Shown here: piece after piece, positions 1 through 64,000 of the stretch
How positions within the stretch are numbered: position 1 is the stretch's first letter
Layout of the letters: every line of letters starts with the position of its first letter
Assembly: GCF_900090205.1 (NCBI RefSeq)
Contig: NZ_LT607802.1
Span: 3,551,923 to 3,615,922 of the forward strand
Length of the DNA: 64,000 nucleotides
DNA from: Vogesella sp. LIG4
Lineage (GTDB): Bacteria; Pseudomonadota; Gammaproteobacteria; Burkholderiales; Chromobacteriaceae
Direction of reading: 5' to 3'
The notes under the pieces: model-generated
Database searches by the model: none
The model's input: only the letters and a program-made list of their open reading frames with translations
Told to the model about the DNA's origin: nothing
Position numbers and translations under genes: made by a program

Positions 1-2
1 TA

Positions 3-968
3 CAGCGCATCGACAGCATCCCGCTATTCCTGCATGCCTACGCCTACCACTTCAACATGCGTTGCGGCAGCATCCTGCCTGCCGACCTGCTGGACATCGC
101 GCACCGGCAACAGCTGGCCGGCGTGAAAATCCATGTACTGGATGGCGAAGCCGCCGCCCTGCGCCATGCCACCCCGGCACAGCTGCAAGCATTCGGCGAG
201 CGGGCGGCTACGCTGGGCCTGGCGTTGCATATCGAAACCAGTTCCTCCAGCGCTGCCGCCATCGATGAGGCCGTGCATATCGCGCGTCATACCGGCGCCA
301 GCTCGGTGCGTTTCTATCCGCGTTACGAAGGCCACCTGCAACAGGTATTGCAGCTGGTAGCTGCAGACATTCAGTACATGAAAACACGTCATGGCGACAG
401 TGGCCTGCGCTTCACCATCGAACAGCACGAAGACCTGACCAGCCATGAGCTGGTAGCACTGGTAAGCGCCAGCGACTGGCCGCAGTTGTCGATCCTGTTC
501 GACTTTGCCAACATGATCAACGCCAATGAAGCCCCGCTGGCCGCGCTGGACATCATGGCTGGCCATATCACCGAAGTGCACATCAAGGACGCGCGCATCG
601 TGGCCGAGGCCAACGGCAGCGGCCACCTGGCCTGCCGCTCCGGCCAGGGCGAGCTGCCGATGCGCGCATTACTTACCCGCCTGCTCTGCCTGGGCGATAC
701 GCAGGCACAGGTCAGCGCGTATGGGCTGGAAGAAGAAGTGGATTACTACGCCCCGCCCTTTCGCCACGACAACGAAGGCCCGGACCCATGGATTCCCTGG
801 CGCGAAATGAGCGAAACCCCACTGCCGGAGCACGATCTGCCCGCAAGACTGCAGCAGGAAATCGACGATGCCGCCGCACAGCTTGCCTTCGTGCGCCAGA
901 CACTGGCACTTATTCGCCTTGAAGCCATGGGCTTGCTCGAAGGGGAAAGCCGAGCTGAGCATTCTTGA
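3..968 (+). CDS. TIM-barrel sugar phosphate isomerase/epimerase-like protein (5' partial)
   Basis: The reading frame is open to the left edge, so the real start lies outside; 321 residues are visible. The protein resembles the AP-endonuclease-2 / xylose isomerase-like TIM-barrel superfamily, soluble metal-dependent isomerases or epimerases. Seen are the segments TIEQHED, LFDFANM and EVHIKDAR, which place Glu, Asp and His at the spacing expected for the barrel metal site. About 90 residues follow the barrel (including EEEVDYYAPP) and are not explained by it. The substrate cannot be told from sequence and no pathway partner is inside the window. The nearest terminator-like hairpin lies at 1147-1175. 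Confidence 0.7.
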   Translation, partial: QRIDSIPLFLHAYAYHFNMRCGSILPADLLDIAHRQQLAGVKIHVLDGEAAALRHATPAQLQAFGERAATLGLALHIETSSSSAAAIDEAVHIARHTGASSVRFYPRYEGHLQQVLQLVAADIQYMKTRHGDSGLRFTIEQHEDLTSHELVALVSASDWPQLSILFDFANMINANEAPLAALDIMAGHITEVHIKDARIVAEANGSGHLACRSGQGELPMRALLTRLLCLGDTQAQVSAYGLEEEVDYYAPPFRHDNEGPDPWIPWREMSETPLPEHDLPARLQQEIDDAAAQLAFVRQTLALIRLEAMGLLEGESRAEHS

Positions 969-1146
969 CTAGCTGGCCTTGTGAGTCGCCATGGGTCTAT
1001 CACTTCCATCCATTGGCGACAAAACAAGGCCATTAGCTGTCGATATCTCGGTGAAGCCGCACCGTAGCTTCAGCCAAGCTTAGTCAGGGCAATACCGTCG
1101 CCACCCGGTTTTCGGCCGAAGCTGTCGGTGCGTTCTTCAAAGAAAT

Positions 1147-1175
1147 ATGGCCGGTTCTGTTTACAAACCGGCCAT
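1147..1175. terminator. Hairpin between convergent genes, first copy of a repeated hairpin
   Basis: Ten-base arms ATGGCCGGTT and AACCGGCCAT enclose a 9-base loop. It lies downstream of the convergent genes ending at 968 and 1263 and can serve both. A near-identical hairpin occurs at 54177-54207, so this is a dispersed unit rather than a one-off terminator. Confidence 0.55.
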
Positions 1176-1262
1176 TGCCATTTTCCCTAGGTCAGGGCGA
1201 CCTACAAGAGTCGGGGCGATTCAATCCCAGAGTGCCCATGTGGATGCTGGGCTGTAACGGGG

Positions 1263-2294
1263 TTACAACTGCATGGCTGAAAGTCGCTCAATGCCGGACC
1301 AGACTTTTCGAGAGTAATGGGGATCGAAAAGGGAATGATATCCACCGGTGTGCCAGAAAACGACGGGGCCCTCCAACTCCTTCTTTGCGGCAAGATCGAT
1401 GAGGGCGGCGACAGCTTTGGCACTGTAGACCGGATCCACGAGGATACCTTCAGTTGTGGCGAGAAGATCGATCGCTTCCATAACCCCGGGAGCAGGCAGG
1501 CCGTAACCCTCCCCGAGATAATCCTCTGTGAGATTGATATCACTTCGCGTCAGCTCAAGCTCGGCACCGATCAGACGGGCACCACCCTGTGCAAAAGCGA
1601 GGTATTGACCCGGCACATCGTCGTATACCTCGCCTGCGACGACGACACCCCTGATTGTGCTTGGCGAGCCGAACAGTGCATTGCCAAGCACCAAGCCGGA
1701 GTGGGTTCCCCCCGATGAACTGGCGTGCAGGACCGTTCCTACCTCGCGTCCCTGCTTAGCCATTTGCTCGCGAAGTTCTGCATATGCAAGGGCAAAGCCC
1801 AATGAGCTTCTCGCAGAGGCACAACCGATGGGAAGCCGGTAGACCTGCTCACCGGCATTCTCGAGTTCGGTCACTACAGCCTCCGCATGCAGGGCAAGTT
1901 CAGCCCAGCTGGCATTGCCAACAAAGCGTAGATTCGCTCCGTATAAACCATCCAGTAGCAGATTACCCACTGCTTCACTTGGCTCATCGTGGCACAGCAC
2001 AAGTGTGCATCGCAGGCCGATAGCAGCCGCTGCTGCTGCGACGGCACGCGCCGCATTGGAAAGGCGCGACCCCTCAACGACCAGGTGTTTGGCCCCCTGG
2101 GAGATAGCGTAGGCGAGTTCGACTTCAAGCTTTCGTACCTTGTTGCCTGCTAAGCCAACCGTGCCGATATCGTCACGCTTGCACCATACTTCGACACCAA
2201 TTTTCGCGCTGAAGCGTTCAAGGTGTTGTACTGGCGATGTAAATCCCCGCAGATTGAGCCTGGGAACTTGGGCTAGTGTATTGAGTGCCTTCAT
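1263..2294 (-). CDS. PLP-dependent D-cysteine desulfhydrase / ACC deaminase family enzyme
   Basis: A fold-type II pyridoxal-phosphate enzyme of 343 residues, a normal length for the family, which breaks down D-cysteine or 1-aminocyclopropane-1-carboxylate to ammonia and a keto acid. The PLP lysine sits in GNKVRKLE (K52) and the C-terminal glycine loop reads HTGG. The region that normally reads QSNH reads LSNA here (SRLSNAAR, residues 76-83): Ser and Asn stay, Gln and His are lost, so substrate choice may differ. It is divergent from the AraC-type gene at 2453, the likely regulator. ATG start at 2294. The exact substrate is not assignable. Confidence 0.75.
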   Translation of the reverse strand: MKALNTLAQVPRLNLRGFTSPVQHLERFSAKIGVEVWCKRDDIGTVGLAGNKVRKLEVELAYAISQGAKHLVVEGSRLSNAARAVAAAAAAIGLRCTLVLCHDEPSEAVGNLLLDGLYGANLRFVGNASWAELALHAEAVVTELENAGEQVYRLPIGCASARSSLGFALAYAELREQMAKQGREVGTVLHASSSGGTHSGLVLGNALFGSPSTIRGVVVAGEVYDDVPGQYLAFAQGGARLIGAELELTRSDINLTEDYLGEGYGLPAPGVMEAIDLLATTEGILVDPVYSAKAVAALIDLAAKKELEGPVVFWHTGGYHSLFDPHYSRKVWSGIERLSAMQL

Positions 2295-2452
2295 TTGGAT
2301 ACCTCACTTTGGCAATGACTGGACAGGAGATGCGGTATGGAGGCGGGCGCCTGGGTTAAATGAGGCGCTGTCCTTCATGGCGGCCATTGTGGGTGTGGCT
2401 GATAAGGCTTATATAATGAAAACCAGACAACGCATGCGAGGATTCCGACAAT

Positions 2453-3241
2453 ATGCCGGGTGCCCAGATTTCCTATCCGTCCGGGAGCGCTCTGCCACAC
2501 TCGCTGGTTTTCCGGACGATGCGGCTGAACGAGGTAACGACCTACCCCACGGAGCGACACGACTGGGGAGAGTTTGTGTTCTCGTTCAATGGCGTTATCG
2601 AACTGACGGTAGGAAGCCGCCAGTACCTGACACCACCGCATTACGGTTTGTGGCTGCCGCCTCAGACGGTGCATGGCGCCAGTACACGGTCCGCGGCTTG
2701 CTACTGCGTGCTCGACATTGCATCCGACCGCTGCGACAGGCTGCCGACAGCCGTATGTACCCTCGCTGTCGGCCCCATAATCAAGGCGATCCTGGCCGAC
2801 CTGGTTGCACGCCAGGTGGACTACCCGCGTAACAACGACGACGAGCGGCTGATGCAGGTACTGATCGACCAGATGAGCCTGGCGCCATGCCAAGACACTT
2901 ATCTGCCTATCTCAGGTGATCGAGCACTCAACCAGGTACTGGAAGCGCTTCGCCAGCAACCGGGGGATAATCGGTCGCTGGCGGAATGGGCAAGGATGGC
3001 GCACAGCACGGAACGCACGCTGTCACGGCGCTGCCAGCGCGACCTGGGCATGTCTTTTGTGGAGTGGCGGCAGCGCCTGCGACTGGTGCGGGCACTTTCC
3101 ATGCTTGAGGATGGGCAAACTGTGCAGGCGGTGGCTCTGGAGCTGGGCTACAGCACATCATCTGCATTCATTGCGATGTTCCACCGCCTGATGGGGACAA
3201 CGCCTGACGAGTTCCGTAAACGGATCGTGCAGCTGGCTTGA
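2453..3241 (+). CDS. AraC-family transcriptional regulator with N-terminal cupin domain
   Basis: 262 residues. Residues about 20-100 look like a cupin sensor (HDWGEFVFS, YGLWLPPQTVHG). The C-terminal part from about residue 165 holds two helix-turn-helix units typical of AraC DNA-binding domains (LAEWARMAHSTERTLSRR and QAVALELGYSTSSAFI). It is divergent from the PLP enzyme at 1263-2294, with a 158-base shared promoter region, so control of that enzyme is likely. A degraded, internally deleted copy of this gene lies at 52704-52849 on the other strand. The effector is unknown. Confidence 0.85.
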   Translation: MPGAQISYPSGSALPHSLVFRTMRLNEVTTYPTERHDWGEFVFSFNGVIELTVGSRQYLTPPHYGLWLPPQTVHGASTRSAACYCVLDIASDRCDRLPTAVCTLAVGPIIKAILADLVARQVDYPRNNDDERLMQVLIDQMSLAPCQDTYLPISGDRALNQVLEALRQQPGDNRSLAEWARMAHSTERTLSRRCQRDLGMSFVEWRQRLRLVRALSMLEDGQTVQAVALELGYSTSSAFIAMFHRLMGTTPDEFRKRIVQLA

Positions 3242-3301
3242 TTAGAGCGGCGATCATGTTGTCACGACGCATATTGCTGAATTGTCTGCAATAGAAAAAG
3301 A

Positions 3302-3334
3302 CTGGCTACGCGCAAGTATCATAAGCCAGCTTTT
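3302..3334 (+). terminator. Weak terminator after the AraC gene
   Basis: CTGGCT at 3302 pairs with AGCCAG at 3324, followed by CTTTTA. The loop is long (16 bases), so the call is weak. The rest of 3242-3510 shows no gene. Confidence 0.3.
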
Positions 3335-3510
3335 AACATGAAGTTGCCACTCCAGACATCCGCCATGTACGGCTGCTTTGGCCTCCGCTCTGCCGCTACT
3401 CACGGCTGTCAGGCCGCAGGTCGGCCGAAGCTACCCTTCGAAAAGGCTGCAATCAGATTAAAAGCAGCCATAAAACCATCTAGCAAGCGAGGTGCAATTC
3501 ACACACCGAC

Positions 3511-3837
3511 CCATGGCAGACCGGCCTTGCCTTCCTGATGCTGCTGCTCTTTACCGACATCAGTGGCATCAGCCACCTACTGCAGAAACTGGGGGTGGTG
3601 GCAGCAACAGGCTGGATCTACATGACCCCGGTGGTAGCGCTGCTCATCGGCGGGGCTGCCGGAGAGCAGGTCGGGCTGCTGGAAATACTGGCTGTCATCG
3701 TGATTTTCGGCAGCATAGCCATGCTGGAGGCGGGCCGCCGGCAACTTGCCCGCAGAGAAAGCGATTGGTTTCGAATGAGCCGGAGAAGCCACACCCCTGG
3801 CGCCCGCTGCTCGGAGCGTGCGGCCATTGCTTGCTAG
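3511..3837 (+). pseudogene. C-terminal fragment of an EamA/DMT-family transporter
   Basis: The frame from about 3511 encodes the last third of a drug/metabolite transporter: hydrophobic segments around FLMLLLFTDISGISHLL, WIYMTPVVALLIGG and EILAVIVIFGSIAMLEAG. An in-frame TAG at 3481 and the absence of the first seven or so membrane segments show that it is truncated. The tail after LEAGRRQLARRE is probably read-through into non-coding DNA. No ribosome binding site precedes an ATG here. The complete EamA gene in this window (20864-21811) is not its obvious parent. Confidence 0.65.
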
Positions 3838-3899
3838 CGGCCTTCGCCTTGCCGATATGGCTTGTCCGCTCTGCCGACCTTTACCCCTGCGCAAGCGTA

Positions 3900-3912
3900 A
3901 AGGTTGGCCGCA
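3900..3912 (+). repeat. Exact copy of the 13-base word AAGGTTGGCCGCA
   Basis: Intergenic, between the EamA fragment and the 3' end of the LysR gene at 3944. It is one of 11 exact copies in the window; see the finding on the uptake-sequence-like word. Confidence 0.8.
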
Positions 3913-3943
3913 TCAGGCGCGTATTTGTCCGCACCGTGCTGTT

Positions 3944-4858
3944 TCAAGCAAGCGGCAAAGTTTGATCGCTACTGGTGCCCAGCCTGCCTTGCGCAAGCAG
4001 CCACTCGAATACAAGGGCGACGATCTCTGTTCGCGGCTTGCCTTCCACCCGCGAAATCCACCAGGTCACCCCCGGCAGACGTGGATAGCCCGCAAGAATT
4101 TCGAGCTTTCCTGTCTGCAAGCTGCTTTCAACAACCAGCTTGGAAAGCAGCGCGATACCTCGTCCACGCTCCACGGCGTCAAGCACCAGGCGCTGATCAT
4201 CATAGATGGCCCGCTGCTTGAATCCGGCCAGGCGCGTGCGAAATAGCGAGCCAGTCAGCTCATCCGTCAGTTGTTGTTCCAGACAAATCAGCCCGGTGTG
4301 TTGCGGATGCTGGTCAATTGGCAGCTCCCCCAGGGCCTGACACACCTCGGCTTTGGCAACCATCACCCATTCATCCTGGAACAGCGGCACTTCATGCAAG
4401 CCCGGCTGCTGGATCGGCGGCGAACCGATAGAGATATCCACATTGATTTCGTCGATGTAGTGAACCGACTCATCTGTCGACAGCAAGGGGCAGAGGGCGG
4501 GCAATTCTTGCTGCAACTGCTCCAGCCGGGGTTGCAACCAGCCATGCAGGATTGGCGCCGGGCCGACCAGGACAACCAGCCCGGGGTCCAGGTAAGTCGC
4601 TATCCGGCCAAGGCCGCTGCGCAGGGACTCCACCGAGCGCTGCACACTTCGTTGCAGCACTTCGCCGGCCACGGTCAACTCCACACCCCGCCCTTTGCGG
4701 CGGAACAGCTGCAGGCCAATCTGTTCCTCCAGCTGCTGAACCTGATGGCTGATAGCCGACTGCGACAGACAGAGTTCCTCGGCCGCGCGGGCAAAGCTGC
4801 CAAGCCTGGCCGCCGCTTCAAACCCCATCAGCAACTTGAGCGAAGGAATTCGGTTCAT
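3944..4858 (-). CDS. LysR-family regulator (GcvA-like), probable regulator of the agmatine genes
   Basis: The N-terminal winged helix-turn-helix reads SLKLLMGFEAAARLGSF then LSQSAISHQVQQLEEQIG, the GcvA/AmpR-like style, followed by a substrate-binding domain. I start at the ATG at 4858 (MNRIPSLKLL); a TTG ten codons upstream (4888) is possible but atypical. 304 residues. It is divergent from the agmatine deiminase gene, 106 bases away, so control of the agmatine/putrescine operon by a polyamine-related ligand is the natural inference. Confidence 0.85.
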   Translation of the reverse strand: MNRIPSLKLLMGFEAAARLGSFARAAEELCLSQSAISHQVQQLEEQIGLQLFRRKGRGVELTVAGEVLQRSVQRSVESLRSGLGRIATYLDPGLVVLVGPAPILHGWLQPRLEQLQQELPALCPLLSTDESVHYIDEINVDISIGSPPIQQPGLHEVPLFQDEWVMVAKAEVCQALGELPIDQHPQHTGLICLEQQLTDELTGSLFRTRLAGFKQRAIYDDQRLVLDAVERGRGIALLSKLVVESSLQTGKLEILAGYPRLPGVTWWISRVEGKPRTEIVALVFEWLLAQGRLGTSSDQTLPLA

Positions 4859-4964
4859 TGCACACAACTCATGAGAAAACTTGGTCAATCCTACTAATAA
4901 ACATCATTTTTCATCAAGTTTTCTAAGCATTAAAGTGAGCTCATCACAAGAGGAGGACTGAACG

Positions 4965-5999
4965 ATGAGCCGTTTCGATGCAACAAAGCAGGGGTACCGG
5001 ATGCCCGCCGAATGGGAGGCCATGGCCGCCACCTGGCTCGGCTGGCCCATTCTGGAAAACCGCGAGGAAGTATGGGGGGAGCATTACCAACAAGTGTGCC
5101 GGGAGTTCGCCCTGGTAGCCCGCACCATTGCCAGATTTCAGCGCTGCATCGTTACCGCGCATCACAGTCAGGCCAGCATGGCGCGCGAATTGTGCGGCCC
5201 GGGCGTAGAAGTGCTGCCGGTAGCCGCGGAAGACAACTGGCTGCGCGACTGCGGGCCCATCTTCTTGCAGGGCTCGCAGGGGCAGTTTGGCGCCGCCTTG
5301 TTCCGCTTCAATTGCTGGGGCGAGAAATACCAGCCTTACGACGGCTGCCAGCAACTGGGCCAGGACATTGCCCGCCAGGCAGGCGCGCAGATTTTCAATT
5401 CCCATATGGTGCTGGAGGGCGGCGCATTCTACGTGGACGGCCAGGGCACCCTGCTCACCACGGAAAGCTGCCTGCTGCACCCGAACCGCAACCCCCACAT
5501 GAGCAAGGCCGAAATCGAGGCCGAGCTGCGACGCATGCTGGGTGTGCAGAAGATCATCTGGCTGCCGGGCAACCCGGCAGAGGTGGAAACCAATGGCCAC
5601 GTAGACGGCATTGCCTCCTTCATCGCCCCAGGCAAGGTGCTGTGCCAGACCGCTGCCCCGGATCAGGGCGACTACTACCGGGTCATGATGGAAAACCGTC
5701 GGGCGCTGGCGCTGGCGACCGACGTCAACGGCCGTCATTTCGAAATGCTGGACCTGCCTTCCCCCATCGTGAGCGAACGATTCGGCTCCGAGCGTTACTG
5801 CGACTGCTACGCGAATTACATCCTGACCAACGGCGCGGTGATCGGTACGGCATTCGGCGTGGAAGAAGACCGCCTGGCATTCGACACCTTCAGCCAGGCC
5901 TTTCCCGACCGGCAGATCATCCTGCTGCCGGTACCGACCCTGTCCATTGGTGGCGGCAGCCTGCACTGCTCCACGCAGCAGCAGCCCGCAAGTCTCTGA
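4965..5999 (+). CDS. aguA: Agmatine deiminase (agmatine iminohydrolase)
   Basis: 344 residues, peptidylarginine-deiminase (PPAD) fold. It hydrolyses agmatine to N-carbamoylputrescine and ammonia in the cytoplasm. Visible family landmarks are DNWLRDCGPIF, LEGGAFYVDGQGTLLTTE, TNGHVDGIA and the catalytic cysteine in GGGSLHCSTQQ near the C terminus. A strong ribosome site (AGAGGAGG) precedes the ATG. It is followed after 30 bases by the amidase that uses its product and then by a PotF-like binding protein, an agmatine-to-putrescine operon. A second, divergent deiminase lies at 8346-9368. Confidence 0.93.
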   Translation: MSRFDATKQGYRMPAEWEAMAATWLGWPILENREEVWGEHYQQVCREFALVARTIARFQRCIVTAHHSQASMARELCGPGVEVLPVAAEDNWLRDCGPIFLQGSQGQFGAALFRFNCWGEKYQPYDGCQQLGQDIARQAGAQIFNSHMVLEGGAFYVDGQGTLLTTESCLLHPNRNPHMSKAEIEAELRRMLGVQKIIWLPGNPAEVETNGHVDGIASFIAPGKVLCQTAAPDQGDYYRVMMENRRALALATDVNGRHFEMLDLPSPIVSERFGSERYCDCYANYILTNGAVIGTAFGVEEDRLAFDTFSQAFPDRQIILLPVPTLSIGGGSLHCSTQQQPASL

Positions 6000-6029
6000 T
6001 CAACACCCTTTGCAAGCGAGAAAGCAACC

Positions 6030-6947
6030 ATGACCGCAAGAACCATTACCGTAGCATCCGTTCAGATGGCGTCCGGCAGCTGGACCATCGAACACAATAT
6101 GGACCGGGCAGAACACCTGATCCGGCAAGCGGCGGCACAAGGCGCCAACCTGATCCTGTGCCCGGAACTATTCATGATGCCCTACTTCTGCCTGGACCAG
6201 AACGTGGACCATCTGCGCTGGGCCGAACCGTTGGAGGGCAATCCGCGTATTGCCCGTTTTGCCGCCCTGGCGGGCGAACTGGGCATCGTGCTGCCGATCG
6301 GCTTCTTCGAGCGCGCCGGCAACGCAGCCTACAACTCGATTGCCGTTGCCGATGCCGATGGCAAGGTGCTGGGGGTATACCGCAAGACCCATATCCCGGA
6401 TGGCCCCGGCTATACCGAGAAATTCTATTTCACTCCCGGCGATACCGGCTTCAAGGTATGGGATACCCGATTCGGCAAGATCGGTATCGGCATCTGCTGG
6501 GACCAGTGGTACCCGGAAACCGCCCGTAGCCTGGCCCTGATGGGCGCAGAAGTGCTGTGCTTCCCGACCATCATCGGTTCGGAACCCTTCAGCAGCGAAT
6601 TCGATTCGTCCGGCCATTGGCAGCGCACCATGCAAGGCCATGCCGCCGCCAATATGGTGCCGGTCGTTGCGGCCAACCGTATCGGCCAGGAAGCCGGCCT
6701 TGGCAATGGCAACTCCAGGCAGCAAGGGCTTACCGGTACTTTCTATGGCTCCAGCTTCATTGCCGACCATACCGGCGCCAAGGTGGCGGAGGCCAACCGC
6801 AGCGATGAAACCATTTTGCTGCACACCTTCGATCTGGACGCCATCCGCGCCGCACGCCAATGCTGGGGCTTTTTCCGTGACCGCCGTCCGGAAATGTACC
6901 GCACCCTGCTGACCAGCGACGGTCAGTCGTCCTGTTATCAAAAATAA
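6030..6947 (+). CDS. aguB: N-carbamoylputrescine amidase
   Basis: 305 residues, nitrilase superfamily. It converts N-carbamoylputrescine to putrescine, CO2 and ammonia. The Glu-Lys-Cys triad is visible as CPELF, YRKTHIPDGPGY and GICWDQWYPE. Length and motifs match AguB of plants and pseudomonads. It follows the agmatine deiminase closely with a modest ribosome site (GAGAAAG). The conserved VVAANRIG segment contains a core copy of the repeated word TGCGGCCAAC at 6668. Confidence 0.93.
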   Translation: MTARTITVASVQMASGSWTIEHNMDRAEHLIRQAAAQGANLILCPELFMMPYFCLDQNVDHLRWAEPLEGNPRIARFAALAGELGIVLPIGFFERAGNAAYNSIAVADADGKVLGVYRKTHIPDGPGYTEKFYFTPGDTGFKVWDTRFGKIGIGICWDQWYPETARSLALMGAEVLCFPTIIGSEPFSSEFDSSGHWQRTMQGHAAANMVPVVAANRIGQEAGLGNGNSRQQGLTGTFYGSSFIADHTGAKVAEANRSDETILLHTFDLDAIRAARQCWGFFRDRRPEMYRTLLTSDGQSSCYQK

Positions 6948-7024
6948 ATAAAGACAGCCAAGCGCTACGACATCCGCCGCCCTGGAGGGCGGCGGGAATA
7001 GCAGCCGGAAAACAGAGGAGAGAC

Positions 7025-8125
7025 ATGATGAGAATCGACAAATACCCAACGATGGCATTGGCTGCGGGCCTGTGCCTGGCAGCCTGTCTGGCTCAGGCCG
7101 CAGGTGTACTCAACATTGCAAACTGGGCGGACTACACCGGCAAAGACACCGTTCCCCGCTTCACGAAGGAAACCGGCATCAAGGTCAATCTTGATCCGAT
7201 CGACAGCGAAGAAACCCTGCAGACCAAACTGCTGCTTGGCAAATCTTCGATTGATATTGCGGTGCCGGCCAGCAGTTTTCTGCACAACCAGTTACAGGCC
7301 GGCTTGTATCAGAAACTCGACAAAAGCCGCCTGAGCAAGCTGGACAAGCTCGATAAAGAGCTGATGAAAAAACTGGCAGTCGTCGACCCCGGCAATCAGT
7401 ATGGCATTCCGTATGGTTGGGGCACTACCGGCCTGGCCATCAATGTCACCAAGGTACGCCAGATTCTCGGGCCGAACGTGCCGCTGGACAGCTGGGAATT
7501 GCTGTACAACCCGCAATACGTCTCCAGGCTCAAACAGTGTGGCGTTGGCTTGCTCGAATCCCCGGTCGATGTACTTGGCTCGATGCTTAAATATCAGCAT
7601 AAAGATACAACCCGCTTTTCCGGCAGCGATGTGCAGGAAGCTTTTGCCAGGCTCAAGGAAATTCGTACCTATGTGACCCAGGTAAACTCCAGCAGCTATA
7701 CCAGTGACCTGGCTCAGGGAGACCTGTGCCTGACGATGGCCTGGTCCGGCGATGCGGCAAGAGCGATCCAGCAGGCAAAACAGGGCAAGAAGCCCTACGA
7801 AATCAAATACGTACTTCCCAAGGAAGGCGCGGCAATCTGGTTCGACGTCATGGCCATCCCCAAGGACGCACCACACCTGGATGCCGCTTATCAGTGGCTG
7901 AACTACATAGAAACCCCCGATGTTCATGCCGGCATCAGCAATGAAACCCTTTATCTGAGTGGCAACAGGGAAGCCAATGCACTGGTAAAGCCGGAAATTC
8001 GCAACGACCCGACCATCAGCCCGACACCGGCCCAGATTCTGACCTTGAGCCCGGTGGCAGGCATTACTTCCGAGCAGCAGCGCTTGCTGAATCGTTTGTG
8101 GACAGCCTTCAAAGCTGGCCGCTGA
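7025..8125 (+). CDS. Periplasmic polyamine (PotF/PotD-like) binding protein
   Basis: 366 residues, close to E. coli PotF (370). An N-terminal Sec signal peptide is visible (AAGLCLAACLAQAA, cleavage near residue 25), and the mature protein opens with VLNIANWADYTG, the hallmark of spermidine/putrescine binding proteins. Later landmarks are IPYGWGTTGLAIN and MAWSGDAARAI. Two adjacent ATGs (7025, 7028) are possible; the second has the better distance from AGAGGAG. No ABC permease or ATPase genes are next to it, so it must work with a transporter elsewhere or as a sensor. Last gene before the terminator at 8304. Confidence 0.88.
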   Translation: MMRIDKYPTMALAAGLCLAACLAQAAGVLNIANWADYTGKDTVPRFTKETGIKVNLDPIDSEETLQTKLLLGKSSIDIAVPASSFLHNQLQAGLYQKLDKSRLSKLDKLDKELMKKLAVVDPGNQYGIPYGWGTTGLAINVTKVRQILGPNVPLDSWELLYNPQYVSRLKQCGVGLLESPVDVLGSMLKYQHKDTTRFSGSDVQEAFARLKEIRTYVTQVNSSSYTSDLAQGDLCLTMAWSGDAARAIQQAKQGKKPYEIKYVLPKEGAAIWFDVMAIPKDAPHLDAAYQWLNYIETPDVHAGISNETLYLSGNREANALVKPEIRNDPTISPTPAQILTLSPVAGITSEQQRLLNRLWTAFKAGR

Positions 8126-8135
8126 GGGCGGGCTG

Positions 8136-8264
8136 ATGGCCACGCAAAAGACCATGCAGGCTAGCCTGCGGCCAACCCTCTCCCGCCTTGCTGTCGCCGA
8201 CGGCAAGCGCGCTGATGCCCTCAGCGCTGATGTCCTCAGCATTCAAGCCGTCCACAGCTTCTGA
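8136..8264 (+). CDS. Possible small protein (42 residues)
   Basis: An ATG at 8136, just after the PotF-like gene and behind GAGGGCGGGC, opens a 42-codon frame ending in TGA. The product is basic and alanine-rich with no recognisable domain. It contains a core copy of the repeated word at 8167. It may be chance reading in GC-rich DNA. Confidence 0.2.
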   Translation: MATQKTMQASLRPTLSRLAVADGKRADALSADVLSIQAVHSF

Positions 8265-8303
8265 GCCGGGGAAGCTTCACCCCGCGCCACTTCTCCCTTG
8301 GTA

Positions 8304-8330
8304 CACCGGCCCAGTGCCGGTGCTTTTTTT
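8304..8330 (+). terminator. Rho-independent terminator of the agmatine operon
   Basis: CACCGGC (8304-8310), a 5-base loop, GCCGGTG (8316-8322), then C and seven T. It separates the aguA-aguB-potF-like transcript from the second deiminase gene. Confidence 0.85.
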
Positions 8331-8345
8331 CAAGGAGCACCACTC

Positions 8346-9368
8346 GTGAATATCAACACATTCAGCGGTTTTCGCATGCCTGGCGAATTCGAACCCCATG
8401 CTGCCTGCCTCATGGCCTGGCCTGGCAAGCCCGTCGCGTGGGACGGGTTTACGCTTGATGCAGTCCAGCAGGATTATCTGCGCGTGGCGCGCGCCATCAG
8501 GCAGTTTGAGCCAGTCACATTCGTCGTCGACCCAAGCGCCGAGCGCGAGGCCCGCAATCGGCTTGGCAGCGATTTCGACATCATCACCTTGCCGCTTGCG
8601 GAAGCATGGTTCAGAGACACCGGGCCAAGCTTTGTAAAGCAACAGGATGGCAGCCTTGCCGGCGTTTGCTGGCGCTTCAATGGCTGGGGAAACTACAGCC
8701 CCGATTACGCGGCAGACACCATGCTCGCGCGTCGCCTGCTTGCAGCGAAAGACCTTCCTGCAATCAGTTCAGCACTGGCAATGGAAGGTGGCGCGCTGCA
8801 TGTCGATGGCCAGGGAACGCTACTTACCACCGAAACTGTCGTACTGAACAACAACCGCAACCCGGGGATGACGCGCGAGGCCGCGGAAGCGGAATTTCAG
8901 CGCACGCTGGGCATCGAGAAAACCATCTGGCTGCCAGGCAGCCACCTCGAAAAAGGTACCGATGGCCATATCGATGGTATTGCCTGCTTTGTTCGGCCAG
9001 GCGTCGTGCTTTTCGAAACAAGCTCATCCTGCCGCCCCGCCTATGCCGGGATAACGCAGCGCAACCTTGCCGCCTTGCAAGGCCAGGTGGATGCACAGGG
9101 TCGTCAACTGGACATCCTGTTTGTGGCAGAAGCACCGGACCAGCGCTCCTTGAGCCATCAGGCATGGGGCTACTCCACCTCCTACATCAACTGCTATTTG
9201 GCCAATGGCGCTGTGGTCATGCCAAAGTTCGGCATCCCGGAGGATGCGCCCGCCTTTGATGCCATCTCAGCGGCCTTCCCGGACCGCACGGTAGTGCAGG
9301 TGGACATTTCCGTGCTTGCCGCCGGCGGTGGCGGCATTCATTGCATTACCCAGCAAATCCCGGGGTGA
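8346..9368 (+). CDS. Second agmatine deiminase family protein
   Basis: 340 residues, the same fold as the enzyme at 4965 but clearly divergent. Landmarks kept: EAWFRDTGPSF, MEGGALHVDGQGTLLTTE, TDGHIDGIACF and the catalytic Cys in GGGGIHCITQQ. I start at the GTG at 8346 because AAGGAG lies 8 bases upstream; an earlier TTG at 8298 would run through the terminator hairpin. It sits behind that terminator, so it has its own promoter or depends on read-through. It may use agmatine or a related guanidino compound. Confidence 0.88.
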   Translation: MNINTFSGFRMPGEFEPHAACLMAWPGKPVAWDGFTLDAVQQDYLRVARAIRQFEPVTFVVDPSAEREARNRLGSDFDIITLPLAEAWFRDTGPSFVKQQDGSLAGVCWRFNGWGNYSPDYAADTMLARRLLAAKDLPAISSALAMEGGALHVDGQGTLLTTETVVLNNNRNPGMTREAAEAEFQRTLGIEKTIWLPGSHLEKGTDGHIDGIACFVRPGVVLFETSSSCRPAYAGITQRNLAALQGQVDAQGRQLDILFVAEAPDQRSLSHQAWGYSTSYINCYLANGAVVMPKFGIPEDAPAFDAISAAFPDRTVVQVDISVLAAGGGGIHCITQQIPG

Positions 9369-9396
9369 CTCTGCGCGTAACAGTTTGCGAACCCGT

Positions 9397-9427
9397 CAGG
9401 CGCTGCCCCGGCAGTGGGCAGCGCCTG
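9397..9427. terminator. Strong 12-base-pair hairpin between convergent genes
   Basis: CAGGCGCTGCCC and GGGCAGCGCCTG with a 7-base loop. There is no T-tract on the plus side, so termination is a guess from position. Confidence 0.4.
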
Positions 9428-9486
9428 GTGCGCATGTACGGCAAGACAGGCCGGAGCCACAAGCACGCCGGCGCAGCCCCTGCTAC

Positions 9487-9499
9487 AAGGTTGGCCGCA
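9487..9499 (+). repeat. Exact copy of AAGGTTGGCCGCA
   Basis: Ends directly at the stop codon of the thioesterase gene (9500), in the gap after the second deiminase. Confidence 0.8.
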
Positions 9500-9925
9500 T
9501 CAGGCCTCGGCGCCTGCCGCGCGCAGCATGGCGCGCACCGGCTCGGGTATCGACACCGTCTTGCCGGCCTGATAGTCCACCCACACCAGCGTGGCCTCGC
9601 CCACCGCATACACGGCAGTGGGGTCACCTTCCTTGTAGAAGTGGTGCCGCAGCTTGAGGCTGCTGCGGCCAACCTTTTCCACTTCGATGGTGATCGCCAC
9701 CGTGGCCGGGTAGGTCAGCTCGCGCTTGTAGCTGCAGCTGGTATGCCCCAGCACCGGGCCGATGCCGGCGGGGTCGATGGGGAAGCCGGCGGCTTCCAGC
9801 CACTCCACGCGGATCTGCTCCATGTAGCGGAAGTAATAGGTATTGTTGAGATGCCCGACCGCATCCATGTCGCCCCAGCGCATGGTGATGATGCGGGTAT
9901 CCAGCAGCGGTAGTTGTTTTTCCAT
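9500..9925 (-). CDS. Acyl-CoA thioesterase, hotdog fold (4-hydroxybenzoyl-CoA thioesterase-like)
   Basis: 141 residues, the usual size of single-hotdog thioesterases that hydrolyse acyl-CoA in the cytoplasm. The signature WGDMDAVGHLNNTYYFRYME (residues about 17-36) contains the catalytic Asp-x-x-x-H-x-N pattern. It stands alone, convergent with the deiminase gene and divergent from thymidine kinase. Codons for KVGR in the middle of the gene carry an exact copy of the repeated 13-base word. Confidence 0.88.
   Translation of the reverse strand: MEKQLPLLDTRIITMRWGDMDAVGHLNNTYYFRYMEQIRVEWLEAAGFPIDPAGIGPVLGHTSCSYKRELTYPATVAITIEVEKVGRSSLKLRHHFYKEGDPTAVYAVGEATLVWVDYQAGKTVSIPEPVRAMLRAAGAEA
9664..9676 (-). 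repeat. Exact copy of AAGGTTGGCCGCA inside the thioesterase gene
   Basis: Encodes Lys-Val-Gly-Arg in the thioesterase frame. Confidence 0.8.
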
Positions 9926-10084
9926 GTGTTAGCCCGTGTTGTTGGCGCCCGTCCGTAGCGCAGGCGCTTTATATGTGCAGCGCAGCAATGATACCCGCGC
10001 AGTGACGTTAACGTAAGCAGTGTCCGGTTCACCCGGCGCCCGCCGGCGGGTACAATGCCGCCCTTTCCGTATCACGCTGCCGCC

Positions 10085-10648
10085 ATGGCCAAACTTTTCT
10101 ACCGCTATGCCGCCATGAACAGCGGCAAGAGCACGATGCTGCTGCAGATCGCCCATAACTACGAAACCATGGGCAAGGCAGTGCGGCTGTACACCGCCGC
10201 CATCGACGACCGCTACGGCCGCGGCAAGATCACCTCGCGGCTGGACATCCAGCGCGATGCCGACACCTTCGACGCCGGGCATGATTTCCTGGCCGGCAAC
10301 TACGACGGCCTGGCCTGCCTGCTGCTGGACGAGGCACAGTTCCTCACCCCGGAGCAGGTACGCCAGCTGCACCGTCTGGCGCACACCAGCCAGCTGCCGG
10401 TGATCTGCTTCGGCCTGCGCAGCGATTTCCGTGGCGAGCCGTTCCCCGGCGCCGCCTGGCTGCTGGCGCTGGCCGAGGATATCGAGGAGATCAAGACCAT
10501 CTGCGCCTGCGGCCGCAAGGCCACCATGCACATTCGTACCGATGCCGCCGGCCAGCGCCTGCACCATGGCCCGCAGGTGGAAATCGGCGACGAAAGCCGC
10601 TACCACGCGGTATGTGCCGATTGCTTCTACGCCGGAGACCCCGCATGA
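10085..10648 (+). CDS. tdk: Thymidine kinase
   Basis: 187 residues, type II thymidine kinase, phosphorylates thymidine with ATP (salvage). The P-loop reads AAMNSGKSTMLL (residues 10-21), the Walker B-like motif LLLDEAQFL, and the zinc lid has Cys pairs (CAC and VCADC). I start at the ATG at 10085 (MAKLFYRYAAM) because upstream codons are not conserved-looking. It overlaps the next gene by ATGA, so the two are translationally coupled. Confidence 0.93.
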   Translation: MAKLFYRYAAMNSGKSTMLLQIAHNYETMGKAVRLYTAAIDDRYGRGKITSRLDIQRDADTFDAGHDFLAGNYDGLACLLLDEAQFLTPEQVRQLHRLAHTSQLPVICFGLRSDFRGEPFPGAAWLLALAEDIEEIKTICACGRKATMHIRTDAAGQRLHHGPQVEIGDESRYHAVCADCFYAGDPA

Positions 10649-11034
10649 ACGACAAGACCCGCAAACCCGCCGGCAACAAGCAGGCCGAGCAACAGCGCTT
10701 TGCCCAGGCCGAGGCTGCCTGCGGCCAGACGCTGGCCCTGTTCGCCACCCTGGCGGAAGACCCGGCCTGGCAAGCGTGCGAGCTGGCCGGCAAGTACGCG
10801 CAGATGGCGGCGGTGTACGCGCGCCGCATCCGTAACGGCCGGGTGCTGTGCGCCGCCGATTTCAACGCCGCGGTGGAGGTGTGCACCAGCGCCCGCCGTG
10901 CACTGCGCGCGCTGGATGCCGAGCTGCAGTTCGCCGGCCACCCGCAGGCCGCGGCGCTGCAGCAGGCGGCGCAGGGCTGCTACCAGGTGCTGGCCGCCCA
11001 CCACCAGCTCACCGGCGGCAAACGCCAGGGTTGA
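10645..11034 (+). CDS. Hypothetical protein coupled to tdk
   Basis: 129 residues starting in the ATGA overlap with tdk. Alanine- and glutamine-rich, predicted all-helical (QAEQQRFAQAEAAC, AALQQAAQGCYQVLAAHH), no signal peptide or membrane segment. I do not recognise a family. The coupling suggests expression at the level of thymidine kinase but not a function. Confidence 0.6.
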   Translation: MNDKTRKPAGNKQAEQQRFAQAEAACGQTLALFATLAEDPAWQACELAGKYAQMAAVYARRIRNGRVLCAADFNAAVEVCTSARRALRALDAELQFAGHPQAAALQQAAQGCYQVLAAHHQLTGGKRQG

Positions 11035-11043
11035 GCCAGCCGG

Positions 11044-11508
11044 CTAGGCAGCCGGCCGCGCCAGCTGCCGGCACAGCCCGCGCCGGCCGGCTTCCATCAG
11101 GTAGTCGTGATTCCACTCGAACAGCGGCCGCGCCAGCGGCGCCAGCCAGTTCATCCAGCGTCGGGTGGTACGCACCTGCCACAGGTAGCGCACCACGGTG
11201 GCGCCCTGCTCGCGGCTGAACTGCCAGCAGCCCACGCCTTCGACCTCGCCGCTGGCCCGCCCCACCAGCAGCGCCAGCGGCTGTACCGCGGTGATGTGCA
11301 CGTCGAAACTCAGCCGATACGGCAGCGCGCCCTTCCACACGTAGCGCTGGCGCGCCCCCACGCCGGCGGCGTCGCCGGGCGCCAGTTCCAGCACTTCCTC
11401 CACGCCCTGCCACCACTGCGGCCAACTGCGCACGTCGTAGATCACGCGCCACACCTCCTCCAGCGGCGCATCGAAACGCCACTGGGTGCAGAAGCGGTAT
11501 TCGGCCAT
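11044..11508 (-). CDS. SRPBCC-fold (polyketide cyclase/StAR-like) protein
   Basis: 154 residues beginning MAEYRFCTQWRFDAPLEEVW, the typical opening of START/Bet v1-like ligand-binding proteins, followed by YDVRSWPQWW. ATG at 11508 chosen over the GTG at 11517. It is the last gene of a four-gene minus-strand operon (12994 to 11044) with gaps of 10-27 bases. The other three products look exported while this one is cytoplasmic. The ligand is unknown. Confidence 0.75.
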   Translation of the reverse strand: MAEYRFCTQWRFDAPLEEVWRVIYDVRSWPQWWQGVEEVLELAPGDAAGVGARQRYVWKGALPYRLSFDVHITAVQPLALLVGRASGEVEGVGCWQFSREQGATVVRYLWQVRTTRRWMNWLAPLARPLFEWNHDYLMEAGRRGLCRQLARPAA

Positions 11509-11518
11509 GCCTGCCACC

Positions 11519-12169
11519 TCACTGCGAAGCGCGCTGCGGCTGGAACCAGTCGTCCGGCAGCGTCACGTCGAACTCGACGTCATCCATCCACACCGTTTCC
11601 AGCTCGGCGCCATCCGCACCGTAGCTGACCACCTTGAGCGGGAACAGGTGATCGCGCTCCAGCCACAGCTGGAAGCGGTGCACGCCGTCCACCGCCTGGC
11701 CATCGCCGCCGGTAACCGTTACCGGCCAGGCCTGCCAGTGCCCCAGCGGCGCCATCTGCGCCCGCTCCAGGCTGCCGTGCTGCAGCAGACGCTGCACGTT
11801 TTCCAGCAGCACGCCCACGTGCGAGCGGTCCACGGTATGGCCGTAGGGGTCGCGGATCAGCCGGTTGTCCGGCGCCAGTTTCAATTGCGGGAAATGCCCC
11901 AGGCCGAACGGCCACAGCCGCACCTCGCGGCTGCCGGGGTCGTAGACCAGCACCGCGCCGTGGTGCGGGGTATCGAAATCCAGGCGCAGCCACCCAGGCC
12001 GGCGGTAGCTGTAGTGAATCCGCTGCGGCGCATGCCTGGCCGACGCCGAGCGCAAGGTGACGCGGTAGCTGTCCAGCGCCTGGAAGTGCGCCATGGCCGC
12101 GGCCAGCAGGTCCGCTTCGTCAGCGGGCGCGCCGGCCAGCGCGGCCACGGCAAGCAGGGTCAACAGCAT
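11519..12169 (-). CDS. LolA-like periplasmic outer-membrane lipoprotein-sorting family protein
   Basis: 216 residues with a short hydrophobic N terminus (MLLTLLAVAALAGAPA) as a probable signal peptide. The mature part has LolA/DUF1571-like features: FQALDSYRVTLRS, IHYSYRRPGWLRLDF and a C-terminal VEFDVTLPDDWF. Such proteins bind lipids or lipoproteins in the periplasm. Third gene of the operon, between a cupredoxin and an SRPBCC protein. Assignment rests on pattern rather than a diagnostic residue, so moderate confidence. Confidence 0.6.
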   Translation of the reverse strand: MLLTLLAVAALAGAPADEADLLAAAMAHFQALDSYRVTLRSASARHAPQRIHYSYRRPGWLRLDFDTPHHGAVLVYDPGSREVRLWPFGLGHFPQLKLAPDNRLIRDPYGHTVDRSHVGVLLENVQRLLQHGSLERAQMAPLGHWQAWPVTVTGGDGQAVDGVHRFQLWLERDHLFPLKVVSYGADGAELETVWMDDVEFDVTLPDDWFQPQRASQ

Positions 12170-12196
12170 GTTCGGGAACCTCCCTCCCTTGCCGCG

Positions 12197-12613
12197 CTAC
12201 TCCACCACTTCCAGCACACCTTCCATGCCGCGCGCGCGGTGGCTGGCGAAGAACAGCAGCTTGTGCGCGCAGTAGTAGGGATAGCTCCCCACCACCGTGG
12301 GCACGAAGCGGACCAGCTTGGGCTGTGCGGCCAACTCGGTGCGGATGTTCATGCCGGCCTGCGGCGCTTCCAGCACGAAGCTGTGCGGAATCAGCCCCGA
12401 CTCCATCTGCAGCGACAACTCCACCGGCACCCCGGCGCGCACGATGATGTGGGCGGGGTGGAAGAAATAACTGCCGCCCACCACCTGCACACGCTGCACG
12501 CCGTCGCCATCCACCTTGGCGCGGTAGGGCTCATCGCCGGCCCGCGCCCCTGCCGTAACAGTCAGCAGCGCCAGCAGCAACAGGCCGCGCCAGCTCAGGC
12601 AGTTTCCATCCAT
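12197..12613 (-). CDS. Secreted cupredoxin-domain protein
   Basis: 138 residues with a signal peptide (LLLLALLTVTAGARA). The mature domain is plastocyanin/EfeO-like: HPAHIIVRAGVPVELSL, IPHSFVLEAP and a C-terminal YYCAHKLLFFASHRARGMEG, giving the His, Cys, His and Met candidates of a type 1 copper site. ATG at 12613 has GGGAGGT just upstream; the GTG at 12619 overlaps that ribosome site. Probable periplasmic electron carrier or copper protein, working with the flanking exported proteins. Confidence 0.75.
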   Translation of the reverse strand: MDGNCLSWRGLLLLALLTVTAGARAGDEPYRAKVDGDGVQRVQVVGGSYFFHPAHIIVRAGVPVELSLQMESGLIPHSFVLEAPQAGMNIRTELAAQPKLVRFVPTVVGSYPYYCAHKLLFFASHRARGMEGVLEVVE

Positions 12614-12634
12614 AGTCACCTCCCGAACGTCGTA

Positions 12635-12994
12635 TCAGGGCCGGGCCACGTGCCACATGCCACCCATGCCATCACCGCTGTGTTCACCCGGTTTGCTGTC
12701 CCCGGACCAGCGGTACAGCGGCCGCCCCTGGTAGGCCCACTGCATCTTGCCGTCCGCCCGCTTGAACATGCTCCACTTGCCAGCGGCCTTGTCATACGCA
12801 TCGGCCACCACCGGCAGCCAGGAGCTGCTGCAACCTTCATTACAGGCACTGTTGCCCGGCTTGTCCTTGTCGAACACATACAAGGTCATGTGGTGCTCAT
12901 CCACCAGCATGCCTTTGCCCACTTCCGGCTGCTCGGCCATTGCCGGCAGCACGCCACCGGCCACCAGGGCCAGCAGCAACATGATCTGCTTCAT
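12635..12994 (-). CDS. Exported COG4315-type protein with Yx(F/W/Y)xxD motif
   Basis: 119 residues, signal peptide LLLALVAGGVLPAMA, then MTLYVFDKDKPGNSACNEGC and PLYRWSGDSKPG, the repeat motif of this predicted lipoprotein family; I see no lipobox. Real start is the ATG at 12994, with AAGGAG 8 bases upstream; the longer open frame from 13195 is shadow. First gene of the operon and divergent from chrB. Function in the family is not established; repeats of this type are linked to redox or metal stress only by context. Confidence 0.78.
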   Translation of the reverse strand: MKQIMLLLALVAGGVLPAMAEQPEVGKGMLVDEHHMTLYVFDKDKPGNSACNEGCSSSWLPVVADAYDKAAGKWSMFKRADGKMQWAYQGRPLYRWSGDSKPGEHSGDGMGGMWHVARP

Positions 12995-13212
12995 CTCACT
13001 ACTCCTTGCCGATGCGCCGGTCGCCGCGCCCCTATGGGCAAAGGCGTCACCATGCACGCCACGGCGGCACAACGCTTCACTCCCCCTATAGCCCGCTTTT
13101 GCCCGCAGGGCCATATAAAATCCACCATCTTTTGCCCGCACGCACCGGTGGCCGGCAGCCACGGAAGGGGCATGACCACCGCCCGGCACATGCATAGCAG
13201 AAAAACATATTT

Positions 13213-13246
13213 GTAGTACTCGCTACCAGAAAGTAGCATTCACTAC
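13213..13246. promoter_or_regulatory. Dyad-symmetric operator touching the chrB start codon
   Basis: GTAGTACTCGCTAC (13213-13226) and GTAGCATTCACTAC (13233-13246) form an inverted repeat matching at 10 of 14 positions and end at the base before the chrB ATG. No ribosome site fits between, so chrB may be leaderless or autoregulated by occlusion. Confidence 0.5.
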
Positions 13247-14194
13247 ATGAATACCTGGCTACTGCTGATCACCACCCTGCCCACCGAAAACGCCACCGCA
13301 CGCATGCGCGCCTGGCGCGCGCTGAAGGCATCCGGCGCCGCCGTGCTGCGCGACGGCGTCTACCTGCTGCCCGACCACCCACCCTGCACCGATGCGTTAC
13401 GCGCCGTGGCTGCCGACGTGCAGGACAACGGCGGCAGCGTGTACCTGCTGCCGCTGGCGGCGGATGGCATGCCGCCGTTTGCCGGCCTGTTCGACCGCCA
13501 GCAGGACTACGCCGCGCTGCTGGCCGAGGTGACGCAGCTGCGTGCCACGCTGACAGCAAGCAACGCCGACGATGCCTTGAAGCCGGCCCGCAAGCTGCGC
13601 AAGACCCTGGCGGCACTGGCCGCCATCGATTTCTTCCCCGGCGAGGCGCAGGGCCAGGCGGAAGCCGCCGTGGCCGAGCTGGAGCAGCAACTGGCCCGCC
13701 TTCTGTCTCCCGACGAGCCGCAGCCGGCGGCCGGCACCGTCCCCCGCCTTGATGAGGCCAACTACCAGGGCCGGCTGTGGGCCACGCGCCGCCGCCCCTG
13801 GGTGGACCGGGTGGCCAGCGCCTGGCTGATCCGCCGCTTCATCGATGCCGATGCCCGCTTCCTGTGGCTGGAGCAGCCACAACACTGCCCGGCCGATGCG
13901 CTCGGCTTCGATTTCGACGGTGCCAGCTTCAGCCACGTCGGCCAGCGGGTGACTTTCGAAGTGCTGCTGGCCAGCTTCGGGCTGGAGCAGGATGCAGGCC
14001 TGCTGCGGCTGGCCGCCATGGTGCACACGCTGGACGTGGGCGGGGTAATGGTGCCGGAGGCCGGTGGCTTCGAAGCCATGCTGCACGGCGCGCGCCAGCG
14101 CCTAGCCGATGACGACCAGCTGCTGGCCGAGGCCTCGCTGATGCTGGATTCGCTGTACGCCTACTTCTGCCTGCCACAAGGGAGCCCGACATGA
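13247..14194 (+). CDS. chrB: Chromate resistance protein ChrB
   Basis: 315 residues. The N-terminal half matches the ChrB regulatory region (WLLLITTLPTENATARMRAWRALKASGA) and the C-terminal half the ChrB domain (TRRRPWVDRVASAWLIRRFID, then FDFDGASFSHVG and MVHTLDVGG). ChrB proteins are chromate-responsive regulators with a possible enzymatic C-terminal domain. It overlaps chrA by ATGA. The start abuts an inverted repeat, consistent with autoregulation. No chrC or chrF follows. Confidence 0.9.
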   Translation: MNTWLLLITTLPTENATARMRAWRALKASGAAVLRDGVYLLPDHPPCTDALRAVAADVQDNGGSVYLLPLAADGMPPFAGLFDRQQDYAALLAEVTQLRATLTASNADDALKPARKLRKTLAALAAIDFFPGEAQGQAEAAVAELEQQLARLLSPDEPQPAAGTVPRLDEANYQGRLWATRRRPWVDRVASAWLIRRFIDADARFLWLEQPQHCPADALGFDFDGASFSHVGQRVTFEVLLASFGLEQDAGLLRLAAMVHTLDVGGVMVPEAGGFEAMLHGARQRLADDDQLLAEASLMLDSLYAYFCLPQGSPT

Positions 14195-15363
14195 CCGCCA
14201 CCACCCTCGCCGCACCGCGCTACACCCTGTGGCAGCTGCTGCGCTACTTCCTGCAGCTGGGCACGCTGGGCTTTGGCGGCCCGGTGGCGCTGGTGGGCTA
14301 TATGCATCGCGATTTGGTGGAACGCCGCGGCTGGATCAGCGAAGCGGACTACAAGGAAGGGCTGGCGCTGGCCCAGCTCGCGCCCGGGCCGATGGCAGCC
14401 CAGACCGCCATCTACCTGGGCTATGTGCACTACCGCGCACTGGGCGCCACCCTGGTGGGGCTGGCCTTCGTGCTACCGTCGTTCCTGATGGTGCTGGCGC
14501 TGGGCTGGGCTTACCAGCGCTTTGGCGGTTTGCAGTGGATGCAGGCGGTGTTCTACGGCGTGGGCGCCGCGGTCATCGGCATCATCGCCATCAGCGCGCA
14601 CAAGCTCACCGTCAAGAGCCTGGGCCGCGACAAGCTGCTGTGGGCGATCTACCTGACCCTGCTCGCCGTCACCGTCATCACCGAATCGGAAATCGCCTGG
14701 CTGTTCCTGGCAGCCGGCGTGCTGGGCTGGCTGTGGCATGCGCCGCCGCGCTGGCTGCCCCGCTCCGGCGCCAATGCGGTGGCCGCCGTGCAGCTGCCCG
14801 CCGCCGGCAGCCTGCTGAGCGGGCTGGACTGGCCGCTGCTGAGCCAGATCGGCGTGTTCTTCACCAAAGCCGGCGCCTTCGTGTTCGGCTCCGGGCTGGC
14901 CATTGTGCCCTTCCTGTACGGCGGCGTGGTCACCGAGCACCACTGGCTCAGCGACAAGCAGTTTGTGGACGCGGTGGCGGTGGCGATGATCACCCCCGGC
15001 CCAGTGGTGATCACCGTCGGCTTCATCGGCTACCTGGTGGCCGGCCTGCCCGGCGCCTGCGTGGCCGCGCTGGGCACCTTCCTGCCCTGCTACCTGTTCA
15101 CCGTGCTGCCGGCGCCGTACTTCAAGAAATACGGCAAGCTGCCGGCGGTAGTGGCCTTCGTCAACGCCATCACCGCCGCTGCGGTGGGCGCCATCACCGG
15201 CTCGGTGATCGTCATCGCCCGCCGCTCGCTGGTCGACATCCCCACCGTGCTGCTGGCACTGGCCGCCGTACTGCTGCTGTGGCGCTTCAAGAAACTGCCG
15301 GAGCCGCTGCTGGTGGCCGGCGCAGCCGCACTCGGCCTACTGCTGTACCCGCTGCTGCACTGA
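14191..15363 (+). CDS. chrA: Chromate transporter ChrA
   Basis: 390 residues, long-chain CHR family, two homologous halves and about ten membrane segments. Signature motifs are visible: LGTLGFGGPVALVGYMHRD in the first half and FTKAGAFVFGSGLAIVPFLY plus MITPGPVVITVGFIGY in the second. It exports chromate across the inner membrane. Translationally coupled to chrB. Followed by a GGTTGGCCGCA word at 15365 and the convergent hydrolase gene. Confidence 0.93.
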   Translation: MTATTLAAPRYTLWQLLRYFLQLGTLGFGGPVALVGYMHRDLVERRGWISEADYKEGLALAQLAPGPMAAQTAIYLGYVHYRALGATLVGLAFVLPSFLMVLALGWAYQRFGGLQWMQAVFYGVGAAVIGIIAISAHKLTVKSLGRDKLLWAIYLTLLAVTVITESEIAWLFLAAGVLGWLWHAPPRWLPRSGANAVAAVQLPAAGSLLSGLDWPLLSQIGVFFTKAGAFVFGSGLAIVPFLYGGVVTEHHWLSDKQFVDAVAVAMITPGPVVITVGFIGYLVAGLPGACVAALGTFLPCYLFTVLPAPYFKKYGKLPAVVAFVNAITAAAVGAITGSVIVIARRSLVDIPTVLLALAAVLLLWRFKKLPEPLLVAGAAALGLLLYPLLH

Positions 15364-15387
15364 TGGTTGGCCGCAAGCTGCCCCACG

Positions 15388-16191
15388 TCAGGCGCCGATG
15401 AAATCCGCCAGCGCCCGCCACATGAACGGCGGGTTGGCATACATAGGAAAGTGGCCGCACGCCGGCACCTCGGCCAACCGTACGCCGTGGCGGCGGATGT
15501 GCGCCAGGTAGCTCAGGCCGGCGTTCTGCTCGCCATACATGAACATCTTGCGGCAAGGCAGCGACAGGAAGCGCGTCATCAGCTCGCCGTGATCCGACAG
15601 CGCCACCATGGATTCGAAGATGCCGCGCACCGCGCCGGCGCGCACCTTGTGCCGCAGGTTGGCCGCATACAGCGCACTGGACCACGCCGGCGCCTGATAG
15701 GTACGGGCGATGAAATCGTCGAAGAAGGCCTGCACATCCGGGTTGGCATGCTCGACGATCTGCCGGCTCAAAAAGCAGTCCTCCGGCGCGATATTGCCCT
15801 CGATATTGCAGAAGCTGATAACGCGGCCCGGCAACTGCGACGCCAGCAGCAAGGCGGTGAGCCCGCCCATGGAGTGTCCCACCAGGTGGAATTTGTCCAC
15901 CCGGTAGTGCTGCAGCACCCGCAGCGCGGTGCCAAGCAGCAAGGGTATCGACACCCTAGTCAGGTCGCTGCAGCCGCTGTCGCCACAGCCCGGCGCATCG
16001 TAGGCGATGAGCGGATGCCCGTCGAAGGCGGCGTGCCGCACCATGTCGGCGTAGTCCTCCTTGCTGGAGCCGAAGCCGTGCAGAAACAGGATGGGCGCCT
16101 TGTCGCCAGGGCGATGGAGGGCAGCCAGATCCAGCGCCACGCCATCGATTTCGAATGCCAGCCGCTGGCTGGCGAGTTGCTTTGTCGTCAT
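15388..16191 (-). CDS. Alpha/beta-fold hydrolase
   Basis: 267 residues with the oxyanion HGFGSSKEDY, the nucleophile elbow VGHSMGGLTAL (Ser about 104), a likely acid near MFMYGEQ and the catalytic His in ACGHFPMYAN. Cytoplasmic, no signal peptide. Likely an esterase or C-C bond hydrolase; substrate unknown. It stands alone between chrA and the aminotransferase, with an exact 13-base word immediately upstream of its start. Confidence 0.82.
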   Translation of the reverse strand: MTTKQLASQRLAFEIDGVALDLAALHRPGDKAPILFLHGFGSSKEDYADMVRHAAFDGHPLIAYDAPGCGDSGCSDLTRVSIPLLLGTALRVLQHYRVDKFHLVGHSMGGLTALLLASQLPGRVISFCNIEGNIAPEDCFLSRQIVEHANPDVQAFFDDFIARTYQAPAWSSALYAANLRHKVRAGAVRGIFESMVALSDHGELMTRFLSLPCRKMFMYGEQNAGLSYLAHIRRHGVRLAEVPACGHFPMYANPPFMWRALADFIGA

Positions 16192-16213
16192 ATGCAGTTC
16201 ACTGAGTAAAGTG

Positions 16214-16226
16214 TGCGGCCAACCTT
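16214..16226 (-). repeat. Exact copy of AAGGTTGGCCGCA (minus strand)
   Basis: Lies in the 58-base gap between the hydrolase start and the end of the aminotransferase gene; a related GGCCGCAAC follows at 16234. Confidence 0.8.
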
Positions 16227-16249
16227 GCAGGCAGGCCGCAACGGGTGGC

Positions 16250-17476
16250 CTAGTCGCCGGCGTACATCACCGCTTCGCAGAAATCGCGTATCGCCGCACA
16301 GGCCTGCTCCAGCGCGGCATCGTCCAGCGCGTAGGCGATGCGCAGATAAGGCCCCAGCCCGAAGGCACTGCCCTGCACCACTGCCACGCCGGCTTCGTCC
16401 AGCAGTGCGGCGGCCACGTCGGCATCGCTATGCAGCGGTCGGCCCGCCGGGCTGCGGCGCCCCAGCAGGGCGGCGCAGTCGGCGAACACGTAGAACGCAC
16501 CGCCCGGCGCCTCGCAATGCAGGCCGGGGATGGCGTTCAGCCACTGCAGCATGCGGTCGCGGCGGCGGGCGAATACCTCACATGCCTGGCCGATGAAATC
16601 CTGCGGCCCGTTCAGCGCTGCCAGTGCGGCATGCTGCGCAATGGAGCAGGCGCCGGAGGTCTGCTGGCCCTGCAGTTTTTCCATCGCTTGCAGCAGCCAG
16701 CGCGGGCCGGTGGCATAGCCGATGCGCCAGCCGGTCATGGCATAGGATTTCGACACGCCGTTCATAGTCAGCGTGCGCGGCTGCAGCCGCGGCTCGACCT
16801 GGGCCAGGGTGTGGAAGGGCTGGCCATCGAACAGCAGGTGCTCGTAGATATCGTCCGACAGCACCAGCAGCTGCGGGCGGGCCAGCAGCACCACCGCCAG
16901 CGCCTGCAGCTCCTCGCGGCGGTATACCGCGCCACTGGGGTTGGACGGTGAGTTGAGGATCAACCAGCGCGTACGCGGGGTAATGGCCGCCGCCAGCGCC
17001 TCGGCAGTGAGCTTGAAGCCGCTGCCCTGCCCGCAGGGCACGATCACCGGGCGGGCGCCGCACAGCTGCACGATCTCCGGGTAGCTCACCCAGTACGGCG
17101 CCGGCACGATCACCTCATCGCCCTCGTTCAGCGTGGCCGCCAGCGCATTGAAGATCACCTGCTTGCCGCCGGAGCAGACGATGGTGTCCTGCCAGTCCAC
17201 CGCCAGGCCGTTTTCACGGCGGAACTTGTCGGCCACCGCCTCGCGCAGTGCGCGCAGACCGGCCACCTGGGTGTAGCGGGTGTGGCCGGCGTCAATAGCG
17301 GCAATGGCTGCGGCGCGGATGTGTGCCGGCGTATCGAAATCCGGCTCGCCGGCACACAGCGAAATCACCGGCCGACCAGCGGCGCGGCGTGCCGCCACGC
17401 GATCCATCACCTGGTAGGTGGCCGACGCCCTGGCGCTCGCCAGGTGCCGGTTCAAGAATTGCTCGCTCATATTCAT
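16250..17476 (-). CDS. Class I/II PLP aminotransferase (aspartate aminotransferase-like)
   Basis: About 408 residues. Family landmarks: SLCAGEPDFDTP, HTRYTQVAGL, ILNSPSNPSGAVY, the PLP lysine in NGVSKSYAMTGWRIGYA, and LRIAYALDD near the end with the substrate-binding Arg. ATG at 17476 overlaps the upstream TGA (ATGA); the ATG at 17470 has a better ribosome-site distance. Last gene of an operon behind three RraA-like aldolases. I infer that it makes the 2-oxo acid that those aldolases cleave, for example from a 4-hydroxy glutamate derivative. Confidence 0.85.
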   Translation of the reverse strand: MNMSEQFLNRHLASARASATYQVMDRVAARRAAGRPVISLCAGEPDFDTPAHIRAAAIAAIDAGHTRYTQVAGLRALREAVADKFRRENGLAVDWQDTIVCSGGKQVIFNALAATLNEGDEVIVPAPYWVSYPEIVQLCGARPVIVPCGQGSGFKLTAEALAAAITPRTRWLILNSPSNPSGAVYRREELQALAVVLLARPQLLVLSDDIYEHLLFDGQPFHTLAQVEPRLQPRTLTMNGVSKSYAMTGWRIGYATGPRWLLQAMEKLQGQQTSGACSIAQHAALAALNGPQDFIGQACEVFARRRDRMLQWLNAIPGLHCEAPGGAFYVFADCAALLGRRSPAGRPLHSDADVAAALLDEAGVAVVQGSAFGLGPYLRIAYALDDAALEQACAAIRDFCEAVMYAGD

Positions 17477-18114
17477 ACCCTCTCGCGCCAGGCAGCCAGG
17501 CCCATCAGCTCCAGGGTGGTCGCCCCCTGCGTCAGCTGGCTCATCATCATGCTTTCCTTGTCGGCGCGCGCTTCTCCGGCCTGCAGCGTACGCGCCGCAT
17601 CCACCGCCGGGATGATCACCACACCGTCGTCGTCCGCCACCAGCAGGTCGCCGGCAGCCACCGGCGCGCCGCCGAAGATCAGCGGCTGGCCCACTGCCGG
17701 CGCACTGGCCTTCACCGTGCCGCGCACCGATACGCCACGGGCAAATACCGGGAAGCGTCGCTTGGCGATGGCGGCGATGTCGCGCACGCCGCCGTTGATC
17801 ACCAGGCCGGCAAGGCCGGCCGCCTCCGCCGCCACGGTCAGCACCTCGCCCCAGTAGCCGGCGATGAAGCCGGCGGCATCCACCACCAGCACGCTGCCGC
17901 GCGGCGCGCGCTCCAGCGCAATGTGGATGGCCAGGTTGTCGCCGGGCGAGCACTGCAGCGGGTAGGCCGGCGCAGCGATGAAGGCGCCGGGCCAGATGCT
18001 GCGGATCTGCGGGTCCACCGCGCAAGGTTGGCCGCATGCCTCGTACAGGGTGGCGCTACCCAGCTGGCGGCAGCGCGCCGCCAGCGCCGGGTCGGTAAAC
18101 AGTTGCTCCATCAT
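17473..18114 (-). CDS. RraA-like aldolase, paralog 1 of 3
   Basis: 213 residues, RraA / 4-hydroxy-4-methyl-2-oxoglutarate (HMG/CHA) aldolase fold. The metal- and pyruvate-binding Arg-Asp pair is present in NGGVRDIAAI, followed by FPVFARGVSVRG. Such enzymes split 4-hydroxy-2-oxo diacids to pyruvate plus a second oxo acid, or decarboxylate oxaloacetate. The motif reads NGG where the other two copies read DGx, so it is the most divergent of the trio. Overlaps neighbours by 4 bases on both sides. Confidence 0.78.
   Translation of the reverse strand: MMEQLFTDPALAARCRQLGSATLYEACGQPCAVDPQIRSIWPGAFIAAPAYPLQCSPGDNLAIHIALERAPRGSVLVVDAAGFIAGYWGEVLTVAAEAAGLAGLVINGGVRDIAAIAKRRFPVFARGVSVRGTVKASAPAVGQPLIFGGAPVAAGDLLVADDDGVVIIPAVDAARTLQAGEARADKESMMMSQLTQGATTLELMGLAAWRERV
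18024..18036 (+). repeat. Exact copy of AAGGTTGGCCGCA inside RraA paralog 1
   Basis: Read on the gene strand it encodes Cys-Gly-Gln-Pro. Confidence 0.8.
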
Positions 18115-18773
18115 GCTTTCCTTTGCAGGGTGTGGTAGCCCAGCGCGGCGCGCGCCTCGGCCAGGCTGCAGCCGTCGGCCAGTTGCTGGCGGATGCCGGC
18201 TTCCACGGTTTCGATCTGCTGTGCCAGCGCCGCCACTTCCGCCGCACGCCCGCGCGGCACCACCACCACGCCGTTGGCGTCGGCCACCACGATGTCGCGC
18301 GGCTCGACGCGCGCATTGCCTATCGATACCGTGCCGTTCACCGTCTCCACCTGCACGCGGTCCTTGCCGGTGCGCATGAAGCGCCCACGGCTGAACAGCG
18401 GATAGCCATCGCCCAGCGCCTTGTTCACGTCACGGCACACGCCGTCGATGACGGTGCCGGCGATATGCCGCAGCCCGGCGTACTGGGTCATGATGTCGCC
18501 CCAGACCGTGCAGTCGCTGCGGCCATCGTTGTCGATCACCACCACGTCGCCGGCGGCTACATCGTCGATGAAATCGCCCACCGTGCCCGGCGGCGTACTG
18601 GCCGCCACGTATTTGACGGTGAATGCCGGCCCAACCACCACCTGGCAGTAGTTGTCCAGCGGCAGAATGCCCAGGCACTGCCCCGACAGGCCCAGCCTGT
18701 CCATGGCGTCGGATACGCCGGCGGTGTCCAGGCCGGCGAACAGCGCCACCAGCTCGCGATCTTGCTGATTCAT
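18111..18773 (-). CDS. RraA-like aldolase, paralog 2 of 3
   Basis: 220 residues starting at the ATG at 18773 in an ATGA overlap with paralog 3. Landmarks: VSDAMDRLGL, VVIDNDGRSDCTVWGDIM, the Arg-Asp pair in IDGVCRDVNKA and YPLFSRGRFMRTGK. These fit the HMG/CHA aldolase or oxaloacetate decarboxylase active site. Together with its paralogs it may give substrate range or a hetero-oligomer, since RraA-type proteins assemble as trimers or hexamers. Confidence 0.8.
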   Translation of the reverse strand: MNQQDRELVALFAGLDTAGVSDAMDRLGLSGQCLGILPLDNYCQVVVGPAFTVKYVAASTPPGTVGDFIDDVAAGDVVVIDNDGRSDCTVWGDIMTQYAGLRHIAGTVIDGVCRDVNKALGDGYPLFSRGRFMRTGKDRVQVETVNGTVSIGNARVEPRDIVVADANGVVVVPRGRAAEVAALAQQIETVEAGIRQQLADGCSLAEARAALGYHTLQRKA

Positions 18774-19438
18774 TTGCCGCCCTCCTGCCTGATGGCCTCG
18801 AATTGGCTGTCGTGCATCACCTCTTCCACCGAGCGGCCGCTGCGCACCGCCGCCACCATGCCGTCCTGCCGCCGCGCGATGCGCTCGGCCAGCGCCAGCA
18901 CTTCTTCGATGCGCGCCGCCGGCACGAATACCGTGCCGCAGTTGTCGGCAATCACGTAGTCGTCCTGCGCCACCTGCACGCCGGCCATGTTCACCGGCTG
19001 GCCGGACGACAGCTGGATCAAGCGGTTGCGCGCGCTGATCATGGTGACGCCGCGGCCAAACACCGGGTAGCCGATATCGGCACTGCCGTCGATATCGCGG
19101 CTGAAGCCGTCGATCACCGTGCCGCGCACGCCCTTCACCTGCGCGGCATTGGCCAGGATGTCGCCCCAGCAGGAAATACCGTCCACGCCGCCGGCAATCA
19201 CCAGCACGCGCTCGTCGCTGTCCACGGCGGCAATTACCGGCGAGATCAGGTGCACGGCCGGGGCGCTGTCGGTCTTGCGCCCCAGCTGTACGGTGCTGGC
19301 GCGGCCAACTACCGTGGGGCACGGCCATAGCGGGCGCAGGCCGCAGCTGGCGCCGGGCAGGTCCAGAAAATCGAGCGCATCGGACACCGTGTTGCTGTCC
19401 AGCCGGCTCAGGCGCTGCAGCAGGTTTGCTTCACTCAT
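18770..19438 (-). CDS. RraA-like aldolase, paralog 3 of 3 (first gene of operon)
   Basis: 222 residues. Start is the ATG at 19438 with AAGGAG about 7 bases upstream; the longer frame to 19537 would cross the promoter. Landmarks: NTVSDALDFLDLPG, VIAGGVDGISCWGDILANAA, the Arg-Asp pair in IDGFSRDIDG and YPVFGRGVTMIS. Transcription begins in the gap shared with the divergent LysR gene at 19543, its likely regulator. Confidence 0.8.
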   Translation of the reverse strand: MSEANLLQRLSRLDSNTVSDALDFLDLPGASCGLRPLWPCPTVVGRASTVQLGRKTDSAPAVHLISPVIAAVDSDERVLVIAGGVDGISCWGDILANAAQVKGVRGTVIDGFSRDIDGSADIGYPVFGRGVTMISARNRLIQLSSGQPVNMAGVQVAQDDYVIADNCGTVFVPAARIEEVLALAERIARRQDGMVAAVRSGRSVEEVMHDSQFEAIRQEGGK

Positions 19439-19487
19439 CGAACTCTCCTTGTGGGCTTGTGTGCTGCTACTTTCCACCCTACAGTTC

Positions 19488-19535
19488 GATAGGTAAATTC
19501 CGTATTTTGTAACGTTCACATACGCCAAACCTATC
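19488..19535. promoter_or_regulatory. Inverted repeat between the aldolase operon and its LysR gene
   Basis: GATAGGT (19488-19494) and ACCTATC (19529-19535) are exact reverse complements 34 bases apart in the divergent promoter region. Candidate LysR binding pair. Confidence 0.4.
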
Positions 19536-19542
19536 AATCGCC

Positions 19543-20451
19543 ATGATCAACTTCCGCCTTATCCGCCACCTGTGGCTGTTCCTCGCCGTAGCCGAGGAAC
19601 AGCATTTCGGCCGCGCCGCCAAGCGCCTGGGCATGTCGCAGCCACCGCTTACCGAGCAGATCCAGATCCTGGAACAGGCACTGAAAGTGAAGCTGTTCGA
19701 GCGCTCGCGTCGTGGCGCGCAGCTCACCGCGGTTGGCCACGCCATCCTGCCGGCAGTAAGAAAATTCGCCGAACAGCTGGAAAGCCTGGAGCTGGCGGTA
19801 AGGGAGGCGGCAGCCGGACAGACCGGCACACTGACCATAGGTGCCATCACCTCGGCTATGCTGGACGTGCTGCCGGGGCTGATCACGCGCATCCGCCAGG
19901 AGCACCCGGGGCTGACGGTGGCGGTAAAGGAAATAGACAGCTACGAGGCGATACCGGCGTTGCAGAGTGGCGATATCGATCTGGCGTTTGCCAGGCTGGA
20001 AGGCAGGCTGGACGAGGATATCCAGTCGCTGCCATTGCAGGAGGACCCGCTGGCGGTGGCGCTGCCGGCCGGCCACCCGCTGAGCGACGGCGAGGCCCTG
20101 CCGCTGGCGGCATTGGCGCAGCAGGACTTCATCATGTTTGCGCGCAAGGTGAGCCCGCTGTCGTACGACACGCTGATCACCGCCTGCCGCAACAGCGGGT
20201 TTTCCCCGCGCGTGCTGCACGAGGTGCGCTCGGTTGCCTCGCAGATCGCCTTCGTCGGCATGGGACAGGGCGTGGCGCTGGTGCCGGCGTCAGTGCGCGG
20301 CATGGCGCCAGCCAATGTGGTGATCCGCCCGCTGGCGGACCAGCTGCACGTGGTCACCACCGCCATGGCGTGGAACAGCCGGCGGGAAAACCAGCTGACG
20401 CGCGAGGTGATTGCCACCATCACCCGCCAGCCGCCGGCCGGTGACAGCTAG
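19543..20451 (+). CDS. LysR-family regulator of the RraA-like operon
   Basis: 302 residues. DNA-binding part: LWLFLAVAEEQHFGRAAKRL and MSQPPLTEQIQILEQALKVK, then a periplasmic-binding-like effector domain. Its style resembles regulators of aromatic or oxo-acid catabolism. Divergent from the aldolase operon by 104 bases; its last 4 bases overlap the convergent VOC gene. The ligand is probably an intermediate of the aldolase pathway (inference). Confidence 0.88.
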   Translation: MINFRLIRHLWLFLAVAEEQHFGRAAKRLGMSQPPLTEQIQILEQALKVKLFERSRRGAQLTAVGHAILPAVRKFAEQLESLELAVREAAAGQTGTLTIGAITSAMLDVLPGLITRIRQEHPGLTVAVKEIDSYEAIPALQSGDIDLAFARLEGRLDEDIQSLPLQEDPLAVALPAGHPLSDGEALPLAALAQQDFIMFARKVSPLSYDTLITACRNSGFSPRVLHEVRSVASQIAFVGMGQGVALVPASVRGMAPANVVIRPLADQLHVVTTAMAWNSRRENQLTREVIATITRQPPAGDS

Positions 20452-20843
20452 GGCTGGTAGCTGGAGATTTCTACCAGGTTGCCGTCCGGGTCGCGCACGT
20501 AGAGCGACAGGATGCGGCCCATGGCGCCGGTGCGCGGCACCGGGCCTTCTTCTATGGCTACCCCGTGCGCCTTCAGCTGCGCGGCCACCTGTTCCAGCGG
20601 CAGGCTCGCCACGAAGCACAGGTCCAGCGCGCCCGGCGTCGGCAGCAGCGCCTTGGGCTCGAACTCGCGCCCCTTGAGATGCAGATTGATCTTCTGGCTG
20701 CCGAACTTCAGTGCCAGGCGCTCCACCGGCGGGGTGCCGCCGACGAAGCTTTCCAGCGTCATGCCCAATACGTCGCGATAGAAAGCGATACAGCGCGCCA
20801 GGTCGGCGGTGGTCAAAACAATGTGGTCGATGGCGGCGATCAT
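20448..20843 (-). CDS. VOC (glyoxalase/dioxygenase) superfamily protein
   Basis: 131 residues, two beta-alpha-beta-beta-beta modules typical of this fold: IDHIVLTTADLARCIAFYRDVLG at the start and LYVRDPDGNLVEISSY at the end, with His and Glu at the usual metal positions. Similar small proteins include glyoxalase I-like and fosfomycin-resistance-like members; this one cannot be assigned further. Convergent with the LysR gene and 20 bases downstream of the EamA transporter start direction, so possibly co-transcribed with it. Confidence 0.8.
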   Translation of the reverse strand: MIAAIDHIVLTTADLARCIAFYRDVLGMTLESFVGGTPPVERLALKFGSQKINLHLKGREFEPKALLPTPGALDLCFVASLPLEQVAAQLKAHGVAIEEGPVPRTGAMGRILSLYVRDPDGNLVEISSYQP

Positions 20844-20863
20844 GCGTGTCTCCCGGGTGATGT

Positions 20864-21811
20864 CTAGCGGCGGCTGGCCAGCAGTACGCCGCCGATCACC
20901 AGCACGGTGCCGGCCAGCTGCGGCAGCGATACCGGCTCATGCAGCAGCCACCAGCCAAAGAAAATGGTCAGCGCCGGGCCCAGCGTGCCGATCAGCACGG
21001 TACGCGCCGCACCCAGGTGGCGGATGGCGGTGGACTGCCAGAAGATGGGCAGCATGGTGGAAAACAGCGCCATGCCCAGGCTGTAACCGTACACCGGCAG
21101 CGGCAGCTGCAGCACCTGCAACGGGCGCGACAGCACGAAGTGCAGCGTCACCGCCGCGGTGGCGGTGAGGATGGCCAGGATGGAAAAACGCAGCGAACCC
21201 AGCCGCTGGATGGCCAGCTCGGAGCCGGCGCTGTACAGCGCATACAGCACCGCGCAGCCGAACACGAAGCCGGCGCCGATCAGCACGCTCTGCAATTCGC
21301 GGCTCTGGCTGGCGTCGTGCACGAAGGCAATGGCGATGCCGCCATAGGACAGCGCCGCAGCCAGTAGCATGCGCCCTTCCGCCTTGCGCCCCAGGAACAG
21401 CACGCCTATCAGGATGGTAAGCGTGGGATAGGTGAACAGGATCAAGCGCTCCAGCCCGGCGGAGATGTATTGCAGGCCGTAGAAATCGAGCATGCTGGAA
21501 CCGTAGTAACCGGCCACGCCCAGCATGAGCAGCAGGCCGACATCCCTTGCGGCCAACCTTGGCATGTCCCGCAGCACCGGCAGCGCCGCCAGCAGTACAA
21601 ACGGCAGGCACAGCACCATGCGCAGGGTGAGCAGGGTTACCGCATCCACCGTGGCCGCGGCGTAGGCCAGTTTGACGAAGATGGCCTTGAAGGAAAAACC
21701 GAATGCCGCCAGCAGGGCAAACATGACGCCGCGTCGTGGCGCGGCCTGTACCGTATTCAATTTTCGACTTTCGTGATCAGACCCCGCCATGGTCTTTGCC
21801 GGCGCCGGCAT
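20864..21811 (-). CDS. EamA/DMT-family transporter
   Basis: 315 residues with ten predicted membrane segments in two EamA repeats (MFALLAAFGFSFKAIFVKLAY, and a second half ending LAGTVLVIGGVLLASRR). Members move metabolites or amino acids across the inner membrane. Start at 21811 (ATG) or 21790 is not decided by a ribosome site. It is preceded by the palindromic terminator at 21875. The substrate is unknown. Confidence 0.83.
   Translation of the reverse strand: MPAPAKTMAGSDHESRKLNTVQAAPRRGVMFALLAAFGFSFKAIFVKLAYAAATVDAVTLLTLRMVLCLPFVLLAALPVLRDMPRLAARDVGLLLMLGVAGYYGSSMLDFYGLQYISAGLERLILFTYPTLTILIGVLFLGRKAEGRMLLAAALSYGGIAIAFVHDASQSRELQSVLIGAGFVFGCAVLYALYSAGSELAIQRLGSLRFSILAILTATAAVTLHFVLSRPLQVLQLPLPVYGYSLGMALFSTMLPIFWQSTAIRHLGAARTVLIGTLGPALTIFFGWWLLHEPVSLPQLAGTVLVIGGVLLASRR
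21548..21560 (-). repeat. Exact copy of AAGGTTGGCCGCA inside the EamA gene
   Basis: Encodes Arg-Leu-Ala-Ala in the transporter frame. Confidence 0.8.
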
Positions 21812-21874
21812 TGTGAAATACTTTTAGCCTAAGGCGGTGATACGCGCCGCATATCGCCGGCGGCGGCAGCAAGC

Positions 21875-21902
21875 AAAAAGGTTGGCCGCGGCCAACCTTT
21901 TT
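21875..21902. terminator. Perfect 28-base palindrome built from two inverted repeat words
   Basis: Five A, then GGTTGGCC-GC-GGCCAACC, then T-tract: two overlapping inverted copies of the core GGTTGGCCGC with T-runs on both strands, an ideal bidirectional intrinsic terminator. It lies between the gene at 21908 (minus strand, ends here) and the EamA gene. Confidence 0.85.
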
Positions 21903-21907
21903 TACTG

Positions 21908-22261
21908 TCAGGCACCCTTGTGCCGCCGCGTTTTGCGCCGCGCCGGCGGCGGCTCGATGTCGAACTCGAACAGCGAGGCGGTGCGGCCGGTCTGCGACTG
22001 GCAGGCAATCAGCATGGCACGGTTGATGGCTTCCTTCTTGCTCACCCCCCACCACTCGATCATCTTGTCCAGCGCCTTCTGCGCATCGCGCGACAGCTCC
22101 ACCGTGACCGACAGCTCCTGCAGCCGGTTGCGCCGCAGTTCACGGCTGCGGCGCTTGCGCTCCGCCGGCGTCATAGCCCGCTCCCCCAGCGGTTTGCGAC
22201 CGGGCTTGGCGCGTACGCCGCCAATCAGGTCAATGGTGTAGTGATCGCAGGGGTCTCGCAT
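21908..22261 (-). CDS. Small basic protein with ribbon-helix-helix-like region
   Basis: 117 residues. A highly basic segment (TPAERKRRSRELRRNRLQEL) is followed by SVTVELSRDAQKALDKMIEWWGVSKKEAINRAM, which reads like a CopG/Arc-type strand-helix-helix. The tail is Pro/Arg/Lys-rich. Similar proteins are annotated as LexA-regulated or replication-control proteins, but I cannot confirm that. Probable DNA-binding protein. Terminated by the palindrome at 21875. Confidence 0.65.
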   Translation of the reverse strand: MRDPCDHYTIDLIGGVRAKPGRKPLGERAMTPAERKRRSRELRRNRLQELSVTVELSRDAQKALDKMIEWWGVSKKEAINRAMLIACQSQTGRTASLFEFDIEPPPARRKTRRHKGA

Positions 22262-22370
22262 GGGTTGGGTGACGCGTCACGCTGAAAAAAGGGGCGCAAG
22301 GATAGCACGAAGCGTGCCCCCGGCCCAAGCCGTGGCGCACAATACCCCTACAGCATGGCGGCCGGCGACC

Positions 22371-22724
22371 CTACCAGTCCTCCACCGGCAGCGGCGGCAG
22401 GCCGTGGCGGCTGCGCGCGCGGTTGCAGGCTTCCTCGTAGATGCCTACCGAGGCCAGCTGGCCGAATTCGCGGCACGGCGACGGGCGATGCTCGTAGATG
22501 CTGCACGACACCTGCACGCCCACCTCGCCCACCAGCGCCACGCAGCGCGATACCGATTCGTCGGTGCCGCACATGCGCATGGTGTTGTTCACCTCGTGCA
22601 CCGCCATCTGCGGCGGCACACCCGGCACGTCGCCATGGGCGAGTTCGGACTTGTGGAAGGACACGCGGAAGGCGGCGCAGCAGGCGCCGCACTCGGTACA
22701 GCTGACGCGAAGAGCAGATTGCAT
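22371..22724 (-). CDS. YkgJ-family cysteine cluster protein
   Basis: 117 residues from the ATG at 22724. The cysteine cluster CTECGACCAAF near the N terminus, then SRCVAL, VSCSIYEHRPSPCREF and CNRAR form the zinc- or iron-binding pattern of UPF0153/YkgJ. Function in the family is unknown. Divergent from the phosphodiesterase gene; 72 bases separate the two starts. Confidence 0.82.
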   Translation of the reverse strand: MQSALRVSCTECGACCAAFRVSFHKSELAHGDVPGVPPQMAVHEVNNTMRMCGTDESVSRCVALVGEVGVQVSCSIYEHRPSPCREFGQLASVGIYEEACNRARSRHGLPPLPVEDW

Positions 22725-22795
22725 GGCAAGCGGATGGGCAGGCACGGCCCGGCATGGTAAAACCCGCACTATACCCGCCACTTGCCACCCTCGCC

Positions 22796-23974
22796 ATGCA
22801 CACGCCCGACCAGCTTCCCGCTACCCTGCCCCGCCCCGACTACCTGCTAAGCCTGGCCAACCTGGCGGCGCGCCTGCATGGCCGCCACGGCGTGCCGCCG
22901 CTGCAGCATGCGCTGCTGGACGGGCTGGAAGAAATCGAAACCGTGATCCTGCTGCTGATCGACGGCATGGGCGAGGCACAGCTGGCCGAGCTGGCGCCGG
23001 ATGGCTGGCTGGCGCATCAGCCGCGCACCCGGCTGCACTCGGTGTTCCCCAGCACCACCACGGCGGCAATCACCACCCTGCTCACCGGCGCGGCGCCGTC
23101 CGAGCACGGCCTGCTGTCCTGGCACGTGTGGGCGCCGCAGGCCGGCTGCATCGCCACGCCGCTGCCACTGCGCGAGCACTGGCGTGCGGAAGGCGAAGCG
23201 CTGCCGGACCAGACGCTGGCCGCCGCGCTGTACACCCAGCCTTCGGCACTGGCCGGCGGCGACCGCCGCCACTACGTGCTGCAGCCCGAGTACATTGCCG
23301 ATTCGCAGTACAGCCGCCACCACGGCGGCGCGGCCGAGGCGCTGCCCTGGCACGGCTACGATGCGCTGTTCGCGCAGCTGGCGGCACTGGCACGCCAGCC
23401 GGGGCGCAAGTTCATCTATGCCTATATTCCGGACCTGGATTCGCTGATGCATCACAAGGGCACCCGCCACCCCAGGGCAGCGCAGCTGCTGCAGCGTATC
23501 GATGCGCACTGCGCCGCGCTGGCGGTCACGCTACCCGCCAGTGCGCGGCTGCTGGTCACCGCCGACCACGGCCAGCTGGACATTCCGCCGGAAAAGCTGC
23601 TGTTCATCAACGACTACCCCGAGCTGGCCGCCATGCTGGCGCGGCCGCTGTGGGGCGAGCCGCGGGTGGCGTTCTGCACGCCGCGGCCGGAATGCCGCGA
23701 TGCCTTCCCAGCCTCCATCGAGGCGGCACTGGGGCATGTGCTGTGGGTATTGAAGGCGGAAGACGTGCTGGCGGCGCAGTGGTTCGGCCCGGCGCCGCAG
23801 CACCCGCAGTTGGCCGCAAGGGCCGGCGACTACGTGCTGCTGCTGAAGGATGACTGGGGCCTGCTGCAGATGGTGGATGACAGCGAGCGGCCGCGGCTGA
23901 TCGGCAACCACGGCGGCCTGAGCGCCGCCGAGATGCAGATTCCGCTGATTGTGTATCAGGGCACGGCCGGCTGA
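22796..23974 (+). CDS. Alkaline phosphatase superfamily nucleotide pyrophosphatase/phosphodiesterase
   Basis: 392 residues from the ATG at 22796 (406 from 22754; neither has a clear ribosome site). Motifs: LLIDGMGEA (metal Asp), the nucleophile Thr in FPSTTTAAITTLLTG, IPDLDSLMHHKGTRH, TADHGQLD and NHGGLS with the His/Asp metal ligands. Typical of type I phosphodiesterase / nucleotide pyrophosphatases. No signal peptide is evident. Contains a core repeat word at 23809. Substrate undetermined. Confidence 0.83.
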   Translation: MHTPDQLPATLPRPDYLLSLANLAARLHGRHGVPPLQHALLDGLEEIETVILLLIDGMGEAQLAELAPDGWLAHQPRTRLHSVFPSTTTAAITTLLTGAAPSEHGLLSWHVWAPQAGCIATPLPLREHWRAEGEALPDQTLAAALYTQPSALAGGDRRHYVLQPEYIADSQYSRHHGGAAEALPWHGYDALFAQLAALARQPGRKFIYAYIPDLDSLMHHKGTRHPRAAQLLQRIDAHCAALAVTLPASARLLVTADHGQLDIPPEKLLFINDYPELAAMLARPLWGEPRVAFCTPRPECRDAFPASIEAALGHVLWVLKAEDVLAAQWFGPAPQHPQLAARAGDYVLLLKDDWGLLQMVDDSERPRLIGNHGGLSAAEMQIPLIVYQGTAG

Positions 23975-23982
23975 GCGCCTGC

Positions 23983-24103
23983 CCACGATCTGCTGCGCGT
24001 CGGCGATACGGCGTTAAAAACGGCCCAGGAAGGCTCGTTTACTCTGTATAAACTCCGCGCCCCTCAGTTTTTGCCTTGTCTCGCCCTAGCTCGCCAGATC
24101 GTG
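23983..24103. repeat. 121-base element with inverted ends
   Basis: CACGATCTG at 23983 and CAGATCGTG at 24095 are exact reverse complements that bound a non-coding segment with further internal pairing (TTAAAAACGG... against ...CAGTTTTTGCC). It lies between convergent genes. Architecture suggests a dispersed non-coding repeat. Confidence 0.45.
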
Positions 24104-24121
24104 AACACACTCGGCGCACGC

Positions 24122-25117
24122 TCACAGTACCGGCGTGCTCTCCTGCTGCGGCCAACGTTGCTGCCATTCGCGCCAGGCCTCGCGGCTGAGCGTGGCCGGA
24201 AACACCGCGCGGCGGCGCTGCTGCAGGTAGCCCAGCAGCACTTCGGCATAGTCCAGCTGCTGCCCGCCCTGCTCCGGCGGCGTCAGCACTCCCATGCGAT
24301 TCACCCAGACCGTATCCTGCCGCGCCTGGATGTATTCCTCCGGGCCATCCAGCACCTGCTGCAGCAGGAGCAGCTTGCCGCTGAGCGAGCCCGGTTGGCC
24401 ACCGGCCAGCAGTTCGCGCTCCACCTCATCCAGCCGCTGCTCGGCCTGCTCGCGGCTCAGGTTGCTGCCCAGGCTCAGCGCCTCGGCATTGAGCAGGCTG
24501 CTGCCGCTCTTCAGCTGCAACTGCAGCGCCTGGCGTTCGATCTGCAGCAGCTTGTGCCGCGCCTCCAGCTGCTGCATGCCCTGCCCCAGGCTGGCGCACC
24601 ACACCGCAAACGCATGCTCGCGCCCCTTGCGCACCGCTTCCTCGCGGGTGCTGCCGGCGGCAACGAAGCGGTGGCGGTCGAAGCTCAGCACCGTCTGCGG
24701 CACGTCCTTGCGAATGGAGCCATCCGGCAGCAGCACGCTGCCGAGGCGGTGCGATTCGGTAGGCTGCATCGACAGCATCAGCTGCACGGTGTCGGCGGAC
24801 GACGGGTGGGAAAAATACTCGTGCAGCGATTCGCTGCCGGCCAGGATGTCACTGAGCGACTGCGGCGAGGCAAACAGCAGGCCGACGCGGCGGTCCAGGC
24901 TGTAGCCGGGCACGCTCAGGTCCAGCGAATCCGGCAGGTGGTCGCACAGGTCGTGCATGTACTGCAGGGTGCGTTTCACCCCGCGGCGCAGCTTGCGGCG
25001 GCCGTCCGGCAGCAGGCGGATGCGCGGGTCAACCTCCTCCACCAGCAGCTCCATCGCCGCTTCCACGTTTTGCCGGGTAATTGCCTGGGCATTGCCCAGC
25101 AGCCATTCCCACATCAT
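24122..25117 (-). CDS. Conserved-looking hypothetical protein (331 residues)
   Basis: Starts [13 protein letters not shown] at 25117. No signal peptide or membrane segment. A central helical stretch ([40 protein letters not shown]) looks coiled-coil. N-terminal segments [20 protein letters not shown] and [19 protein letters not shown] are well-ordered in style, so I take it as a real gene, but I recognise no family. Convergent with the phosphodiesterase; the repeated word core sits near its 3' end (24147). Confidence 0.65.
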
Positions 25118-25332
25118 TGCCCTGCCCTCGCCATGTATATAGCCGCCAACAAGGCCTCGCAGAGAACCTGGGCCAGGGTGCGCCGACGCAGGTTCAGGGG
25201 TTTGTTGCGGATATCAAGCTATGTATATTGAAATATTGTCGTTTACCGGCTTGCCAGTCGGTTATCGGCACGGATAATACACCCGCTTCCCGCAGGAATA
25301 TGCCCACTGCTGCCGTCAGGCCAGGAATAACA

Positions 25333-26598
25333 ATGAACCGCTCCCTGATCCGTTTTGCCGCACCGGCACTCATTCCGCTGCTCGTGCTGCCGCTCGCCAG
25401 CCTGCTGCTCCCTGCCACCATGCTGCTGCAGACACTGCTGGCGCTGGGCTGCGGCTTGCTGGTAATGGCCATATGCGCCTGGCAGGCACAGCGTCACTTC
25501 ATCCGACCGCTGCAGCACCTGGGTGTTCATCTTGAAGCGCTGGCCACGGTGCCGATCGATCTTTCCCCGCAATGGCCAGACGATGAATCCCCGCTGCCGG
25601 GCAACTGTGGCAGCCATATGAACCGCGTGTTCCAGCGCATAGACAGCGCCTTTGGCGACGTTACCGCCTCCACCGCCCGACTGGTGCCGATGGCGCAGGA
25701 GCTCACCGACACCTACAGCGCCATCCTGCAGAAAAACCTGCTGCAGGCCAGCCATGGCGAGATACTGATCAACGGCATCGCCAGCATGATCGCCCAGGCG
25801 GAATCGCTGCGCGGCCAGCTGGAGGCCATCACCCGGGCAGCCGGCAACGCCGGCAGCAATATGGCGGTGAGCCGCGAGGCTACGCTGATCGTGATCGACG
25901 GCGTAACCGACGTGGCGCGCACGCTGGAGCAATCGGAACGCGACGTTGCCGCGCTGTCCGCCGCCTCCGACCGTATCGGCAGCATCCTGGACGTGATCCG
26001 CGACATTGCCGACCAGACCAACCTGCTGGCGCTGAACGCCGCCATCGAGGCTGCGCGCGCCGGCGAGCAGGGCCGCGGTTTCGCGGTGGTGGCCGACGAG
26101 GTGCGCAAGCTGGCGCACCGCACCCAGGAAGCCACCACCCAGGTGCGCGACATCATGGCCGAGGTGCAGCAAGGCACCCGCACCGTGGTGCAGGCCATGG
26201 CGGCGTCGCAGCAGCGCGCCGACTACGCCGCTACCCATGCCGACCAGTCGCGCAGCACGCTGGACCAGGTCACCGCCGCCATTGCCGATATCGACCACGC
26301 CGCCGACGGCATCGGCGAGGCCGTGGCCGCCCAGGCCGAGGCGGTCAACGCCTCCAAGAACTCCTGCGACATCCTGGTGCAGCTCAACCAGGACGCGCTG
26401 GCCACCAGCCGCATCCATGCGGTATCGCCGGAAGACCTGCGCAAGCTGAGCGACAAGCTGAAATCCTCGCTGGCGCACTTCGAGCTGGGCCATTACCGGT
26501 TCAGTGAACAGAAACGGGTGAAGGCACGCACCAGCGAGCTATCGCTGGGCAACCATGACACAGCGCAGAGCGCTAGCGGTGATATCGAGTTGTTCTGA
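25333..26598 (+). CDS. Methyl-accepting chemotaxis protein
   Basis: 421 residues from the ATG at 25333 (AGGA 7 bases upstream). Two membrane segments within residues 8-55 with no room for a periplasmic sensor, then a cytoplasmic helical region and the signalling hairpin around [19 protein letters not shown] and [16 protein letters not shown] (residues about 230-280). It controls CheA through CheW. With so short an external part it probably senses a cytoplasmic or membrane signal. Its end faces the GMC gene across an inverted word pair at 26610. Confidence 0.9.
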
Positions 26599-26609
26599 AC
26601 AGCCTCCCC

Positions 26610-26639
26610 CTTGCGGCCAACCCCATAGTTGGCCGCAAG
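26610..26639. terminator. Inverted pair of repeat words forming a 12-base-pair hairpin
   Basis: CTTGCGGCCAAC (26610-26621), 6-base loop, GTTGGCCGCAAG (26628-26639), between the convergent MCP and GMC genes. There is no T-run, so it is a hairpin terminator of weak type or an uptake-word pair. Confidence 0.6.
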
Positions 26640-26644
26640 GCATT

Positions 26645-28243
26645 TCAGGCCGCCTGCATGCGCCGGTGCAGTGCATCGGCGGCGCGCAGCGCGAAAGCGT
26701 ATACCGACAGCTGCGGGTTGGCGCCCACGCTGCTAGGAAACAGCGAGCCGTCGATGATGGTGAGGTTGGCCAGCTGCCAGTGGCGGCCCAGCTGATCCAC
26801 CACACCGTCGCGCTCGCTCGCCGCCATCGCCGCCCCACCCATTACGTGCGCACTCACCACCCGGGTGCGCAGCGCCTGCATCGGCAGCTCGGCTATCATC
26901 TGCCGCGCCTGGCGCCAGCTGCGCGCCAGCCCTGCGTCCTCGTGCACCGGCAGCACCGCGCGGGCGCCGGCGGCGAACTGGACCTCGGCCATGGTGAGCA
27001 GCGCGCGCCGCGCCGCCTCCCACTCCACCTCGCCCAGCGGGTAGTCCAGCTGCGGCGAGCCGTCGGTGCGTAACCGCACCGTGCCACCCTGGCTGCGCGG
27101 GTGGAAGCCGTCGCGCAGCAGCGCCAGCACCACGTTCAGATGCGGCATCTGCTGCATCAGCCGCTGGTGCGCCACACCCAGCCCCGGCAGAGTGGCGGCC
27201 ATGATCAGCGGGTGGATGGGCGGCACCTCCAGCTTGTAGCCCAGCGGCCCGTCGATGGCGCCGGTGTGCAGGAAGTGATCGCTGTACACCGACTGCGGCG
27301 CGCCGTAATAGCCTTCGATGCGCTCGGCAAAGATCGCACCGGACAGCAACACCGGATGCAGAAAGGTGCGCCGCCCCAGCTGGTGGTACGGGTCCGGTGC
27401 GTGGCTGCGCAGTAGTACGGCCGGGGTGCCGATGGCGCCGGCGGACAGTACCACCTGCCGCGCCCTCACCGTCAGCGTCACGCCGCTGGCGTGCACGCCG
27501 TCGGCCTGCAGCGCATCGGCCAGCACGCCGGCCACCTTGTCACCCTCCAGCAGCAGATGGCGCACCCGCACCCGGCTGAACAGCCGCGCACCGGCCGCCA
27601 GCGCCGCCGGGATGGTGGTGACCAGCATCGATTGCTTGGCATTGGTGGCGCAGCCGGTGCCGCAATAGCCCAGGTTCCAGCAGCCACGCACATTGCGGCG
27701 CATGCGCGCATGGCGCAGACCCAGCGCCTGGCAGCCGCGCTCCAGCACGCTGTTGTTGGCATTGGGCTCGGTCTGCCACGGCGCAATGCCCAGCCGTTCC
27801 TCGGCGCGCTGGAACCACGGCGCCAGCGCTGCATCCTCCAGCTCGCCCAGGCCGTGGCGCTGCCGCCACCAGGCCAGGGTTTCCGCCGGGGTGCGGAAGC
27901 TGCTGGTCCAGTTCACCGTGGTGCTGCCACCCACGCTGCGCCCCTGCAGGATGGTGATGGCCTTGTCGGCGGTCTGGCGGTTGGCGGACTCCTGGTACAG
28001 CTGCGGGTAGGCTTCGGCCTCGTTGAGGCGGAAATCCTGCGAGCTGTGCAGCGCGCCCTCTTCCAGCAGCAGCACGCGCAGGCCGGCCTGCGCCAGCAGC
28101 TCCGCCGCCATGCCGCCGCCGGCGCCGCTGCCGACGATGGCCACATCGCATTCCAGCATGACATCGCGCTGCAGCGCGGCGCCATCCTGCACTTGCCAGC
28201 CTGCGGCCAACCCTGCCTGCCACGGATCGGGCAAACGGCTCAT
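26645..28243 (-). CDS. GMC-family FAD-dependent oxidoreductase (alcohol dehydrogenase type)
   Basis: 532 residues from the ATG at 28243 (AAGGA upstream); the longer frame is shadow. FAD motif CDVAIVGSGAGGGMAAELLA, the GMC signature around GRSVGGSTTVNW, RNVRGCWNLGYCGTGC, and the C-terminal VSAHVMGGAAMA with GANPQLSVYAFALR. It probably oxidises an alcohol, passing electrons to a membrane acceptor. Start overlaps the Tat-protein gene by ATGA. Part of an aldehyde dehydrogenase / Tat protein / GMC operon, as in bacteria that oxidise long-chain or aryl alcohols. Confidence 0.88.
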   Translation of the reverse strand: MSRLPDPWQAGLAAGWQVQDGAALQRDVMLECDVAIVGSGAGGGMAAELLAQAGLRVLLLEEGALHSSQDFRLNEAEAYPQLYQESANRQTADKAITILQGRSVGGSTTVNWTSSFRTPAETLAWWRQRHGLGELEDAALAPWFQRAEERLGIAPWQTEPNANNSVLERGCQALGLRHARMRRNVRGCWNLGYCGTGCATNAKQSMLVTTIPAALAAGARLFSRVRVRHLLLEGDKVAGVLADALQADGVHASGVTLTVRARQVVLSAGAIGTPAVLLRSHAPDPYHQLGRRTFLHPVLLSGAIFAERIEGYYGAPQSVYSDHFLHTGAIDGPLGYKLEVPPIHPLIMAATLPGLGVAHQRLMQQMPHLNVVLALLRDGFHPRSQGGTVRLRTDGSPQLDYPLGEVEWEAARRALLTMAEVQFAAGARAVLPVHEDAGLARSWRQARQMIAELPMQALRTRVVSAHVMGGAAMAASERDGVVDQLGRHWQLANLTIIDGSLFPSSVGANPQLSVYAFALRAADALHRRMQAA

Positions 28244-28737
28244 AGCAATCCTTTCATCATCGCCGGCAGGCGGTAGTCGATGGCCAGCCAGCTGGCTTCG
28301 GCGCCATACCAGCCGGCGTACAGCAGGCTGTGCAGCGCCTGGTAGCCGCTGCGCAGCAGCACGAAGCGGCTGTGGCGCCAGCGCTGCAGAAAGCCCTGCA
28401 TCGCGGCGGCATCGGCCTGTTGCCACGGGGTGGCCACGCCGGCCAGCAGCCGGCGCCCCGGCAGGCTGTGCAGCAGGTCGAACAGCTGACGCAGCTCGGC
28501 CTGCACTGCAGGCGGCAGGCCGGCAATGGCGCTCAGCACATTGTCCGCCAGCGACAATGCGCCACTGGCCGGTAAGGGGCCCAGCATGCCGCGCCCCAGC
28601 GCGGCGATCAGCTCGCGGTCGGCAAGGTTGGCCGCAAAGCCCGGTGCCGGCAGCGTCCGTGCCAGCCGCCCGCCCAGCACCAGCGCCACGCCGCCCAGCA
28701 GCCCGGTGCGGATCAGCTGCCGCCGGCTCAGCTTCAT
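28240..28737 (-). CDS. Tat-signal protein, small partner of GMC oxidoreductase
   Basis: 165 residues. N terminus SRRQLIRTGLLGGVALVLGG is a twin-arginine signal. The rest resembles the small gamma-type subunit (gluconate 2-dehydrogenase subunit 3-like) that accompanies GMC dehydrogenases, which suggests that the complex is exported folded with FAD. Overlaps both neighbours by 4 bases. A copy of the repeated 13-base word encodes Ala-Ala-Asn-Leu just after the signal peptide. Confidence 0.75.
   Translation of the reverse strand: MKLSRRQLIRTGLLGGVALVLGGRLARTLPAPGFAANLADRELIAALGRGMLGPLPASGALSLADNVLSAIAGLPPAVQAELRQLFDLLHSLPGRRLLAGVATPWQQADAAAMQGFLQRWRHSRFVLLRSGYQALHSLLYAGWYGAEASWLAIDYRLPAMMKGLL
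28624..28636 (+). repeat. Exact copy of AAGGTTGGCCGCA inside the Tat-protein gene
   Basis: Encodes Ala-Ala-Asn-Leu on the gene strand. Confidence 0.8.
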
Positions 28738-30161
28738 TGCATTTCCCCCAGCATCAGCCGCAGCAGGCGCTGCACCACACTGCCATGCGGCGGCCGGGTC
28801 AGTACGGCGCCGGCCAGCCGCGACTGGCGCAGCACCGGCAGCAGCTTGCTGAAGGTCAGAAAGCCCTCGTGGCCGTGGTAGTGGCCCATGCCGGAAGGGC
28901 CGATGCCGCCGAACGGCAGCTGGTCCTGCACTACGTGCAGCAGGGTGTCGTTCACCGTTACCCCGCCGCAGCGGGTGCTGCGCAGCACCTGTTCGATGCG
29001 CGCGGCGTCGTCATCGAACAGATACAGCGCCAGCGGGCGCGGCCGTGCATTGATATGCGCCAGCGCCGCGTCGAATTCGCGGTAGGTGATGACGGGCAGC
29101 AGCGGGCCGAAGATTTCCTCCTGCATCACCGTCGCCTGTGGCGGGGCGTTTTCGATCAGCGTCAGCGGCAGCTTGCGCGCCGCCGCCATCGCGGCATCGT
29201 CCTGCTCGCACATCGCCTCCACCCGCGCGCCCAGCTCGCGTGCCTGTTCGCGCCAGGCCACCAGCCGGCTGTAATGCGCCTGGTTGATGATGGCGGTGTA
29301 ATCCGGGTTTGCCGCCGGCTGCGGGTAGGCACGCAGCGCCTGCTGGCGGATGGCGGCGACAAAGGCGTCACGGTCGCGCTCGTGCAGCAGCACGTAGTCC
29401 GGTGCCACGCAGGTCTGGCCGGCGTTCAGCAGCTTGCCGGCGACGATGCTGCCCACCGCCCGCGCCATGTCGAAGCCTGGTGCGAGCAGCAGCGGGCATT
29501 TGCCGCCCAGCTCCAGCGTCACCGGCGTAAGGTTGGCCGCAGCCGCCTGCATCACCATGCGGCCCACCCGGGTGGAGCCGGTGAACAGCAGGTGGTCGAA
29601 CGGCAGCGCGGCAAACGCCGCCGCCACATCCGCATCGCCATTCACCACCCGCACCACATCCGGCCCCAGGTAGCGCTGGCACAGCCGCTCCAGCAGCGCG
29701 CCGGTGCGCGGTGTCAGCTCCGACATCTTCACCATCACCCGGTTGCCGGCTGCCAGCGCGCTGACCAGCGGCCCCAGGCTCAGGAACACCGGGTAGTTCC
29801 ACGGCACGATCACCCCCACCACCCCCAGCGGCAGCGGCCGCACCTCGGCGCGCGCCGGCCAGAACCAGATACTGGTGCCGCGCCGCTGCGGCCGCATCCA
29901 GCCGCGCAACTTGCGCCGCGCCAGCGTCACCGCCTCCAGCGAGGGGAACAGCTCGGCCAGCCGGGTTTCCACTGCGCTGCGGCCGCCGAAATCGGCATCC
30001 ACCGCCGCCACCCATTCGGCCTGATGGTCGCGGATCATGCGCGCCAGGCCATCCAGCCAGCGGCGGCGGGTAGCCAGATCCGGCCAGCCGGCTGCAGCCT
30101 GTTGTTGCAGTTGGCCAAGACTTGCGCGCAGACTGTCGGCCATGGGGCTGCCTGGTTTCAT
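28734..30161 (-). CDS. Coniferyl-aldehyde-dehydrogenase-type aldehyde dehydrogenase
   Basis: 475 residues. Landmarks: VPWNYPVFLSLGPL, LFTGSTRVGRMVM, catalytic Glu in LELGGKCPLLL, catalytic Cys in NAGQTCVAPDYVLL, and the C-terminal LPFGGIGPSGMGHYHG seen in the CalB/ALDH3-like group. It oxidises aldehydes to acids with NAD(P). First gene of the three-gene operon and so the step after the GMC alcohol dehydrogenase. A PsrA-like inverted repeat lies just upstream (30182). Confidence 0.9.
   Translation of the reverse strand: MKPGSPMADSLRASLGQLQQQAAAGWPDLATRRRWLDGLARMIRDHQAEWVAAVDADFGGRSAVETRLAELFPSLEAVTLARRKLRGWMRPQRRGTSIWFWPARAEVRPLPLGVVGVIVPWNYPVFLSLGPLVSALAAGNRVMVKMSELTPRTGALLERLCQRYLGPDVVRVVNGDADVAAAFAALPFDHLLFTGSTRVGRMVMQAAAANLTPVTLELGGKCPLLLAPGFDMARAVGSIVAGKLLNAGQTCVAPDYVLLHERDRDAFVAAIRQQALRAYPQPAANPDYTAIINQAHYSRLVAWREQARELGARVEAMCEQDDAAMAAARKLPLTLIENAPPQATVMQEEIFGPLLPVITYREFDAALAHINARPRPLALYLFDDDAARIEQVLRSTRCGGVTVNDTLLHVVQDQLPFGGIGPSGMGHYHGHEGFLTFSKLLPVLRQSRLAGAVLTRPPHGSVVQRLLRLMLGEMQ
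29529..29541 (+). repeat. Exact copy of AAGGTTGGCCGCA inside the aldehyde dehydrogenase gene
   Basis: Encodes Ala-Ala-Asn-Leu on the gene strand, as in three other coding copies. Confidence 0.8.
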
Positions 30162-30181
30162 ATGCTATGCTCCGGCACTAT

Positions 30182-30195
30182 CAAACGATTGTTTA
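30182..30195. promoter_or_regulatory. PsrA-like inverted repeat upstream of the aldehyde dehydrogenase operon
   Basis: CAAACGATTGTTTA: AAAC and GTTT separated by 4 bases, near the published PsrA pattern (G/C)AAAC-N2-4-GTTT(G/C). A second small palindrome, AGAGT-N4-ACTCT, follows at 30194-30207. Located 21 bases upstream of the operon start and 51 upstream of the VWA gene. Confidence 0.4.
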
Positions 30196-30245
30196 GAGTC
30201 ACAACTCTAGGCAGATTTTGTGAATTTGTCACTGCCTTTTTCGCC

Positions 30246-31430
30246 ATGCTGCTCGATTTCTTCCTCGCCCTGCGCAATGCCGGCCTGCCGGTATCGCTGA
30301 AAGAACACCTCACCCTGCTGCAGGCACTGCAACAGCAACTGGCCTTTGGCAGCGTGGATGCCTTCTACCAGCTGTCTCGCACGGTACTGATCAAGGACGA
30401 GAAATACTTCGACCGCTTCGACCAGGTGTTCGCTCACTACGCGCAGGGCATCGAAGCGGCGCTGGCCAACCTCCAAACCGACATCCCGGAAGACTGGCTG
30501 AAGAAGCAGGTGGAGAAATACCTGAGCGAGGAAGAGAAGCAGCAGATCCAGGCCATGGGCTGGGACAAGCTGATGGACACCTTGCACCAGCGGCTGGAAG
30601 AACAGAAGGAACGCCACCAGGGCGGTAACAAGTGGATAGGCACCGGCGGCACCAGCCCCTTCGGCGCCTATGGCTACAACCCGGAAGGCGTGCGCATCGG
30701 CCAGCACGAATCACGGCACCGTCGCGCGGTAAAGGTGTGGGATCAGCGCGAATTCCGCAATTTCGACGACTCGGTGGAACTGGGCACCCGCAACATCAAG
30801 GTGGCGCTGCGCCGGCTACGCGAATTCGCCCGCGCCGGCGCCGCCGAAACGCTGGACCTGCCGGCCACCATCGCCGCCACCGCGAAGAACGCCGGCCTGC
30901 TGGATCTGCAGCTGACGCCGGAGCTGCACAACACAGTGAAGGTGCTGGTGCTGTTCGACGTGGGCGGCTCCATGGACGACCACATCCGCGTGTGCGAGGA
31001 GCTGTTCTCCGCTGCCAAGGCCGAGTTCAAGCACCTGGAGTACTACTACTTCCACAACTGCGTGTACGAGAAACTGTGGCAGGACAACGCGCGCCGCTTC
31101 AGCGAGCAGACTTCCACCTGGGACGTGATCCACACCTTTGGCAACGACTACAAGCTGATCTTTGTCGGCGACGCCAGCATGAGCCCCTACGAGATCGTGC
31201 TCAAGGGCGGCAGCGTGGAGCACATGAATGCGGAGCCGGGCGAAGTATGGCTGCGCCGCCTGCTCGCGCAGTTCCGCCATGCGGTGTGGCTCAACCCATT
31301 GCCGCAGGAACACTGGCAGTACACCCAGTCGGTGGAGATGATTCGGGAGATGATGGGCGAGCGCATGTTCCCGCTCACCGTGGCCGGGCTCAGCGACGCC
31401 ATGCGGGCACTCAAGCGCGGTGCCGCATAG
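30246..31430 (+). CDS. VWA-domain (CoxE-like) protein
   Basis: 394 residues from the ATG at 30246. The N-terminal half is helical (RNAGLPVSLKEHLTLLQALQ) and the C-terminal half a von Willebrand A domain. Its MIDAS motif reads FDVGGSMDDH, so the usual DxSxS is DxGxS and metal binding may be altered. Relatives (CoxE, YehP-type) work with MoxR-type AAA ATPases as metal-insertion chaperones, but no such ATPase is near. Divergent from the aldehyde dehydrogenase operon. Confidence 0.8.
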   Translation: MLLDFFLALRNAGLPVSLKEHLTLLQALQQQLAFGSVDAFYQLSRTVLIKDEKYFDRFDQVFAHYAQGIEAALANLQTDIPEDWLKKQVEKYLSEEEKQQIQAMGWDKLMDTLHQRLEEQKERHQGGNKWIGTGGTSPFGAYGYNPEGVRIGQHESRHRRAVKVWDQREFRNFDDSVELGTRNIKVALRRLREFARAGAAETLDLPATIAATAKNAGLLDLQLTPELHNTVKVLVLFDVGGSMDDHIRVCEELFSAAKAEFKHLEYYYFHNCVYEKLWQDNARRFSEQTSTWDVIHTFGNDYKLIFVGDASMSPYEIVLKGGSVEHMNAEPGEVWLRRLLAQFRHAVWLNPLPQEHWQYTQSVEMIREMMGERMFPLTVAGLSDAMRALKRGAA

Positions 31431-31464
31431 ATACGCGCCTGGGCAATGATGTCGCTACAAAATA

Positions 31465-31477
31465 TGCGGCCAACCTT
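31465..31477 (-). repeat. Exact copy of AAGGTTGGCCGCA (minus strand)
   Basis: Intergenic, 35 bases after the VWA gene stop. Confidence 0.8.
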
Positions 31478-31510
31478 GTGAAGCACCTAGTGCCCCACGG
31501 GGAGCGCCGG

Positions 31511-31603
31511 CCAAAATGGTGTTCGCCAGGTTTTAAGACGGCAGCTGAGCCGTTTGACGTTAGCAAACGGTGAATTGCCGGCGCCTGGCGAATACCTTTT
31601 TGG
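31511..31603. repeat. 93-base imperfect palindrome
   Basis: Arms 31511-31530 and 31584-31603 match at 18 of 20 positions; inside, CCGTTTG (31550-31556) pairs with CAAACGG (31564-31570). The whole unit can fold into one long cruciform or RNA hairpin. It fills much of the 368-base gap 31431-31798, which otherwise holds only repeat words (31465, 31755) and no convincing gene. Confidence 0.6.
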
Positions 31604-31798
31604 ACGGGGTTTCGCGGACCATAAGGGGCGAGCGGGGTCGCTAGGGGCAGCGGTACGCCCCCTAGCCCGTTCGCCGGGCGGAACCGGCGACTTCAAACAT
31701 CATCCGCGCAGCGGATTCCACACTCGACAACACAAGCATTGAAGCGTGGCCAACGTTGGCCGCATGGCCCCCGGCGGATCGCCCTGCGGGCATCCGCC

Positions 31799-32122
31799 CT
31801 ACTCTCCCTGCGCTTTCTCGATGCGGCGCGCGAACACCTTCATTTCCTTGGCCGCCTGGATATCGCCCTTGCCTTCGGCGATGGCGATGCCTTCCTGGTA
31901 GGCGGCCAGCGCCGCCGCCGCATCGCCGGCATTCAGCAGCGCCTTGCCCAGCAGCTTCCAGGCCGCGGAAAAGTCGTGCTGCCGCTCCACCGCCTGGCGG
32001 GCGAAGCTGGCGGCCTGCGCCCAGTCCTGCAGATGTGCGTATTCGTTGGCAATACCGAAGCGCAGCATGGCGCCGTCACGCGGGCCGTCCTGCAGTTTCA
32101 ACAGATTATCCAGCATGCTCAT
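31799..32122 (-). CDS. Small tetratricopeptide-repeat protein
   Basis: 107 residues. Helical pairs LRFGIANEYAHLQDWAQAASFARQAVER and AAWKLLGKALLNAGDAAAALAAYQEGIAIAE (residues 18-82) are TPR repeats for protein-protein contact. ATG at 32122 with AGGAG 7 bases upstream. No signal peptide. It follows the helicase gene on the same strand but is cut off from it by the terminator at 32218. Confidence 0.78.
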   Translation of the reverse strand: MSMLDNLLKLQDGPRDGAMLRFGIANEYAHLQDWAQAASFARQAVERQHDFSAAWKLLGKALLNAGDAAAALAAYQEGIAIAEGKGDIQAAKEMKVFARRIEKAQGE

Positions 32123-32217
32123 GTCCGGCTCCTATCGATATTGCCGCCAGCATGCGCCCGCCACCCGCAGTAGGCAACCCTGCGGCCAGCAGGGTTGGCC
32201 GCAGCGCAGGAGGCAAC

Positions 32218-32245
32218 AAAAAACCCCGCCGTAGCGGGGTTTTTT
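32218..32245. terminator. Strong bidirectional terminator after the DEAD-box helicase gene
   Basis: Perfect arms AAAAAACCCCGC and GCGGGGTTTTTT with a CGTA loop. It ends the helicase transcript (minus strand). Confidence 0.92.
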
Positions 32246-32260
32246 GGTTCAAGCCGAAGC

Positions 32261-33592
32261 TTACTCGGCGCGCGGTGCGCGGCGTTCGCCGCCCTGGCCG
32301 CCCTGGCGCGGGCCGCTGCTGCCACGACGATCGCCGTAGCCGCCACGGTTGCCAGCGTAACCCGAACCCGAACCCGGCTTGCGGTCGCCGTAGCCACCAC
32401 GACGCTGGCCGTCACGGGCACCGGCGCCTTGCGGGCGGCGGCCTTTCGGCGGACGACGGGTCGGCTCCATGCCCTGGATCACGGCTTCGGCCAGTTGGCG
32501 CTTCAGGTACTGCTCGATACGGCGTACGCGGTGGAATTCGCGCGATTCGGCGATGGTGATCGCCACGCCGCTGCGGCCGGCACGGCCGGTACGGCCGATA
32601 CGGTGCACGTAGTCTTCCGCCTGCTTCGGCAGATCGTAGTTCACTACCAGGCCGATGCCCGGTACGTCGATGCCGCGGGCAGCCACGTCGGTAGCCACCA
32701 GGATCTTGATGCGGCCGCGACGCAGGTCGTTCAGGGTACGGTTACGCCAGCTTTGCGGCATGTCGCCATGCAGGCAGGCAGCGGAGTAGCCCATGTCGCA
32801 CAGTTTGTCGGCGATTTCCTCGGAACCGATCTTGGTGGCGGTGAACACCACGGCCTGTTCGAAGTCGGACTCCTTCAGGATGGCGTCCAGCAGGCGGTTC
32901 TTGTGGTTGTTGTCGTCGGCGTACAGCAGATGCTCTTCGATGCTGCCGCTGTCATCCTTGCGCTCGATCTCGATACGCTGCGGGTCGCGGGTCATGCGCT
33001 CGGCCATCTTGCCCACGATACCGTCCAGGGTAGCGGAGAACAGCAGGGTCTGACGCTCGGCCGGGGTAGCGGCAACGATGGTTTCGATGTCTTCGATGAA
33101 GCCCATGTCCAGCATGCGGTCGGCTTCGTCCAGCACCAGCATTTCCAGGCGCGAGAAGTCGATGCGGCCGGAGCGCATGTGGTCCATCAGGCGGCCCGGG
33201 GTGGCCACGATGATGTCAACCGGGCGCGACAGGGCGCGGGTCTGGAAGCCGAAGGAAGCGCCACCCACCAGGGTAACGGTGCGCAGGAAGCGCATGCCTT
33301 CGCCGTAAACCATGGCGTTCTTTTCAACCTGCTGAGCCAGTTCGCGGGTCGGGGTCAGAACCAGAACGCGCGGGCCGTTGCCGGAACCCTTGGAGCGCTC
33401 GCTGATGCGGGTCAGGGCCGGCAGCAGGAAGGCTGCGGTCTTGCCGCTACCGGTTTGTGCGGAAACCAGCAGGTCGCGGCCGGCGATGGCTGCCGGCACG
33501 GCTTCGGCCTGTACCGGGGTCGGGGTATCGTAACCGGCTTGTTCCAGGGCCTTGGCAACAACAACGGGGAGTCCGAGATCGGAGAAATGCAT
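32261..33592 (-). CDS. rhlE: DEAD-box ATP-dependent RNA helicase (RhlE-like)
   Basis: 443 residues from the ATG at 33592 (AAGGA 6 bases upstream). All core motifs are visible: PTPVQAEAVP (Q motif), AQTGSGKTAAF (I), PTRELAQQ (Ia), VLDEADRMLDMGF (II), FSAT (III), VATDVAARGID (V), HRIGRTGRAGR (VI). A basic glycine/arginine-rich tail follows from about residue 375. RNA unwinding in ribosome assembly or cold adaptation. The 299-base gap upstream (33593-33891), which would include a long 5' leader, is AT-rich near 33800 and holds no gene; long leaders are common in cold-regulated helicases. Confidence 0.92.
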   Translation of the reverse strand: MHFSDLGLPVVVAKALEQAGYDTPTPVQAEAVPAAIAGRDLLVSAQTGSGKTAAFLLPALTRISERSKGSGNGPRVLVLTPTRELAQQVEKNAMVYGEGMRFLRTVTLVGGASFGFQTRALSRPVDIIVATPGRLMDHMRSGRIDFSRLEMLVLDEADRMLDMGFIEDIETIVAATPAERQTLLFSATLDGIVGKMAERMTRDPQRIEIERKDDSGSIEEHLLYADDNNHKNRLLDAILKESDFEQAVVFTATKIGSEEIADKLCDMGYSAACLHGDMPQSWRNRTLNDLRRGRIKILVATDVAARGIDVPGIGLVVNYDLPKQAEDYVHRIGRTGRAGRSGVAITIAESREFHRVRRIEQYLKRQLAEAVIQGMEPTRRPPKGRRPQGAGARDGQRRGGYGDRKPGSGSGYAGNRGGYGDRRGSSGPRQGGQGGERRAPRAE

Positions 33593-33891
33593 ATCAATCC
33601 TTTCAGTCCGGCAGCAATGCCGGGTGTAAGCCCGCTTGAAGGGGTAACAGGTCATCGAACCAACCTGACAAGCGGCAAACAGCGGTCCTGAAAGCAAGGA
33701 CATGGCGGCAACGGGCCAAAAGGCGTCAGAGGCGATGAAATATCAGAGGCCGACGGCGCGGGTTGAATCCGCCGGCTAATTTCGAAGAGTGCGCACTATA
33801 CGGAAAATATTTTTTTATTGCAACTCATTTTCCGGCTAATGCACGGCAAGCCCCTGATTTTTCAGCAGCCACTTTTTTTGTATGCAAAAAA

Positions 33892-34671
33892 TCAACAAGC
33901 AGCGGCCGGCAACCAGCCCAGGGTTTCCGCCGTAGGCCGTGTCGGCCGGTATTCCGCCGCCAGCCAGCCGCGGTAGCCCAGCTGCACCAGCAGCGCAAAG
34001 TATTGTTGCAGCGGCAGATTTCCGCTGCCGGGTTCGCCCCGCCCCGGTGCATCGGCAAACTGCACATGGGCAATGGCCGGCAGATGCGTTGCCAGCAGCA
34101 CCGGGATGTCCTGCCCCATGCGCGCCATGTGATAGATATCCACCTGCATGCCAATGTCACGACTATTGCAGGCCGCCAGCACTTCGGCCACTTCGTCGGC
34201 AGTACGCAGCAGGAAGCCGGGCATATCGATATCATTGATCGCCTCGCACAGCACGCGGATGCCGTGCGGGCGGAAGTAATCCGCCGCCAGGTCAAGGTTG
34301 GCCGCAAGCGTGGCCAGCGCCTGCTCCCGGCCGACACCTTCCGCCAGCCGCCCCGGCAACACGTTGAGCATGCGCACACCCAGCGCCCGGGCATAGGCCA
34401 GCGCCTGCGGCAGCACGGCAGCAAACTCCGCCTGCCGCGCCGGGTGCCCGGCCAGGCCGGCGCCGCCCTGCATCAGGTCGCCGGCCGGCACGTTGATCAG
34501 GATCACTTCCACCCCGGCAGCCGATGCAGCAGCGGCCAGCACATCTGCCGGGTAGTCATAAGGAAACTGGATCTCCACCGCGCCAAAGCCGGCCTGCGCC
34601 GCGGCGGCAAAGCGCTGCAGCAGCGGCAGCTCGGTAAACAGCAGGCTAAGGTTGGCCGCAAACTTCAGCAT
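33892..34671 (-). CDS. hyi: Hydroxypyruvate isomerase family protein
   Basis: 259 residues, TIM barrel. Opens FAANLSLLFTELPLLQRF, then VEIQFPYDYPAD, LCEAINDIDMPGF, MQVDIYHMARMGQD and HVQFADAPGRGEPG: the Glu, Asp, His and Glu metal ligands of Hyi/OtnI. It interconverts hydroxypyruvate and tartronate semialdehyde (or 2-oxo-tetronates). GGAGGAG ribosome site. Overlaps the upstream reductase gene by 7 bases, so the pair forms a glyoxylate/tartronate module. Two exact repeat words lie inside (34294, 34648). Confidence 0.88.
   Translation of the reverse strand: MLKFAANLSLLFTELPLLQRFAAAAQAGFGAVEIQFPYDYPADVLAAAASAAGVEVILINVPAGDLMQGGAGLAGHPARQAEFAAVLPQALAYARALGVRMLNVLPGRLAEGVGREQALATLAANLDLAADYFRPHGIRVLCEAINDIDMPGFLLRTADEVAEVLAACNSRDIGMQVDIYHMARMGQDIPVLLATHLPAIAHVQFADAPGRGEPGSGNLPLQQYFALLVQLGYRGWLAAEYRPTRPTAETLGWLPAAAC
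34294..34306 (+). repeat. Exact copy of AAGGTTGGCCGCA inside hyi
   Basis: Encodes Ala-Ala-Asn-Leu on the gene strand. Confidence 0.8.
34648..34660 (+). repeat. Exact copy of AAGGTTGGCCGCA at the 5' end of hyi
   Basis: Encodes Ala-Ala-Asn-Leu at residues 5-8; the last exact copy in the window. Confidence 0.8.
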
Positions 34672-35546
34672 GCCTCTCCTCCCGCATACAGTTCGATAAT
34701 GCTGGCCAGATCGCGCTGCGCATTGTCGCCCAGCGCCGCGTGCTGCTGCATCAGTTGCTGCGCAAGACCTGCCAGCGGCAGCGGGCTGTCGCTCTCCTGC
34801 CCCAGCGCCAGCGCGTTGCCAAGGTCTTTCAGCAGCGTGGCCACTTTCCACTGCAGCGGTTCGAACTGCCGCGCCGCCATGCGCGGCGCCAGTATCTGGA
34901 ACGGCAGCGAGTCGGCAAAGCCGCCGGCCAGCGCCGGCGCCAGCAGCGCGGCGTCCACGCCAGCCTGCTCGGCCAGGCGCACGGTCTCTGCGATCAGCAT
35001 GGCATTGCTGGCCACGATCAGCTGGTTGCACACCTTGGTGACCTGCCCGGCGCCCAGCGGCCCCATGCGCGTTACCCGTTGCGACAGCGGCGCCAGCAGC
35101 GGGCGCAGCGTGTCGATGTCCGCCGCGTCGCCGCCGGCCATGATCACCAGCTGGCCGCTTTCGGCGCCGCGCACGCCACCGGATACCGGCGCATCCACCC
35201 AGCGCATGCCGCACTGCTGCCGCAGCTGCGCCGCCATATCGCGGGTAGCGGCCGGGGCGATGCTGGAAAAATCCAGCAGCAGCTGATCGGCACGGCCATG
35301 TGCGGCAATCCCACCCGGCGCCAGCACCAGCTCGCGCACCGCGGCGGCATCCGACACGCACAGCATCAGCACATCGCTGCCCTGCACCAGCTCCGCCACG
35401 CTGCCAGCCAGTTGCGCCCCGGCTGCCAGCAAGGCATCCGCCTTGCCGGGGCTGCGGTTCCACACCGTCAACGCCACGCCCGCCGCCAGCAGGCGCCGGC
35501 ACATAGGCACTCCCATCAGGCCCAGGCCAATGAATCCGACTCGCAC
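34665..35546 (-). CDS. Tartronate semialdehyde reductase-type NAD(P)-dependent oxidoreductase
   Basis: About 293 residues, 3-hydroxyisobutyrate dehydrogenase superfamily. Rossmann motif RVGFIGLGLMGVPM at the start, WVDAPVSGGVRGAESGQL (substrate loop) and the catalytic Lys in GQVTKVCNQL. Start taken as GTG at 35546, the second of two adjacent GTGs; an ATG at 35588 would add 14 residues. Functions as 2-hydroxy-3-oxopropionate reductase (GarR/GlxR) by its pairing with hyi: hydroxypyruvate to tartronate semialdehyde to glycerate. Confidence 0.85.
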   Translation of the reverse strand: MRVGFIGLGLMGVPMCRRLLAAGVALTVWNRSPGKADALLAAGAQLAGSVAELVQGSDVLMLCVSDAAAVRELVLAPGGIAAHGRADQLLLDFSSIAPAATRDMAAQLRQQCGMRWVDAPVSGGVRGAESGQLVIMAGGDAADIDTLRPLLAPLSQRVTRMGPLGAGQVTKVCNQLIVASNAMLIAETVRLAEQAGVDAALLAPALAGGFADSLPFQILAPRMAARQFEPLQWKVATLLKDLGNALALGQESDSPLPLAGLAQQLMQQHAALGDNAQRDLASIIELYAGGEAC

Positions 35547-35834
35547 CACTCCCCCTTGCGGCCAACGCCGCAGCTGATTTGCAACCATGCTAGCGCAAAA
35601 TGCGGCGACGCAAAAAAAGCGGGCCGGCCACAAGGCCAGCCCGTCAAGGTATTGCAACAAGGGAAGGATTGATAGCGGTACGGCGTACCACCGATCACAT
35701 CCACGCCAGAGATAGCAAAATCTCGACGTGCAGCTAGATTACTCATAATTTCATGCCATTTCAATGACATGCACCGGCGGTGGGGGCAATGCGCTACAAT
35801 CGCGCCCTTTTGCATTGCGCAGGACAAGCACCGC

Positions 35835-36689
35835 ATGGATTTTCACAGTTTCCGCTACCAGGCCAGCCGCCCGTGGGCACGGCGCGTGGCCCAGGCTTTC
35901 CAGCAAGCCACCACGCAGCAACAGGGCTGCGATGCCGCCGCCGCCATCGTGCAGCGCGAGCTGGAGCAGGCCGCCCAGCTGCACCGCATCAGCGACACCC
36001 AGCGCGAAACCGAGTTCGTGCTGGCCGAGGCCTATGGCCAGTTCGTGCGCGACGGTCGCCGCATCCATGCGCTGGACGACAGCCTGCAGCAGGCGCTGGC
36101 ACACACCCGCGCCCCGGCGGCAATGCCGGCCACGCTGCAGCTGCCCGCCGGCACCTTCATGCTGCAGCTGGCGCACGCCGGCCAGCACAGCGCGGCTTTC
36201 GTGACCCACGCCCCGGCCAACCACCGCCTCGACATGCTGCTGCTGCAGCCGGATTTCGCCCCGGCCGGCAGCCCGTGGTTTGCCCGCCTGGAAGCGGCGC
36301 TGACGCTGGGCATCAACTATCCGGATTCGGTACAGGTACCGGACACCCCGGCACTGGCCAACTGGCGCCCGTGGCTGCAGGCCGCCTTCGGCAGCCTGAC
36401 CCTGCTCACCCAGCCGCGGCTGCACCACTCCGGCAGCTGGCTACTGCCGCTGAGTGCCGCTGAAAGCGCGGCACTGGCAGGCGACGCCAAAAGCCAGCAG
36501 AAACAGCGTGCCGAGCTGCTGAAGAACGGTAATCAGGAAGTGCAATTGGCCAGCATGCCGGGCCTGCCGGCAAGTTGGCCGCAAGCGGTGCGCGCCGGCT
36601 ACTGGCGCAGCCAGGCCGGCAAGCAGGCCCAGGCGGAGCGCCTGGTGTGGGTGGCGCCGCGCGCCGAGGCCGCTACAGAAACTGCGTAA
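35835..36689 (+). CDS. Hypothetical protein (284 residues)
   Basis: Starts MDFHSFRYQASRPWARRVAQ at the ATG at 35835. Gln/Ala-rich N-terminal helices, then a mixed region (LDMLLLQPDFAPAGSPWFARLE). No signal peptide, membrane segment or known motif that I recognise. Frame use and codon bias resemble the neighbours, so I believe that it is expressed. Its end overlaps the convergent response regulator gene by 17 bases. Confidence 0.65.
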   Translation: MDFHSFRYQASRPWARRVAQAFQQATTQQQGCDAAAAIVQRELEQAAQLHRISDTQRETEFVLAEAYGQFVRDGRRIHALDDSLQQALAHTRAPAAMPATLQLPAGTFMLQLAHAGQHSAAFVTHAPANHRLDMLLLQPDFAPAGSPWFARLEAALTLGINYPDSVQVPDTPALANWRPWLQAAFGSLTLLTQPRLHHSGSWLLPLSAAESAALAGDAKSQQKQRAELLKNGNQEVQLASMPGLPASWPQAVRAGYWRSQAGKQAQAERLVWVAPRAEAATETA

Positions 36690-37467
36690 TCAGCTGGCGC
36701 AGGGTGTCGATCTCGAACGGCTTGTCGCAGATGGCCGATACCCCCGCCTCCTCCACCGCCGCCAGCCGCGCAAAATCCTGCTCGCCGGAGATCATCAGCA
36801 CCGGACAGGACATGTTCACCGGGTGGCTGCGGATGTATTCGATCAGCGCCTTGCCATCCATTTCCGGCATGTTGTAGTCGGTGAGGATAAGGTCGAACTG
36901 CTGCGCGTCCAGCAACGGCACCGCCTCGACACCGTTGCCCGCCTCGCTGATGTGCTCGAAGCCCATGCGCTCCAGCACCGAGCGCAGGTAGTGGCGCGAG
37001 GTGGTGCTGTCGTCCACCAGCAGCACCTGGCGTGCGTCCAGATCGTAGCCCTCCAGGCTGGCGCGCAGGTCGGCTGCGTTCAGGTAGTCCAGCGCCGAGC
37101 ACAGCGCACGATCCAGCTGCGACAGGTTGAACGGCTTGGGCAGGATGGCCATGGCGCCGGCCTGGCGGATGGCATCCAGCTGCTGTGGCCGCGTCTCGCT
37201 GGAAATCAGCACGAAGGGCATTTCGCGCAGGTCGTCGTCACCGCGCATGACATGCACCAGGTCGGCGCCGGTCATGTCCGGCAGATACATGGCACTGACC
37301 ACAATGTCCGGCCGCGGCACCGCATGCATGCGGGCGATGCCAGCCTGGCCATCGGTAACAATGTCTATTTTTTCGATACCAAGCTGTTTCAGGTATCCCT
37401 GAATGATGGTGCCCTGCGGGCGGGACGGCTCCACCAGGCACACGCTCAGATGCTGCAGATTAAACAT
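36673..37467 (-). CDS. Response regulator with two receiver domains, the first degenerate
   Basis: 264 residues from the ATG at 37467. Domain 1 (about 8-128) lacks the phospho-accepting Asp: the strand reads DIVVSAMYLPDMTG, with Ala59 in that place, and only one acidic residue at LVEPS. Domain 2 (about 147-264) is intact, with VLLVDDS, LILTDYNMPEMDG (Asp197) and CDKPF. No output domain, so it acts by protein contact, probably in chemotaxis or motility. No kinase is adjacent. The pseudo-receiver may be a docking module. Confidence 0.85.
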   Translation of the reverse strand: MFNLQHLSVCLVEPSRPQGTIIQGYLKQLGIEKIDIVTDGQAGIARMHAVPRPDIVVSAMYLPDMTGADLVHVMRGDDDLREMPFVLISSETRPQQLDAIRQAGAMAILPKPFNLSQLDRALCSALDYLNAADLRASLEGYDLDARQVLLVDDSTTSRHYLRSVLERMGFEHISEAGNGVEAVPLLDAQQFDLILTDYNMPEMDGKALIEYIRSHPVNMSCPVLMISGEQDFARLAAVEEAGVSAICDKPFEIDTLRQLITQFL

Positions 37468-37586
37468 GCTGTTCACATCCCACTATTCGGTTGTGGCACC
37501 AGCATAGCCAATCGGCAGCACCACACCATGGCATTGGACAAATAAAGTAGCACTTATTAAAAAGCGCACACTTGAAAGTGCAGCTT

Positions 37587-38471
37587 TTACACCACCGCCG
37601 CCTGCTGTTCCAGCCACTGGCAGAAGGCGTGGATCGCGCTGTCATCCAGCGCGGCGCGCGGCGCAATCCAGCAGTAGTCGCGCACCGGCACTACCGGTGC
37701 GGCCAACGGTGCCACCAGTTGCCCCGCCTCCAGCGCCCGCTGCGCCATCGGCAACGGCCCCAGCACCACGCCCAGCCCCTCGATGGCGGCTTGCAGCGCC
37801 AGCGAGAAGCGCTCGAAATGCAGGCTGCTGGCCGGCTTCAGATCCGGCACCCCGGCCAGGGTGAACCAGCGCTGCCACGCCGTGGGGCGAGTATCGGCGT
37901 ACAGCAGCGTGTGCCGCGCCAGGTCCGCCGCCGTAGCCACCGGCAGCGCCGCCAGCAGCGCCGGGCTGCACAGCGGCAGCTCCCACTCCTTCAGGAACGG
38001 CTTGGCGATATGCCCCGGCCAGTCACCCGGCCCGCGACGGATGGCGATGTCGAACGGCGATTCCAGCCGGCTGATGTCGCGGTCGGAGGTCACCAGGTGC
38101 AGGTCGATGTCCGGGTACTGGCGGCGAAAATCCGCCAGCCGCGGCAGCAGCCAGAACGAGGCCAGCGTTGGCGTGGAGTTGATCACCAGCCGCCGCTGCC
38201 GGTCCGGCTGCAGCAGCTGCGAGGTGGCGTTGGCGATCAGGTCCAGCCCGTCCTGCACCTGCACCAGGTAGCGCCAACCGGTCTCGGTGAGCTTGACGCG
38301 GCCGCCGGCGCGCTCGAACAGTGGCACGTTCAGCCACTCCTCCAGCTGCTTGATCTGCTTGCTCACAGCACCGTGGGTGACGTGCAACTCGTTGGCCGCA
38401 GCGGAAAAGCTTTCCAGCCTTGCTGCCGCCTCGAAAATACGCAATGCATTCAGGGGGGGATATGTACTCAT
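37587..38471 (-). CDS. LysR-family regulator (GcvA-like) divergent from acnB
   Basis: 294 residues. Opening PPLNALRIFEAAARLESFS then HVTHGAVSKQIKQLEEWLNV is the GcvA-type winged helix, followed by an effector domain (INSTPTLASFWLLPRLADF). Divergent from acnB with 176 bases between starts, which hold a perfect 14-base palindrome at 38515. It may control acnB or itself; GcvA-like regulators often sense amino acids. Confidence 0.87.
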   Translation of the reverse strand: MSTYPPLNALRIFEAAARLESFSAAANELHVTHGAVSKQIKQLEEWLNVPLFERAGGRVKLTETGWRYLVQVQDGLDLIANATSQLLQPDRQRRLVINSTPTLASFWLLPRLADFRRQYPDIDLHLVTSDRDISRLESPFDIAIRRGPGDWPGHIAKPFLKEWELPLCSPALLAALPVATAADLARHTLLYADTRPTAWQRWFTLAGVPDLKPASSLHFERFSLALQAAIEGLGVVLGPLPMAQRALEAGQLVAPLAAPVVPVRDYCWIAPRAALDDSAIHAFCQWLEQQAAVV

Positions 38472-38514
38472 CGTGTGATTTTAACTCACAGCCAGTGTTT
38501 CGATTACTCGTTTG

Positions 38515-38528
38515 TGCAGCATGCTGCA
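38515..38528. promoter_or_regulatory. Perfect 14-base palindrome in the LysR/acnB divergent region
   Basis: TGCAGCATGCTGCA, fully self-complementary, midway between the two starts. Candidate operator. Confidence 0.4.
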
Positions 38529-38647
38529 TGAGCGTAATCTTCGTGTAGTCACAACCGGGTAGAACAAGCGTTCCCCGGGGGCTGTCGCAGCCGACACCCG
38601 CTGCCACAGACTTGTTGCAAACAACCCAAGCAAAAAGGTCCCGAGCC

Positions 38648-41239
38648 ATGCTAGAAGCTTACCGCCAACATGTTGCCGAACGCGCTGCCCTGGGCATTCC
38701 GCCGCTGGCGCTGAACGCCAAACAGGTTGCAGAACTGGTTGAACTCCTGAAGAACCCGCCGGCTGGCGAAGAAGAGACCCTGGTCGAGCTGATCTCCCAC
38801 CGTGTACCGCCGGGCGTGGATGATGCCGCCAAGGTGAAAGCCTCCTTCCTGGCAGCCGTAGCCGACAGCGAAGTGAAATCGCCGCTGATCAGCCGCGCCA
38901 AGGCTACCGAACTGCTGGGCACCATGCTGGGCGGCTACAACGTGAAGCCGCTGATCGACCTGCTGGGCGACGCCGAAGTGGGCGCCGTGGCCGCCGCCGG
39001 CCTGAAGAAGACCCTGCTGGTATTCGACTACTTCAACGACGTGAAAGAGCTGGCCGACAAGGGCAATGCCAACGCCAAGGGCGTGCTGCAGAGCTGGGCC
39101 GATGCCGAGTGGTTCACCAGCCGTCCGGAAGTGGAAAAGAAAATCACCGTGACCGTGTTCAAGGTGCCGGGCGAAACCAACACCGACGACCTGTCCCCGG
39201 CCCCGGACGCCTGGAGCCGCCCGGACATCCCGCTGCACTACCTGGCCATGCTGAAGAACACCCGCCCGGACGCGGCGTTCAAGCCGGAAGAAGACGGCAA
39301 GCGCGGCCCGATGCAGTTCATCGAAGACCTGAAGAAAAAAGGCCACCTGGTTGCCTACGTGGGCGACGTGGTAGGCACCGGCTCCTCGCGTAAATCCGCC
39401 ACCAACTCCGTGGTATGGGCTACCGGCCAGGACATCCCCTTCGTACCGAACAAGCGCTATGGCGGCGTGACCCTGGGCGGCAAGATCGCTCCGATCTTCT
39501 TCAACACCCAGGAAGACTCCGGCTCGCTGCCGATCGAAGTTGACGTTTCCAAGCTGGAAATGGGCGATGTGATCGACGTGTACCCGTACGACGGCAAGAT
39601 CGAGAAAAACGGCCAGCTGGTCGAGAAATTCAGCCTGAAATCCGACGTGCTGCTGGACGAAGTGCGTGCCGGCGGCCGTATCAACCTGATCATCGGCCGT
39701 GGCCTGACCGCCAAGGCACGTGAAGCGCTGGGCCTGCCCGCCTCCACCGAATTCCGCCTGCCCAAAGCACCGGTCGATTCCGGCAAGGGCTTCTCGCTGG
39801 CACAGAAGATGGTTGGCCGCGCCTGTGGCCTGCAGGAAGGCCACGGCGTACGCCCGGGCACCTACTGCGAACCGCGCATGACCACCGTGGGCTCCCAGGA
39901 CACCACCGGCCCGATGACCCGCGACGAGCTGAAAGACCTGGCTTGCCTGGGCTTCTCCGCCGACCTGGTAATGCAATCCTTCTGCCACACCGCCGCCTAC
40001 CCGAAACCGGTGGACGTGAAGATGCACAAGGAACTGCCGGCCTTCATCTCCACCCGTGGCGGCGTGGCACTGCGCCCGGGCGACGGCGTGATCCACAGCT
40101 GGCTGAACCGCCTGCTGCTGCCGGATACCGTGGGTACCGGTGGTGACTCGCACACCCGCTTCCCGATCGGCATCTCCTTCCCGGCCGGCTCCGGCCTGGT
40201 AGCCTTTGCCGCCGCCACCGGCGTAATGCCGCTGGACATGCCGGAATCGGTACTGGTGCGCTTCAAGGGCGAACTGCAGCCGGGCGTGACCCTGCGTGAC
40301 CTGGTGAACGCCATTCCGCTGTACGCCATCAAGCAGGGCCTGCTGACCGTGGCCAAGGCTGGCAAGAAGAACATCTTCTCCGGCCGCATCCTGGAAATCG
40401 AAGGCCTGCCGCAGCTGAAAGTGGAACAGGCATTCGAGCTGTCCGATGCCTCCGCCGAGCGTTCCGCCGCCGGTTGTACCGTGCGCCTGGACAAGGCCCC
40501 TATCGTCGAATACATGAACTCCAACATCACCCTGATGAAGGTCATGATCGCCGAAGGCTACGCCGATGCCCGCACCCTGGAGCGCCGCATCAAGAAGATG
40601 GAAGAGTGGATCGCCAACGGCGAACTGCTGCAGCCGGATGCCGATGCCGAATACGCCGCCGTGATCGACATCGATCTGGCCGACGTGAAAGAGCCGATCG
40701 TAGCCTGCCCGAACGACCCGGACGACGTGAAATTCATGTCCGAAGTTGCCGGCACCAAGATCGACGAAGTGTTCATCGGCTCCTGCATGACCAACATCGG
40801 TCACTTCCGTGCCGCTTCCAAGCTGCTGGAAGGCAAGCGCGACCTGCCGGTGAAACTGTGGCTGGCTCCGCCGACCAAGATGGACGCCGAACAGCTGACC
40901 AACGAAGGCCATTACGGCGTGTTCGGCATGGCCGGCGCGCGCACCGAAATGCCGGGCTGCTCGCTGTGCATGGGTAACCAGGCACAGGTTCGCGAAGGCG
41001 CCACCGTGATGTCCACCTCGACCCGTAACTTCCCGAACCGTCTGGGCAAGAACACCAATGTGTTCCTGGGCTCCGCCGAACTGGCCGCCATCTGCTCCAA
41101 GCTGGGCAAGATTCCGACCATCGAGGAATACCAGGCCAACATCGGCATCATCAACGAGAAAGGCGCCGAAGTTTACCGCTACATGAACTTCAACCAGATC
41201 CAGGACTACCAGGATGTGGCTGACGGCGTAAATGTTTAA
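38648..41239 (+). CDS. acnB: Aconitate hydratase B
   Basis: 863 residues (E. coli AcnB 865). Citrate-isocitrate isomerisation in the TCA cycle; apo-AcnB can also bind mRNA. HEAT-like N-terminal domain ([20 protein letters not shown]), swivel domain ([17 protein letters not shown]), then the catalytic region with the [4Fe-4S] cysteines in [14 protein letters not shown] and [14 protein letters not shown]. Highly biased codon use suggests strong expression. Start ATG at 38648 with AAAAAGG upstream. Followed by two tandem terminators. Confidence 0.97.
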
Positions 41240-41268
41240 TTAGATCAGCATATTAGCTAGATTAAACT

Positions 41269-41325
41269 TTGGGGAGCCAGTAAGGGAATCAAGATCGATA
41301 CCCCCACTGGCACCCCCAATTTTTT
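41269..41325 (+). terminator. First terminator after acnB
   Basis: TTGGGG-GCCAGT-GGG pairs with CCC-ACTGGC-CCCCAA around a 13-base loop, then six T. Confidence 0.8.
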
Positions 41326-41327
41326 CA

Positions 41328-41353
41328 ATGCCCTGCCCATGCAGGGCATTTTT
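41328..41353 (+). terminator. Second terminator after acnB
   Basis: ATGCCCTGC, CCAT loop, GCAGGGCAT, then TTTT. The stretch from here to 41560 shows no gene or repeat. Confidence 0.85.
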
Positions 41354-41560
41354 ATTACCTTGCAAGAACGGCACAGTTGCGATGTGACGCCACACCAGCT
41401 AACTCGCAAGGGCGAGTTGCTTCCCTAACATGCGAACCCTTGCTGCCTAAGTCCGAGATTCGACACTTAGCTTCCCTCAGCTTTCTATGCCCAAACAGGA
41501 GTTGAGAGACACAATCACCGGTCTCCTTCTTGCCGAATACTTCCGTGGCACCAAGACAAA

Positions 41561-41591
41561 CCGCCCTCCCGGTCGGGGCCGGAGGGCGGTG
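41561..41591 (-). terminator. Terminator of the indigoidine operon
   Basis: ACCGCCCTCC and GGAGGGCGGT with an 11-base loop; minus-strand read ends in TTTG. Lies 31 bases beyond the MFS gene end. Confidence 0.65.
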
Positions 41592-41621
41592 ACATGGATC
41601 AGACAGTAATGCCAGGTAGTA

Positions 41622-42848
41622 TTAGGCCGGCTTGGGCTCGCCCAGCTGAATTTCGGCTAGATCCTGTTGAAAACGCTGGTAGCTGGCCGGCGAGAAGCGT
41701 ATTGCAAGTACCAGCATGCCCAGACTGGCAATGGTCATCAGCCACCAGATGTAAGACAGATCATTGAATGCATCACGCAGGCTACCGGCAGTCAGCGGGA
41801 CCAAGCTGGCAATGATGAAGCCACCCCCTTGTACGAAGCCAGTAAAGTTGCCGGCCAAGGTCGGGTCTTTCAGATGGTCCATGGCGACGATGATGGATAG
41901 CGGGAACAAGAGACCTATGCCGACGCCCAGCAGCGATACGGCAATGTAAGGTGCCTGCAGTGGTGCCACGATCAACATCACGTAGCTAGCTGCGACTAGC
42001 AGCAGCGAGGTAGCCAGCAAGCCACGACGATCGGGGAATCGGCCAATGACAAACGACAGCCACAGCGCGGTCAATGCCTCGACAATGGTCAGCACCGACA
42101 ACAGCAACCCAGCCGTGCCCTTGGGTAGGCCCAGACCGATATAGAACGGAGAGATCCAGGCCATGGCTAGCATGAAGGCGCCGGTGCCGATGCCAAAGAA
42201 CAGTAGCAACGACCAGCAGCGGCCAATGCGCCAAAACGGTACGCTTCGGGCAGTTACATGTACGCGGCTGCGGCTCTCGCTCTGGCTGTGGCGCGATGCC
42301 AGCAGCCAGAACACGGTGGCTGCTACGGCTGGCAGCGACCAGCTGGCCAGGGTGGACAGCCAGCCGAACTGGTCTTCGAGCCAGGAGGCTGTACCGGAAC
42401 CAATGGCGGCCCCCACCACGATGCCGGTGGAGTACAGCGCGATGACGCTGCTGGTGCGGGCACCGAAATTACGCTTGATGAAGCCCGGCAGCAGAGCCTG
42501 GATCACGGCGATGCCCAGCCCGACCAAGGCGGCGCTGGTGAACAGGCCATAACTGTTATCGGTCCACAAACGCATCAGGCAGGCGATGGTGATGACGGCG
42601 CCACCAATGGCAATACCGCCCCGCTCACCCAGTGCCTGGCGGATGCGTCCGGCATAGATGGCACCCAACCCCATCATCAAGACGGGGATGGAAGTCAGCA
42701 GGCTGATTCCAACCGATTTGACCCCGGCAAACTGGCTGATGGACTGGACCAGAGGACCAATGGCGGCGATAGCCGGTCGCAGGTTAAGCGATAGCAGCAG
42801 GATAGCAAGCAGGAGGAGGAAGCCTGCCGGCTTGGGATGTTGACTCAT
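41622..42848 (-). CDS. MFS transporter (CynX/NimT-like), putative exporter of the indigoidine locus
   Basis: 408 residues, twelve predicted membrane segments (LLLLAILLLSLNLRPAIAAI at the start, LRPAIAAIGPL being typical of the CynX/NimT group; YAGRIRQALGERGG in the first cytoplasmic loop). Last gene of the minus-strand operon behind the NRPS and a tautomerase, so export of pigment, precursor or a toxic by-product is plausible. Indigoidine itself is poorly soluble, so the true cargo is open. ATG at 42848 with AGGA upstream. Confidence 0.85.
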   Translation of the reverse strand: MSQHPKPAGFLLLLAILLLSLNLRPAIAAIGPLVQSISQFAGVKSVGISLLTSIPVLMMGLGAIYAGRIRQALGERGGIAIGGAVITIACLMRLWTDNSYGLFTSAALVGLGIAVIQALLPGFIKRNFGARTSSVIALYSTGIVVGAAIGSGTASWLEDQFGWLSTLASWSLPAVAATVFWLLASRHSQSESRSRVHVTARSVPFWRIGRCWSLLLFFGIGTGAFMLAMAWISPFYIGLGLPKGTAGLLLSVLTIVEALTALWLSFVIGRFPDRRGLLATSLLLVAASYVMLIVAPLQAPYIAVSLLGVGIGLLFPLSIIVAMDHLKDPTLAGNFTGFVQGGGFIIASLVPLTAGSLRDAFNDLSYIWWLMTIASLGMLVLAIRFSPASYQRFQQDLAEIQLGEPKPA

Positions 42849-42912
42849 GACAATTCCTGTTCAAGCAGTGGGTGAACGGCTCGGCTGCCGCAAGGCGGCC
42901 GGGCCGGGTGAA

Positions 42913-43143
42913 TCAATAGGTGTAATCGGGCCGGCGCAGCAGATCCGTCATGCGCGGAACGATCAGCGTCTCGTAGACCTGTTGTTGCCACAGAGCTGGC
43001 TCAACAGGCTGCAGATCCACCGACACGGCCCCGGTAAGGCATGACAGTTCCTGTTGCAGCAACTGTGTGAGCGATTGCTGGATGCGCTCCAGGTTGGCCG
43101 CAGGGATGTCGGCCTTAAAACAATGAATGACAACATGTGGCAT
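42913..43143 (-). CDS. 4-oxalocrotonate tautomerase-like small protein
   Basis: 76 residues. The protein begins Met-Pro (MPHVVIHCFKADIP); removal of Met leaves the catalytic N-terminal proline of the tautomerase superfamily. Fifteen bases downstream of the NRPS and part of its operon, so it may tautomerise a glutamine-derived intermediate (enamine/imine or keto/enol form) during pigment formation. That role is inference; such a gene is not part of the minimal indigoidine system. Confidence 0.75.
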   Translation of the reverse strand: MPHVVIHCFKADIPAANLERIQQSLTQLLQQELSCLTGAVSVDLQPVEPALWQQQVYETLIVPRMTDLLRRPDYTY

Positions 43144-43158
43144 GAGGGGCTCCGGTGT

Positions 43159-46100
43159 TCAGCTCAGTCCGGCGGACTGCATGGCGGCAATGCCTTCCGG
43201 CTTCAGCACGGTGTAATGGCCCACGGCCAGATCGTGCCAGCAGATATCGAGACCGGTTTGGGCGCCCTCCGCGATGAAGGACTCACCATCACCATGCGCC
43301 CGCCAAACCGAGATGGTGCAGCGCAGGGGCTTGTCGGCCAGGGCAATCTGGTAATCCGGCGAGTAGGTCACGGTCACGACGTTGACGATGGCCTCGATCA
43401 GCGTGCGGTCCATGGCGGGGAATGCCTCCGCCACAAAGGTGATGAAAGCAGCATGGCTGTTTACGTGCGCCAGGCAGTCCGCGCTCAATGCCGGGTCGAT
43501 ATCATGTGCGAATACCGATAGCAGAATGGTCAGGAATGCCGGGTTGGCAAACAGCTCGCTCTCGTCCCGGCTGACCGGTTCGGCATAGGGCAGCTGTGGC
43601 GAACCCGGAGCCAGCAAGACCAGCTCGCTGACGGTTTCACCTTGCTGTTCAAGCTGATAGGCCACTTCGTATGCAACCCGGGCACCAAAGGAGTACCCCC
43701 ACAGGGCATATGGGCCCCGTGGTTGTAGGCTACGGATCAACCGCACATCTTCGATGGCCATGGCCTCGATGCTGCTGAAAGCGGTTTCACCCGCATTAAT
43801 GCCGTGTGACTGCATGCCATAGAAACGGCCGTCACCGGCCATGGCTTCACCCAGTTGACGCAGGTTCATCGGATATCCGCCCAGACCGGGCCAGCAGAAG
43901 GTGGCGCGGTGACCGTTGTGTCCTGCCAGCAAAATGGCACGGCTGGCGGTCTGCCCATCACCCTCGCTAACGACTTTTGCCAGCTTTTCGATGCTCGGGG
44001 CGCTGAAGATCAGCTGAATCGGCAGGTCGACCGCGAACTGGCGATTGATGGCACGGGCAATGGCCACGGCTTGAATCGAGTTGCCGCCCAGCGCGAAGAA
44101 ATCGTCGACTACTGAGACTTGTTCCTGTCCGAGAATATGGCACCAGATCCGGCTAATAGCCTGCTCCGTCGCATTGCGTGCCGGCACGAAAGGCTGCTCC
44201 TGATCGGCCAGCTGGAAGATGGCTGATTGTTTGAGTGCATGCACATCAACCTTCCCGGATGCGCTGTGCGGCATCTGGTTGACGATGACCATGAGCCCCG
44301 GAACCATGTAATCCGGCAAGCTGTTGAGTAGATCGGCCCGAATCAGCTCGGCCGGGCCTTTCATGTGGACGGCATCTTCATCCATGCCGATATGGCTGGC
44401 CTGTTCCTCACTGATCTTGCCAAACAGGCAAAAGTAGCTCGGGCCCACTTGTCGATCTGCGTCGCTGATGATGTCGTTCAGACGCAAGGCGGTGGCCAGA
44501 TTGTTACCACTCTTGGAGCTGTAGCCTGATGACATGGTGCCAAACCCGATGCGGTTCATTTGCACCCGCTGCAAGCTGCGCCCCAGATCGATGTATTGCC
44601 GCCACGGCTCGTGGCACTGGCTTACAAAAGAGAGGCCACCACTGGCTCGCTGGTAGACCTGCTGATTGATTGCAATCACATGGCGCTGCTCAATCAGAAA
44701 GCTGGACACCTTGTTCAGCTTGCCCTGACGGTATAGATAACTACCGTCGGGCAGATCGCTGACCCTGCCTTGCTGTGCCTGGACATAGATGTCTACGAGC
44801 ATGTCATCGACCCGTTCGGCCAACGGTACGATGTCATAGCTACCCAGGTAATCATGTTCGTCCGGGCAATCCAACCGGGCCAGGACATCAGGCATATACG
44901 TACCTTGGCCAACTCCGTAGCCGTATGCCGGCAGGACATGATCCAGCATGCCCAGAACGTGGCCGGTTTCCATTTCCAGCACTTCCAGGATGTTGTTCTT
45001 GTAGACCTCACGGATGGCGGGAGTTTTGCCGACAAAGTGCAGCCGCAAACGGGGAGCCGTTGCGGTGGTGTCGGCCAGCAGATAGAGGCAGTGCTGCACC
45101 GGATGGTAGTAATAGAACCCAGCAGGCAATCCGGCTACGTTGTTCAGCTCGATATACACCTGGGTGGCGTACAGTGCACCAGGCGAGGCATAGCCAAATT
45201 TTGGCAATAGCCGCTCAACGCTGTGGAATTGCCCCAGATAACGAAGCATTTCGCCCAACTTGGCCGCGTCCAGATCGGCTAGCCGAGCCGATGTAGCACC
45301 TTCCGGTTGCATGGCCAGCAGCTGCAGGATATCGGCCGCTGCCACGGGCGCTCCGCGGAAGAAGCGATAAGTCTTGCGGGCGAATACCCGCTCACGCTGG
45401 GCTGGGGTTTCCTGCTGGCCAGCCAGGGGAATCTGCCGCTTGCCTACTAGGCTGTCTTCGCTGCGAAAGCCACGCCCGGATAACTGGGCCTTGATCTGAT
45501 GGCGAGTCGATTTAGTCTGGTGGTGTGACTCGGCGGCCCCCTGATCCATCAGCCGCGCCTCGTTCGGGTTCAGTTCAACCGCTCCGATCAACTGAGCATG
45601 ACCACTGCGGGCGTTTTCTTTTACAAACACGGCCGCCGATTTCACCCAGTCGTGGTTCTCGATGGCGAGGCGAATTTCATCCAGTTCGATGCGGTAGCCG
45701 CGGAATTTAATCTGGTTGTCCGTGCGGCCAACGAAGTGCAACACGCCATCCCGATCGACTTTGACCAAATCCCCGGTGCGATACATCCTCACTGGAGGAT
45801 GTGCTGCGTCCAATTGGACCGCGGGGAACTTTTCTTCAGTTTGTTCAGGGCGGAATAGGTAGCCATTTGCCAGCTGGGTTCCGCCGATAAACAGTTCTCC
45901 AGTCTCGCCCGGTGCGACTGGCACTAACTGGGGGTCAAGCACCTGGCTGTGCAGCCCGGCAACCGGCAGACCAATCGGAGCGATCTCCCATTCGTGGGCC
46001 AAGCTACGTTGATCAATACGATAGTGTGTGGCGTTGATAGTGCATTCGGTCGGGCCGTACAGGTTGACCAGCCGGCAATCCGGCAGCATCTGCAACAAAT

Positions 46101-47022
46101 TTCGGGCCAGCTTGCGTGACAGCCCTTCACCACCGCTGAACAAACTGTGCAGGCTGTCGCAATCGGCAAATCCTGGTAGCTCGCTCAAGGCTTGCAGCAA
46201 TGTCGGTACGCCTTGCAGCGTGGTAATGCCATGTTGCTGAATCTGGCGGATCAGCTCTTCCGGGTCACGGTAGACACCCGGAAACCCCATGACCACTCTG
46301 GCACCGCAGCACATTCCCAATAGCTCCCACTGTGCGGCATCAAAGCTGACTGGTGTTTTCTGCAGAATGCGGTGACCGGGTGCCAGATAGCCTTCACGTG
46401 CAATCCATGCCAACTGGTTGGCAATAGCTTGCTGCGAAATGGCCACGCCTTTGGGTTTGCCTGTGGTACCCGAGGTATAGATGACATAGGCAAGGTCACC
46501 GCCGTCCTGTTCGACCAGTTCACTTAGCACTTGGTCGACATCGGTGATGCTTGCTGGCGGGACATCATCGATATTGAACACGCCGACACCCGGCAACAAT
46601 AAGCTGGCAAGGCGGTTGCGGGTGCGATTGTTGGTGAGCACCAGCTTGACCCTTGCATCACCCACCATATAGCTCAGGCGGTCTTGCGGGTAGTCGGTGG
46701 CCAGTGGCAAATAGGCGGCACCGGCAAACAGGATGCCCCACATCGCCAGTGCCAGATCAGCTGAAGCATCGATAAACAGGCCAATGCAATCGTTGTAGCT
46801 CACGCCTTTGGCGCGCAGCGCGGCTGCAATGCCCACGGCGCGCAGCAAGGTGGTTTCATAGCTGTATTCGTTGGCCTGATCGGCAATGGCGATTTCGTCC
46901 TTTCGGCTGTGTACTTGTGCCAGCAGCATGGCGGGCAAGGTACGGAGGTCTTGTGCGGAGGCGTGCGGTGCTTGGCGATGTTGCTGTAACAAGGCCAACA
47001 AAGTATTCGCAGGGACTGACAT
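43159..47022 (-). CDS. indC: Indigoidine synthetase-type single-module NRPS (A-Ox-T-TE)
   Basis: 1287 residues (BpsA of Streptomyces about 1282; also called IndC, IgiD or IdgS elsewhere). Adenylation motifs: YTSGTTGKPKG (about 182), SFDAAQWELLG (226), NLYGPTE (320), YRTGDLV (414), GRTDNQIKFRGYRIELDEI (432). A flavin oxidase (McbC/SagB-like, about 550-865, FGYASPGALYATQVYIELN) is inserted before A10 (SASGKVDVHAL, 920). Carrier Ser in FFALGGNSIQAV (982), thioesterase GYSFG (1109-1113). Known enzymes of this layout join and oxidise two L-glutamines to blue indigoidine. Start ATG 47022. Needs the PPTase at 49015. Confidence 0.93.
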   Translation of the reverse strand: MSVPANTLLALLQQHRQAPHASAQDLRTLPAMLLAQVHSRKDEIAIADQANEYSYETTLLRAVGIAAALRAKGVSYNDCIGLFIDASADLALAMWGILFAGAAYLPLATDYPQDRLSYMVGDARVKLVLTNNRTRNRLASLLLPGVGVFNIDDVPPASITDVDQVLSELVEQDGGDLAYVIYTSGTTGKPKGVAISQQAIANQLAWIAREGYLAPGHRILQKTPVSFDAAQWELLGMCCGARVVMGFPGVYRDPEELIRQIQQHGITTLQGVPTLLQALSELPGFADCDSLHSLFSGGEGLSRKLARNLLQMLPDCRLVNLYGPTECTINATHYRIDQRSLAHEWEIAPIGLPVAGLHSQVLDPQLVPVAPGETGELFIGGTQLANGYLFRPEQTEEKFPAVQLDAAHPPVRMYRTGDLVKVDRDGVLHFVGRTDNQIKFRGYRIELDEIRLAIENHDWVKSAAVFVKENARSGHAQLIGAVELNPNEARLMDQGAAESHHQTKSTRHQIKAQLSGRGFRSEDSLVGKRQIPLAGQQETPAQRERVFARKTYRFFRGAPVAAADILQLLAMQPEGATSARLADLDAAKLGEMLRYLGQFHSVERLLPKFGYASPGALYATQVYIELNNVAGLPAGFYYYHPVQHCLYLLADTTATAPRLRLHFVGKTPAIREVYKNNILEVLEMETGHVLGMLDHVLPAYGYGVGQGTYMPDVLARLDCPDEHDYLGSYDIVPLAERVDDMLVDIYVQAQQGRVSDLPDGSYLYRQGKLNKVSSFLIEQRHVIAINQQVYQRASGGLSFVSQCHEPWRQYIDLGRSLQRVQMNRIGFGTMSSGYSSKSGNNLATALRLNDIISDADRQVGPSYFCLFGKISEEQASHIGMDEDAVHMKGPAELIRADLLNSLPDYMVPGLMVIVNQMPHSASGKVDVHALKQSAIFQLADQEQPFVPARNATEQAISRIWCHILGQEQVSVVDDFFALGGNSIQAVAIARAINRQFAVDLPIQLIFSAPSIEKLAKVVSEGDGQTASRAILLAGHNGHRATFCWPGLGGYPMNLRQLGEAMAGDGRFYGMQSHGINAGETAFSSIEAMAIEDVRLIRSLQPRGPYALWGYSFGARVAYEVAYQLEQQGETVSELVLLAPGSPQLPYAEPVSRDESELFANPAFLTILLSVFAHDIDPALSADCLAHVNSHAAFITFVAEAFPAMDRTLIEAIVNVVTVTYSPDYQIALADKPLRCTISVWRAHGDGESFIAEGAQTGLDICWHDLAVGHYTVLKPEGIAAMQSAGLS

Positions 47023-47072
47023 GTTGTTCTCTTGCAGGAGTGGATCGGTTGTTCGGCGTGCCAACAATGCTG

Positions 47073-47831
47073 TTAGCAACAGCCGAACAAGCGACCAAAG
47101 CCGTCAAATTGATCGCCAACGCCACTCATTCTCATCGCGTGCCAATATAAAACCGTGTTGTTCGCGATAACTGGCTTGCCAGTCCACTGTTCTGCGGTAT
47201 GCGCGAAGCTGCTCATCGGCACATTGGTACCCACTTGGACAATGGCCTCGACACCCGGCGCATTGGCCGTTTCCACCGCTTGCCGCAGGTCTTGCAGGCT
47301 GACCTCTGCAATTCGGGATGGGCTCTGCCCCCCCAGATTGGCCAGTGCCACTACCTCATAGCCCTTGTCCACAAAGAACTGCGACACGGCCTCATTCCCA
47401 ATAGCGGTATACGGGGAAATCAGGCCGATGCGGCGCACATTTCCCAGGCGAGCCAGAGCTTCTTCAATGGCATCGGCGCTGGTGGTGATCCCGATGCCGC
47501 CCGCAGCGTCCTGCAAGTGCCCCAGCATCTGCTGATGCCCCTCTACCCCTCTCCAGTAAGCATCCGGCGAGACAGCCACGATGATGCGGTTGAGCTGGCA
47601 ATCTTTCAGGGTCTTGATTGCCGGTTCGGTCGATCTGCGCATGGCATGGATCACACTGTTGAAGCCTGGCTCTGCAGTAAGCGCCTCATCCACGATGACC
47701 ATGCGGCCAACATGGTTGGTCACGCCAAACGGGCGCATGCTGTCCATTTCCGGCTGGGCAGAAGTGTTAGTCGACGGGATGACTACGCCTATACGCAAAC
47801 GGTGGCCGAGAACTTTGGGTGTATTGCTCAT
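47073..47831 (-). CDS. Maleate isomerase / Asp-Glu racemase-like protein lacking the usual cysteines
   Basis: 252 residues, first gene of the indigoidine operon. Opening RIGVVIPSTNTSAQPEMD, then VGTNVPMSSFAHTAEQWTGKPVIANNTVLYWHA, match the maleate cis-trans isomerase / arylmalonate decarboxylase family. The two catalytic Cys positions read Ser-Pro (AVSPDAYW) and Gly (QVGTNVPM), so racemase-type two-cysteine chemistry is unlikely. It may have a non-catalytic or decarboxylase/hydrolase-like role near the pigment pathway. It ends 51 bases before the NRPS. Confidence 0.72.
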   Translation of the reverse strand: MSNTPKVLGHRLRIGVVIPSTNTSAQPEMDSMRPFGVTNHVGRMVIVDEALTAEPGFNSVIHAMRRSTEPAIKTLKDCQLNRIIVAVSPDAYWRGVEGHQQMLGHLQDAAGGIGITTSADAIEEALARLGNVRRIGLISPYTAIGNEAVSQFFVDKGYEVVALANLGGQSPSRIAEVSLQDLRQAVETANAPGVEAIVQVGTNVPMSSFAHTAEQWTGKPVIANNTVLYWHAMRMSGVGDQFDGFGRLFGCC

Positions 47832-47931
47832 TTTTGATCTGCTTTGCCTCTGTCAAGTGCTGGAAATCGCGATCCATCTGGCTACAAATGCCAAATGGGT
47901 TGACCACGAATCGGCGGCATCATACAGTGAC

Positions 47932-47947
47932 TGGAATGATCATTCCA
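47932..47947. promoter_or_regulatory. Perfect 16-base palindromic operator of the indigoidine divergent promoter
   Basis: TGGAATGATCATTCCA lies between the indigoidine operon and the divergent dehydrogenase gene. A half site, GGAATGATC, recurs at 48017-48025, 85 bases away. An AT-rich stretch (47947-47972) beside it fits a promoter. Confidence 0.65.
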
Positions 47948-48122
47948 AATTAATTATTCATTTTGTATTTTTTGGCCGTGAAACCACAGAGCATGGACGC
48001 ATGATCTGAAACGACCGGAATGATCAGGGCAATGGCACGCAACCACAGGCGGCCTAACAGGCCGCGGATACACCCACAAAGACGTCGGTTTATCACCGGC
48101 AAGACAAATCAAGGACATCACA

Positions 48123-48998
48123 ATGAACAGCACAATCCCCACCGTTGCAGTATTGGGTACCGGCCTGATTGGCGCGCCTGTAGCGCGCAATCTGGCAAAT
48201 AAGGGATTCAAGGTGAAGGTATGGAACCGCACTGCCGCCAAGGCGCAGGCTATCGAGCAGGGCAATCTGCAGGCATGCGCCAGCGTGGCCGAGGCCGTGA
48301 GCGATGCCAGCTACATCTTGACCGTGCTGAAGGACGGCGACAGCGTCGCTTCGGCAATGGAGGCCGGCAGCGGGCATTTTCAGCCTGGTGCCAAATGGCT
48401 ACAGCTCAGTACCGTGGGTATCGACGCCAGCGTCCGCCTGGCCAGCCTGGCCCGGCAACGGCAACTGGTGTACTTCGATGCGCCAGTGCAAGGGACACGT
48501 CAACCTGCCGAGCAAGGCCAGCTGATCATTCTGGCTGCCGGACCACAGGCCGAGAGAGAGTCGGTGCAGCCCTTGTTTGATGCCATCGGCAAACGCACAC
48601 TGTGGGTGGACAACGAGCCTGGTCAGGCAAGCCGGCTGAAGCTGGCACTGAACAACTGGGCATTTGCCCTGACCCATGGGCTGGCAGAGAGTCTGGCTCT
48701 GGCCAAAGGCCTGGGGGTAGACCCGGCACTGGTCGTCAACGTGGTCAGCAACGGGCCAATGGATTGTGCCTATTTCCAGCTCAAGAGCGCGGCCATTCTG
48801 GCAGACAACTACACGCCAAGCTTTACGGTTGCCAACGCGGTAAAGGACGGCAAACTCATCATCGAGGCCGCTCGCCAAGCCGGTGTGCAGGCCAATGTAG
48901 CCGCCGCGGGATTAGAACGCTTTGAACGAGCCCTTGCTGCGGGCCATGGCGACAAAGACATGGCCGCCAGCTTCCTAGCGTCAGACCTACCTGTCTGA
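48123..48998 (+). CDS. NAD(P)-dependent oxidoreductase, 3-hydroxyisobutyrate dehydrogenase family
   Basis: 291 residues. Rossmann motif VAVLGTGLIGAPVARNLA at residue 8, substrate loop YFDAPVQGTRQPAEQGQL, catalytic Lys in SRLKLALNNWAFA. AAGGA lies 8 bases before the ATG. Divergent from the indigoidine operon across a region with the palindrome at 47932, so it is probably co-regulated. The substrate is unknown; a reductase acting on a beta-hydroxy acid or imine is the family expectation. Confidence 0.85.
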   Translation: MNSTIPTVAVLGTGLIGAPVARNLANKGFKVKVWNRTAAKAQAIEQGNLQACASVAEAVSDASYILTVLKDGDSVASAMEAGSGHFQPGAKWLQLSTVGIDASVRLASLARQRQLVYFDAPVQGTRQPAEQGQLIILAAGPQAERESVQPLFDAIGKRTLWVDNEPGQASRLKLALNNWAFALTHGLAESLALAKGLGVDPALVVNVVSNGPMDCAYFQLKSAAILADNYTPSFTVANAVKDGKLIIEAARQAGVQANVAAAGLERFERALAAGHGDKDMAASFLASDLPV

Positions 48999-49014
48999 CT
49001 GTCGCCTGCGGGTA

Positions 49015-49794
49015 TCAAGGAGTCCACCACACACGGCCACGCAGATCGACTGAGGTGTGTACGCTACCTGCTGCAAAAGCAAAATTCACCTCGAACGGCT
49101 GGATTCGGTGTTGCCATTCACTGTGAGCGGCCGGCGCCAGCCACAAGCGGCCGGCATCCCGTTCCAGCTGGCAGACTTCGAATTCGGTGAATTCAACGAT
49201 GCGGCCAAGGCGGTAAGACATGGCCTTGTAGCCGGCCTCTTTGGCCGAAAAGATCAGAGTGGCCACGGCGGCCAGGTCCTCCCGAGGCAAGTAGGCACGG
49301 TCTGCAGCGGTACAGCAGACAGCCAGAATACTGTCCAGCCGATCGCCGGTCGCCAACGGTTCGCAATCCAGCCCCAACTCGCCGGGTTCCGTACTGAATG
49401 CCGCCACTGCTGCAGCAAGATCAGGGCTATGGGTAATGGCCCCCGTGGCGCCGTCAGGCCACCGGGGCATACCTGCTGCATCGCGCCCGACCACCGCTCC
49501 GTGCATATGCAAGCTGGCCAGCGCCTGTTCAGCACACAAACGACCGGCCAGAAAAGACATCTGCCGGGAGCGGACTGCCTGTGCGGGAATTGCAGGGTGC
49601 AGGCTGGCGGGTGTGACATCCCCCAGCAAAGCGTCCAGCGCCGGCAGCGACAAGGCAGCTGTCGCCACCTTACCCGTCTGCAGTGGCCACGGTCGCCACA
49701 ATGCAGTCAGGCTGGCGGCGGCCTCCATGCCCCGGATTGACAGCCAATGCAGCAGCGTGGGCAATACGCCCGCCTGCCCAACATCGCTTAACAT
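49015..49794 (-). CDS. 4'-phosphopantetheinyl transferase (EntD/Sfp-type)
   Basis: 259 residues. Conserved PPTase motifs: SRQMSFLAGRLCAEQAL, GAITHSPDLAAA, LGLDCEPL (metal Asp/Glu) and FSAKEAGYKAM (Glu/Lys). It transfers the phosphopantetheine arm from CoA to carrier Ser 982 of the NRPS. Start taken at the ATG at 49794 because AAAAGG stands 8 bases upstream; ATGs at 49824 and 49833 are possible. Convergent with the dehydrogenase and divergent from the TetR gene. Confidence 0.9.
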   Translation of the reverse strand: MLSDVGQAGVLPTLLHWLSIRGMEAAASLTALWRPWPLQTGKVATAALSLPALDALLGDVTPASLHPAIPAQAVRSRQMSFLAGRLCAEQALASLHMHGAVVGRDAAGMPRWPDGATGAITHSPDLAAAVAAFSTEPGELGLDCEPLATGDRLDSILAVCCTAADRAYLPREDLAAVATLIFSAKEAGYKAMSYRLGRIVEFTEFEVCQLERDAGRLWLAPAAHSEWQHRIQPFEVNFAFAAGSVHTSVDLRGRVWWTP

Positions 49795-49922
49795 GGTGTG
49801 ATAGCCTTTTGCGCTTGCAGACATGCCGAGCATACTAACAGAGCACCAGCCAGCTCTTCCGTGGACGAACGGTCAAGTAGCGAAGTCAACGTCAACCACT
49901 CCACTCCCATTTGCCGATTACT

Positions 49923-50519
49923 ATGCATATCCCTCATTTTCATCCCGACGACGCAGCCGACGCGGCTATGCGCATTTTCTGGCAGAAAGGCTATGCCGCC
50001 ACGTCGATCCAGGATCTGGTCGAGGGAACCAGCCTATCGCGCAGCAGCCTTTACAACACCTTTGAGAGCAAACACGGCCTGTTTCAGCACGCCTTGCGCC
50101 GTTACCATGGCCAGACTGCGGCCATCGTTGCCCTGCTGGCTGAGGATGGCTCTGCCGTAGCTCGCGTGCGTGCCCTGTTGCAGCAGATTGCCACGGACGA
50201 ACTGACCGACGCATCCTGTTGTGGCTGCCTGGTGGCTAATACGGCACTGGAACTTGGCGGACGCGACAGTATGGTAACCAGCTTGCTGGGCGAACACTTC
50301 AATACCCTTGAGGTTGCCCTTACCGCCCTGATACAGCGAGGACAGCAACAGGGAGAGATCTCCGCCGACAAATCGCCCACCGCCTTGGCGCGTTTCATTG
50401 TCGCTACCATTCAGGGCCTGCGTGTGCTGGGCCGTGGCTATAGAGGAGTCGAACAGCCGCAGCGCCTGAACGATGTCATCGATATCGCCCTCGCCTCCCT
50501 GTGTAGAGCGAAGGCGTGA
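49923..50519 (+). CDS. TetR-family transcriptional regulator
   Basis: 198 residues from the ATG at 49923. N-terminal HTH: ADAAMRIFWQKGYAATSIQDL and SLSRSSLYNTFESKHGLF. C-terminal ligand domain helical (ASCCGCLVANTALELGG). Divergent from the PPTase across 128 bases, where TGGAC-N5-GTCAA near 49862 is a weak inverted pair. It may govern the PPTase and perhaps the palindrome at 47932. Ligand unknown. Confidence 0.85.
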   Translation: MHIPHFHPDDAADAAMRIFWQKGYAATSIQDLVEGTSLSRSSLYNTFESKHGLFQHALRRYHGQTAAIVALLAEDGSAVARVRALLQQIATDELTDASCCGCLVANTALELGGRDSMVTSLLGEHFNTLEVALTALIQRGQQQGEISADKSPTALARFIVATIQGLRVLGRGYRGVEQPQRLNDVIDIALASLCRAKA

Positions 50520-50666
50520 AGAAGTGAATCGCCCCCAGCCTCTCCAGACACTCTTGGGCCGTTGGTGGTCTGCCCCAGCTTCAGCTTGCAGTAAAAACAT
50601 TGGCTGCGTACTTAAAGAAAGCGGTTAAGGCCGGCGCAAAAAGAAAGTTCGCGTGAAATCTGCAGG

Positions 50667-51560
50667 CTAGAGGAAACTAGCACCAACCGACTCCACCGAC
50701 AGTGATAATCCACTGATTTCCCTATAGAACAACCGACACAACTGCTCTACCCCCGGCTCGGAACCCTCACGCGCATAGAGCGCCAACTGCACCGGAGGCA
50801 AAGCCGGCAAGCGTTCATGACGCAGGGCCTGCACCCCGGCCGGTAACGTGCCCGCAAGCAGGGTACTGACGCCAAGACCAGCCTGTAGTGCCACCTGCAC
50901 CGCCTGCAGATTAGAGCTCTCGAATCCGCAACGCCATGTCAAACCGGCCTGCTGCAGACTGGCGAGTGAAATATCACGCCACAGGCAAGGTGCTGCAAAG
51001 AGCACCAGCGGCAACGGAGAAGCTGTCAGGTCGAGCGTTGCCAGGCCTGCCCACAGCAAGGGACAGGACACCTGCCAGCGGGGCGTCAAACCTAGCGGCC
51101 AGGCTGGGTCAGCGATGATTAGGTCTAGCTCACCGGCAGCAAGTAGCTCGCCTAGCCGGGTGGTTGGCGCCACCGTTATGCTCAGCTGCCAACGAGGATG
51201 AGCTGCAACGAAATCACTCAGCACCGTCACCAGTCGCGCCCCAACGATATCCTCGATCAAGCCGATGCGATAGCACACCTCCTCAGCCTGCTCACCCGCG
51301 CCACAACCGGGCACCAACTCGTCAGTCAGCGCCAGGATGCGTTCGGCGTATGGCAACAATGCCGCTCCGGCCATTGTCGGCACAATGCCGCGTGGAGAAC
51401 GCTGCAGCAGCGTCTGGCCGACATGCTCCTCCAATTTGCGGATCTGTTGGCTCAGCGCCGGCTGTGTGCGGGCTAGCCCACTGGCAGCCCGGTTGATGCT
51501 GCCTGCACGCAGCACGGCCACGAAAGCACGTAGCAAGCCGGTATCGAGGTCAATGGCCAT
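50667..51560 (-). CDS. LysR-family transcriptional regulator
   Basis: 297 residues. HTH segment LLRAFVAVLRAGSINRAASGL and ARTQPALSQQIRKLEEHVG, then an effector domain (YRIGLIEDIVGARLVTVLSDF). Divergent from the small EamA/SMR-like transporter, 92 bases apart, with an inverted repeat between (51569-51588). It probably activates that transporter. Confidence 0.85.
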   Translation of the reverse strand: MAIDLDTGLLRAFVAVLRAGSINRAASGLARTQPALSQQIRKLEEHVGQTLLQRSPRGIVPTMAGAALLPYAERILALTDELVPGCGAGEQAEEVCYRIGLIEDIVGARLVTVLSDFVAAHPRWQLSITVAPTTRLGELLAAGELDLIIADPAWPLGLTPRWQVSCPLLWAGLATLDLTASPLPLVLFAAPCLWRDISLASLQQAGLTWRCGFESSNLQAVQVALQAGLGVSTLLAGTLPAGVQALRHERLPALPPVQLALYAREGSEPGVEQLCRLFYREISGLSLSVESVGASFL

Positions 51561-51568
51561 AACGTAAG

Positions 51569-51588
51569 CTTATAGCTGGTCTAATAAG
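51569..51588. promoter_or_regulatory. Inverted repeat in the LysR / transporter divergent region
   Basis: CTTAT-N10-ATAAG; size and position fit a LysR T-N11-A type site. Confidence 0.4.
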
Positions 51589-51652
51589 ATGCAGTCTACC
51601 TATAACTTTACTGCCGAGCCACAATCAAGCACCCTCCACTCAGGACATCATC

Positions 51653-52066
51653 ATGTACTTCATGACAATTCTGGTGGCAGTGGCAGGCTCGGTAACTTAT
51701 CACCTGTCACTCAAGCACCTGCCCAACACGCTCAACCCGTTCTTTTCGCTCGTGGCCATTTATGCCTTCGCCTTATTGATTAGTCTGGCGGGCATGGCGC
51801 TCTACCCCACCGGTAGCCGTAGCCTGAGTCAGCTCAACTGGAGCATCCTGGGTGCGTCCCTTGGCATTATCGGTATCGAGGTGGGCTTCCTGCTCGCTTA
51901 CCGCGCCGGCTGGAGCATGGGTTACACCGCCTTGAGCGCCAATGTGCTAACCACCCTGATGCTCCTTCCGCTTGGCTATCTGCTGTACCGTGAGCAACCT
52001 ACACTGGAGCGGCTTGCCGGCATGTTGCTCTGTTCAGGCGGGCTGTGGCTGTTGTTGCGCCGTTGA
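51653..52066 (+). CDS. Small EamA/SMR-like membrane transporter (four segments)
   Basis: 137 residues with four predicted membrane helices (MTILVAVAGSVTYHLSLKHL, FFSLVAIYAFALLISLAG, ILGASLGIIGIEVGFLLAY, LTTLMLLPLGYLLYREQP) ending with LAGMLLCSGGLWLLLRR. This is half an EamA protein and would work as a dimer, like SMR pumps. AGGAC ribosome site. Under the divergent LysR gene. Substrate unknown. Confidence 0.8.
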   Translation: MYFMTILVAVAGSVTYHLSLKHLPNTLNPFFSLVAIYAFALLISLAGMALYPTGSRSLSQLNWSILGASLGIIGIEVGFLLAYRAGWSMGYTALSANVLTTLMLLPLGYLLYREQPTLERLAGMLLCSGGLWLLLRR

Positions 52067-52133
52067 GTGTCGAGCAAGCACTTCAAGACCTGCCGGCCAA
52101 CCACATGCCAGCCTAGGCGAAGTCATCAGCGCA

Positions 52134-52580
52134 TCACTGCGACAAATCCACCCGTCGAAACAAAGTCACCAGAAAATCTACCAGCACCCTGACCCGCTGC
52201 GCCTTGCGCACATCAGGGTGCATCAACACGCGTAGGGGGCGGGCCAGTGGCGCCTCAACTTCTAGACACACCAGCTCTGGAAACAGCCTCCCCAGGAAAT
52301 GCGGCAAAAGGGCAATTCCTCAGCCTTCACCCGCTGCCCACAGCTTCGTGGCCAGCTCATTGCGGCACAACACCTGTTGGCGTCTGGCCAGATGGGCATC
52401 AAACCAGTCGTTCAACCACAGCCCCGGCATGCTGTCGTCAAACCCGACGAACACTCGGTTCTCCTGGGGCGGCACCTTCCACAGCACCGTGCCGTACAGA
52501 CCGTACCCCACCGAGGCAATCGGCCTACCGATCAGGTCCGGTGTTTGCGGCTCGCTCAGCCGGTCGGCCAAAGCAGTCAT
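52134..52580 (-). pseudogene. LysR-family fragment with in-frame stop
   Basis: The minus frame encodes an effector domain only: PDLIGRPIASVGYGLYG, then AAGEG, then TGA at 52320-52322 where the family has a residue before GIALLPHFLG, then continuing in the same frame to ARPLRVLMHPD and a normal stop at 52134. The helix-turn-helix part is missing. Truncated plus nonsense-mutated, so non-functional. Confidence 0.75.
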
Positions 52581-52703
52581 GCATGACTGATGTTTGGAGT
52601 GGCTGCTTCTTTATCAAAAGCATGCCCCATGCTGCCAGGTAGAAAGACGGTCATTTTGCTACTTCAAACAATCCAACAATCAGCTTCGTGACAGCATGGC
52701 CGT

Positions 52704-52849
52704 TGCTCTAATCACGCCAGCTGCACGATCTGTTTACGGAACTCATCAGGCGTTGCCCCCATCATACGGTCGTCGGCAGCCTGTCGCAGCGATCGGATGC
52801 AATGTCGAGCACGTAGTAGCAAGCCGCGGACCGTGTACTGGCGCCATGC
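52704..52849 (-). pseudogene. Internally deleted remnant of the AraC gene at 2453-3241
   Basis: 52763-52849 is the reverse complement of 2671-2757 with 83 of 87 bases identical; 52704-52763 matches the reverse complement of the 3' end (about 3187-3246) with about 56 of 60 identical. The two blocks are fused, so about 430 bases of the middle are deleted. Sequence beyond 52849 no longer matches. The gap 52581-53198 otherwise holds no convincing gene. Confidence 0.85.
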
Positions 52850-53198
52850 TCCGTATTGGCATTGCATTTCGGATGTATTGCGGGGTGATTGAGTTGTCTG
52901 CCAGAATCTGCGGATTATTGGAGTAGGGAGAGTAAGAGATGCCCTTGTCGACCCGCCCCGTCACACTCCTGGATGCCGTCCTCGTTAGTCAGATGATTGG
53001 CTCACTCTTCAACGAGCTACGGGGCGTTCTGCCACCAGAAGCGCGAGCTCTAGATGTAAGGATGGTTGAGGGCGTGCTCGCTACTTCTCCATAAGTGAGC
53101 GGGTTCTTCCTTGTTGAAGATGAACTGCCCGTTGACCGATTATGCCGATCGAATATCATATTGGTCGCTTTGATTGCGAACAACATGCAAAGGAAACC

Positions 53199-53915
53199 AT
53201 GACCGACCTCTCCGCCTTTCCGATCACGAAGAAACGGCCCGCGCGCCATCCCGACCGTATCCAACTCTATTCCTTGCCGACGCCCAACGGTGTCAAGGTA
53301 TCGATCATGTTGGAAGAAACCGGCCTGGCTTACGAACCGCATCTCGTGAGCTTCGAAACCAACGAGCAGATGTCGCCGGAGTTCCTGTCGCTTAATCCGA
53401 ACAACAAGATCCCGGCGATCATCGATCCGAATGGTCCGGGTGGAAAGCCACTGCCGTTGTTCGAATCCGGTGCGATTCTCGTCTATCTTGCCGACAAGGC
53501 GGGAAAATTCATGCCGCAGGATCCGGCGGGCCGCTACGAGACGCTGCAATGGCTGATGTTCCAGATGGGCGGCATCGGCCCGATGTTTGGACAGGTGGGG
53601 TTCTTCAACAAGTTCGCTGGCAAGGAGTATGAAGATAAGCGGCCACGCGACCGCTACATTGCCGAGTCCCGGCGCTTACTTGGCGTACTCAACCAGAGAC
53701 TCGCCGACCGCAAGTGGCTCATGGGAGATGCCTACACGATTGCCGACATGGCGATCTTCCCCTGGGTGCGCAACCTGATCGGTTACTACGAGGCCGGTGA
53801 ACTGGTGGGGATTGCGGATTTTCCGCATGTCACGCGCGCGTTGGATCAATTCCTCGCACGCCCAGCCGTGGCAAGAGGGCTGACCATTCCCAGCCGGGAC
53901 GCAGCCCCTGTGTAA
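53199..53915 (+). CDS. Glutathione S-transferase family protein (YfcG/YghU-like)
   Basis: 238 residues from the ATG at 53199 (AAAGGAAACC upstream). IQLYSLPTPNGVKVSIMLEE carries the Thr-Pro-Asn-Gly glutathione site of the YfcG disulphide reductase group; PNNKIPAIIDPNG and FESGAILVYLAD complete the thioredoxin-like domain; GDAYTIADMAIFPWVRN is the C-terminal N-capping motif. Codon style (many ATC, CCG, GAT) differs a little from neighbours and it sits among broken genes, so acquisition by transfer is possible. Confidence 0.88.
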   Translation: MTDLSAFPITKKRPARHPDRIQLYSLPTPNGVKVSIMLEETGLAYEPHLVSFETNEQMSPEFLSLNPNNKIPAIIDPNGPGGKPLPLFESGAILVYLADKAGKFMPQDPAGRYETLQWLMFQMGGIGPMFGQVGFFNKFAGKEYEDKRPRDRYIAESRRLLGVLNQRLADRKWLMGDAYTIADMAIFPWVRNLIGYYEAGELVGIADFPHVTRALDQFLARPAVARGLTIPSRDAAPV

Positions 53916-54130
53916 GAGCGTGCGAAGATTAAGAGAGACTACGTCAGAAATGCCCTGCTCTCGCTCGGGGCTGTATGCCACGTTACTCCGCTAACAATGG
54001 CTGGAGCATAGCCCTTCGAAAGGACTAAAACGGACTTTCAGCCAGCTGTCACACGAAGGTCTGCAGTGGGTCAGAAGTGGCTATCGGCCCCTCCGACCGG
54101 CATGACCGCTGTAGCCGCCCAGGAGGGATT

Positions 54131-54148
54131 AGCGGCAGATCGTCGGCC
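54131..54148 (+). repeat. 18-base repeat AGCGGCAGATCGTCGGCC, copy 1
   Basis: Exact reverse complement at 57876-57893; similarity extends some 10 bases upstream (CAGGAGGGAT / CAGGAAGGAT). The 463-base gap 53916-54378 contains this, the hairpin at 54177 and the tRNA-like fragment, but no gene. Confidence 0.6.
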
Positions 54149-54176
54149 AGAGCGGCCGATTATCTTCTCCATGAAA

Positions 54177-54207
54177 AATGGCCGGTTCTGGTTACAGACC
54201 GGCCATT
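54177..54207 (-). terminator. Terminator of the chemoreceptor operon, second copy of the repeated hairpin
   Basis: AATGGCCGGT and ACCGGCCATT with an 11-base loop; on the minus strand it runs into five T. Near-identical to 1147-1175. Confidence 0.7.
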
Positions 54208-54228
54208 GGTTACTTGAGAGGCGGGATT

Positions 54229-54255
54229 GTTGCTTTACCACTGAGCCAAGTCGGC
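54229..54255 (-). other. tRNA-Thr-like 5' fragment
   Basis: Read on the minus strand this begins GCCGACTTGGCTCAGTGG and continues TAAAGCAAC, very close to the acceptor strand and D-arm of bacterial tRNA-Thr. The anticodon arm and everything after are missing, so it is not a working tRNA. Possible scar of an integration event. Confidence 0.45.
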
Positions 54256-54378
54256 ATTCGACCCGTTCCGGCCGTTCAAGGCAACGTGGTCTAACCGCTG
54301 GTTTCTGAGCAGAGCTGTCGCCATGGCGAAGTCATTGCAATGACGTCAGGGTTGGTTGGGCGCCATGAGATTTGCTGG

Positions 54379-55470
54379 CTAGGCGGACTCCGCCACCTGC
54401 GCCATGCTCTCAAGCGCGGCCAGTACTTGGCTACCAGCCGCCTCCATGGCGACCACGGCGGCCAGGGTGGCGACAGGATCACCTCGGCTGTGGGCAGTCA
54501 GAGCGTCCTGAACGTGTTTGTGCAGGCTCAGGTGCGGTGCATCCATGTCTTTGTAGACCGGCAGGTGAGAGTGCTGCTGCCCTTCGCCGGTGTAGTACCA
54601 TTGGCCAAGGCGGCACTGGGTGTGGTCAACGAAGTCTTGTGCGCCTTCTTGCGACATGCCAAAGAGGACGCGATATACGCGGAACTTGAAGAGTAGATGG
54701 TCGATCTTGGCCACCTCGCAAAAGCCCCGCAGGGATGAGGCTGCCGTGCTGCCCTCTGCAAGGCGCGATAGTTTGAGGACGTGGCTCATGGTGGCGGCGG
54801 CGGCCTTGCCATTGCGGCTGAACTCCCCCGCTTGCGTAGCAAGAATTTCCATCTGGCTGCGGCTAACCGTGCTGTCATTACGCATAGCAGCGACCAAGTC
54901 GGCGATTTCGCCGGTCGCACCGGTAGTCCGTTCTGCCAGCTTGCGTACCTCGTCGGCCACTACCGCGAAGCCGCGCCCGGCATCGCCTGCGCGGGCAGCC
55001 TCGATGGCAGCATTGAGGGCGAGCAGGTTGGTCTGGTCGGCAATGTCCTTGATCAATTGCACGATGCCGCCGATCTGCCGGGCGCGTCCATCCAGGCTGG
55101 ATACCTGTTCGGCGGCGGCGACCGAGTCCCTTGCAAGGTGGCCGAGCTGTTCGGCGATGGCGGATATCTCTATGGTGCATTGATCGGCGACGGCGCAGGT
55201 TTTGCGGGCACGGTCCCGTTCGGCACGCATGCCCTGGGCCAGATCGCCCATGCTGGTCTGCGCGTGGGTCATGGCGGTGCCGACGCTTTGCAGTTGTTCG
55301 AGTAACTGCCGGGTTTGCGTGTAGCGTGCTTCGGCACTCTGCCACTGCGTGTCGCTGGCGCGGAGTTGGGCATCGGCCTGCGCCAGCTCGGCATCTCGTC
55401 CGGCCAATTCGCTTTCTAGCTGGGCAATGCGCGCCAAAGCGGCGCTCAGGTGTTTCCCTGGGACAAACAT
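54379..55470 (-). CDS. Soluble chemoreceptor with C-terminal CZB zinc-binding domain (TlpD-like)
   Basis: 363 residues, no membrane segment. N-terminal coiled coil ([20 protein letters not shown]), signalling hairpin around [19 protein letters not shown] and [16 protein letters not shown] (about 145-195), then a CZB domain (about 250-340) with zinc ligands in [24 protein letters not shown] and HLSLHKHV. In TlpD-type receptors the CZB Cys senses hypochlorite or oxidant. Third gene of an operon behind two redox-type enzymes, which supports oxidant sensing. Confidence 0.88.
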
Positions 55471-55479
55471 GAGGGCTCC

Positions 55480-56073
55480 CTAGTCTTTCCGACGCTGTCG
55501 GTCGGCTTCGATGATGACGCGCACTTGGGCTTCGTCGTAAAGCCGAGGCAGGTGCTTGGGGCAGTTCCAGTCAAAGGCCTCGACGCGGATGAGGATCAGC
55601 CGCTCGACCGGAGCGCTATACTCCCGATCGCTGTAGGCTTCGCAGAGCTGCGGCGCGGCGGCGGCCTCCAGCAGCGAGGCACGGCCCCACAGTTTGAGGC
55701 GGCGCCCGTTGGCGTAGTCGGTCAGGATCAGCGCCACCCTGTCATCACCGGCCAAGTTGCCTTCGCTGATGTATTGGCGGTTGCCGGCGAAGGAGGTGTA
55801 GGCCAACGTTCTGGCATCAAGCACCCGCAGGAAACCGACCGGTCCGCCCCGGTGCTGGACATAGGGCCAGCCTGTCTCGGACACCGTGGCCTGGTAGAAG
55901 CTGCTGCGCTCGGCAATGAAGGCGGCTTCACGTGGGCCCAGTTGGCTCCCAGGGTTCGGGTCGTCGCGATCCGTCCCTTCAAGCAGCGGGCGATAGGCCT
56001 GGCGGCTGCCGTGGGCTTCTTGGGCAGCAAGGACACGGGGGGTGAAGGCGATGCGGGCAAAGGCGCGGGGCAT
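55480..56073 (-). CDS. Pyridoxamine 5'-phosphate oxidase-family (split-barrel flavin) protein
   Basis: 197 residues. FIAERSSFYQATVSETGWPYVQHRGGPVGFLRV and YTSFAGNRQYISEGNLAGDDRVALILTDY are typical of the split-barrel FMN-binding family that includes general stress and deaminating flavoproteins. AGGAG 7 bases before the ATG. Middle gene between an AhpD-like protein and a CZB chemoreceptor, in a likely oxidative-stress operon. Cofactor (FMN, F420 or haem) is not decided by sequence. Confidence 0.82.
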   Translation of the reverse strand: MPRAFARIAFTPRVLAAQEAHGSRQAYRPLLEGTDRDDPNPGSQLGPREAAFIAERSSFYQATVSETGWPYVQHRGGPVGFLRVLDARTLAYTSFAGNRQYISEGNLAGDDRVALILTDYANGRRLKLWGRASLLEAAAAPQLCEAYSDREYSAPVERLILIRVEAFDWNCPKHLPRLYDEAQVRVIIEADRQRRKD

Positions 56074-56124
56074 GGCGGATCTCCTGCTCGATGTGGCGCC
56101 CCGCGCCAGGCGGGGCGACGGGCA

Positions 56125-56673
56125 TCAGGCGGTTTTACGCAGCTCGACCACGGGGAAGTCGATCTCGGTGGCAGCTACGTTATTGACGTAGTTGGTCAGC
56201 AGATTGAGGGCTACGTTGAGCACGATCTCGACTACTTCGCCGGGACCGAAGCCGGCGGCCTGCAAGGCGGCGAGTTCGGCATCGCTCACCTGACCGCGCG
56301 ACTCGACCACCCGGCGGGCAAAGCGCAGCGCCGCATCGGCCTTGGTATCGGCGGAGTGGCCGTCTCGGGCGGCGTCCACCTCGGCGGCGTCGAGCTTGGC
56401 CAGATTCGTCGCCAGGTAGCTATGGGCGGCCAGGCAGTAGGCGCAGCCGTTGAGCTCGGCCACGGTCAGCGCGATCCGCTCACGCAGGCGCACATCGAGG
56501 TTACCTTTGGCGAGTGCACCGTTGAGCGCCAGGTAGCCTTCGAGAGCAGCCGGGCTGTTGCCCACCAGTTTCATCAGATTGGGAACCACGCCCAGTTGCT
56601 GATGGACCGCTGCGAGCAGAGGTTGAGCAGCGGGCAGTGCGTGTTCGACGGCGGGGATGGGCAGACGGGACAT
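56125..56673 (-). CDS. Carboxymuconolactone decarboxylase / AhpD-like protein
   Basis: 182 residues from the ATG at 56673 (AGGAG 7 bases upstream). ELNGCAYCLAAHSYLATNLAKL carries the Cys-x-x-Cys-x-x-x-His redox motif of the AhpD alkylhydroperoxidase family; the opening (LLAAVHQQLGVVPNLMKLVGNSP) is the peroxidase-related subtype. First gene of the operon, divergent from the LysR gene at 56816. Probably peroxide or quinone detoxification. Confidence 0.88.
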   Translation of the reverse strand: MSRLPIPAVEHALPAAQPLLAAVHQQLGVVPNLMKLVGNSPAALEGYLALNGALAKGNLDVRLRERIALTVAELNGCAYCLAAHSYLATNLAKLDAAEVDAARDGHSADTKADAALRFARRVVESRGQVSDAELAALQAAGFGPGEVVEIVLNVALNLLTNYVNNVAATEIDFPVVELRKTA

Positions 56674-56815
56674 GGTGATTCTCCTGATTGAGTGGGAAGG
56701 GCCTCGCTGCCACGACAAGCGGTGCAGCAGCGGGTGACATCACTTTGCCAAACCCCACTTGAAAGAAGAATCCTCATGGAACACAATTGATTATTCCATT
56801 AAGTGGAACAATAAA

Positions 56816-57718
56816 ATGGACCGCTTTCATCTGATGAGCACTTTTGTCGCGGTAGCCGAGGCCGAAAGCTTTGCCGGCGGGGCCCGTCGTCTGGGTCTCT
56901 CGGCCCCGGCAGTGACTCGCGCGGTGGCCGCCCTGGAGGCACGTCTCGGGGTCAAGCTGTTGCACCGGACTACGCGCCTGGTGCGCACCACTGAAGCAGG
57001 GCAGCGCTATCTGGAAGACGCGCGGCGAATCCTCGCCGAGGCCGACGAAGCCGACGATGCCGCCGCCGGGATCAACGCCGGCCTACGCGGCCATGTAGCA
57101 GTGACTGCCCCCACTCTGTTTGGCAGGATCCACGTCACCCCGGTGCTGGTCGAGTTCATGCATCAGCATCCACAATTGCAGATTTCGGCGCTGTTCCTCG
57201 ACCGGGTAGTAAATATGCTCGAAGAAGGGATTGACGTCGGCGTACGCATCGGCGAGTTGCCCGACTCTGACTTGCGGGCTCAGCGTGTGGGTGAGGTGCG
57301 CCGCGTGGTCTGCGCCTCGCCCGAATATCTGGCGCGGAATGGCACTCCGACACACCCTGAGCAGTTGCTGGGACACCAGATTATCTCGGCCTCTGCCGTC
57401 AGCCCTACCGTCGAGTGGAAGTTCCAGGCTCAAGGTATGCCTCTGGCGGTTCGTATCCACCCCCGTATGCAGGTCAGCAGCAACGATGCGGCTATCGTCG
57501 CGGCGACCCGGGGCGCGGGCATTACCCGGTTACTCTCATATCAGATCAGGGAATGGGAAAGCGCAGGACGCCTGCAGGTGCTACTGACCGAATACGAGCC
57601 GCCGTCCTTGCCCATCCATGTAGTACACCGCAGCGGCCCCAATGGGGCGGCCAAGGTTCGCGCACTGGTTGACCATTTGGTGGCCAGCCTGCGTGCAGGG
57701 ACGCCTGGGCGATACTGA
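56816..57718 (+). CDS. LysR-family regulator of the peroxidase/chemoreceptor operon
   Basis: 300 residues from the ATG at 56816. HTH: MSTFVAVAEAESFAGGARRL, LSAPAVTRAVAALEARLGVK, the CrgA/DhnR-like type; effector domain follows (VAVTAPTLFGRIHVTPVLVEF). Divergent from the AhpD-like gene with 142 bases between, so probably its regulator, in the way similar LysR genes flank AhpD-like genes. Ligand perhaps a quinone or oxidant. Confidence 0.87.
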   Translation: MDRFHLMSTFVAVAEAESFAGGARRLGLSAPAVTRAVAALEARLGVKLLHRTTRLVRTTEAGQRYLEDARRILAEADEADDAAAGINAGLRGHVAVTAPTLFGRIHVTPVLVEFMHQHPQLQISALFLDRVVNMLEEGIDVGVRIGELPDSDLRAQRVGEVRRVVCASPEYLARNGTPTHPEQLLGHQIISASAVSPTVEWKFQAQGMPLAVRIHPRMQVSSNDAAIVAATRGAGITRLLSYQIREWESAGRLQVLLTEYEPPSLPIHVVHRSGPNGAAKVRALVDHLVASLRAGTPGRY

Positions 57719-57875
57719 CAGCCCTTGATGCTAGTGCTGAAGAGACATTACCGCTTCGAATCGTGGGCAGTCCTGCGCTGCTTACAAAAGCGACCATTGA
57801 ACTCTATAAGCAGTTGAGCGGCAGTTATCTGGCATATTGCCGACTAAACTAGAATAGAGGCTGAAGGGCGGCTTA

Positions 57876-57893
57876 GGCCGACGATCTGCCGCT
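57876..57893 (-). repeat. 18-base repeat AGCGGCAGATCGTCGGCC, copy 2 (inverted)
   Basis: Together with copy 1 at 54131 it brackets the AhpD-like/flavoprotein/chemoreceptor/LysR block (54379-57718). A related GCTGCAGGTCGGCC lies at 57910 and GCCGCAGGTCGGCC near 3414. Confidence 0.6.
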
Positions 57894-57963
57894 GATCCTT
57901 CCTGGTTGGCTGCAGGTCGGCCTAGCATCTCGTGCTATTTGCTGGGTGTGTGCCAGTCTTCAC

Positions 57964-58884
57964 TTAAGTCCCAGTTTGCAACAGCTGTGAAATATCCCGC
58001 TTCGGTGGCAAACCAAACAGGCGGCCATACTCGCGGCTAAACTGTGACGGGCTTTCATAGCCCACACGGAATGCTGCCGTGGCGGCATCCATTCTTTCAT
58101 TCAGCATCAGGCGCCTGGCTTCATTCAGTCGCAGCCACTTCACATATTGCAGAGGGCTCATAGCCGTGAGCTGACGGAAATGGTGATGCAGACTGGAGGG
58201 ACTCATCTGGATACGCGCCGCGAGCTCGTCAATTCTGAGCGGCTCGGTGTAATGCGATTTCAGCCAGTCGATTGCCCTGGCAATGCGCTGACTGTAGCTG
58301 CCAGTAGCCAGTGTTTGCCACAGACGCGCCGCCTGATCGCTCATCAGCAAGCGATAATGGATTTCCCGTTGGATCAGTGGCGACAAAATGGCGATGTGCT
58401 CCGGCTCATCCAGCAGCGACAGCAGGCGGCCGAAGGCGGCATGCAGCTCCGGCGTAATCGTGCCAAGGGCCATACCATGGTGATGGCCTTTGTTCTGTGG
58501 CGCAGCAAGCCCTCCCTGGGCAATCAGCTCGGCCATGATGCGCAGATCTAGGCGCAGCACCAGGCCAAGACAGGGCTGCTCGACACTGGCATCCAGCACT
58601 TGTGAGCTGGCCGGCAAGTCAACCGAGTTCAGCAGGAAATGGCTGGCGTCATAAGGGTAGGACTGATCGCCAACCAACATCTGCTTTGCCCCCTGCACCA
58701 CCAGCACCACGCTGGGCTCCACCATGCAAGCACACGGTTCAGTGCCTTGTTCGCGCCGGAAAAAACTGAGGTTAGGGACGGCGGTTTGGCGATCCTCGTT
58801 GCCCTGAGTACGCCTGGCGATGGCCGCTATCAACTGTACCTGCAGCGCGGATGATGTCGTTTGAGAAGCAGAAACCGAGTCCAT
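57964..58884 (-). CDS. AraC-family regulator (AraC_N type, YqhC-like)
   Basis: 306 residues. N-terminal AraC_N region (EPSVVLVVQGAKQMLVGDQ, FLLNSVDLPASSQV), C-terminal HTH pair (IDELAARIQMSPSSLHHHFR and AAFRVGYESPSQFSREYGRL). Regulators of this type often control aldehyde reductases, hydrolases or pumps. The MFS and secreted hydrolase genes upstream on the same strand are candidate targets. Confidence 0.87.
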   Translation of the reverse strand: MDSVSASQTTSSALQVQLIAAIARRTQGNEDRQTAVPNLSFFRREQGTEPCACMVEPSVVLVVQGAKQMLVGDQSYPYDASHFLLNSVDLPASSQVLDASVEQPCLGLVLRLDLRIMAELIAQGGLAAPQNKGHHHGMALGTITPELHAAFGRLLSLLDEPEHIAILSPLIQREIHYRLLMSDQAARLWQTLATGSYSQRIARAIDWLKSHYTEPLRIDELAARIQMSPSSLHHHFRQLTAMSPLQYVKWLRLNEARRLMLNERMDAATAAFRVGYESPSQFSREYGRLFGLPPKRDISQLLQTGT

Positions 58885-58985
58885 CGGGTTGTCCTTTGTT
58901 CGATAAATCGTACCCTAGCGCCATGAATTGGTTCTGTCTGCTTGATTTCCATGCACTTACAGGATCAGGCAAGCAATCTGGGGGA

Positions 58986-59360
58986 TCAGACCATGGGTTC
59001 ATACAACTTCGCATCAAGAATGGACCATGGACGGGCTACGTACTGATGTCGGAGCAGAAGCGCCCGCTATTCAGTGGTGATAGCGGCTACAGGCCGCACT
59101 TCCGCGATATCGGCCAACGACTGGGCCGTTTGACCAGAGGGCCCTGGACATGGGGCATGTACCATACACGCTGGCCGCTGTTACACATGACGTCCGAAGA
59201 GTCCGCTCTGGCCGCCACGCAGTTGGGCGCGCGGCGGCTACTGCCGGCACGCGGTGTGTCGCTTCAGCCTAGCAAGACACCGCTGGAACACGCCATTCGA
59301 GCGTATCGTGGCAGCCAGCCAGCGCCGTGCCTACCAGCAGCGAACACCGCGCATCAGTGA
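58986..59360 (+). pseudogene. C-terminal remnant of an MBL-fold hydrolase (NAPE-PLD/RomA-like)
   Basis: The frame encodes RPLFSGDSGYRPHFRDIGQRLG, RWPLLHMTSEESALAATQLGARRLLP and KTPLEHAIRAYRGS, recognisable as the last third of outer-membrane-linked metallo-beta-lactamase-fold hydrolases. The HxHxDH metal motif and N-terminal two thirds are absent, the tail is altered, and no promoter is seen. A decayed gene between the AraC and MFS genes. Confidence 0.65.
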
Positions 59361-59462
59361 GTCAGTCGACCAGGACAGTACAGTGACTGCATCGACCCCG
59401 TGGTGGCAAAGCGTCGCCACTAATTAACTCACGGTAAAAAACATGCCGTAAATGACACTGAC

Positions 59463-60644
59463 TCAAACAGGCATCAAGCGCTGACCGCGGCCGACCAGGG
59501 AGGCGCCGAGCAACAGCAGAACCATCCCGCCCAGAAACGTCGCGTGGATCGAGAGGTGATCCAGCAGCGCGCCACCCAGCGCACCGCCCAGCAAAATTGC
59601 CAGCTGGATAGCGGCCACCAGCAAGCCGCCACCGGCCTCCTGCGCATCTGGCAGGCTGTGCGCCAGCCAGGCGGACCAACTCACCGGAATCGCGGCGTTC
59701 AATCCACCCCAGATCAGCAGACAAAGTGCTGCCCACACTGGCACGCTGCCGGTAAGCAACAAGGCCAGTGTGGCCAGGGCCAGCAATAGCGGCAGCCCGC
59801 CCAGCAAGCGATACAGATGCGATGTCAGTAGACGGCTGGCCAAGTGTGTGCCGGCAAAACCCGCCACACCCAGCACAAATAGCAGCAGTGAGAGCTGTGG
59901 CAGCGAAACGTGGGTTTGTGATTCGAGGAACGGACGGAAGTAGGTAAAGCTGGTAAAAGCACCCGCAAAAGTCAACATCACCGCCGGCATGGCGACCCGC
60001 ACGTGAGAGCGTGCCCACAAGCTACGCAGCCTGAGGTTGGCCGCAGTCTGCCGGGCGGGCATGGGTGGCAGGCTACGCCATTGCCACCACAGGTTCAGGG
60101 CCACCAGCGGCACCATCAGCCAGAACACACCGCGCCACCCCACTAGACCGCCGAGATAGCTGCCCAGCGGTGCGGCCAACGTGGTAGCCACAGCGTTGCC
60201 GGTATACAGAGCCCCCAGTGCAGACGGCACGGCTGCCGCCGGCACCAACCGGCTTACTGTTGCCGTGGCCAACGACCAAAAGCCGCCAACCACGACTCCC
60301 AGCAGCGCCCGTGCCAACATCAGTACGCCAAAGTTGTGTGCCAGTGCCATACAAGCCAGCGAAAGCAGCATCAGACCGGTCAGGCCCAGTAGCACGTGGC
60401 GCCGATCCATGCCCCGGCATACACGGGTAATCAGCAGGCTCGCCAGCACGGCAAAAAAGCCGGAAATGGCAATGGCTTGTCCGGCCATGCCTTCGCTGGC
60501 ACCCAGGTCAGCGGCTAGTGGCGTCAACAGGCTGACCGGCATGAACTCAGCAGCAATCAGCATCGCCACGCAGAAAGACATCGACAAGACAGCGCTACGA
60601 TGCGGTGCCGCGCTGGAGGCAGAAGCGCTAGAAAAATTAGACAT
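59463..60644 (-). CDS. MFS efflux transporter (AraJ/PbuE-like)
   Basis: 393 residues from the ATG at 60644. Twelve predicted membrane helices; AAEFMPVSLLTPLAADLG in helix 1 and RALLGVVVGGFWSLATATV in helix 4 are typical of DHA1 sugar or drug exporters. Downstream of the secreted hydrolase gene by 110 bases on the same strand. Substrate unknown. Confidence 0.88.
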   Translation of the reverse strand: MSNFSSASASSAAPHRSAVLSMSFCVAMLIAAEFMPVSLLTPLAADLGASEGMAGQAIAISGFFAVLASLLITRVCRGMDRRHVLLGLTGLMLLSLACMALAHNFGVLMLARALLGVVVGGFWSLATATVSRLVPAAAVPSALGALYTGNAVATTLAAPLGSYLGGLVGWRGVFWLMVPLVALNLWWQWRSLPPMPARQTAANLRLRSLWARSHVRVAMPAVMLTFAGAFTSFTYFRPFLESQTHVSLPQLSLLLFVLGVAGFAGTHLASRLLTSHLYRLLGGLPLLLALATLALLLTGSVPVWAALCLLIWGGLNAAIPVSWSAWLAHSLPDAQEAGGGLLVAAIQLAILLGGALGGALLDHLSIHATFLGGMVLLLLGASLVGRGQRLMPV

Positions 60645-60754
60645 GGAATTCCCAAGAAGAGGCAGATCGTGCAGCACGAGAACCGTGGCGCACGCATGAA
60701 GACATGGCTGGACTACTCACCACCGTGGGTAGTCCAGCAACCTGAGGGAAGCGA

Positions 60755-61837
60755 TTACTTCAGGTTCTTGCCGAAGAAGTCAGCAATGGCATCAAACGGA
60801 ATGCGGTCGACACGATCGTACAAATCGACATGGTTGGCGCCCTTGACGATCAGCAGTTCCTTCGGTTCGGCTGCCGCGGCGTACGCAGTTTCGGCAAAGT
60901 AGCGGGAATGGGCCAACTCGCCATGCACGAATAGGATGGGGCGCGGCGAGATTTCCTTGATGTAGCTAAGGATGGGCATGTTCATGAATGACAGCGGCGT
61001 CGTCACCGTCCACGCATTGCCCGAGTTGACAGCCCGCGGATGGTAGCCACGCGGAGTCATATAGTAGTCGGCGTAGTCCAGCAGGAACTGCGGTTCGCCC
61101 CCCTTCAACTTGTTGTAGGCAGGCTGGTAGGCGGGCTGGCCGTTGGCCGCATCTTCCCAGCGCTGGCGGCTCAGTTGTTCAAGCGTCTTACGGCGTTGTT
61201 CCGGCGTAACGCTGTCGTTGTAGCCCCTGGACATGACGCGGGTCATATCGTACATGGTGCTGGCCACCACGGCTTTGACACGCTTGTCGACTGCCACCGC
61301 ATTCAGCGCCATGCCACCCCAGCCACAAATGCCAATGGCACCGATGCGCTCCCGATCGACGTAGGACTGCAGACCGATGAAGTCCACTGCCGCCATGAAG
61401 TCCTCGGTATTGATATCGGGTGATGCCACATTTCGTGGTTCGCCACCGCTCTCGCCGGTGTAGGAACCATCGAACGCCAGTGTGACAAAGCCACGCTCGG
61501 CCATGGATTGCGCATACAAGCCTGAAGCTTGTTCCTTCACCGCACCAAACGGGCCGCCCACCACAAGTGCGGCTAGACGCAGGCCTTGGCGGTTCTTTGG
61601 CAGGTATAGATCAGCAGCCAGGGTGATACCGTAGCGGTTTTTGAAGGTGACTTTTTGGTGGTCTACCTTGTCGCTCTTGGCAAAGGTCTTATCCCATTCT
61701 TGCGTCAGTTGCATGGCATGCTCCTCTGTTGCGAGAGGAGCGGCCACGGCACGCACAGCATGGCTGCTGATGGCTAGCGCCATACCCGCAGCCATGGCGC
61801 TCAGGATGAAGCGCTTTCTGGATATTGTGATGCCCAT
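60755..61837 (-). CDS. Exported alpha/beta hydrolase (YcjY/dienelactone hydrolase-like)
   Basis: 360 residues from the ATG at 61837 (GGAGGT 7 bases upstream). N terminus SRKRFILSAMAAGMALAISS is a signal peptide with a basic Ser-Arg-Lys-Arg-Phe start, possibly Tat. The nucleophile elbow reads GICGWGGMAL, so the nucleophile is Cys, as in dienelactone hydrolases; acid near FVHGELAHS and His in GANHVDLYD. Probably periplasmic. First gene with the MFS pump downstream. Confidence 0.83.
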   Translation of the reverse strand: MGITISRKRFILSAMAAGMALAISSHAVRAVAAPLATEEHAMQLTQEWDKTFAKSDKVDHQKVTFKNRYGITLAADLYLPKNRQGLRLAALVVGGPFGAVKEQASGLYAQSMAERGFVTLAFDGSYTGESGGEPRNVASPDINTEDFMAAVDFIGLQSYVDRERIGAIGICGWGGMALNAVAVDKRVKAVVASTMYDMTRVMSRGYNDSVTPEQRRKTLEQLSRQRWEDAANGQPAYQPAYNKLKGGEPQFLLDYADYYMTPRGYHPRAVNSGNAWTVTTPLSFMNMPILSYIKEISPRPILFVHGELAHSRYFAETAYAAAAEPKELLIVKGANHVDLYDRVDRIPFDAIADFFGKNLK

Positions 61838-61968
61838 GTTGTACACCTCCGGCAGTTGTTCAATCCAAAAACAGTACGTCAACACCCGCGGATGTATCGG
61901 TACCCCTTGCCAGAAAGTGTACGAATCACGGTGCGCAGGGCGATATCACAGTCCTGCGGCATTCTTGC

Positions 61969-61993
61969 CTAATCCCGCATAGAACCGGATTAG
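61969..61993. promoter_or_regulatory. Inverted repeat CTAATCC-N11-GGATTAG
   Basis: Perfect 7-base arms 11 bases apart, 131 bases upstream of the hydrolase start. Fits a LysR-type T-N11-A site. Confidence 0.45.
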
Positions 61994-62070
61994 CCACAAC
62001 GTTATTTCCCGTTAAAGAGAGCACGCTATTCTGCGAATGCCAACATGAGAATCAGCGTATGAGCGCCACG

Positions 62071-62523
62071 TCACTGAAGCTGCTCTTGTGCTCTTGGTCC
62101 GCCAATTACTTGAAGCACGGCATCCCCCTGTCCCTGCTGCCGGATCAATCGGTAAGACACGTCATCACCCGACTTACCCTGCCAGGTTTGAAAACCTTCA
62201 TGGTCGCCCCCTTCCCCCTCCTGATACCAACAGTCGTAATCGCGACGCCCTCCCTTGCCCTCTGTGATAACAGCCCGCCAGAACATGGCGATCCACTCGC
62301 CACGCTCACAGCCACTGGTCAGCGCCGTGCCATCAAACACAAATAGCACCTTCAAATACCAGGCTCCTTCTTCAGACCATGCGGTCGTCCAGACTGCCCC
62401 CAAGCAATACGCAAAGACCCCACCCCGTGATGGATACCTGAACATAAACTCGTCGTGTACCTGTGAATCCCCTCGTCCGTCAAAGTAGCCACGTGGTGAG
62501 CTTGTGCCGCGATCGCGCTGCAA
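62071..62523 (-). CDS. Possible hypothetical protein
   Basis: A 150-residue open frame rich in Trp, Asp and Gly (VFAYCLGAVWTTAW, YLKVLFVFDG, GEWIAMFWRAVITEGKGG) with no recognised family. Codon use is less biased than in neighbours and no clear ribosome site precedes the start. It may be a foreign or decayed gene; the competing plus-strand frame 62059-62346 looks worse. Confidence 0.35.
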   Translation of the reverse strand: MQRDRGTSSPRGYFDGRGDSQVHDEFMFRYPSRGGVFAYCLGAVWTTAWSEEGAWYLKVLFVFDGTALTSGCERGEWIAMFWRAVITEGKGGRRDYDCWYQEGEGGDHEGFQTWQGKSGDDVSYRLIRQQGQGDAVLQVIGGPRAQEQLQ

Positions 62524-62576
62524 ACCCTCGACAGTTTTTGTTTTTGTGCAAAAATAAAATCGTGCTAAGCTTGTCG

Positions 62577-62669
62577 TGGTATCAAGAGTGTGAGAGCGAC
62601 CCTTACAGGGTGGATACCAGCATCAGTACTAGACTGGGGCGTGGCCATCGAGCCACGCCCCCTCTTTTT
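62577..62669 (+). ncRNA. Structured leader with intrinsic terminator before the ClC gene (candidate riboswitch or attenuator)
   Basis: TGGTATC (62577) pairs with GATACCA (62613), enclosing ACCCT-TAC-AGGGT (62599-62611); then GGGGCGTGGC (62636) pairs with GCCACGCCCC (62652) and is followed by CTCTTTTT, ending 12 bases before the ATG at 62682. A weak promoter (TTGTGC, 16 bases, TAAGCT at 62566) lies upstream. The terminator within the leader implies that read-through is regulated. Confidence 0.55.
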
Positions 62670-62681
62670 CCCCGAGTCATC

Positions 62682-64000
62682 ATGCCGTATCTGGAACGTC
62701 CACTTTCCCGTCTATTCCATCTGATCCACTGGCGCCACTGGAAAGGCCGACTCGTGGTGTGGAGTGGAGCCATTCTGGCCGCGCTGGTCATTGTGGCCTT
62801 TGCGCGCCTGGTCGATTGGTCCAGTACCCTCTTCAACCAGCTCCGACTGCAATCTGCATGGCTACCGTTCCTGCTGACACCGGCAGGCGGCATGCTGATT
62901 ACTTACCTGACTCGTCAGTATTTCCACGGCGCTGCGGGTAGCGGCATCCCGCAAGTGATCGCCGCGCTCAAAATGGCGCCTGAGCACAGTAAGCAGCAAC
63001 TGGTTTCGCTGCGCATTGCCATCGGCAAAGTGCTACTGGGAACGGCTGCTCTTGCTTGTGGTTTTTCCAGTGGGCGCGAAGGGCCCTCAGTGCAGATCGG
63101 GGCCAGCTTGATGTATTCGGTACGCCAGCTGTTGCCCAGACGCTTTCCCATCCATTCGCATCATCTGATCCTTGCCGGTGGTGCTGCCGGAATCGCTGCC
63201 GCCTTCAATACGCCGCTGGCCGGCATTGTGTTTGCCATCGAAGAACTTGGCCGCAAATTCGAAGAGCGCACGAATGGCGTGCTGTTGACTGCCATTATTC
63301 TTGCCGGCGTCATCTCCATTTCACTGCAGGGTAACTACACCTACTTTGGCCGGATCGTTGTGGGTCCAATCGACAGCCAGCTCGCGCTACCCATTCTGTT
63401 GAGTGGCAGCGTGGCAGGGTTGTGTGGCGGGATATTTGCCCGGCTCATGCTTGCCGGTGCCGCCTCTTGGCCAGGCCTTGCCGGTCAGATCAAACAACAG
63501 CAGCCGGTACTGTTTGCGGGTTTGTGTGGCCTGCTGGTGGCCCTGCTGGGATATCTGTCAGATGGTGCTGTGCACGGCAGTGGTTACCTGCCTACCCAGC
63601 AAGCCCTTAGCGGTATTACCCCACTGCCCGGGTGGTATGCACCAGGAAAAATACTGGCAACGCTGCTGTCTTACTATTCCGGCATTCCCGGCGGAATCTT
63701 TGCTCCCAGCCTGGCGGTAGGTGCAGGAATTGGGCAGGATCTGGCGAATTTACACTTAGTCACCAGCAACAACGCGGTCTGGATCGCCTTGTCCATGGCG
63801 GCCTTCCTGGCGGCAGTGACGCAGGCCCCCATTACTGCATTTGTCATCGTGATGGAAATGATCGACGGCCATGCCATGGTTGTCAGCCTGATTGCCTGCG
63901 CCTTTCTGGCCAGCCTTCTTTCCAAGGCAATTTCTCCGCCGTTGTATCACACCCTTGCACACAGATTCACGAAACAAGGCTCACTCCATGCCTCGGATGA
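62682..64000 (+). CDS. ClC-family chloride channel/transporter (3' partial)
   Basis: Frame open to the right edge; 439 codons visible. Landmarks of the ClC pore: GSGIPQVIAALKM (about residue 90), GFSSGREGPSVQIGA with the gating Glu in GREGP, AAAFNTPLAGIVFAIEEL, and GIPGGIFAPSLAVGAGIG with the second-half GxFxP motif. Ten or more membrane helices. GREGP argues against the fluoride-specific CLC-F group. It moves chloride, often in exchange for protons. Preceded by the structured leader with terminator at 62636. No strong ribosome site is seen before the ATG. Confidence 0.92.
   Translation, partial: MPYLERPLSRLFHLIHWRHWKGRLVVWSGAILAALVIVAFARLVDWSSTLFNQLRLQSAWLPFLLTPAGGMLITYLTRQYFHGAAGSGIPQVIAALKMAPEHSKQQLVSLRIAIGKVLLGTAALACGFSSGREGPSVQIGASLMYSVRQLLPRRFPIHSHHLILAGGAAGIAAAFNTPLAGIVFAIEELGRKFEERTNGVLLTAIILAGVISISLQGNYTYFGRIVVGPIDSQLALPILLSGSVAGLCGGIFARLMLAGAASWPGLAGQIKQQQPVLFAGLCGLLVALLGYLSDGAVHGSGYLPTQQALSGITPLPGWYAPGKILATLLSYYSGIPGGIFAPSLAVGAGIGQDLANLHLVTSNNAVWIALSMAAFLAAVTQAPITAFVIVMEMIDGHAMVVSLIACAFLASLLSKAISPPLYHTLAHRFTKQGSLHASD

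Follow-up and report, generated by a model that had tools for sequence, protein, structure and literature searches.

ComP, a DUS-specific minor pilin with an electropositive globular domain, is the receptor for uptake words in Neisseria, where the DNA uptake sequences (DUS) also form inverted pairs behind genes. The USS of Pasteurellaceae has the core AAGTGCGGT followed by A/T-rich tracts. In the sections of Frye et al. (2013, PMC3630211) used here, a DUS is defined by a CTG core at positions +6 to +8, present in all eight dialects, including AG-mucDUS (AGGTCGTCTGAA) and AG-simDUS (AGGCTGCCTGAA; letters from excerpts of PMC7371117, PMC10715097 and PMC12061091). The same sections describe the Chromobacteriaceae genomes then at hand, among them Pseudogulbenkiania NH8B and Lutiella nitroferrum 2002, as being without obvious DUS and let DUS arise only once the lineage had diverged from Chromobacterium (PMC3630211).

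The stretch of DNA analysed here (the window) comprises 64,000 nucleotides of Vogesella sp. LIG4, in which the original prediction had described a 13-base word repeated like an uptake sequence. All 11 listed starts of the exact 13-mer AAGGTTGGCCGCA were found by count (dinucleotide-shuffle mean 0.01; none of 100 shuffles reached 11). The 10-mer GTTGGCCGCA occurred 34 times, 18 on the plus and 16 on the minus strand (shuffle mean 0.61; none of 100 shuffles reached 34). This number and 30 starts had been given correctly, but four starts were off by one or two bases (15656, 26611, 43091 and 60034, corrected to 15658, 26612, 43093 and 60036). The sites, all putative uptake words, are as follows; a 13-mer carries the full AAG leader.
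3900..3912, plus: exact 13-mer, between genes
6668..6677, minus: exact 10-mer, in gene
8167..8176, minus: exact 10-mer, between genes per the gene calls used
9487..9499, plus: exact 13-mer, between genes
9664..9676, minus: exact 13-mer, in gene
11417..11426, minus: exact 10-mer, in gene
12326..12335, minus: exact 10-mer, in gene
15366..15375, plus: exact 10-mer, between genes
15658..15667, plus: exact 10-mer, in gene
16214..16226, minus: exact 13-mer, between genes
18024..18036, plus: exact 13-mer, in gene
21548..21560, minus: exact 13-mer, in gene
23809..23818, plus: exact 10-mer, in gene
24147..24156, minus: exact 10-mer, in gene
26612..26621, minus: left half of inverted word pair (6-base loop), between convergent genes; possible terminator stem
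26628..26637, plus: right half of inverted word pair (partner of 26612..26621)
28202..28211, minus: exact 10-mer, in gene
28624..28636, plus: exact 13-mer, in gene
29529..29541, plus: exact 13-mer, antisense in aldehyde dehydrogenase gene
31465..31477, minus: exact 13-mer, between genes
31755..31764, plus: exact 10-mer, between genes
32194..32203, plus: exact 10-mer, between genes
34294..34306, plus: exact 13-mer, in gene
34648..34660, plus: exact 13-mer, in gene
35557..35566, minus: exact 10-mer, between genes
36574..36583, plus: exact 10-mer, in gene
37698..37707, minus: exact 10-mer, in gene
38391..38400, plus: exact 10-mer, in gene
43093..43102, plus: exact 10-mer, between genes
45723..45732, minus: exact 10-mer, in peptide synthetase reading frame
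47702..47711, minus: exact 10-mer, in gene
60036..60045, plus: exact 10-mer, in called gene
60171..60180, minus: exact 10-mer, in called gene
61142..61151, plus: exact 10-mer, in called gene

In the whole genome of Vogesella sp. LIG4 (4.15 Mb), GTTGGCCGCA was counted 2,895 times (1,458 and 1,437 on the two strands) versus 8 times (4 and 4) for the reversed control word, in agreement with the predicted excess. All 13 Vogesella genomes bear the 10-mer, with 1,871-2,895 copies each and a density of 0.47-0.70 per kb. A site-conservation profile of 312 of the 313 words from a 464 kb sample (one edge site was dropped) revealed a soft A-A-G leader in front of the 10-mer (A 0.55, A 0.51, G 0.52), beyond which the flanks were little conserved. 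The repeat itself was confirmed; its unit is more aptly given as ten fixed bases behind a soft A-A-G leader than as a 13-mer.

The words of neighbouring genera differ from that of Vogesella by one or two letters. Next to GTTGGCCGCA (the GCA dialect), GTTGGCCGAA (GAA) is the word of Pseudogulbenkiania, Gulbenkiania, JH1-16 and one Aquitalea, and GTTGGCCGAG (GAG) that of Crenobacter luteus. Position +10, an A in Neisseriaceae DUS, is G in the GAG dialect and A in the other two, and all three show the leader as a preference rather than a fixed sequence (A 0.51-0.61 at -2, G 0.46-0.67 at -1). Comparison of the Chromobacteriaceae form AGGTTGGCCGAA with AG-mucDUS and AG-simDUS, as printed in the excerpts cited above, gave 9 of 12 identical positions without any shift, with a shuffle p of 0.004 in register and of 0.010 over all registers. 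On the 10-mer alone the likeness was less marked (p 0.016 and 0.080). The Vogesella word agreed at 8 of 12 positions (p 0.016 and 0.078; its 10-mer 0.080 and 0.397). Several related dialects in the family and a likeness to DUS in register were absent from the original prediction.

The 10-mer with a soft leader (AG, AT or AA in the DUS of those excerpts), the copy number far above chance (about two thousand or more per Vogesella genome), the strand-balanced occurrence in genes and gaps and a host with a ComP homologue are further features in common with Neisseriaceae DUS. Moreover, the dialects are lineage-specific, and one genome (G017) carries two of them, as reported for Simonsiella. However, the host belongs to Chromobacteriaceae, not Neisseriaceae, and by the same excerpts the Chromobacteriaceae words differ from DUS in a G at +5 and, in all three dialects, in CCG instead of CTG at +6 to +8. 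The best reading is that the Chromobacteriaceae word would act like a DUS yet lies outside the DUS definition, because the CTG core is replaced by CCG, which breaks the triplet underlying current ideas of ComP-DNA recognition. Kinship with the Pasteurellaceae USS was considered as well, as USS copies are likewise many, dispersed and strand-balanced, and the reverse complement TGCGGCCAAC has TGCGG in common with the USS core and departs from one USS form only by C/T changes. It was dropped because this stretch is interrupted in the GAA and GAG dialects and the word has no conserved A/T-rich flank at the 312 sites; Pasteurellaceae also belong to another bacterial class.

On the best reading, GTTGGCCGCA with its soft A-A-G leader is likely a DNA uptake sequence in its Vogesella dialect, recognised by ComP on the type IV pili, and it most likely serves as a "self" label for the uptake of relatives' DNA. 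Free DNA with the word would be bound by the ComP-like minor pilin on the type IV pilus, drawn through the PilQ secretin and handed on by ComEC, after which the incoming DNA would be shielded by DprA and recombine. Recombination would gradually fill the genome with the word at tolerant sites, because word-bearing DNA is proposed to be taken up more often; related genera would use GTTGGCCGAA or GTTGGCCGAG instead. The sequence itself establishes the word with its numbers, placement and dialects, and the homologues of ComP, PilQ, ComEC and DprA; binding by ComP, word-dependent uptake and uptake-driven accumulation are what we infer. The original proposal of an uptake sequence from another Neisseriales lineage is supported at the level of sequence, and it was not refuted by the genome-wide count, the intergenic excess and codon choice, or the search for competence-pilus parts.

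The competence pili and the ComP-like minor pilin expected under the original prediction have homologues in this genome. It contains 16 pilin-type leaders and a PilQ homologue (of 14 control genomes, a single one passed the PilQ cut-off), whereas the ComEC and DprA homologues are weak evidence for competence, because 10 of 14 control genomes pass each of these cut-offs. The ComP candidate (C1:1559002-1559418) lies about 2.1 kb from pilQ and matches the family profile at E 8.5e-20. Among solved structures compared by sequence, Neisseria ComP was its nearest match (2m3k first, E 2.5e-4; 5hz7 second; 2nba third, E 0.036), and its predicted structure has the ComP fold and fits ComP best. The candidate resembles Neisseria ComP in its prepilin leader, long helix, beta-sheet globular domain, C-terminal cysteine pair and WPxLP motif. 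It differs in that its identity in structural alignments is 20-25%; moreover, in several sister genera the comP homologue ends an apparent minor-pilin operon (gene names read from gene order and size).

An uptake sequence could also be read by a different receptor, either a protein other than a pilin or another pilin such as one of the PilE-like paralogues (at 2.15 or 4.15 Mb), which we consider unlikely. The candidate scored 23.8 bits with the Pfam ComP_DUS model, below the cut-off of 27.3 (another Vogesella, G003, reached 32.3), whereas two PilE-like paralogues (L006, L002) were far above it with 72.1 and 53.1 bits, and therefore another pilin could be the receptor. Because these paralogues outscore the candidate, the Pfam model is too broad and was dropped as a ComP marker. 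They match no ComP chain at E<=1 among solved structures, where the first match of the candidate is ComP, and the fit of its predicted structure likewise argues for ComP.

A different receptor would also agree with the distribution of ComP. With a profile built partly from the genomes on which it was run, a ComP homologue was found in 23 of 23 word-bearing genomes and, among the 38 family genomes that lack the word, in 34. Some genomes of the Chromobacterium group and of g8 gave weaker matches (E 1e-15 to 1e-19), which may represent different pilins; one wordless genus had none. ComP alone is therefore no predictor of the word. The net charge of its globular domain, another point in favour of a different receptor, was +2 in Vogesella sp. 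LIG4 and ranged from -4 to +5 over 20 word-bearing rows (-2 to +5 in 12 Vogesella, -4 to 0 in 8 others); for lack of a pattern, charge was dropped as a receptor marker. Finally, ComP divergence tracks dialect only loosely. Two Vogesella sharing one word still differ (ComP 0.52, ComEC 0.64), a wordless Aquitalea-group genome stands at 0.42-0.45 to the GAA genera against 0.50-0.57, and the Pseudogulbenkiania ComP is at 47% both to the Vogesella type G005 and to a wordless Chromobacterium-group copy. Dialect is thus weakly tied to ComP divergence.

Placement was assessed in the 464 kb sample with 313 words, using two joined gene-call sets, so that the gene set is approximate. As predicted, the words lie in genes and gaps and in both orientations (208 genic, 104 intergenic and 1 straddling), with a density in intergenic DNA three times that of genes. 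Such a dense, genome-wide word without gene specificity might be a chromosome-maintenance or recombination signal of the Chi or KOPS type, or a nucleoid-protein site. Chi and KOPS are oriented signals. The balance of 165 words on the leading and 148 on the lagging strand led us to reject this very improbable reading, against which also speak the intergenic richness, the near absence of the word from two island-like low-GC stretches, its one- or two-letter differences from genus to genus and its background level in 19 genomes of the Chromobacterium group and 9 of 10 of the Aquitalea group. Stretches poor in the word could point to DNA gained recently.

All 22 word pairs no more than 40 bp apart were inverted and outside genes (one of them runs 11 bases into the end of a called gene), with 11 between convergent and 11 between tandem genes and none between divergent genes. 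Word density was highest between convergent genes (3.44/kb versus 0.43/kb between divergent genes). This resembles the inverted DUS pairs of Neisseria and would suit a transcription terminator or a dispersed hairpin repeat (REP-like element), yet we give little credence to either as the origin of the word. The pairs take only 44 of the 313 words, 208 of which are genic, and TTT follows within 10 bases downstream in only 5 of 22 pairs. The REP-like repeat was rejected since conservation ends near the word; a terminator role of the pairs is probably a secondary use.

An explanation by the codons or dipeptides that a GC-rich genome favours was rejected. More than one reading frame is used as predicted, with a strong bias toward one frame (167 of 208 genic copies, reading Leu-Ala-Ala or Ala-Ala-Asn), but the 104 intergenic copies versus 0.59 expected and codon triplets chosen toward the word (70 versus 1.4 and 106 versus 16 expected, with the base outside the codons also kept fixed) refute it. 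The word excess lies at the DNA level, as seen from intergenic richness, codon choice, strand balance and the near-wordless island-like stretches.

DUS-type labelling, known from Neisseria and close kin, appears to reach a second family, because neighbouring genera bear one- or two-letter variants of the Vogesella word. Pseudogulbenkiania, of which the 2013 survey, in the sections used, lists NH8B as without obvious DUS, bears GTTGGCCGAA: P. ferrooxidans 2002 (by its strain number presumably the former Lutiella nitroferrum 2002) has 7 copies within one 20 kb locus and P. subflava has 6 in such a locus; a genome with a ComEC identical to that of P. subflava has 893. Crenobacter oryzisoli (L142) had 3 copies in 20 kb and a MAG filed as Pseudogulbenkiania (L138) had 1 in 13.6 kb, whereas Crenobacter L143 and L148 had none at the loci searched. 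G029 is marginal as word-bearing with only 183 copies of GTTGGCCGAA, and the g8 genomes G027 and G036 were slightly above background (GAA 62 and 45; GAG 92 and 85). None of 19 genomes in the Chromobacterium group, and only one of 10 in the Aquitalea group, exceeded background, the GCA word having been counted in 24 of 48 non-Vogesella family genomes. The search of wordless genera for another dominant dispersed word, which a weak dialect could escape, yielded none in 60 kb each of G035, G030 (Aquitalea-group) and G019 (g8), in 80 kb of Crenobacter caeni (G028) or in smaller samples of five more genomes.

A joint reading, to which we assign slightly less than an even chance, is that ComP-read words predate Neisseriaceae and were present in the common ancestor with Chromobacteriaceae, that the CTG core was free to become CCG, that Chromobacterium and most Aquitalea lost the word and kept the receptor-gene homologue, and that in Vogesella a change of dialect from GAA to GCA went along with a divergence of its ComP from the one in the GAA genera. 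Independent gain of the word by Chromobacteriaceae, with the same pilin, is the alternative. With at least three dialects, a double-dialect genome, wordless sisters with a ComP homologue and a wordless genus without ComP, this second family provides natural replicates for asking how a receptor coevolves with thousands of words. In these non-model freshwater bacteria, Vogesella sp. LIG4 among them, adding the right word might ease transformation.

In a ComEC tree (quick method), the branches of G035, L138, L144 and G021 were very long, probably through faulty extraction of these rows, so that their placement is meaningless. All nine GCA-word rows formed one clade with support 100, Vogesella sp. 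LIG4 standing beside V. oryzae. Site conservation in six further records (2-3 of 8-10 sites kept) was not above baseline; versus V. oryzae, 10 of 13 sites were kept, which was significant.

The 13-mer AAGGTTGGCCGCA was found in 11 exact copies in the window, versus a mean of 0.01 in dinucleotide shuffles, and the 10-mer within it, GTTGGCCGCA, in 34 copies (18 plus, 16 minus) versus 0.61. The over-representation claimed in the original prediction was thus reproduced to the copy; most of the positions listed there were exact and four coordinates were shifted by 1 or 2 bases. The genome of Vogesella sp. LIG4, a single contig of 4,147,242 bases, contains 1,458 forward and 1,437 reverse copies of GTTGGCCGCA, versus 4 and 4 of the reversed control word, which extends the excess to the whole genome. 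The window was combined with 20 stretches of 20 kb each (464 kb sample). The profile of 312 of the 313 sites in this sample (one was dropped at an edge) revealed a fixed 10-mer preceded by a soft leader (A 0.55, A 0.51 and G 0.52 at positions -3 to -1), with little conservation beyond it (at most 0.22 bits). Only three of the 30 one-mismatch variants visibly exceeded Markov expectation in the sample, namely G at +10 (20 observed, 8.2 expected), A at +4 (3 and 0.4) and T at +6 (4 and 0.5), and the word is therefore close to all-or-none.

Placement was assessed against 415 called genes of the same sample. As originally described, the word lies both in gaps and in genes and in both orientations: 104 copies were intergenic (1.51 per kb; 0.59 copies expected), 208 were genic (0.53 per kb; 97 gene-sense, 111 antisense) and one straddled a gene boundary. 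The genic copies favoured a frame reading Leu-Ala-Ala in 68 cases and Ala-Ala-Asn in 99. Among 421 Leu-Ala-Ala tripeptides, TTG-GCC-GCA was used in 70 versus 1.4 expected, with a preceding G in 68 of the 70. Among 122 Ala-Ala-Asn tripeptides, GCG-GCC-AAC was used in 106 versus 16 expected, and T, a base present at 9% of third positions, preceded 99 of these 106. Because these codon triplets are in such excess and the preceding base is fixed as well, the word bends codon choice and codon choice does not produce the word. Leading and lagging copies were balanced (165/148 by the sign of GC skew, 166/147 with an assumed origin; p 0.37). All 22 word pairs at most 40 bp apart were inverted and lay outside genes, one of them extending 11 bases into the end of a called gene; they were located in convergent (11) and tandem (11) gaps and never in divergent ones. 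Word density per kb of gap was 3.44, 1.45 and 0.43 in convergent, tandem and divergent gaps, respectively.

Two low-GC stretches of the sample (0.54 and 0.53) contained one and two copies per 20 kb, versus 9-21 in the other 18. Judged from the starts of the encoded proteins, the first includes a protein resembling site-specific recombinases, and the second includes proteins that resemble restriction and transposition functions. Within the window, positions 48001-60000 form 12 kb free of the word with a GC content of about 0.60, versus 0.63 for the window; this segment, the genes of which include regulators and transporters, is perhaps acquired DNA.

In an alignment to V. oryzae, the nearest named species, 10 of 13 own words were intact against a baseline of 22% identical 10-base windows (p 3.5e-5). 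The corresponding figure for six further Vogesella-type records was 2 or 3 of 8-10, which is not above baseline (p 0.14-0.54). Copy numbers are maintained, and positions turn over.

The distribution of the word was followed in loci from a ComEC alignment scan of genome contigs (best 80 of 435 confirmed stretches). GTTGGCCGCA (the GCA word) was common in all seven Vogesella-type loci, one of which is filed as 'Beta proteobacterium L13', with 8-20 copies in 15-22 kb. Other loci carried the GAA word GTTGGCCGAA or the GAG word GTTGGCCGAG:

Dialect words in single loci of other genera.
GTTGGCCGAA, Pseudogulbenkiania ferrooxidans 2002, 7 copies
GTTGGCCGAA, P. subflava, 6 copies
GTTGGCCGAA, Gulbenkiania mobilis, 10 copies
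GTTGGCCGAA, strain JH1-16, 13 copies
GTTGGCCGAA, one uncultured Aquitalea, 7 copies
GTTGGCCGAG, Crenobacter luteus, 10 copies

Among the same best 80 of 435, Chromobacterium, other Aquitalea, Craterilacuibacter and Paludibacterium loci had 0-2 copies of any dialect word; a MAG filed as Pseudogulbenkiania had one and Crenobacter oryzisoli three. Whole-genome counts in 61 Chromobacteriaceae genomes agreed with the locus counts. The GCA word occurred 1,871-2,895 times in each of 13 Vogesella genomes and at most 58 times in 24 of the other 48 family genomes. The GAA word reached 183-2,168 copies in eight genomes that belong to five further genera, the GAG word had 1,940 and 1,590 copies in the two genomes of a single genus, and the remaining 38 family genomes had at most 62 GAA and 92 GAG copies. 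Outside the family, at most 47 copies of GTTGGCCGAA were found in any of 291 sampled genomes of the order. One genome, the ComEC of which is identical to that of the uncultured Aquitalea locus, carries two words (1,368 GTTGGCCGAA and 616 GTTTGCCGAA); nine genus-mates were at background for the former, as was the one counted for the latter (44). A genome of genus g2 (G029, 84% complete) had 183 copies of GTTGGCCGAA versus 893 and 1,104 in its two genus-mates, for which decay, dialect change or poor assembly may account. In a quick ComEC tree all nine GCA rows formed one clade (support 100) and the GAA rows were scattered, a pattern compatible with GAA being the ancestral word that was lost later in some lineages.

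In Frye et al. (2013, PMC3630211), eight DUS dialects are described, all with CTG at +6 to +8 and A at +10; no obvious DUS is reported for Laribacter, Lutiella nitroferrum 2002, Pseudogulbenkiania NH8B and two Chromobacterium, ComP was not found by BLAST in C. violaceum, and the origin of DUS is placed after the split from Chromobacterium. Seven dialects, with letters taken from PMC7371117, PMC10715097 and PMC12061091, were compared with AGGTTGGCCGAA (wadDUS, the eighth dialect, was omitted for its insertion). The unshifted register on the same strand was best for all seven, and AG-mucDUS and AG-simDUS shared 9 of 12 positions in register. A match as good as that of the AGGTTGGCCGAA 12-mer arose in 0.4% of shuffles in register and in 1.0% in any register; for its bare 10-mer the rates were 1.6% and 8.0%, and for the Vogesella word itself 1.6% and 7.8% (12-mer) and 8.0% and 39.7% (10-mer). 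Common descent with the Neisseriaceae DUS is therefore plausible rather than established, and the CTG core is absent from the words described here. By definition, the Vogesella word lies outside both the family and the core rule of DUS. In the literature searched, no uptake sequence was described for Vogesella, and the word letters as query gave nothing on uptake sequences among the matches listed. For Pseudogulbenkiania the search led to Frye et al. alone, whose Table S1D may list its word as an over-represented 10-mer not read as DUS.

ComP similarity was compared with that of ComEC (C. luteus ComEC substituting for that of family genome G015). Between GAA genera (3 pairs) ComP similarity was 0.52-0.58 and ComEC similarity 0.52-0.60; two Vogesella versus three GAA genera (6 pairs) gave 0.34-0.44 and 0.50-0.56, and GAA versus GAG (3 pairs) 0.45-0.49 and 0.49-0.54. 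The two Vogesella, despite sharing one word, still diverged (0.52 versus 0.64), and a wordless Aquitalea-group genome compared with GAA genera gave 0.42-0.45 versus 0.50-0.57. Over the whole mature protein, ComP of a Vogesella-type genome (G005) and ComP of a wordless Chromobacterium-group genome each shared 47% identity with that of P. subflava. ComP therefore follows dialect only loosely. Moreover, Pfam ComP_DUS scores pilin paralogues above the own ComP candidate (1559002-1559418 of the genome contig), and the net charge of ComP is not uniformly positive, both of which count against a simple receptor story. The comP gene of Vogesella (within genome positions 1549001-1569000) comes after a fimT-like gene and lies opposite a run of genes that includes pilQ, whereas in several sister genera it is the last gene of an apparent full minor-pilin operon. 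Further pilin clusters lie at 1.52, 2.15 and 4.15 Mb of the own genome, and its ComEC (at 1900787) contains an exact 33-residue direct repeat near the start of the reading frame, as read from the translation.

These observations make it very likely that the word serves as some sort of uptake sequence, and support the original interpretation that it belongs to a different Neisseriales lineage. It probably acts like a DUS with the candidate ComP as receptor, functional steps that we infer from sequence. The joint statement of a Vogesella DUS-like sequence read by ComP is likely but held less firmly, because it includes the receptor and the link between ComP and dialect is loose. For the same loose link, a wider history is proposed only tentatively: ComP-read words would predate Neisseriaceae, the CTG core would be changeable, Chromobacterium and most Aquitalea would have lost the word and kept a ComP homologue, and Vogesella would have moved from GAA to GCA as its ComP diverged.

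Window positions 43159-49833 contain a peptide synthetase reading frame of up to 1,306 codons. It encodes adenylation, carrier and thioesterase domains, with a long segment of no assigned domain separating the adenylation and carrier domains; a phosphopantetheinyl transferase gene lies nearby. The arrangement resembles that of indigoidine synthetase, which makes the blue pigment of Vogesella indigofera, and no NCBIfam model for that enzyme was among the 25 of 101 matches listed. Finally, two loci, from a Glaciimonas MAG (L159:2689-4189, 22 units) and from Herminiimonas (L160:53-843, 12 units), each carry an array of one word at a regular spacing of 70-74 bases; these look like CRISPR arrays.
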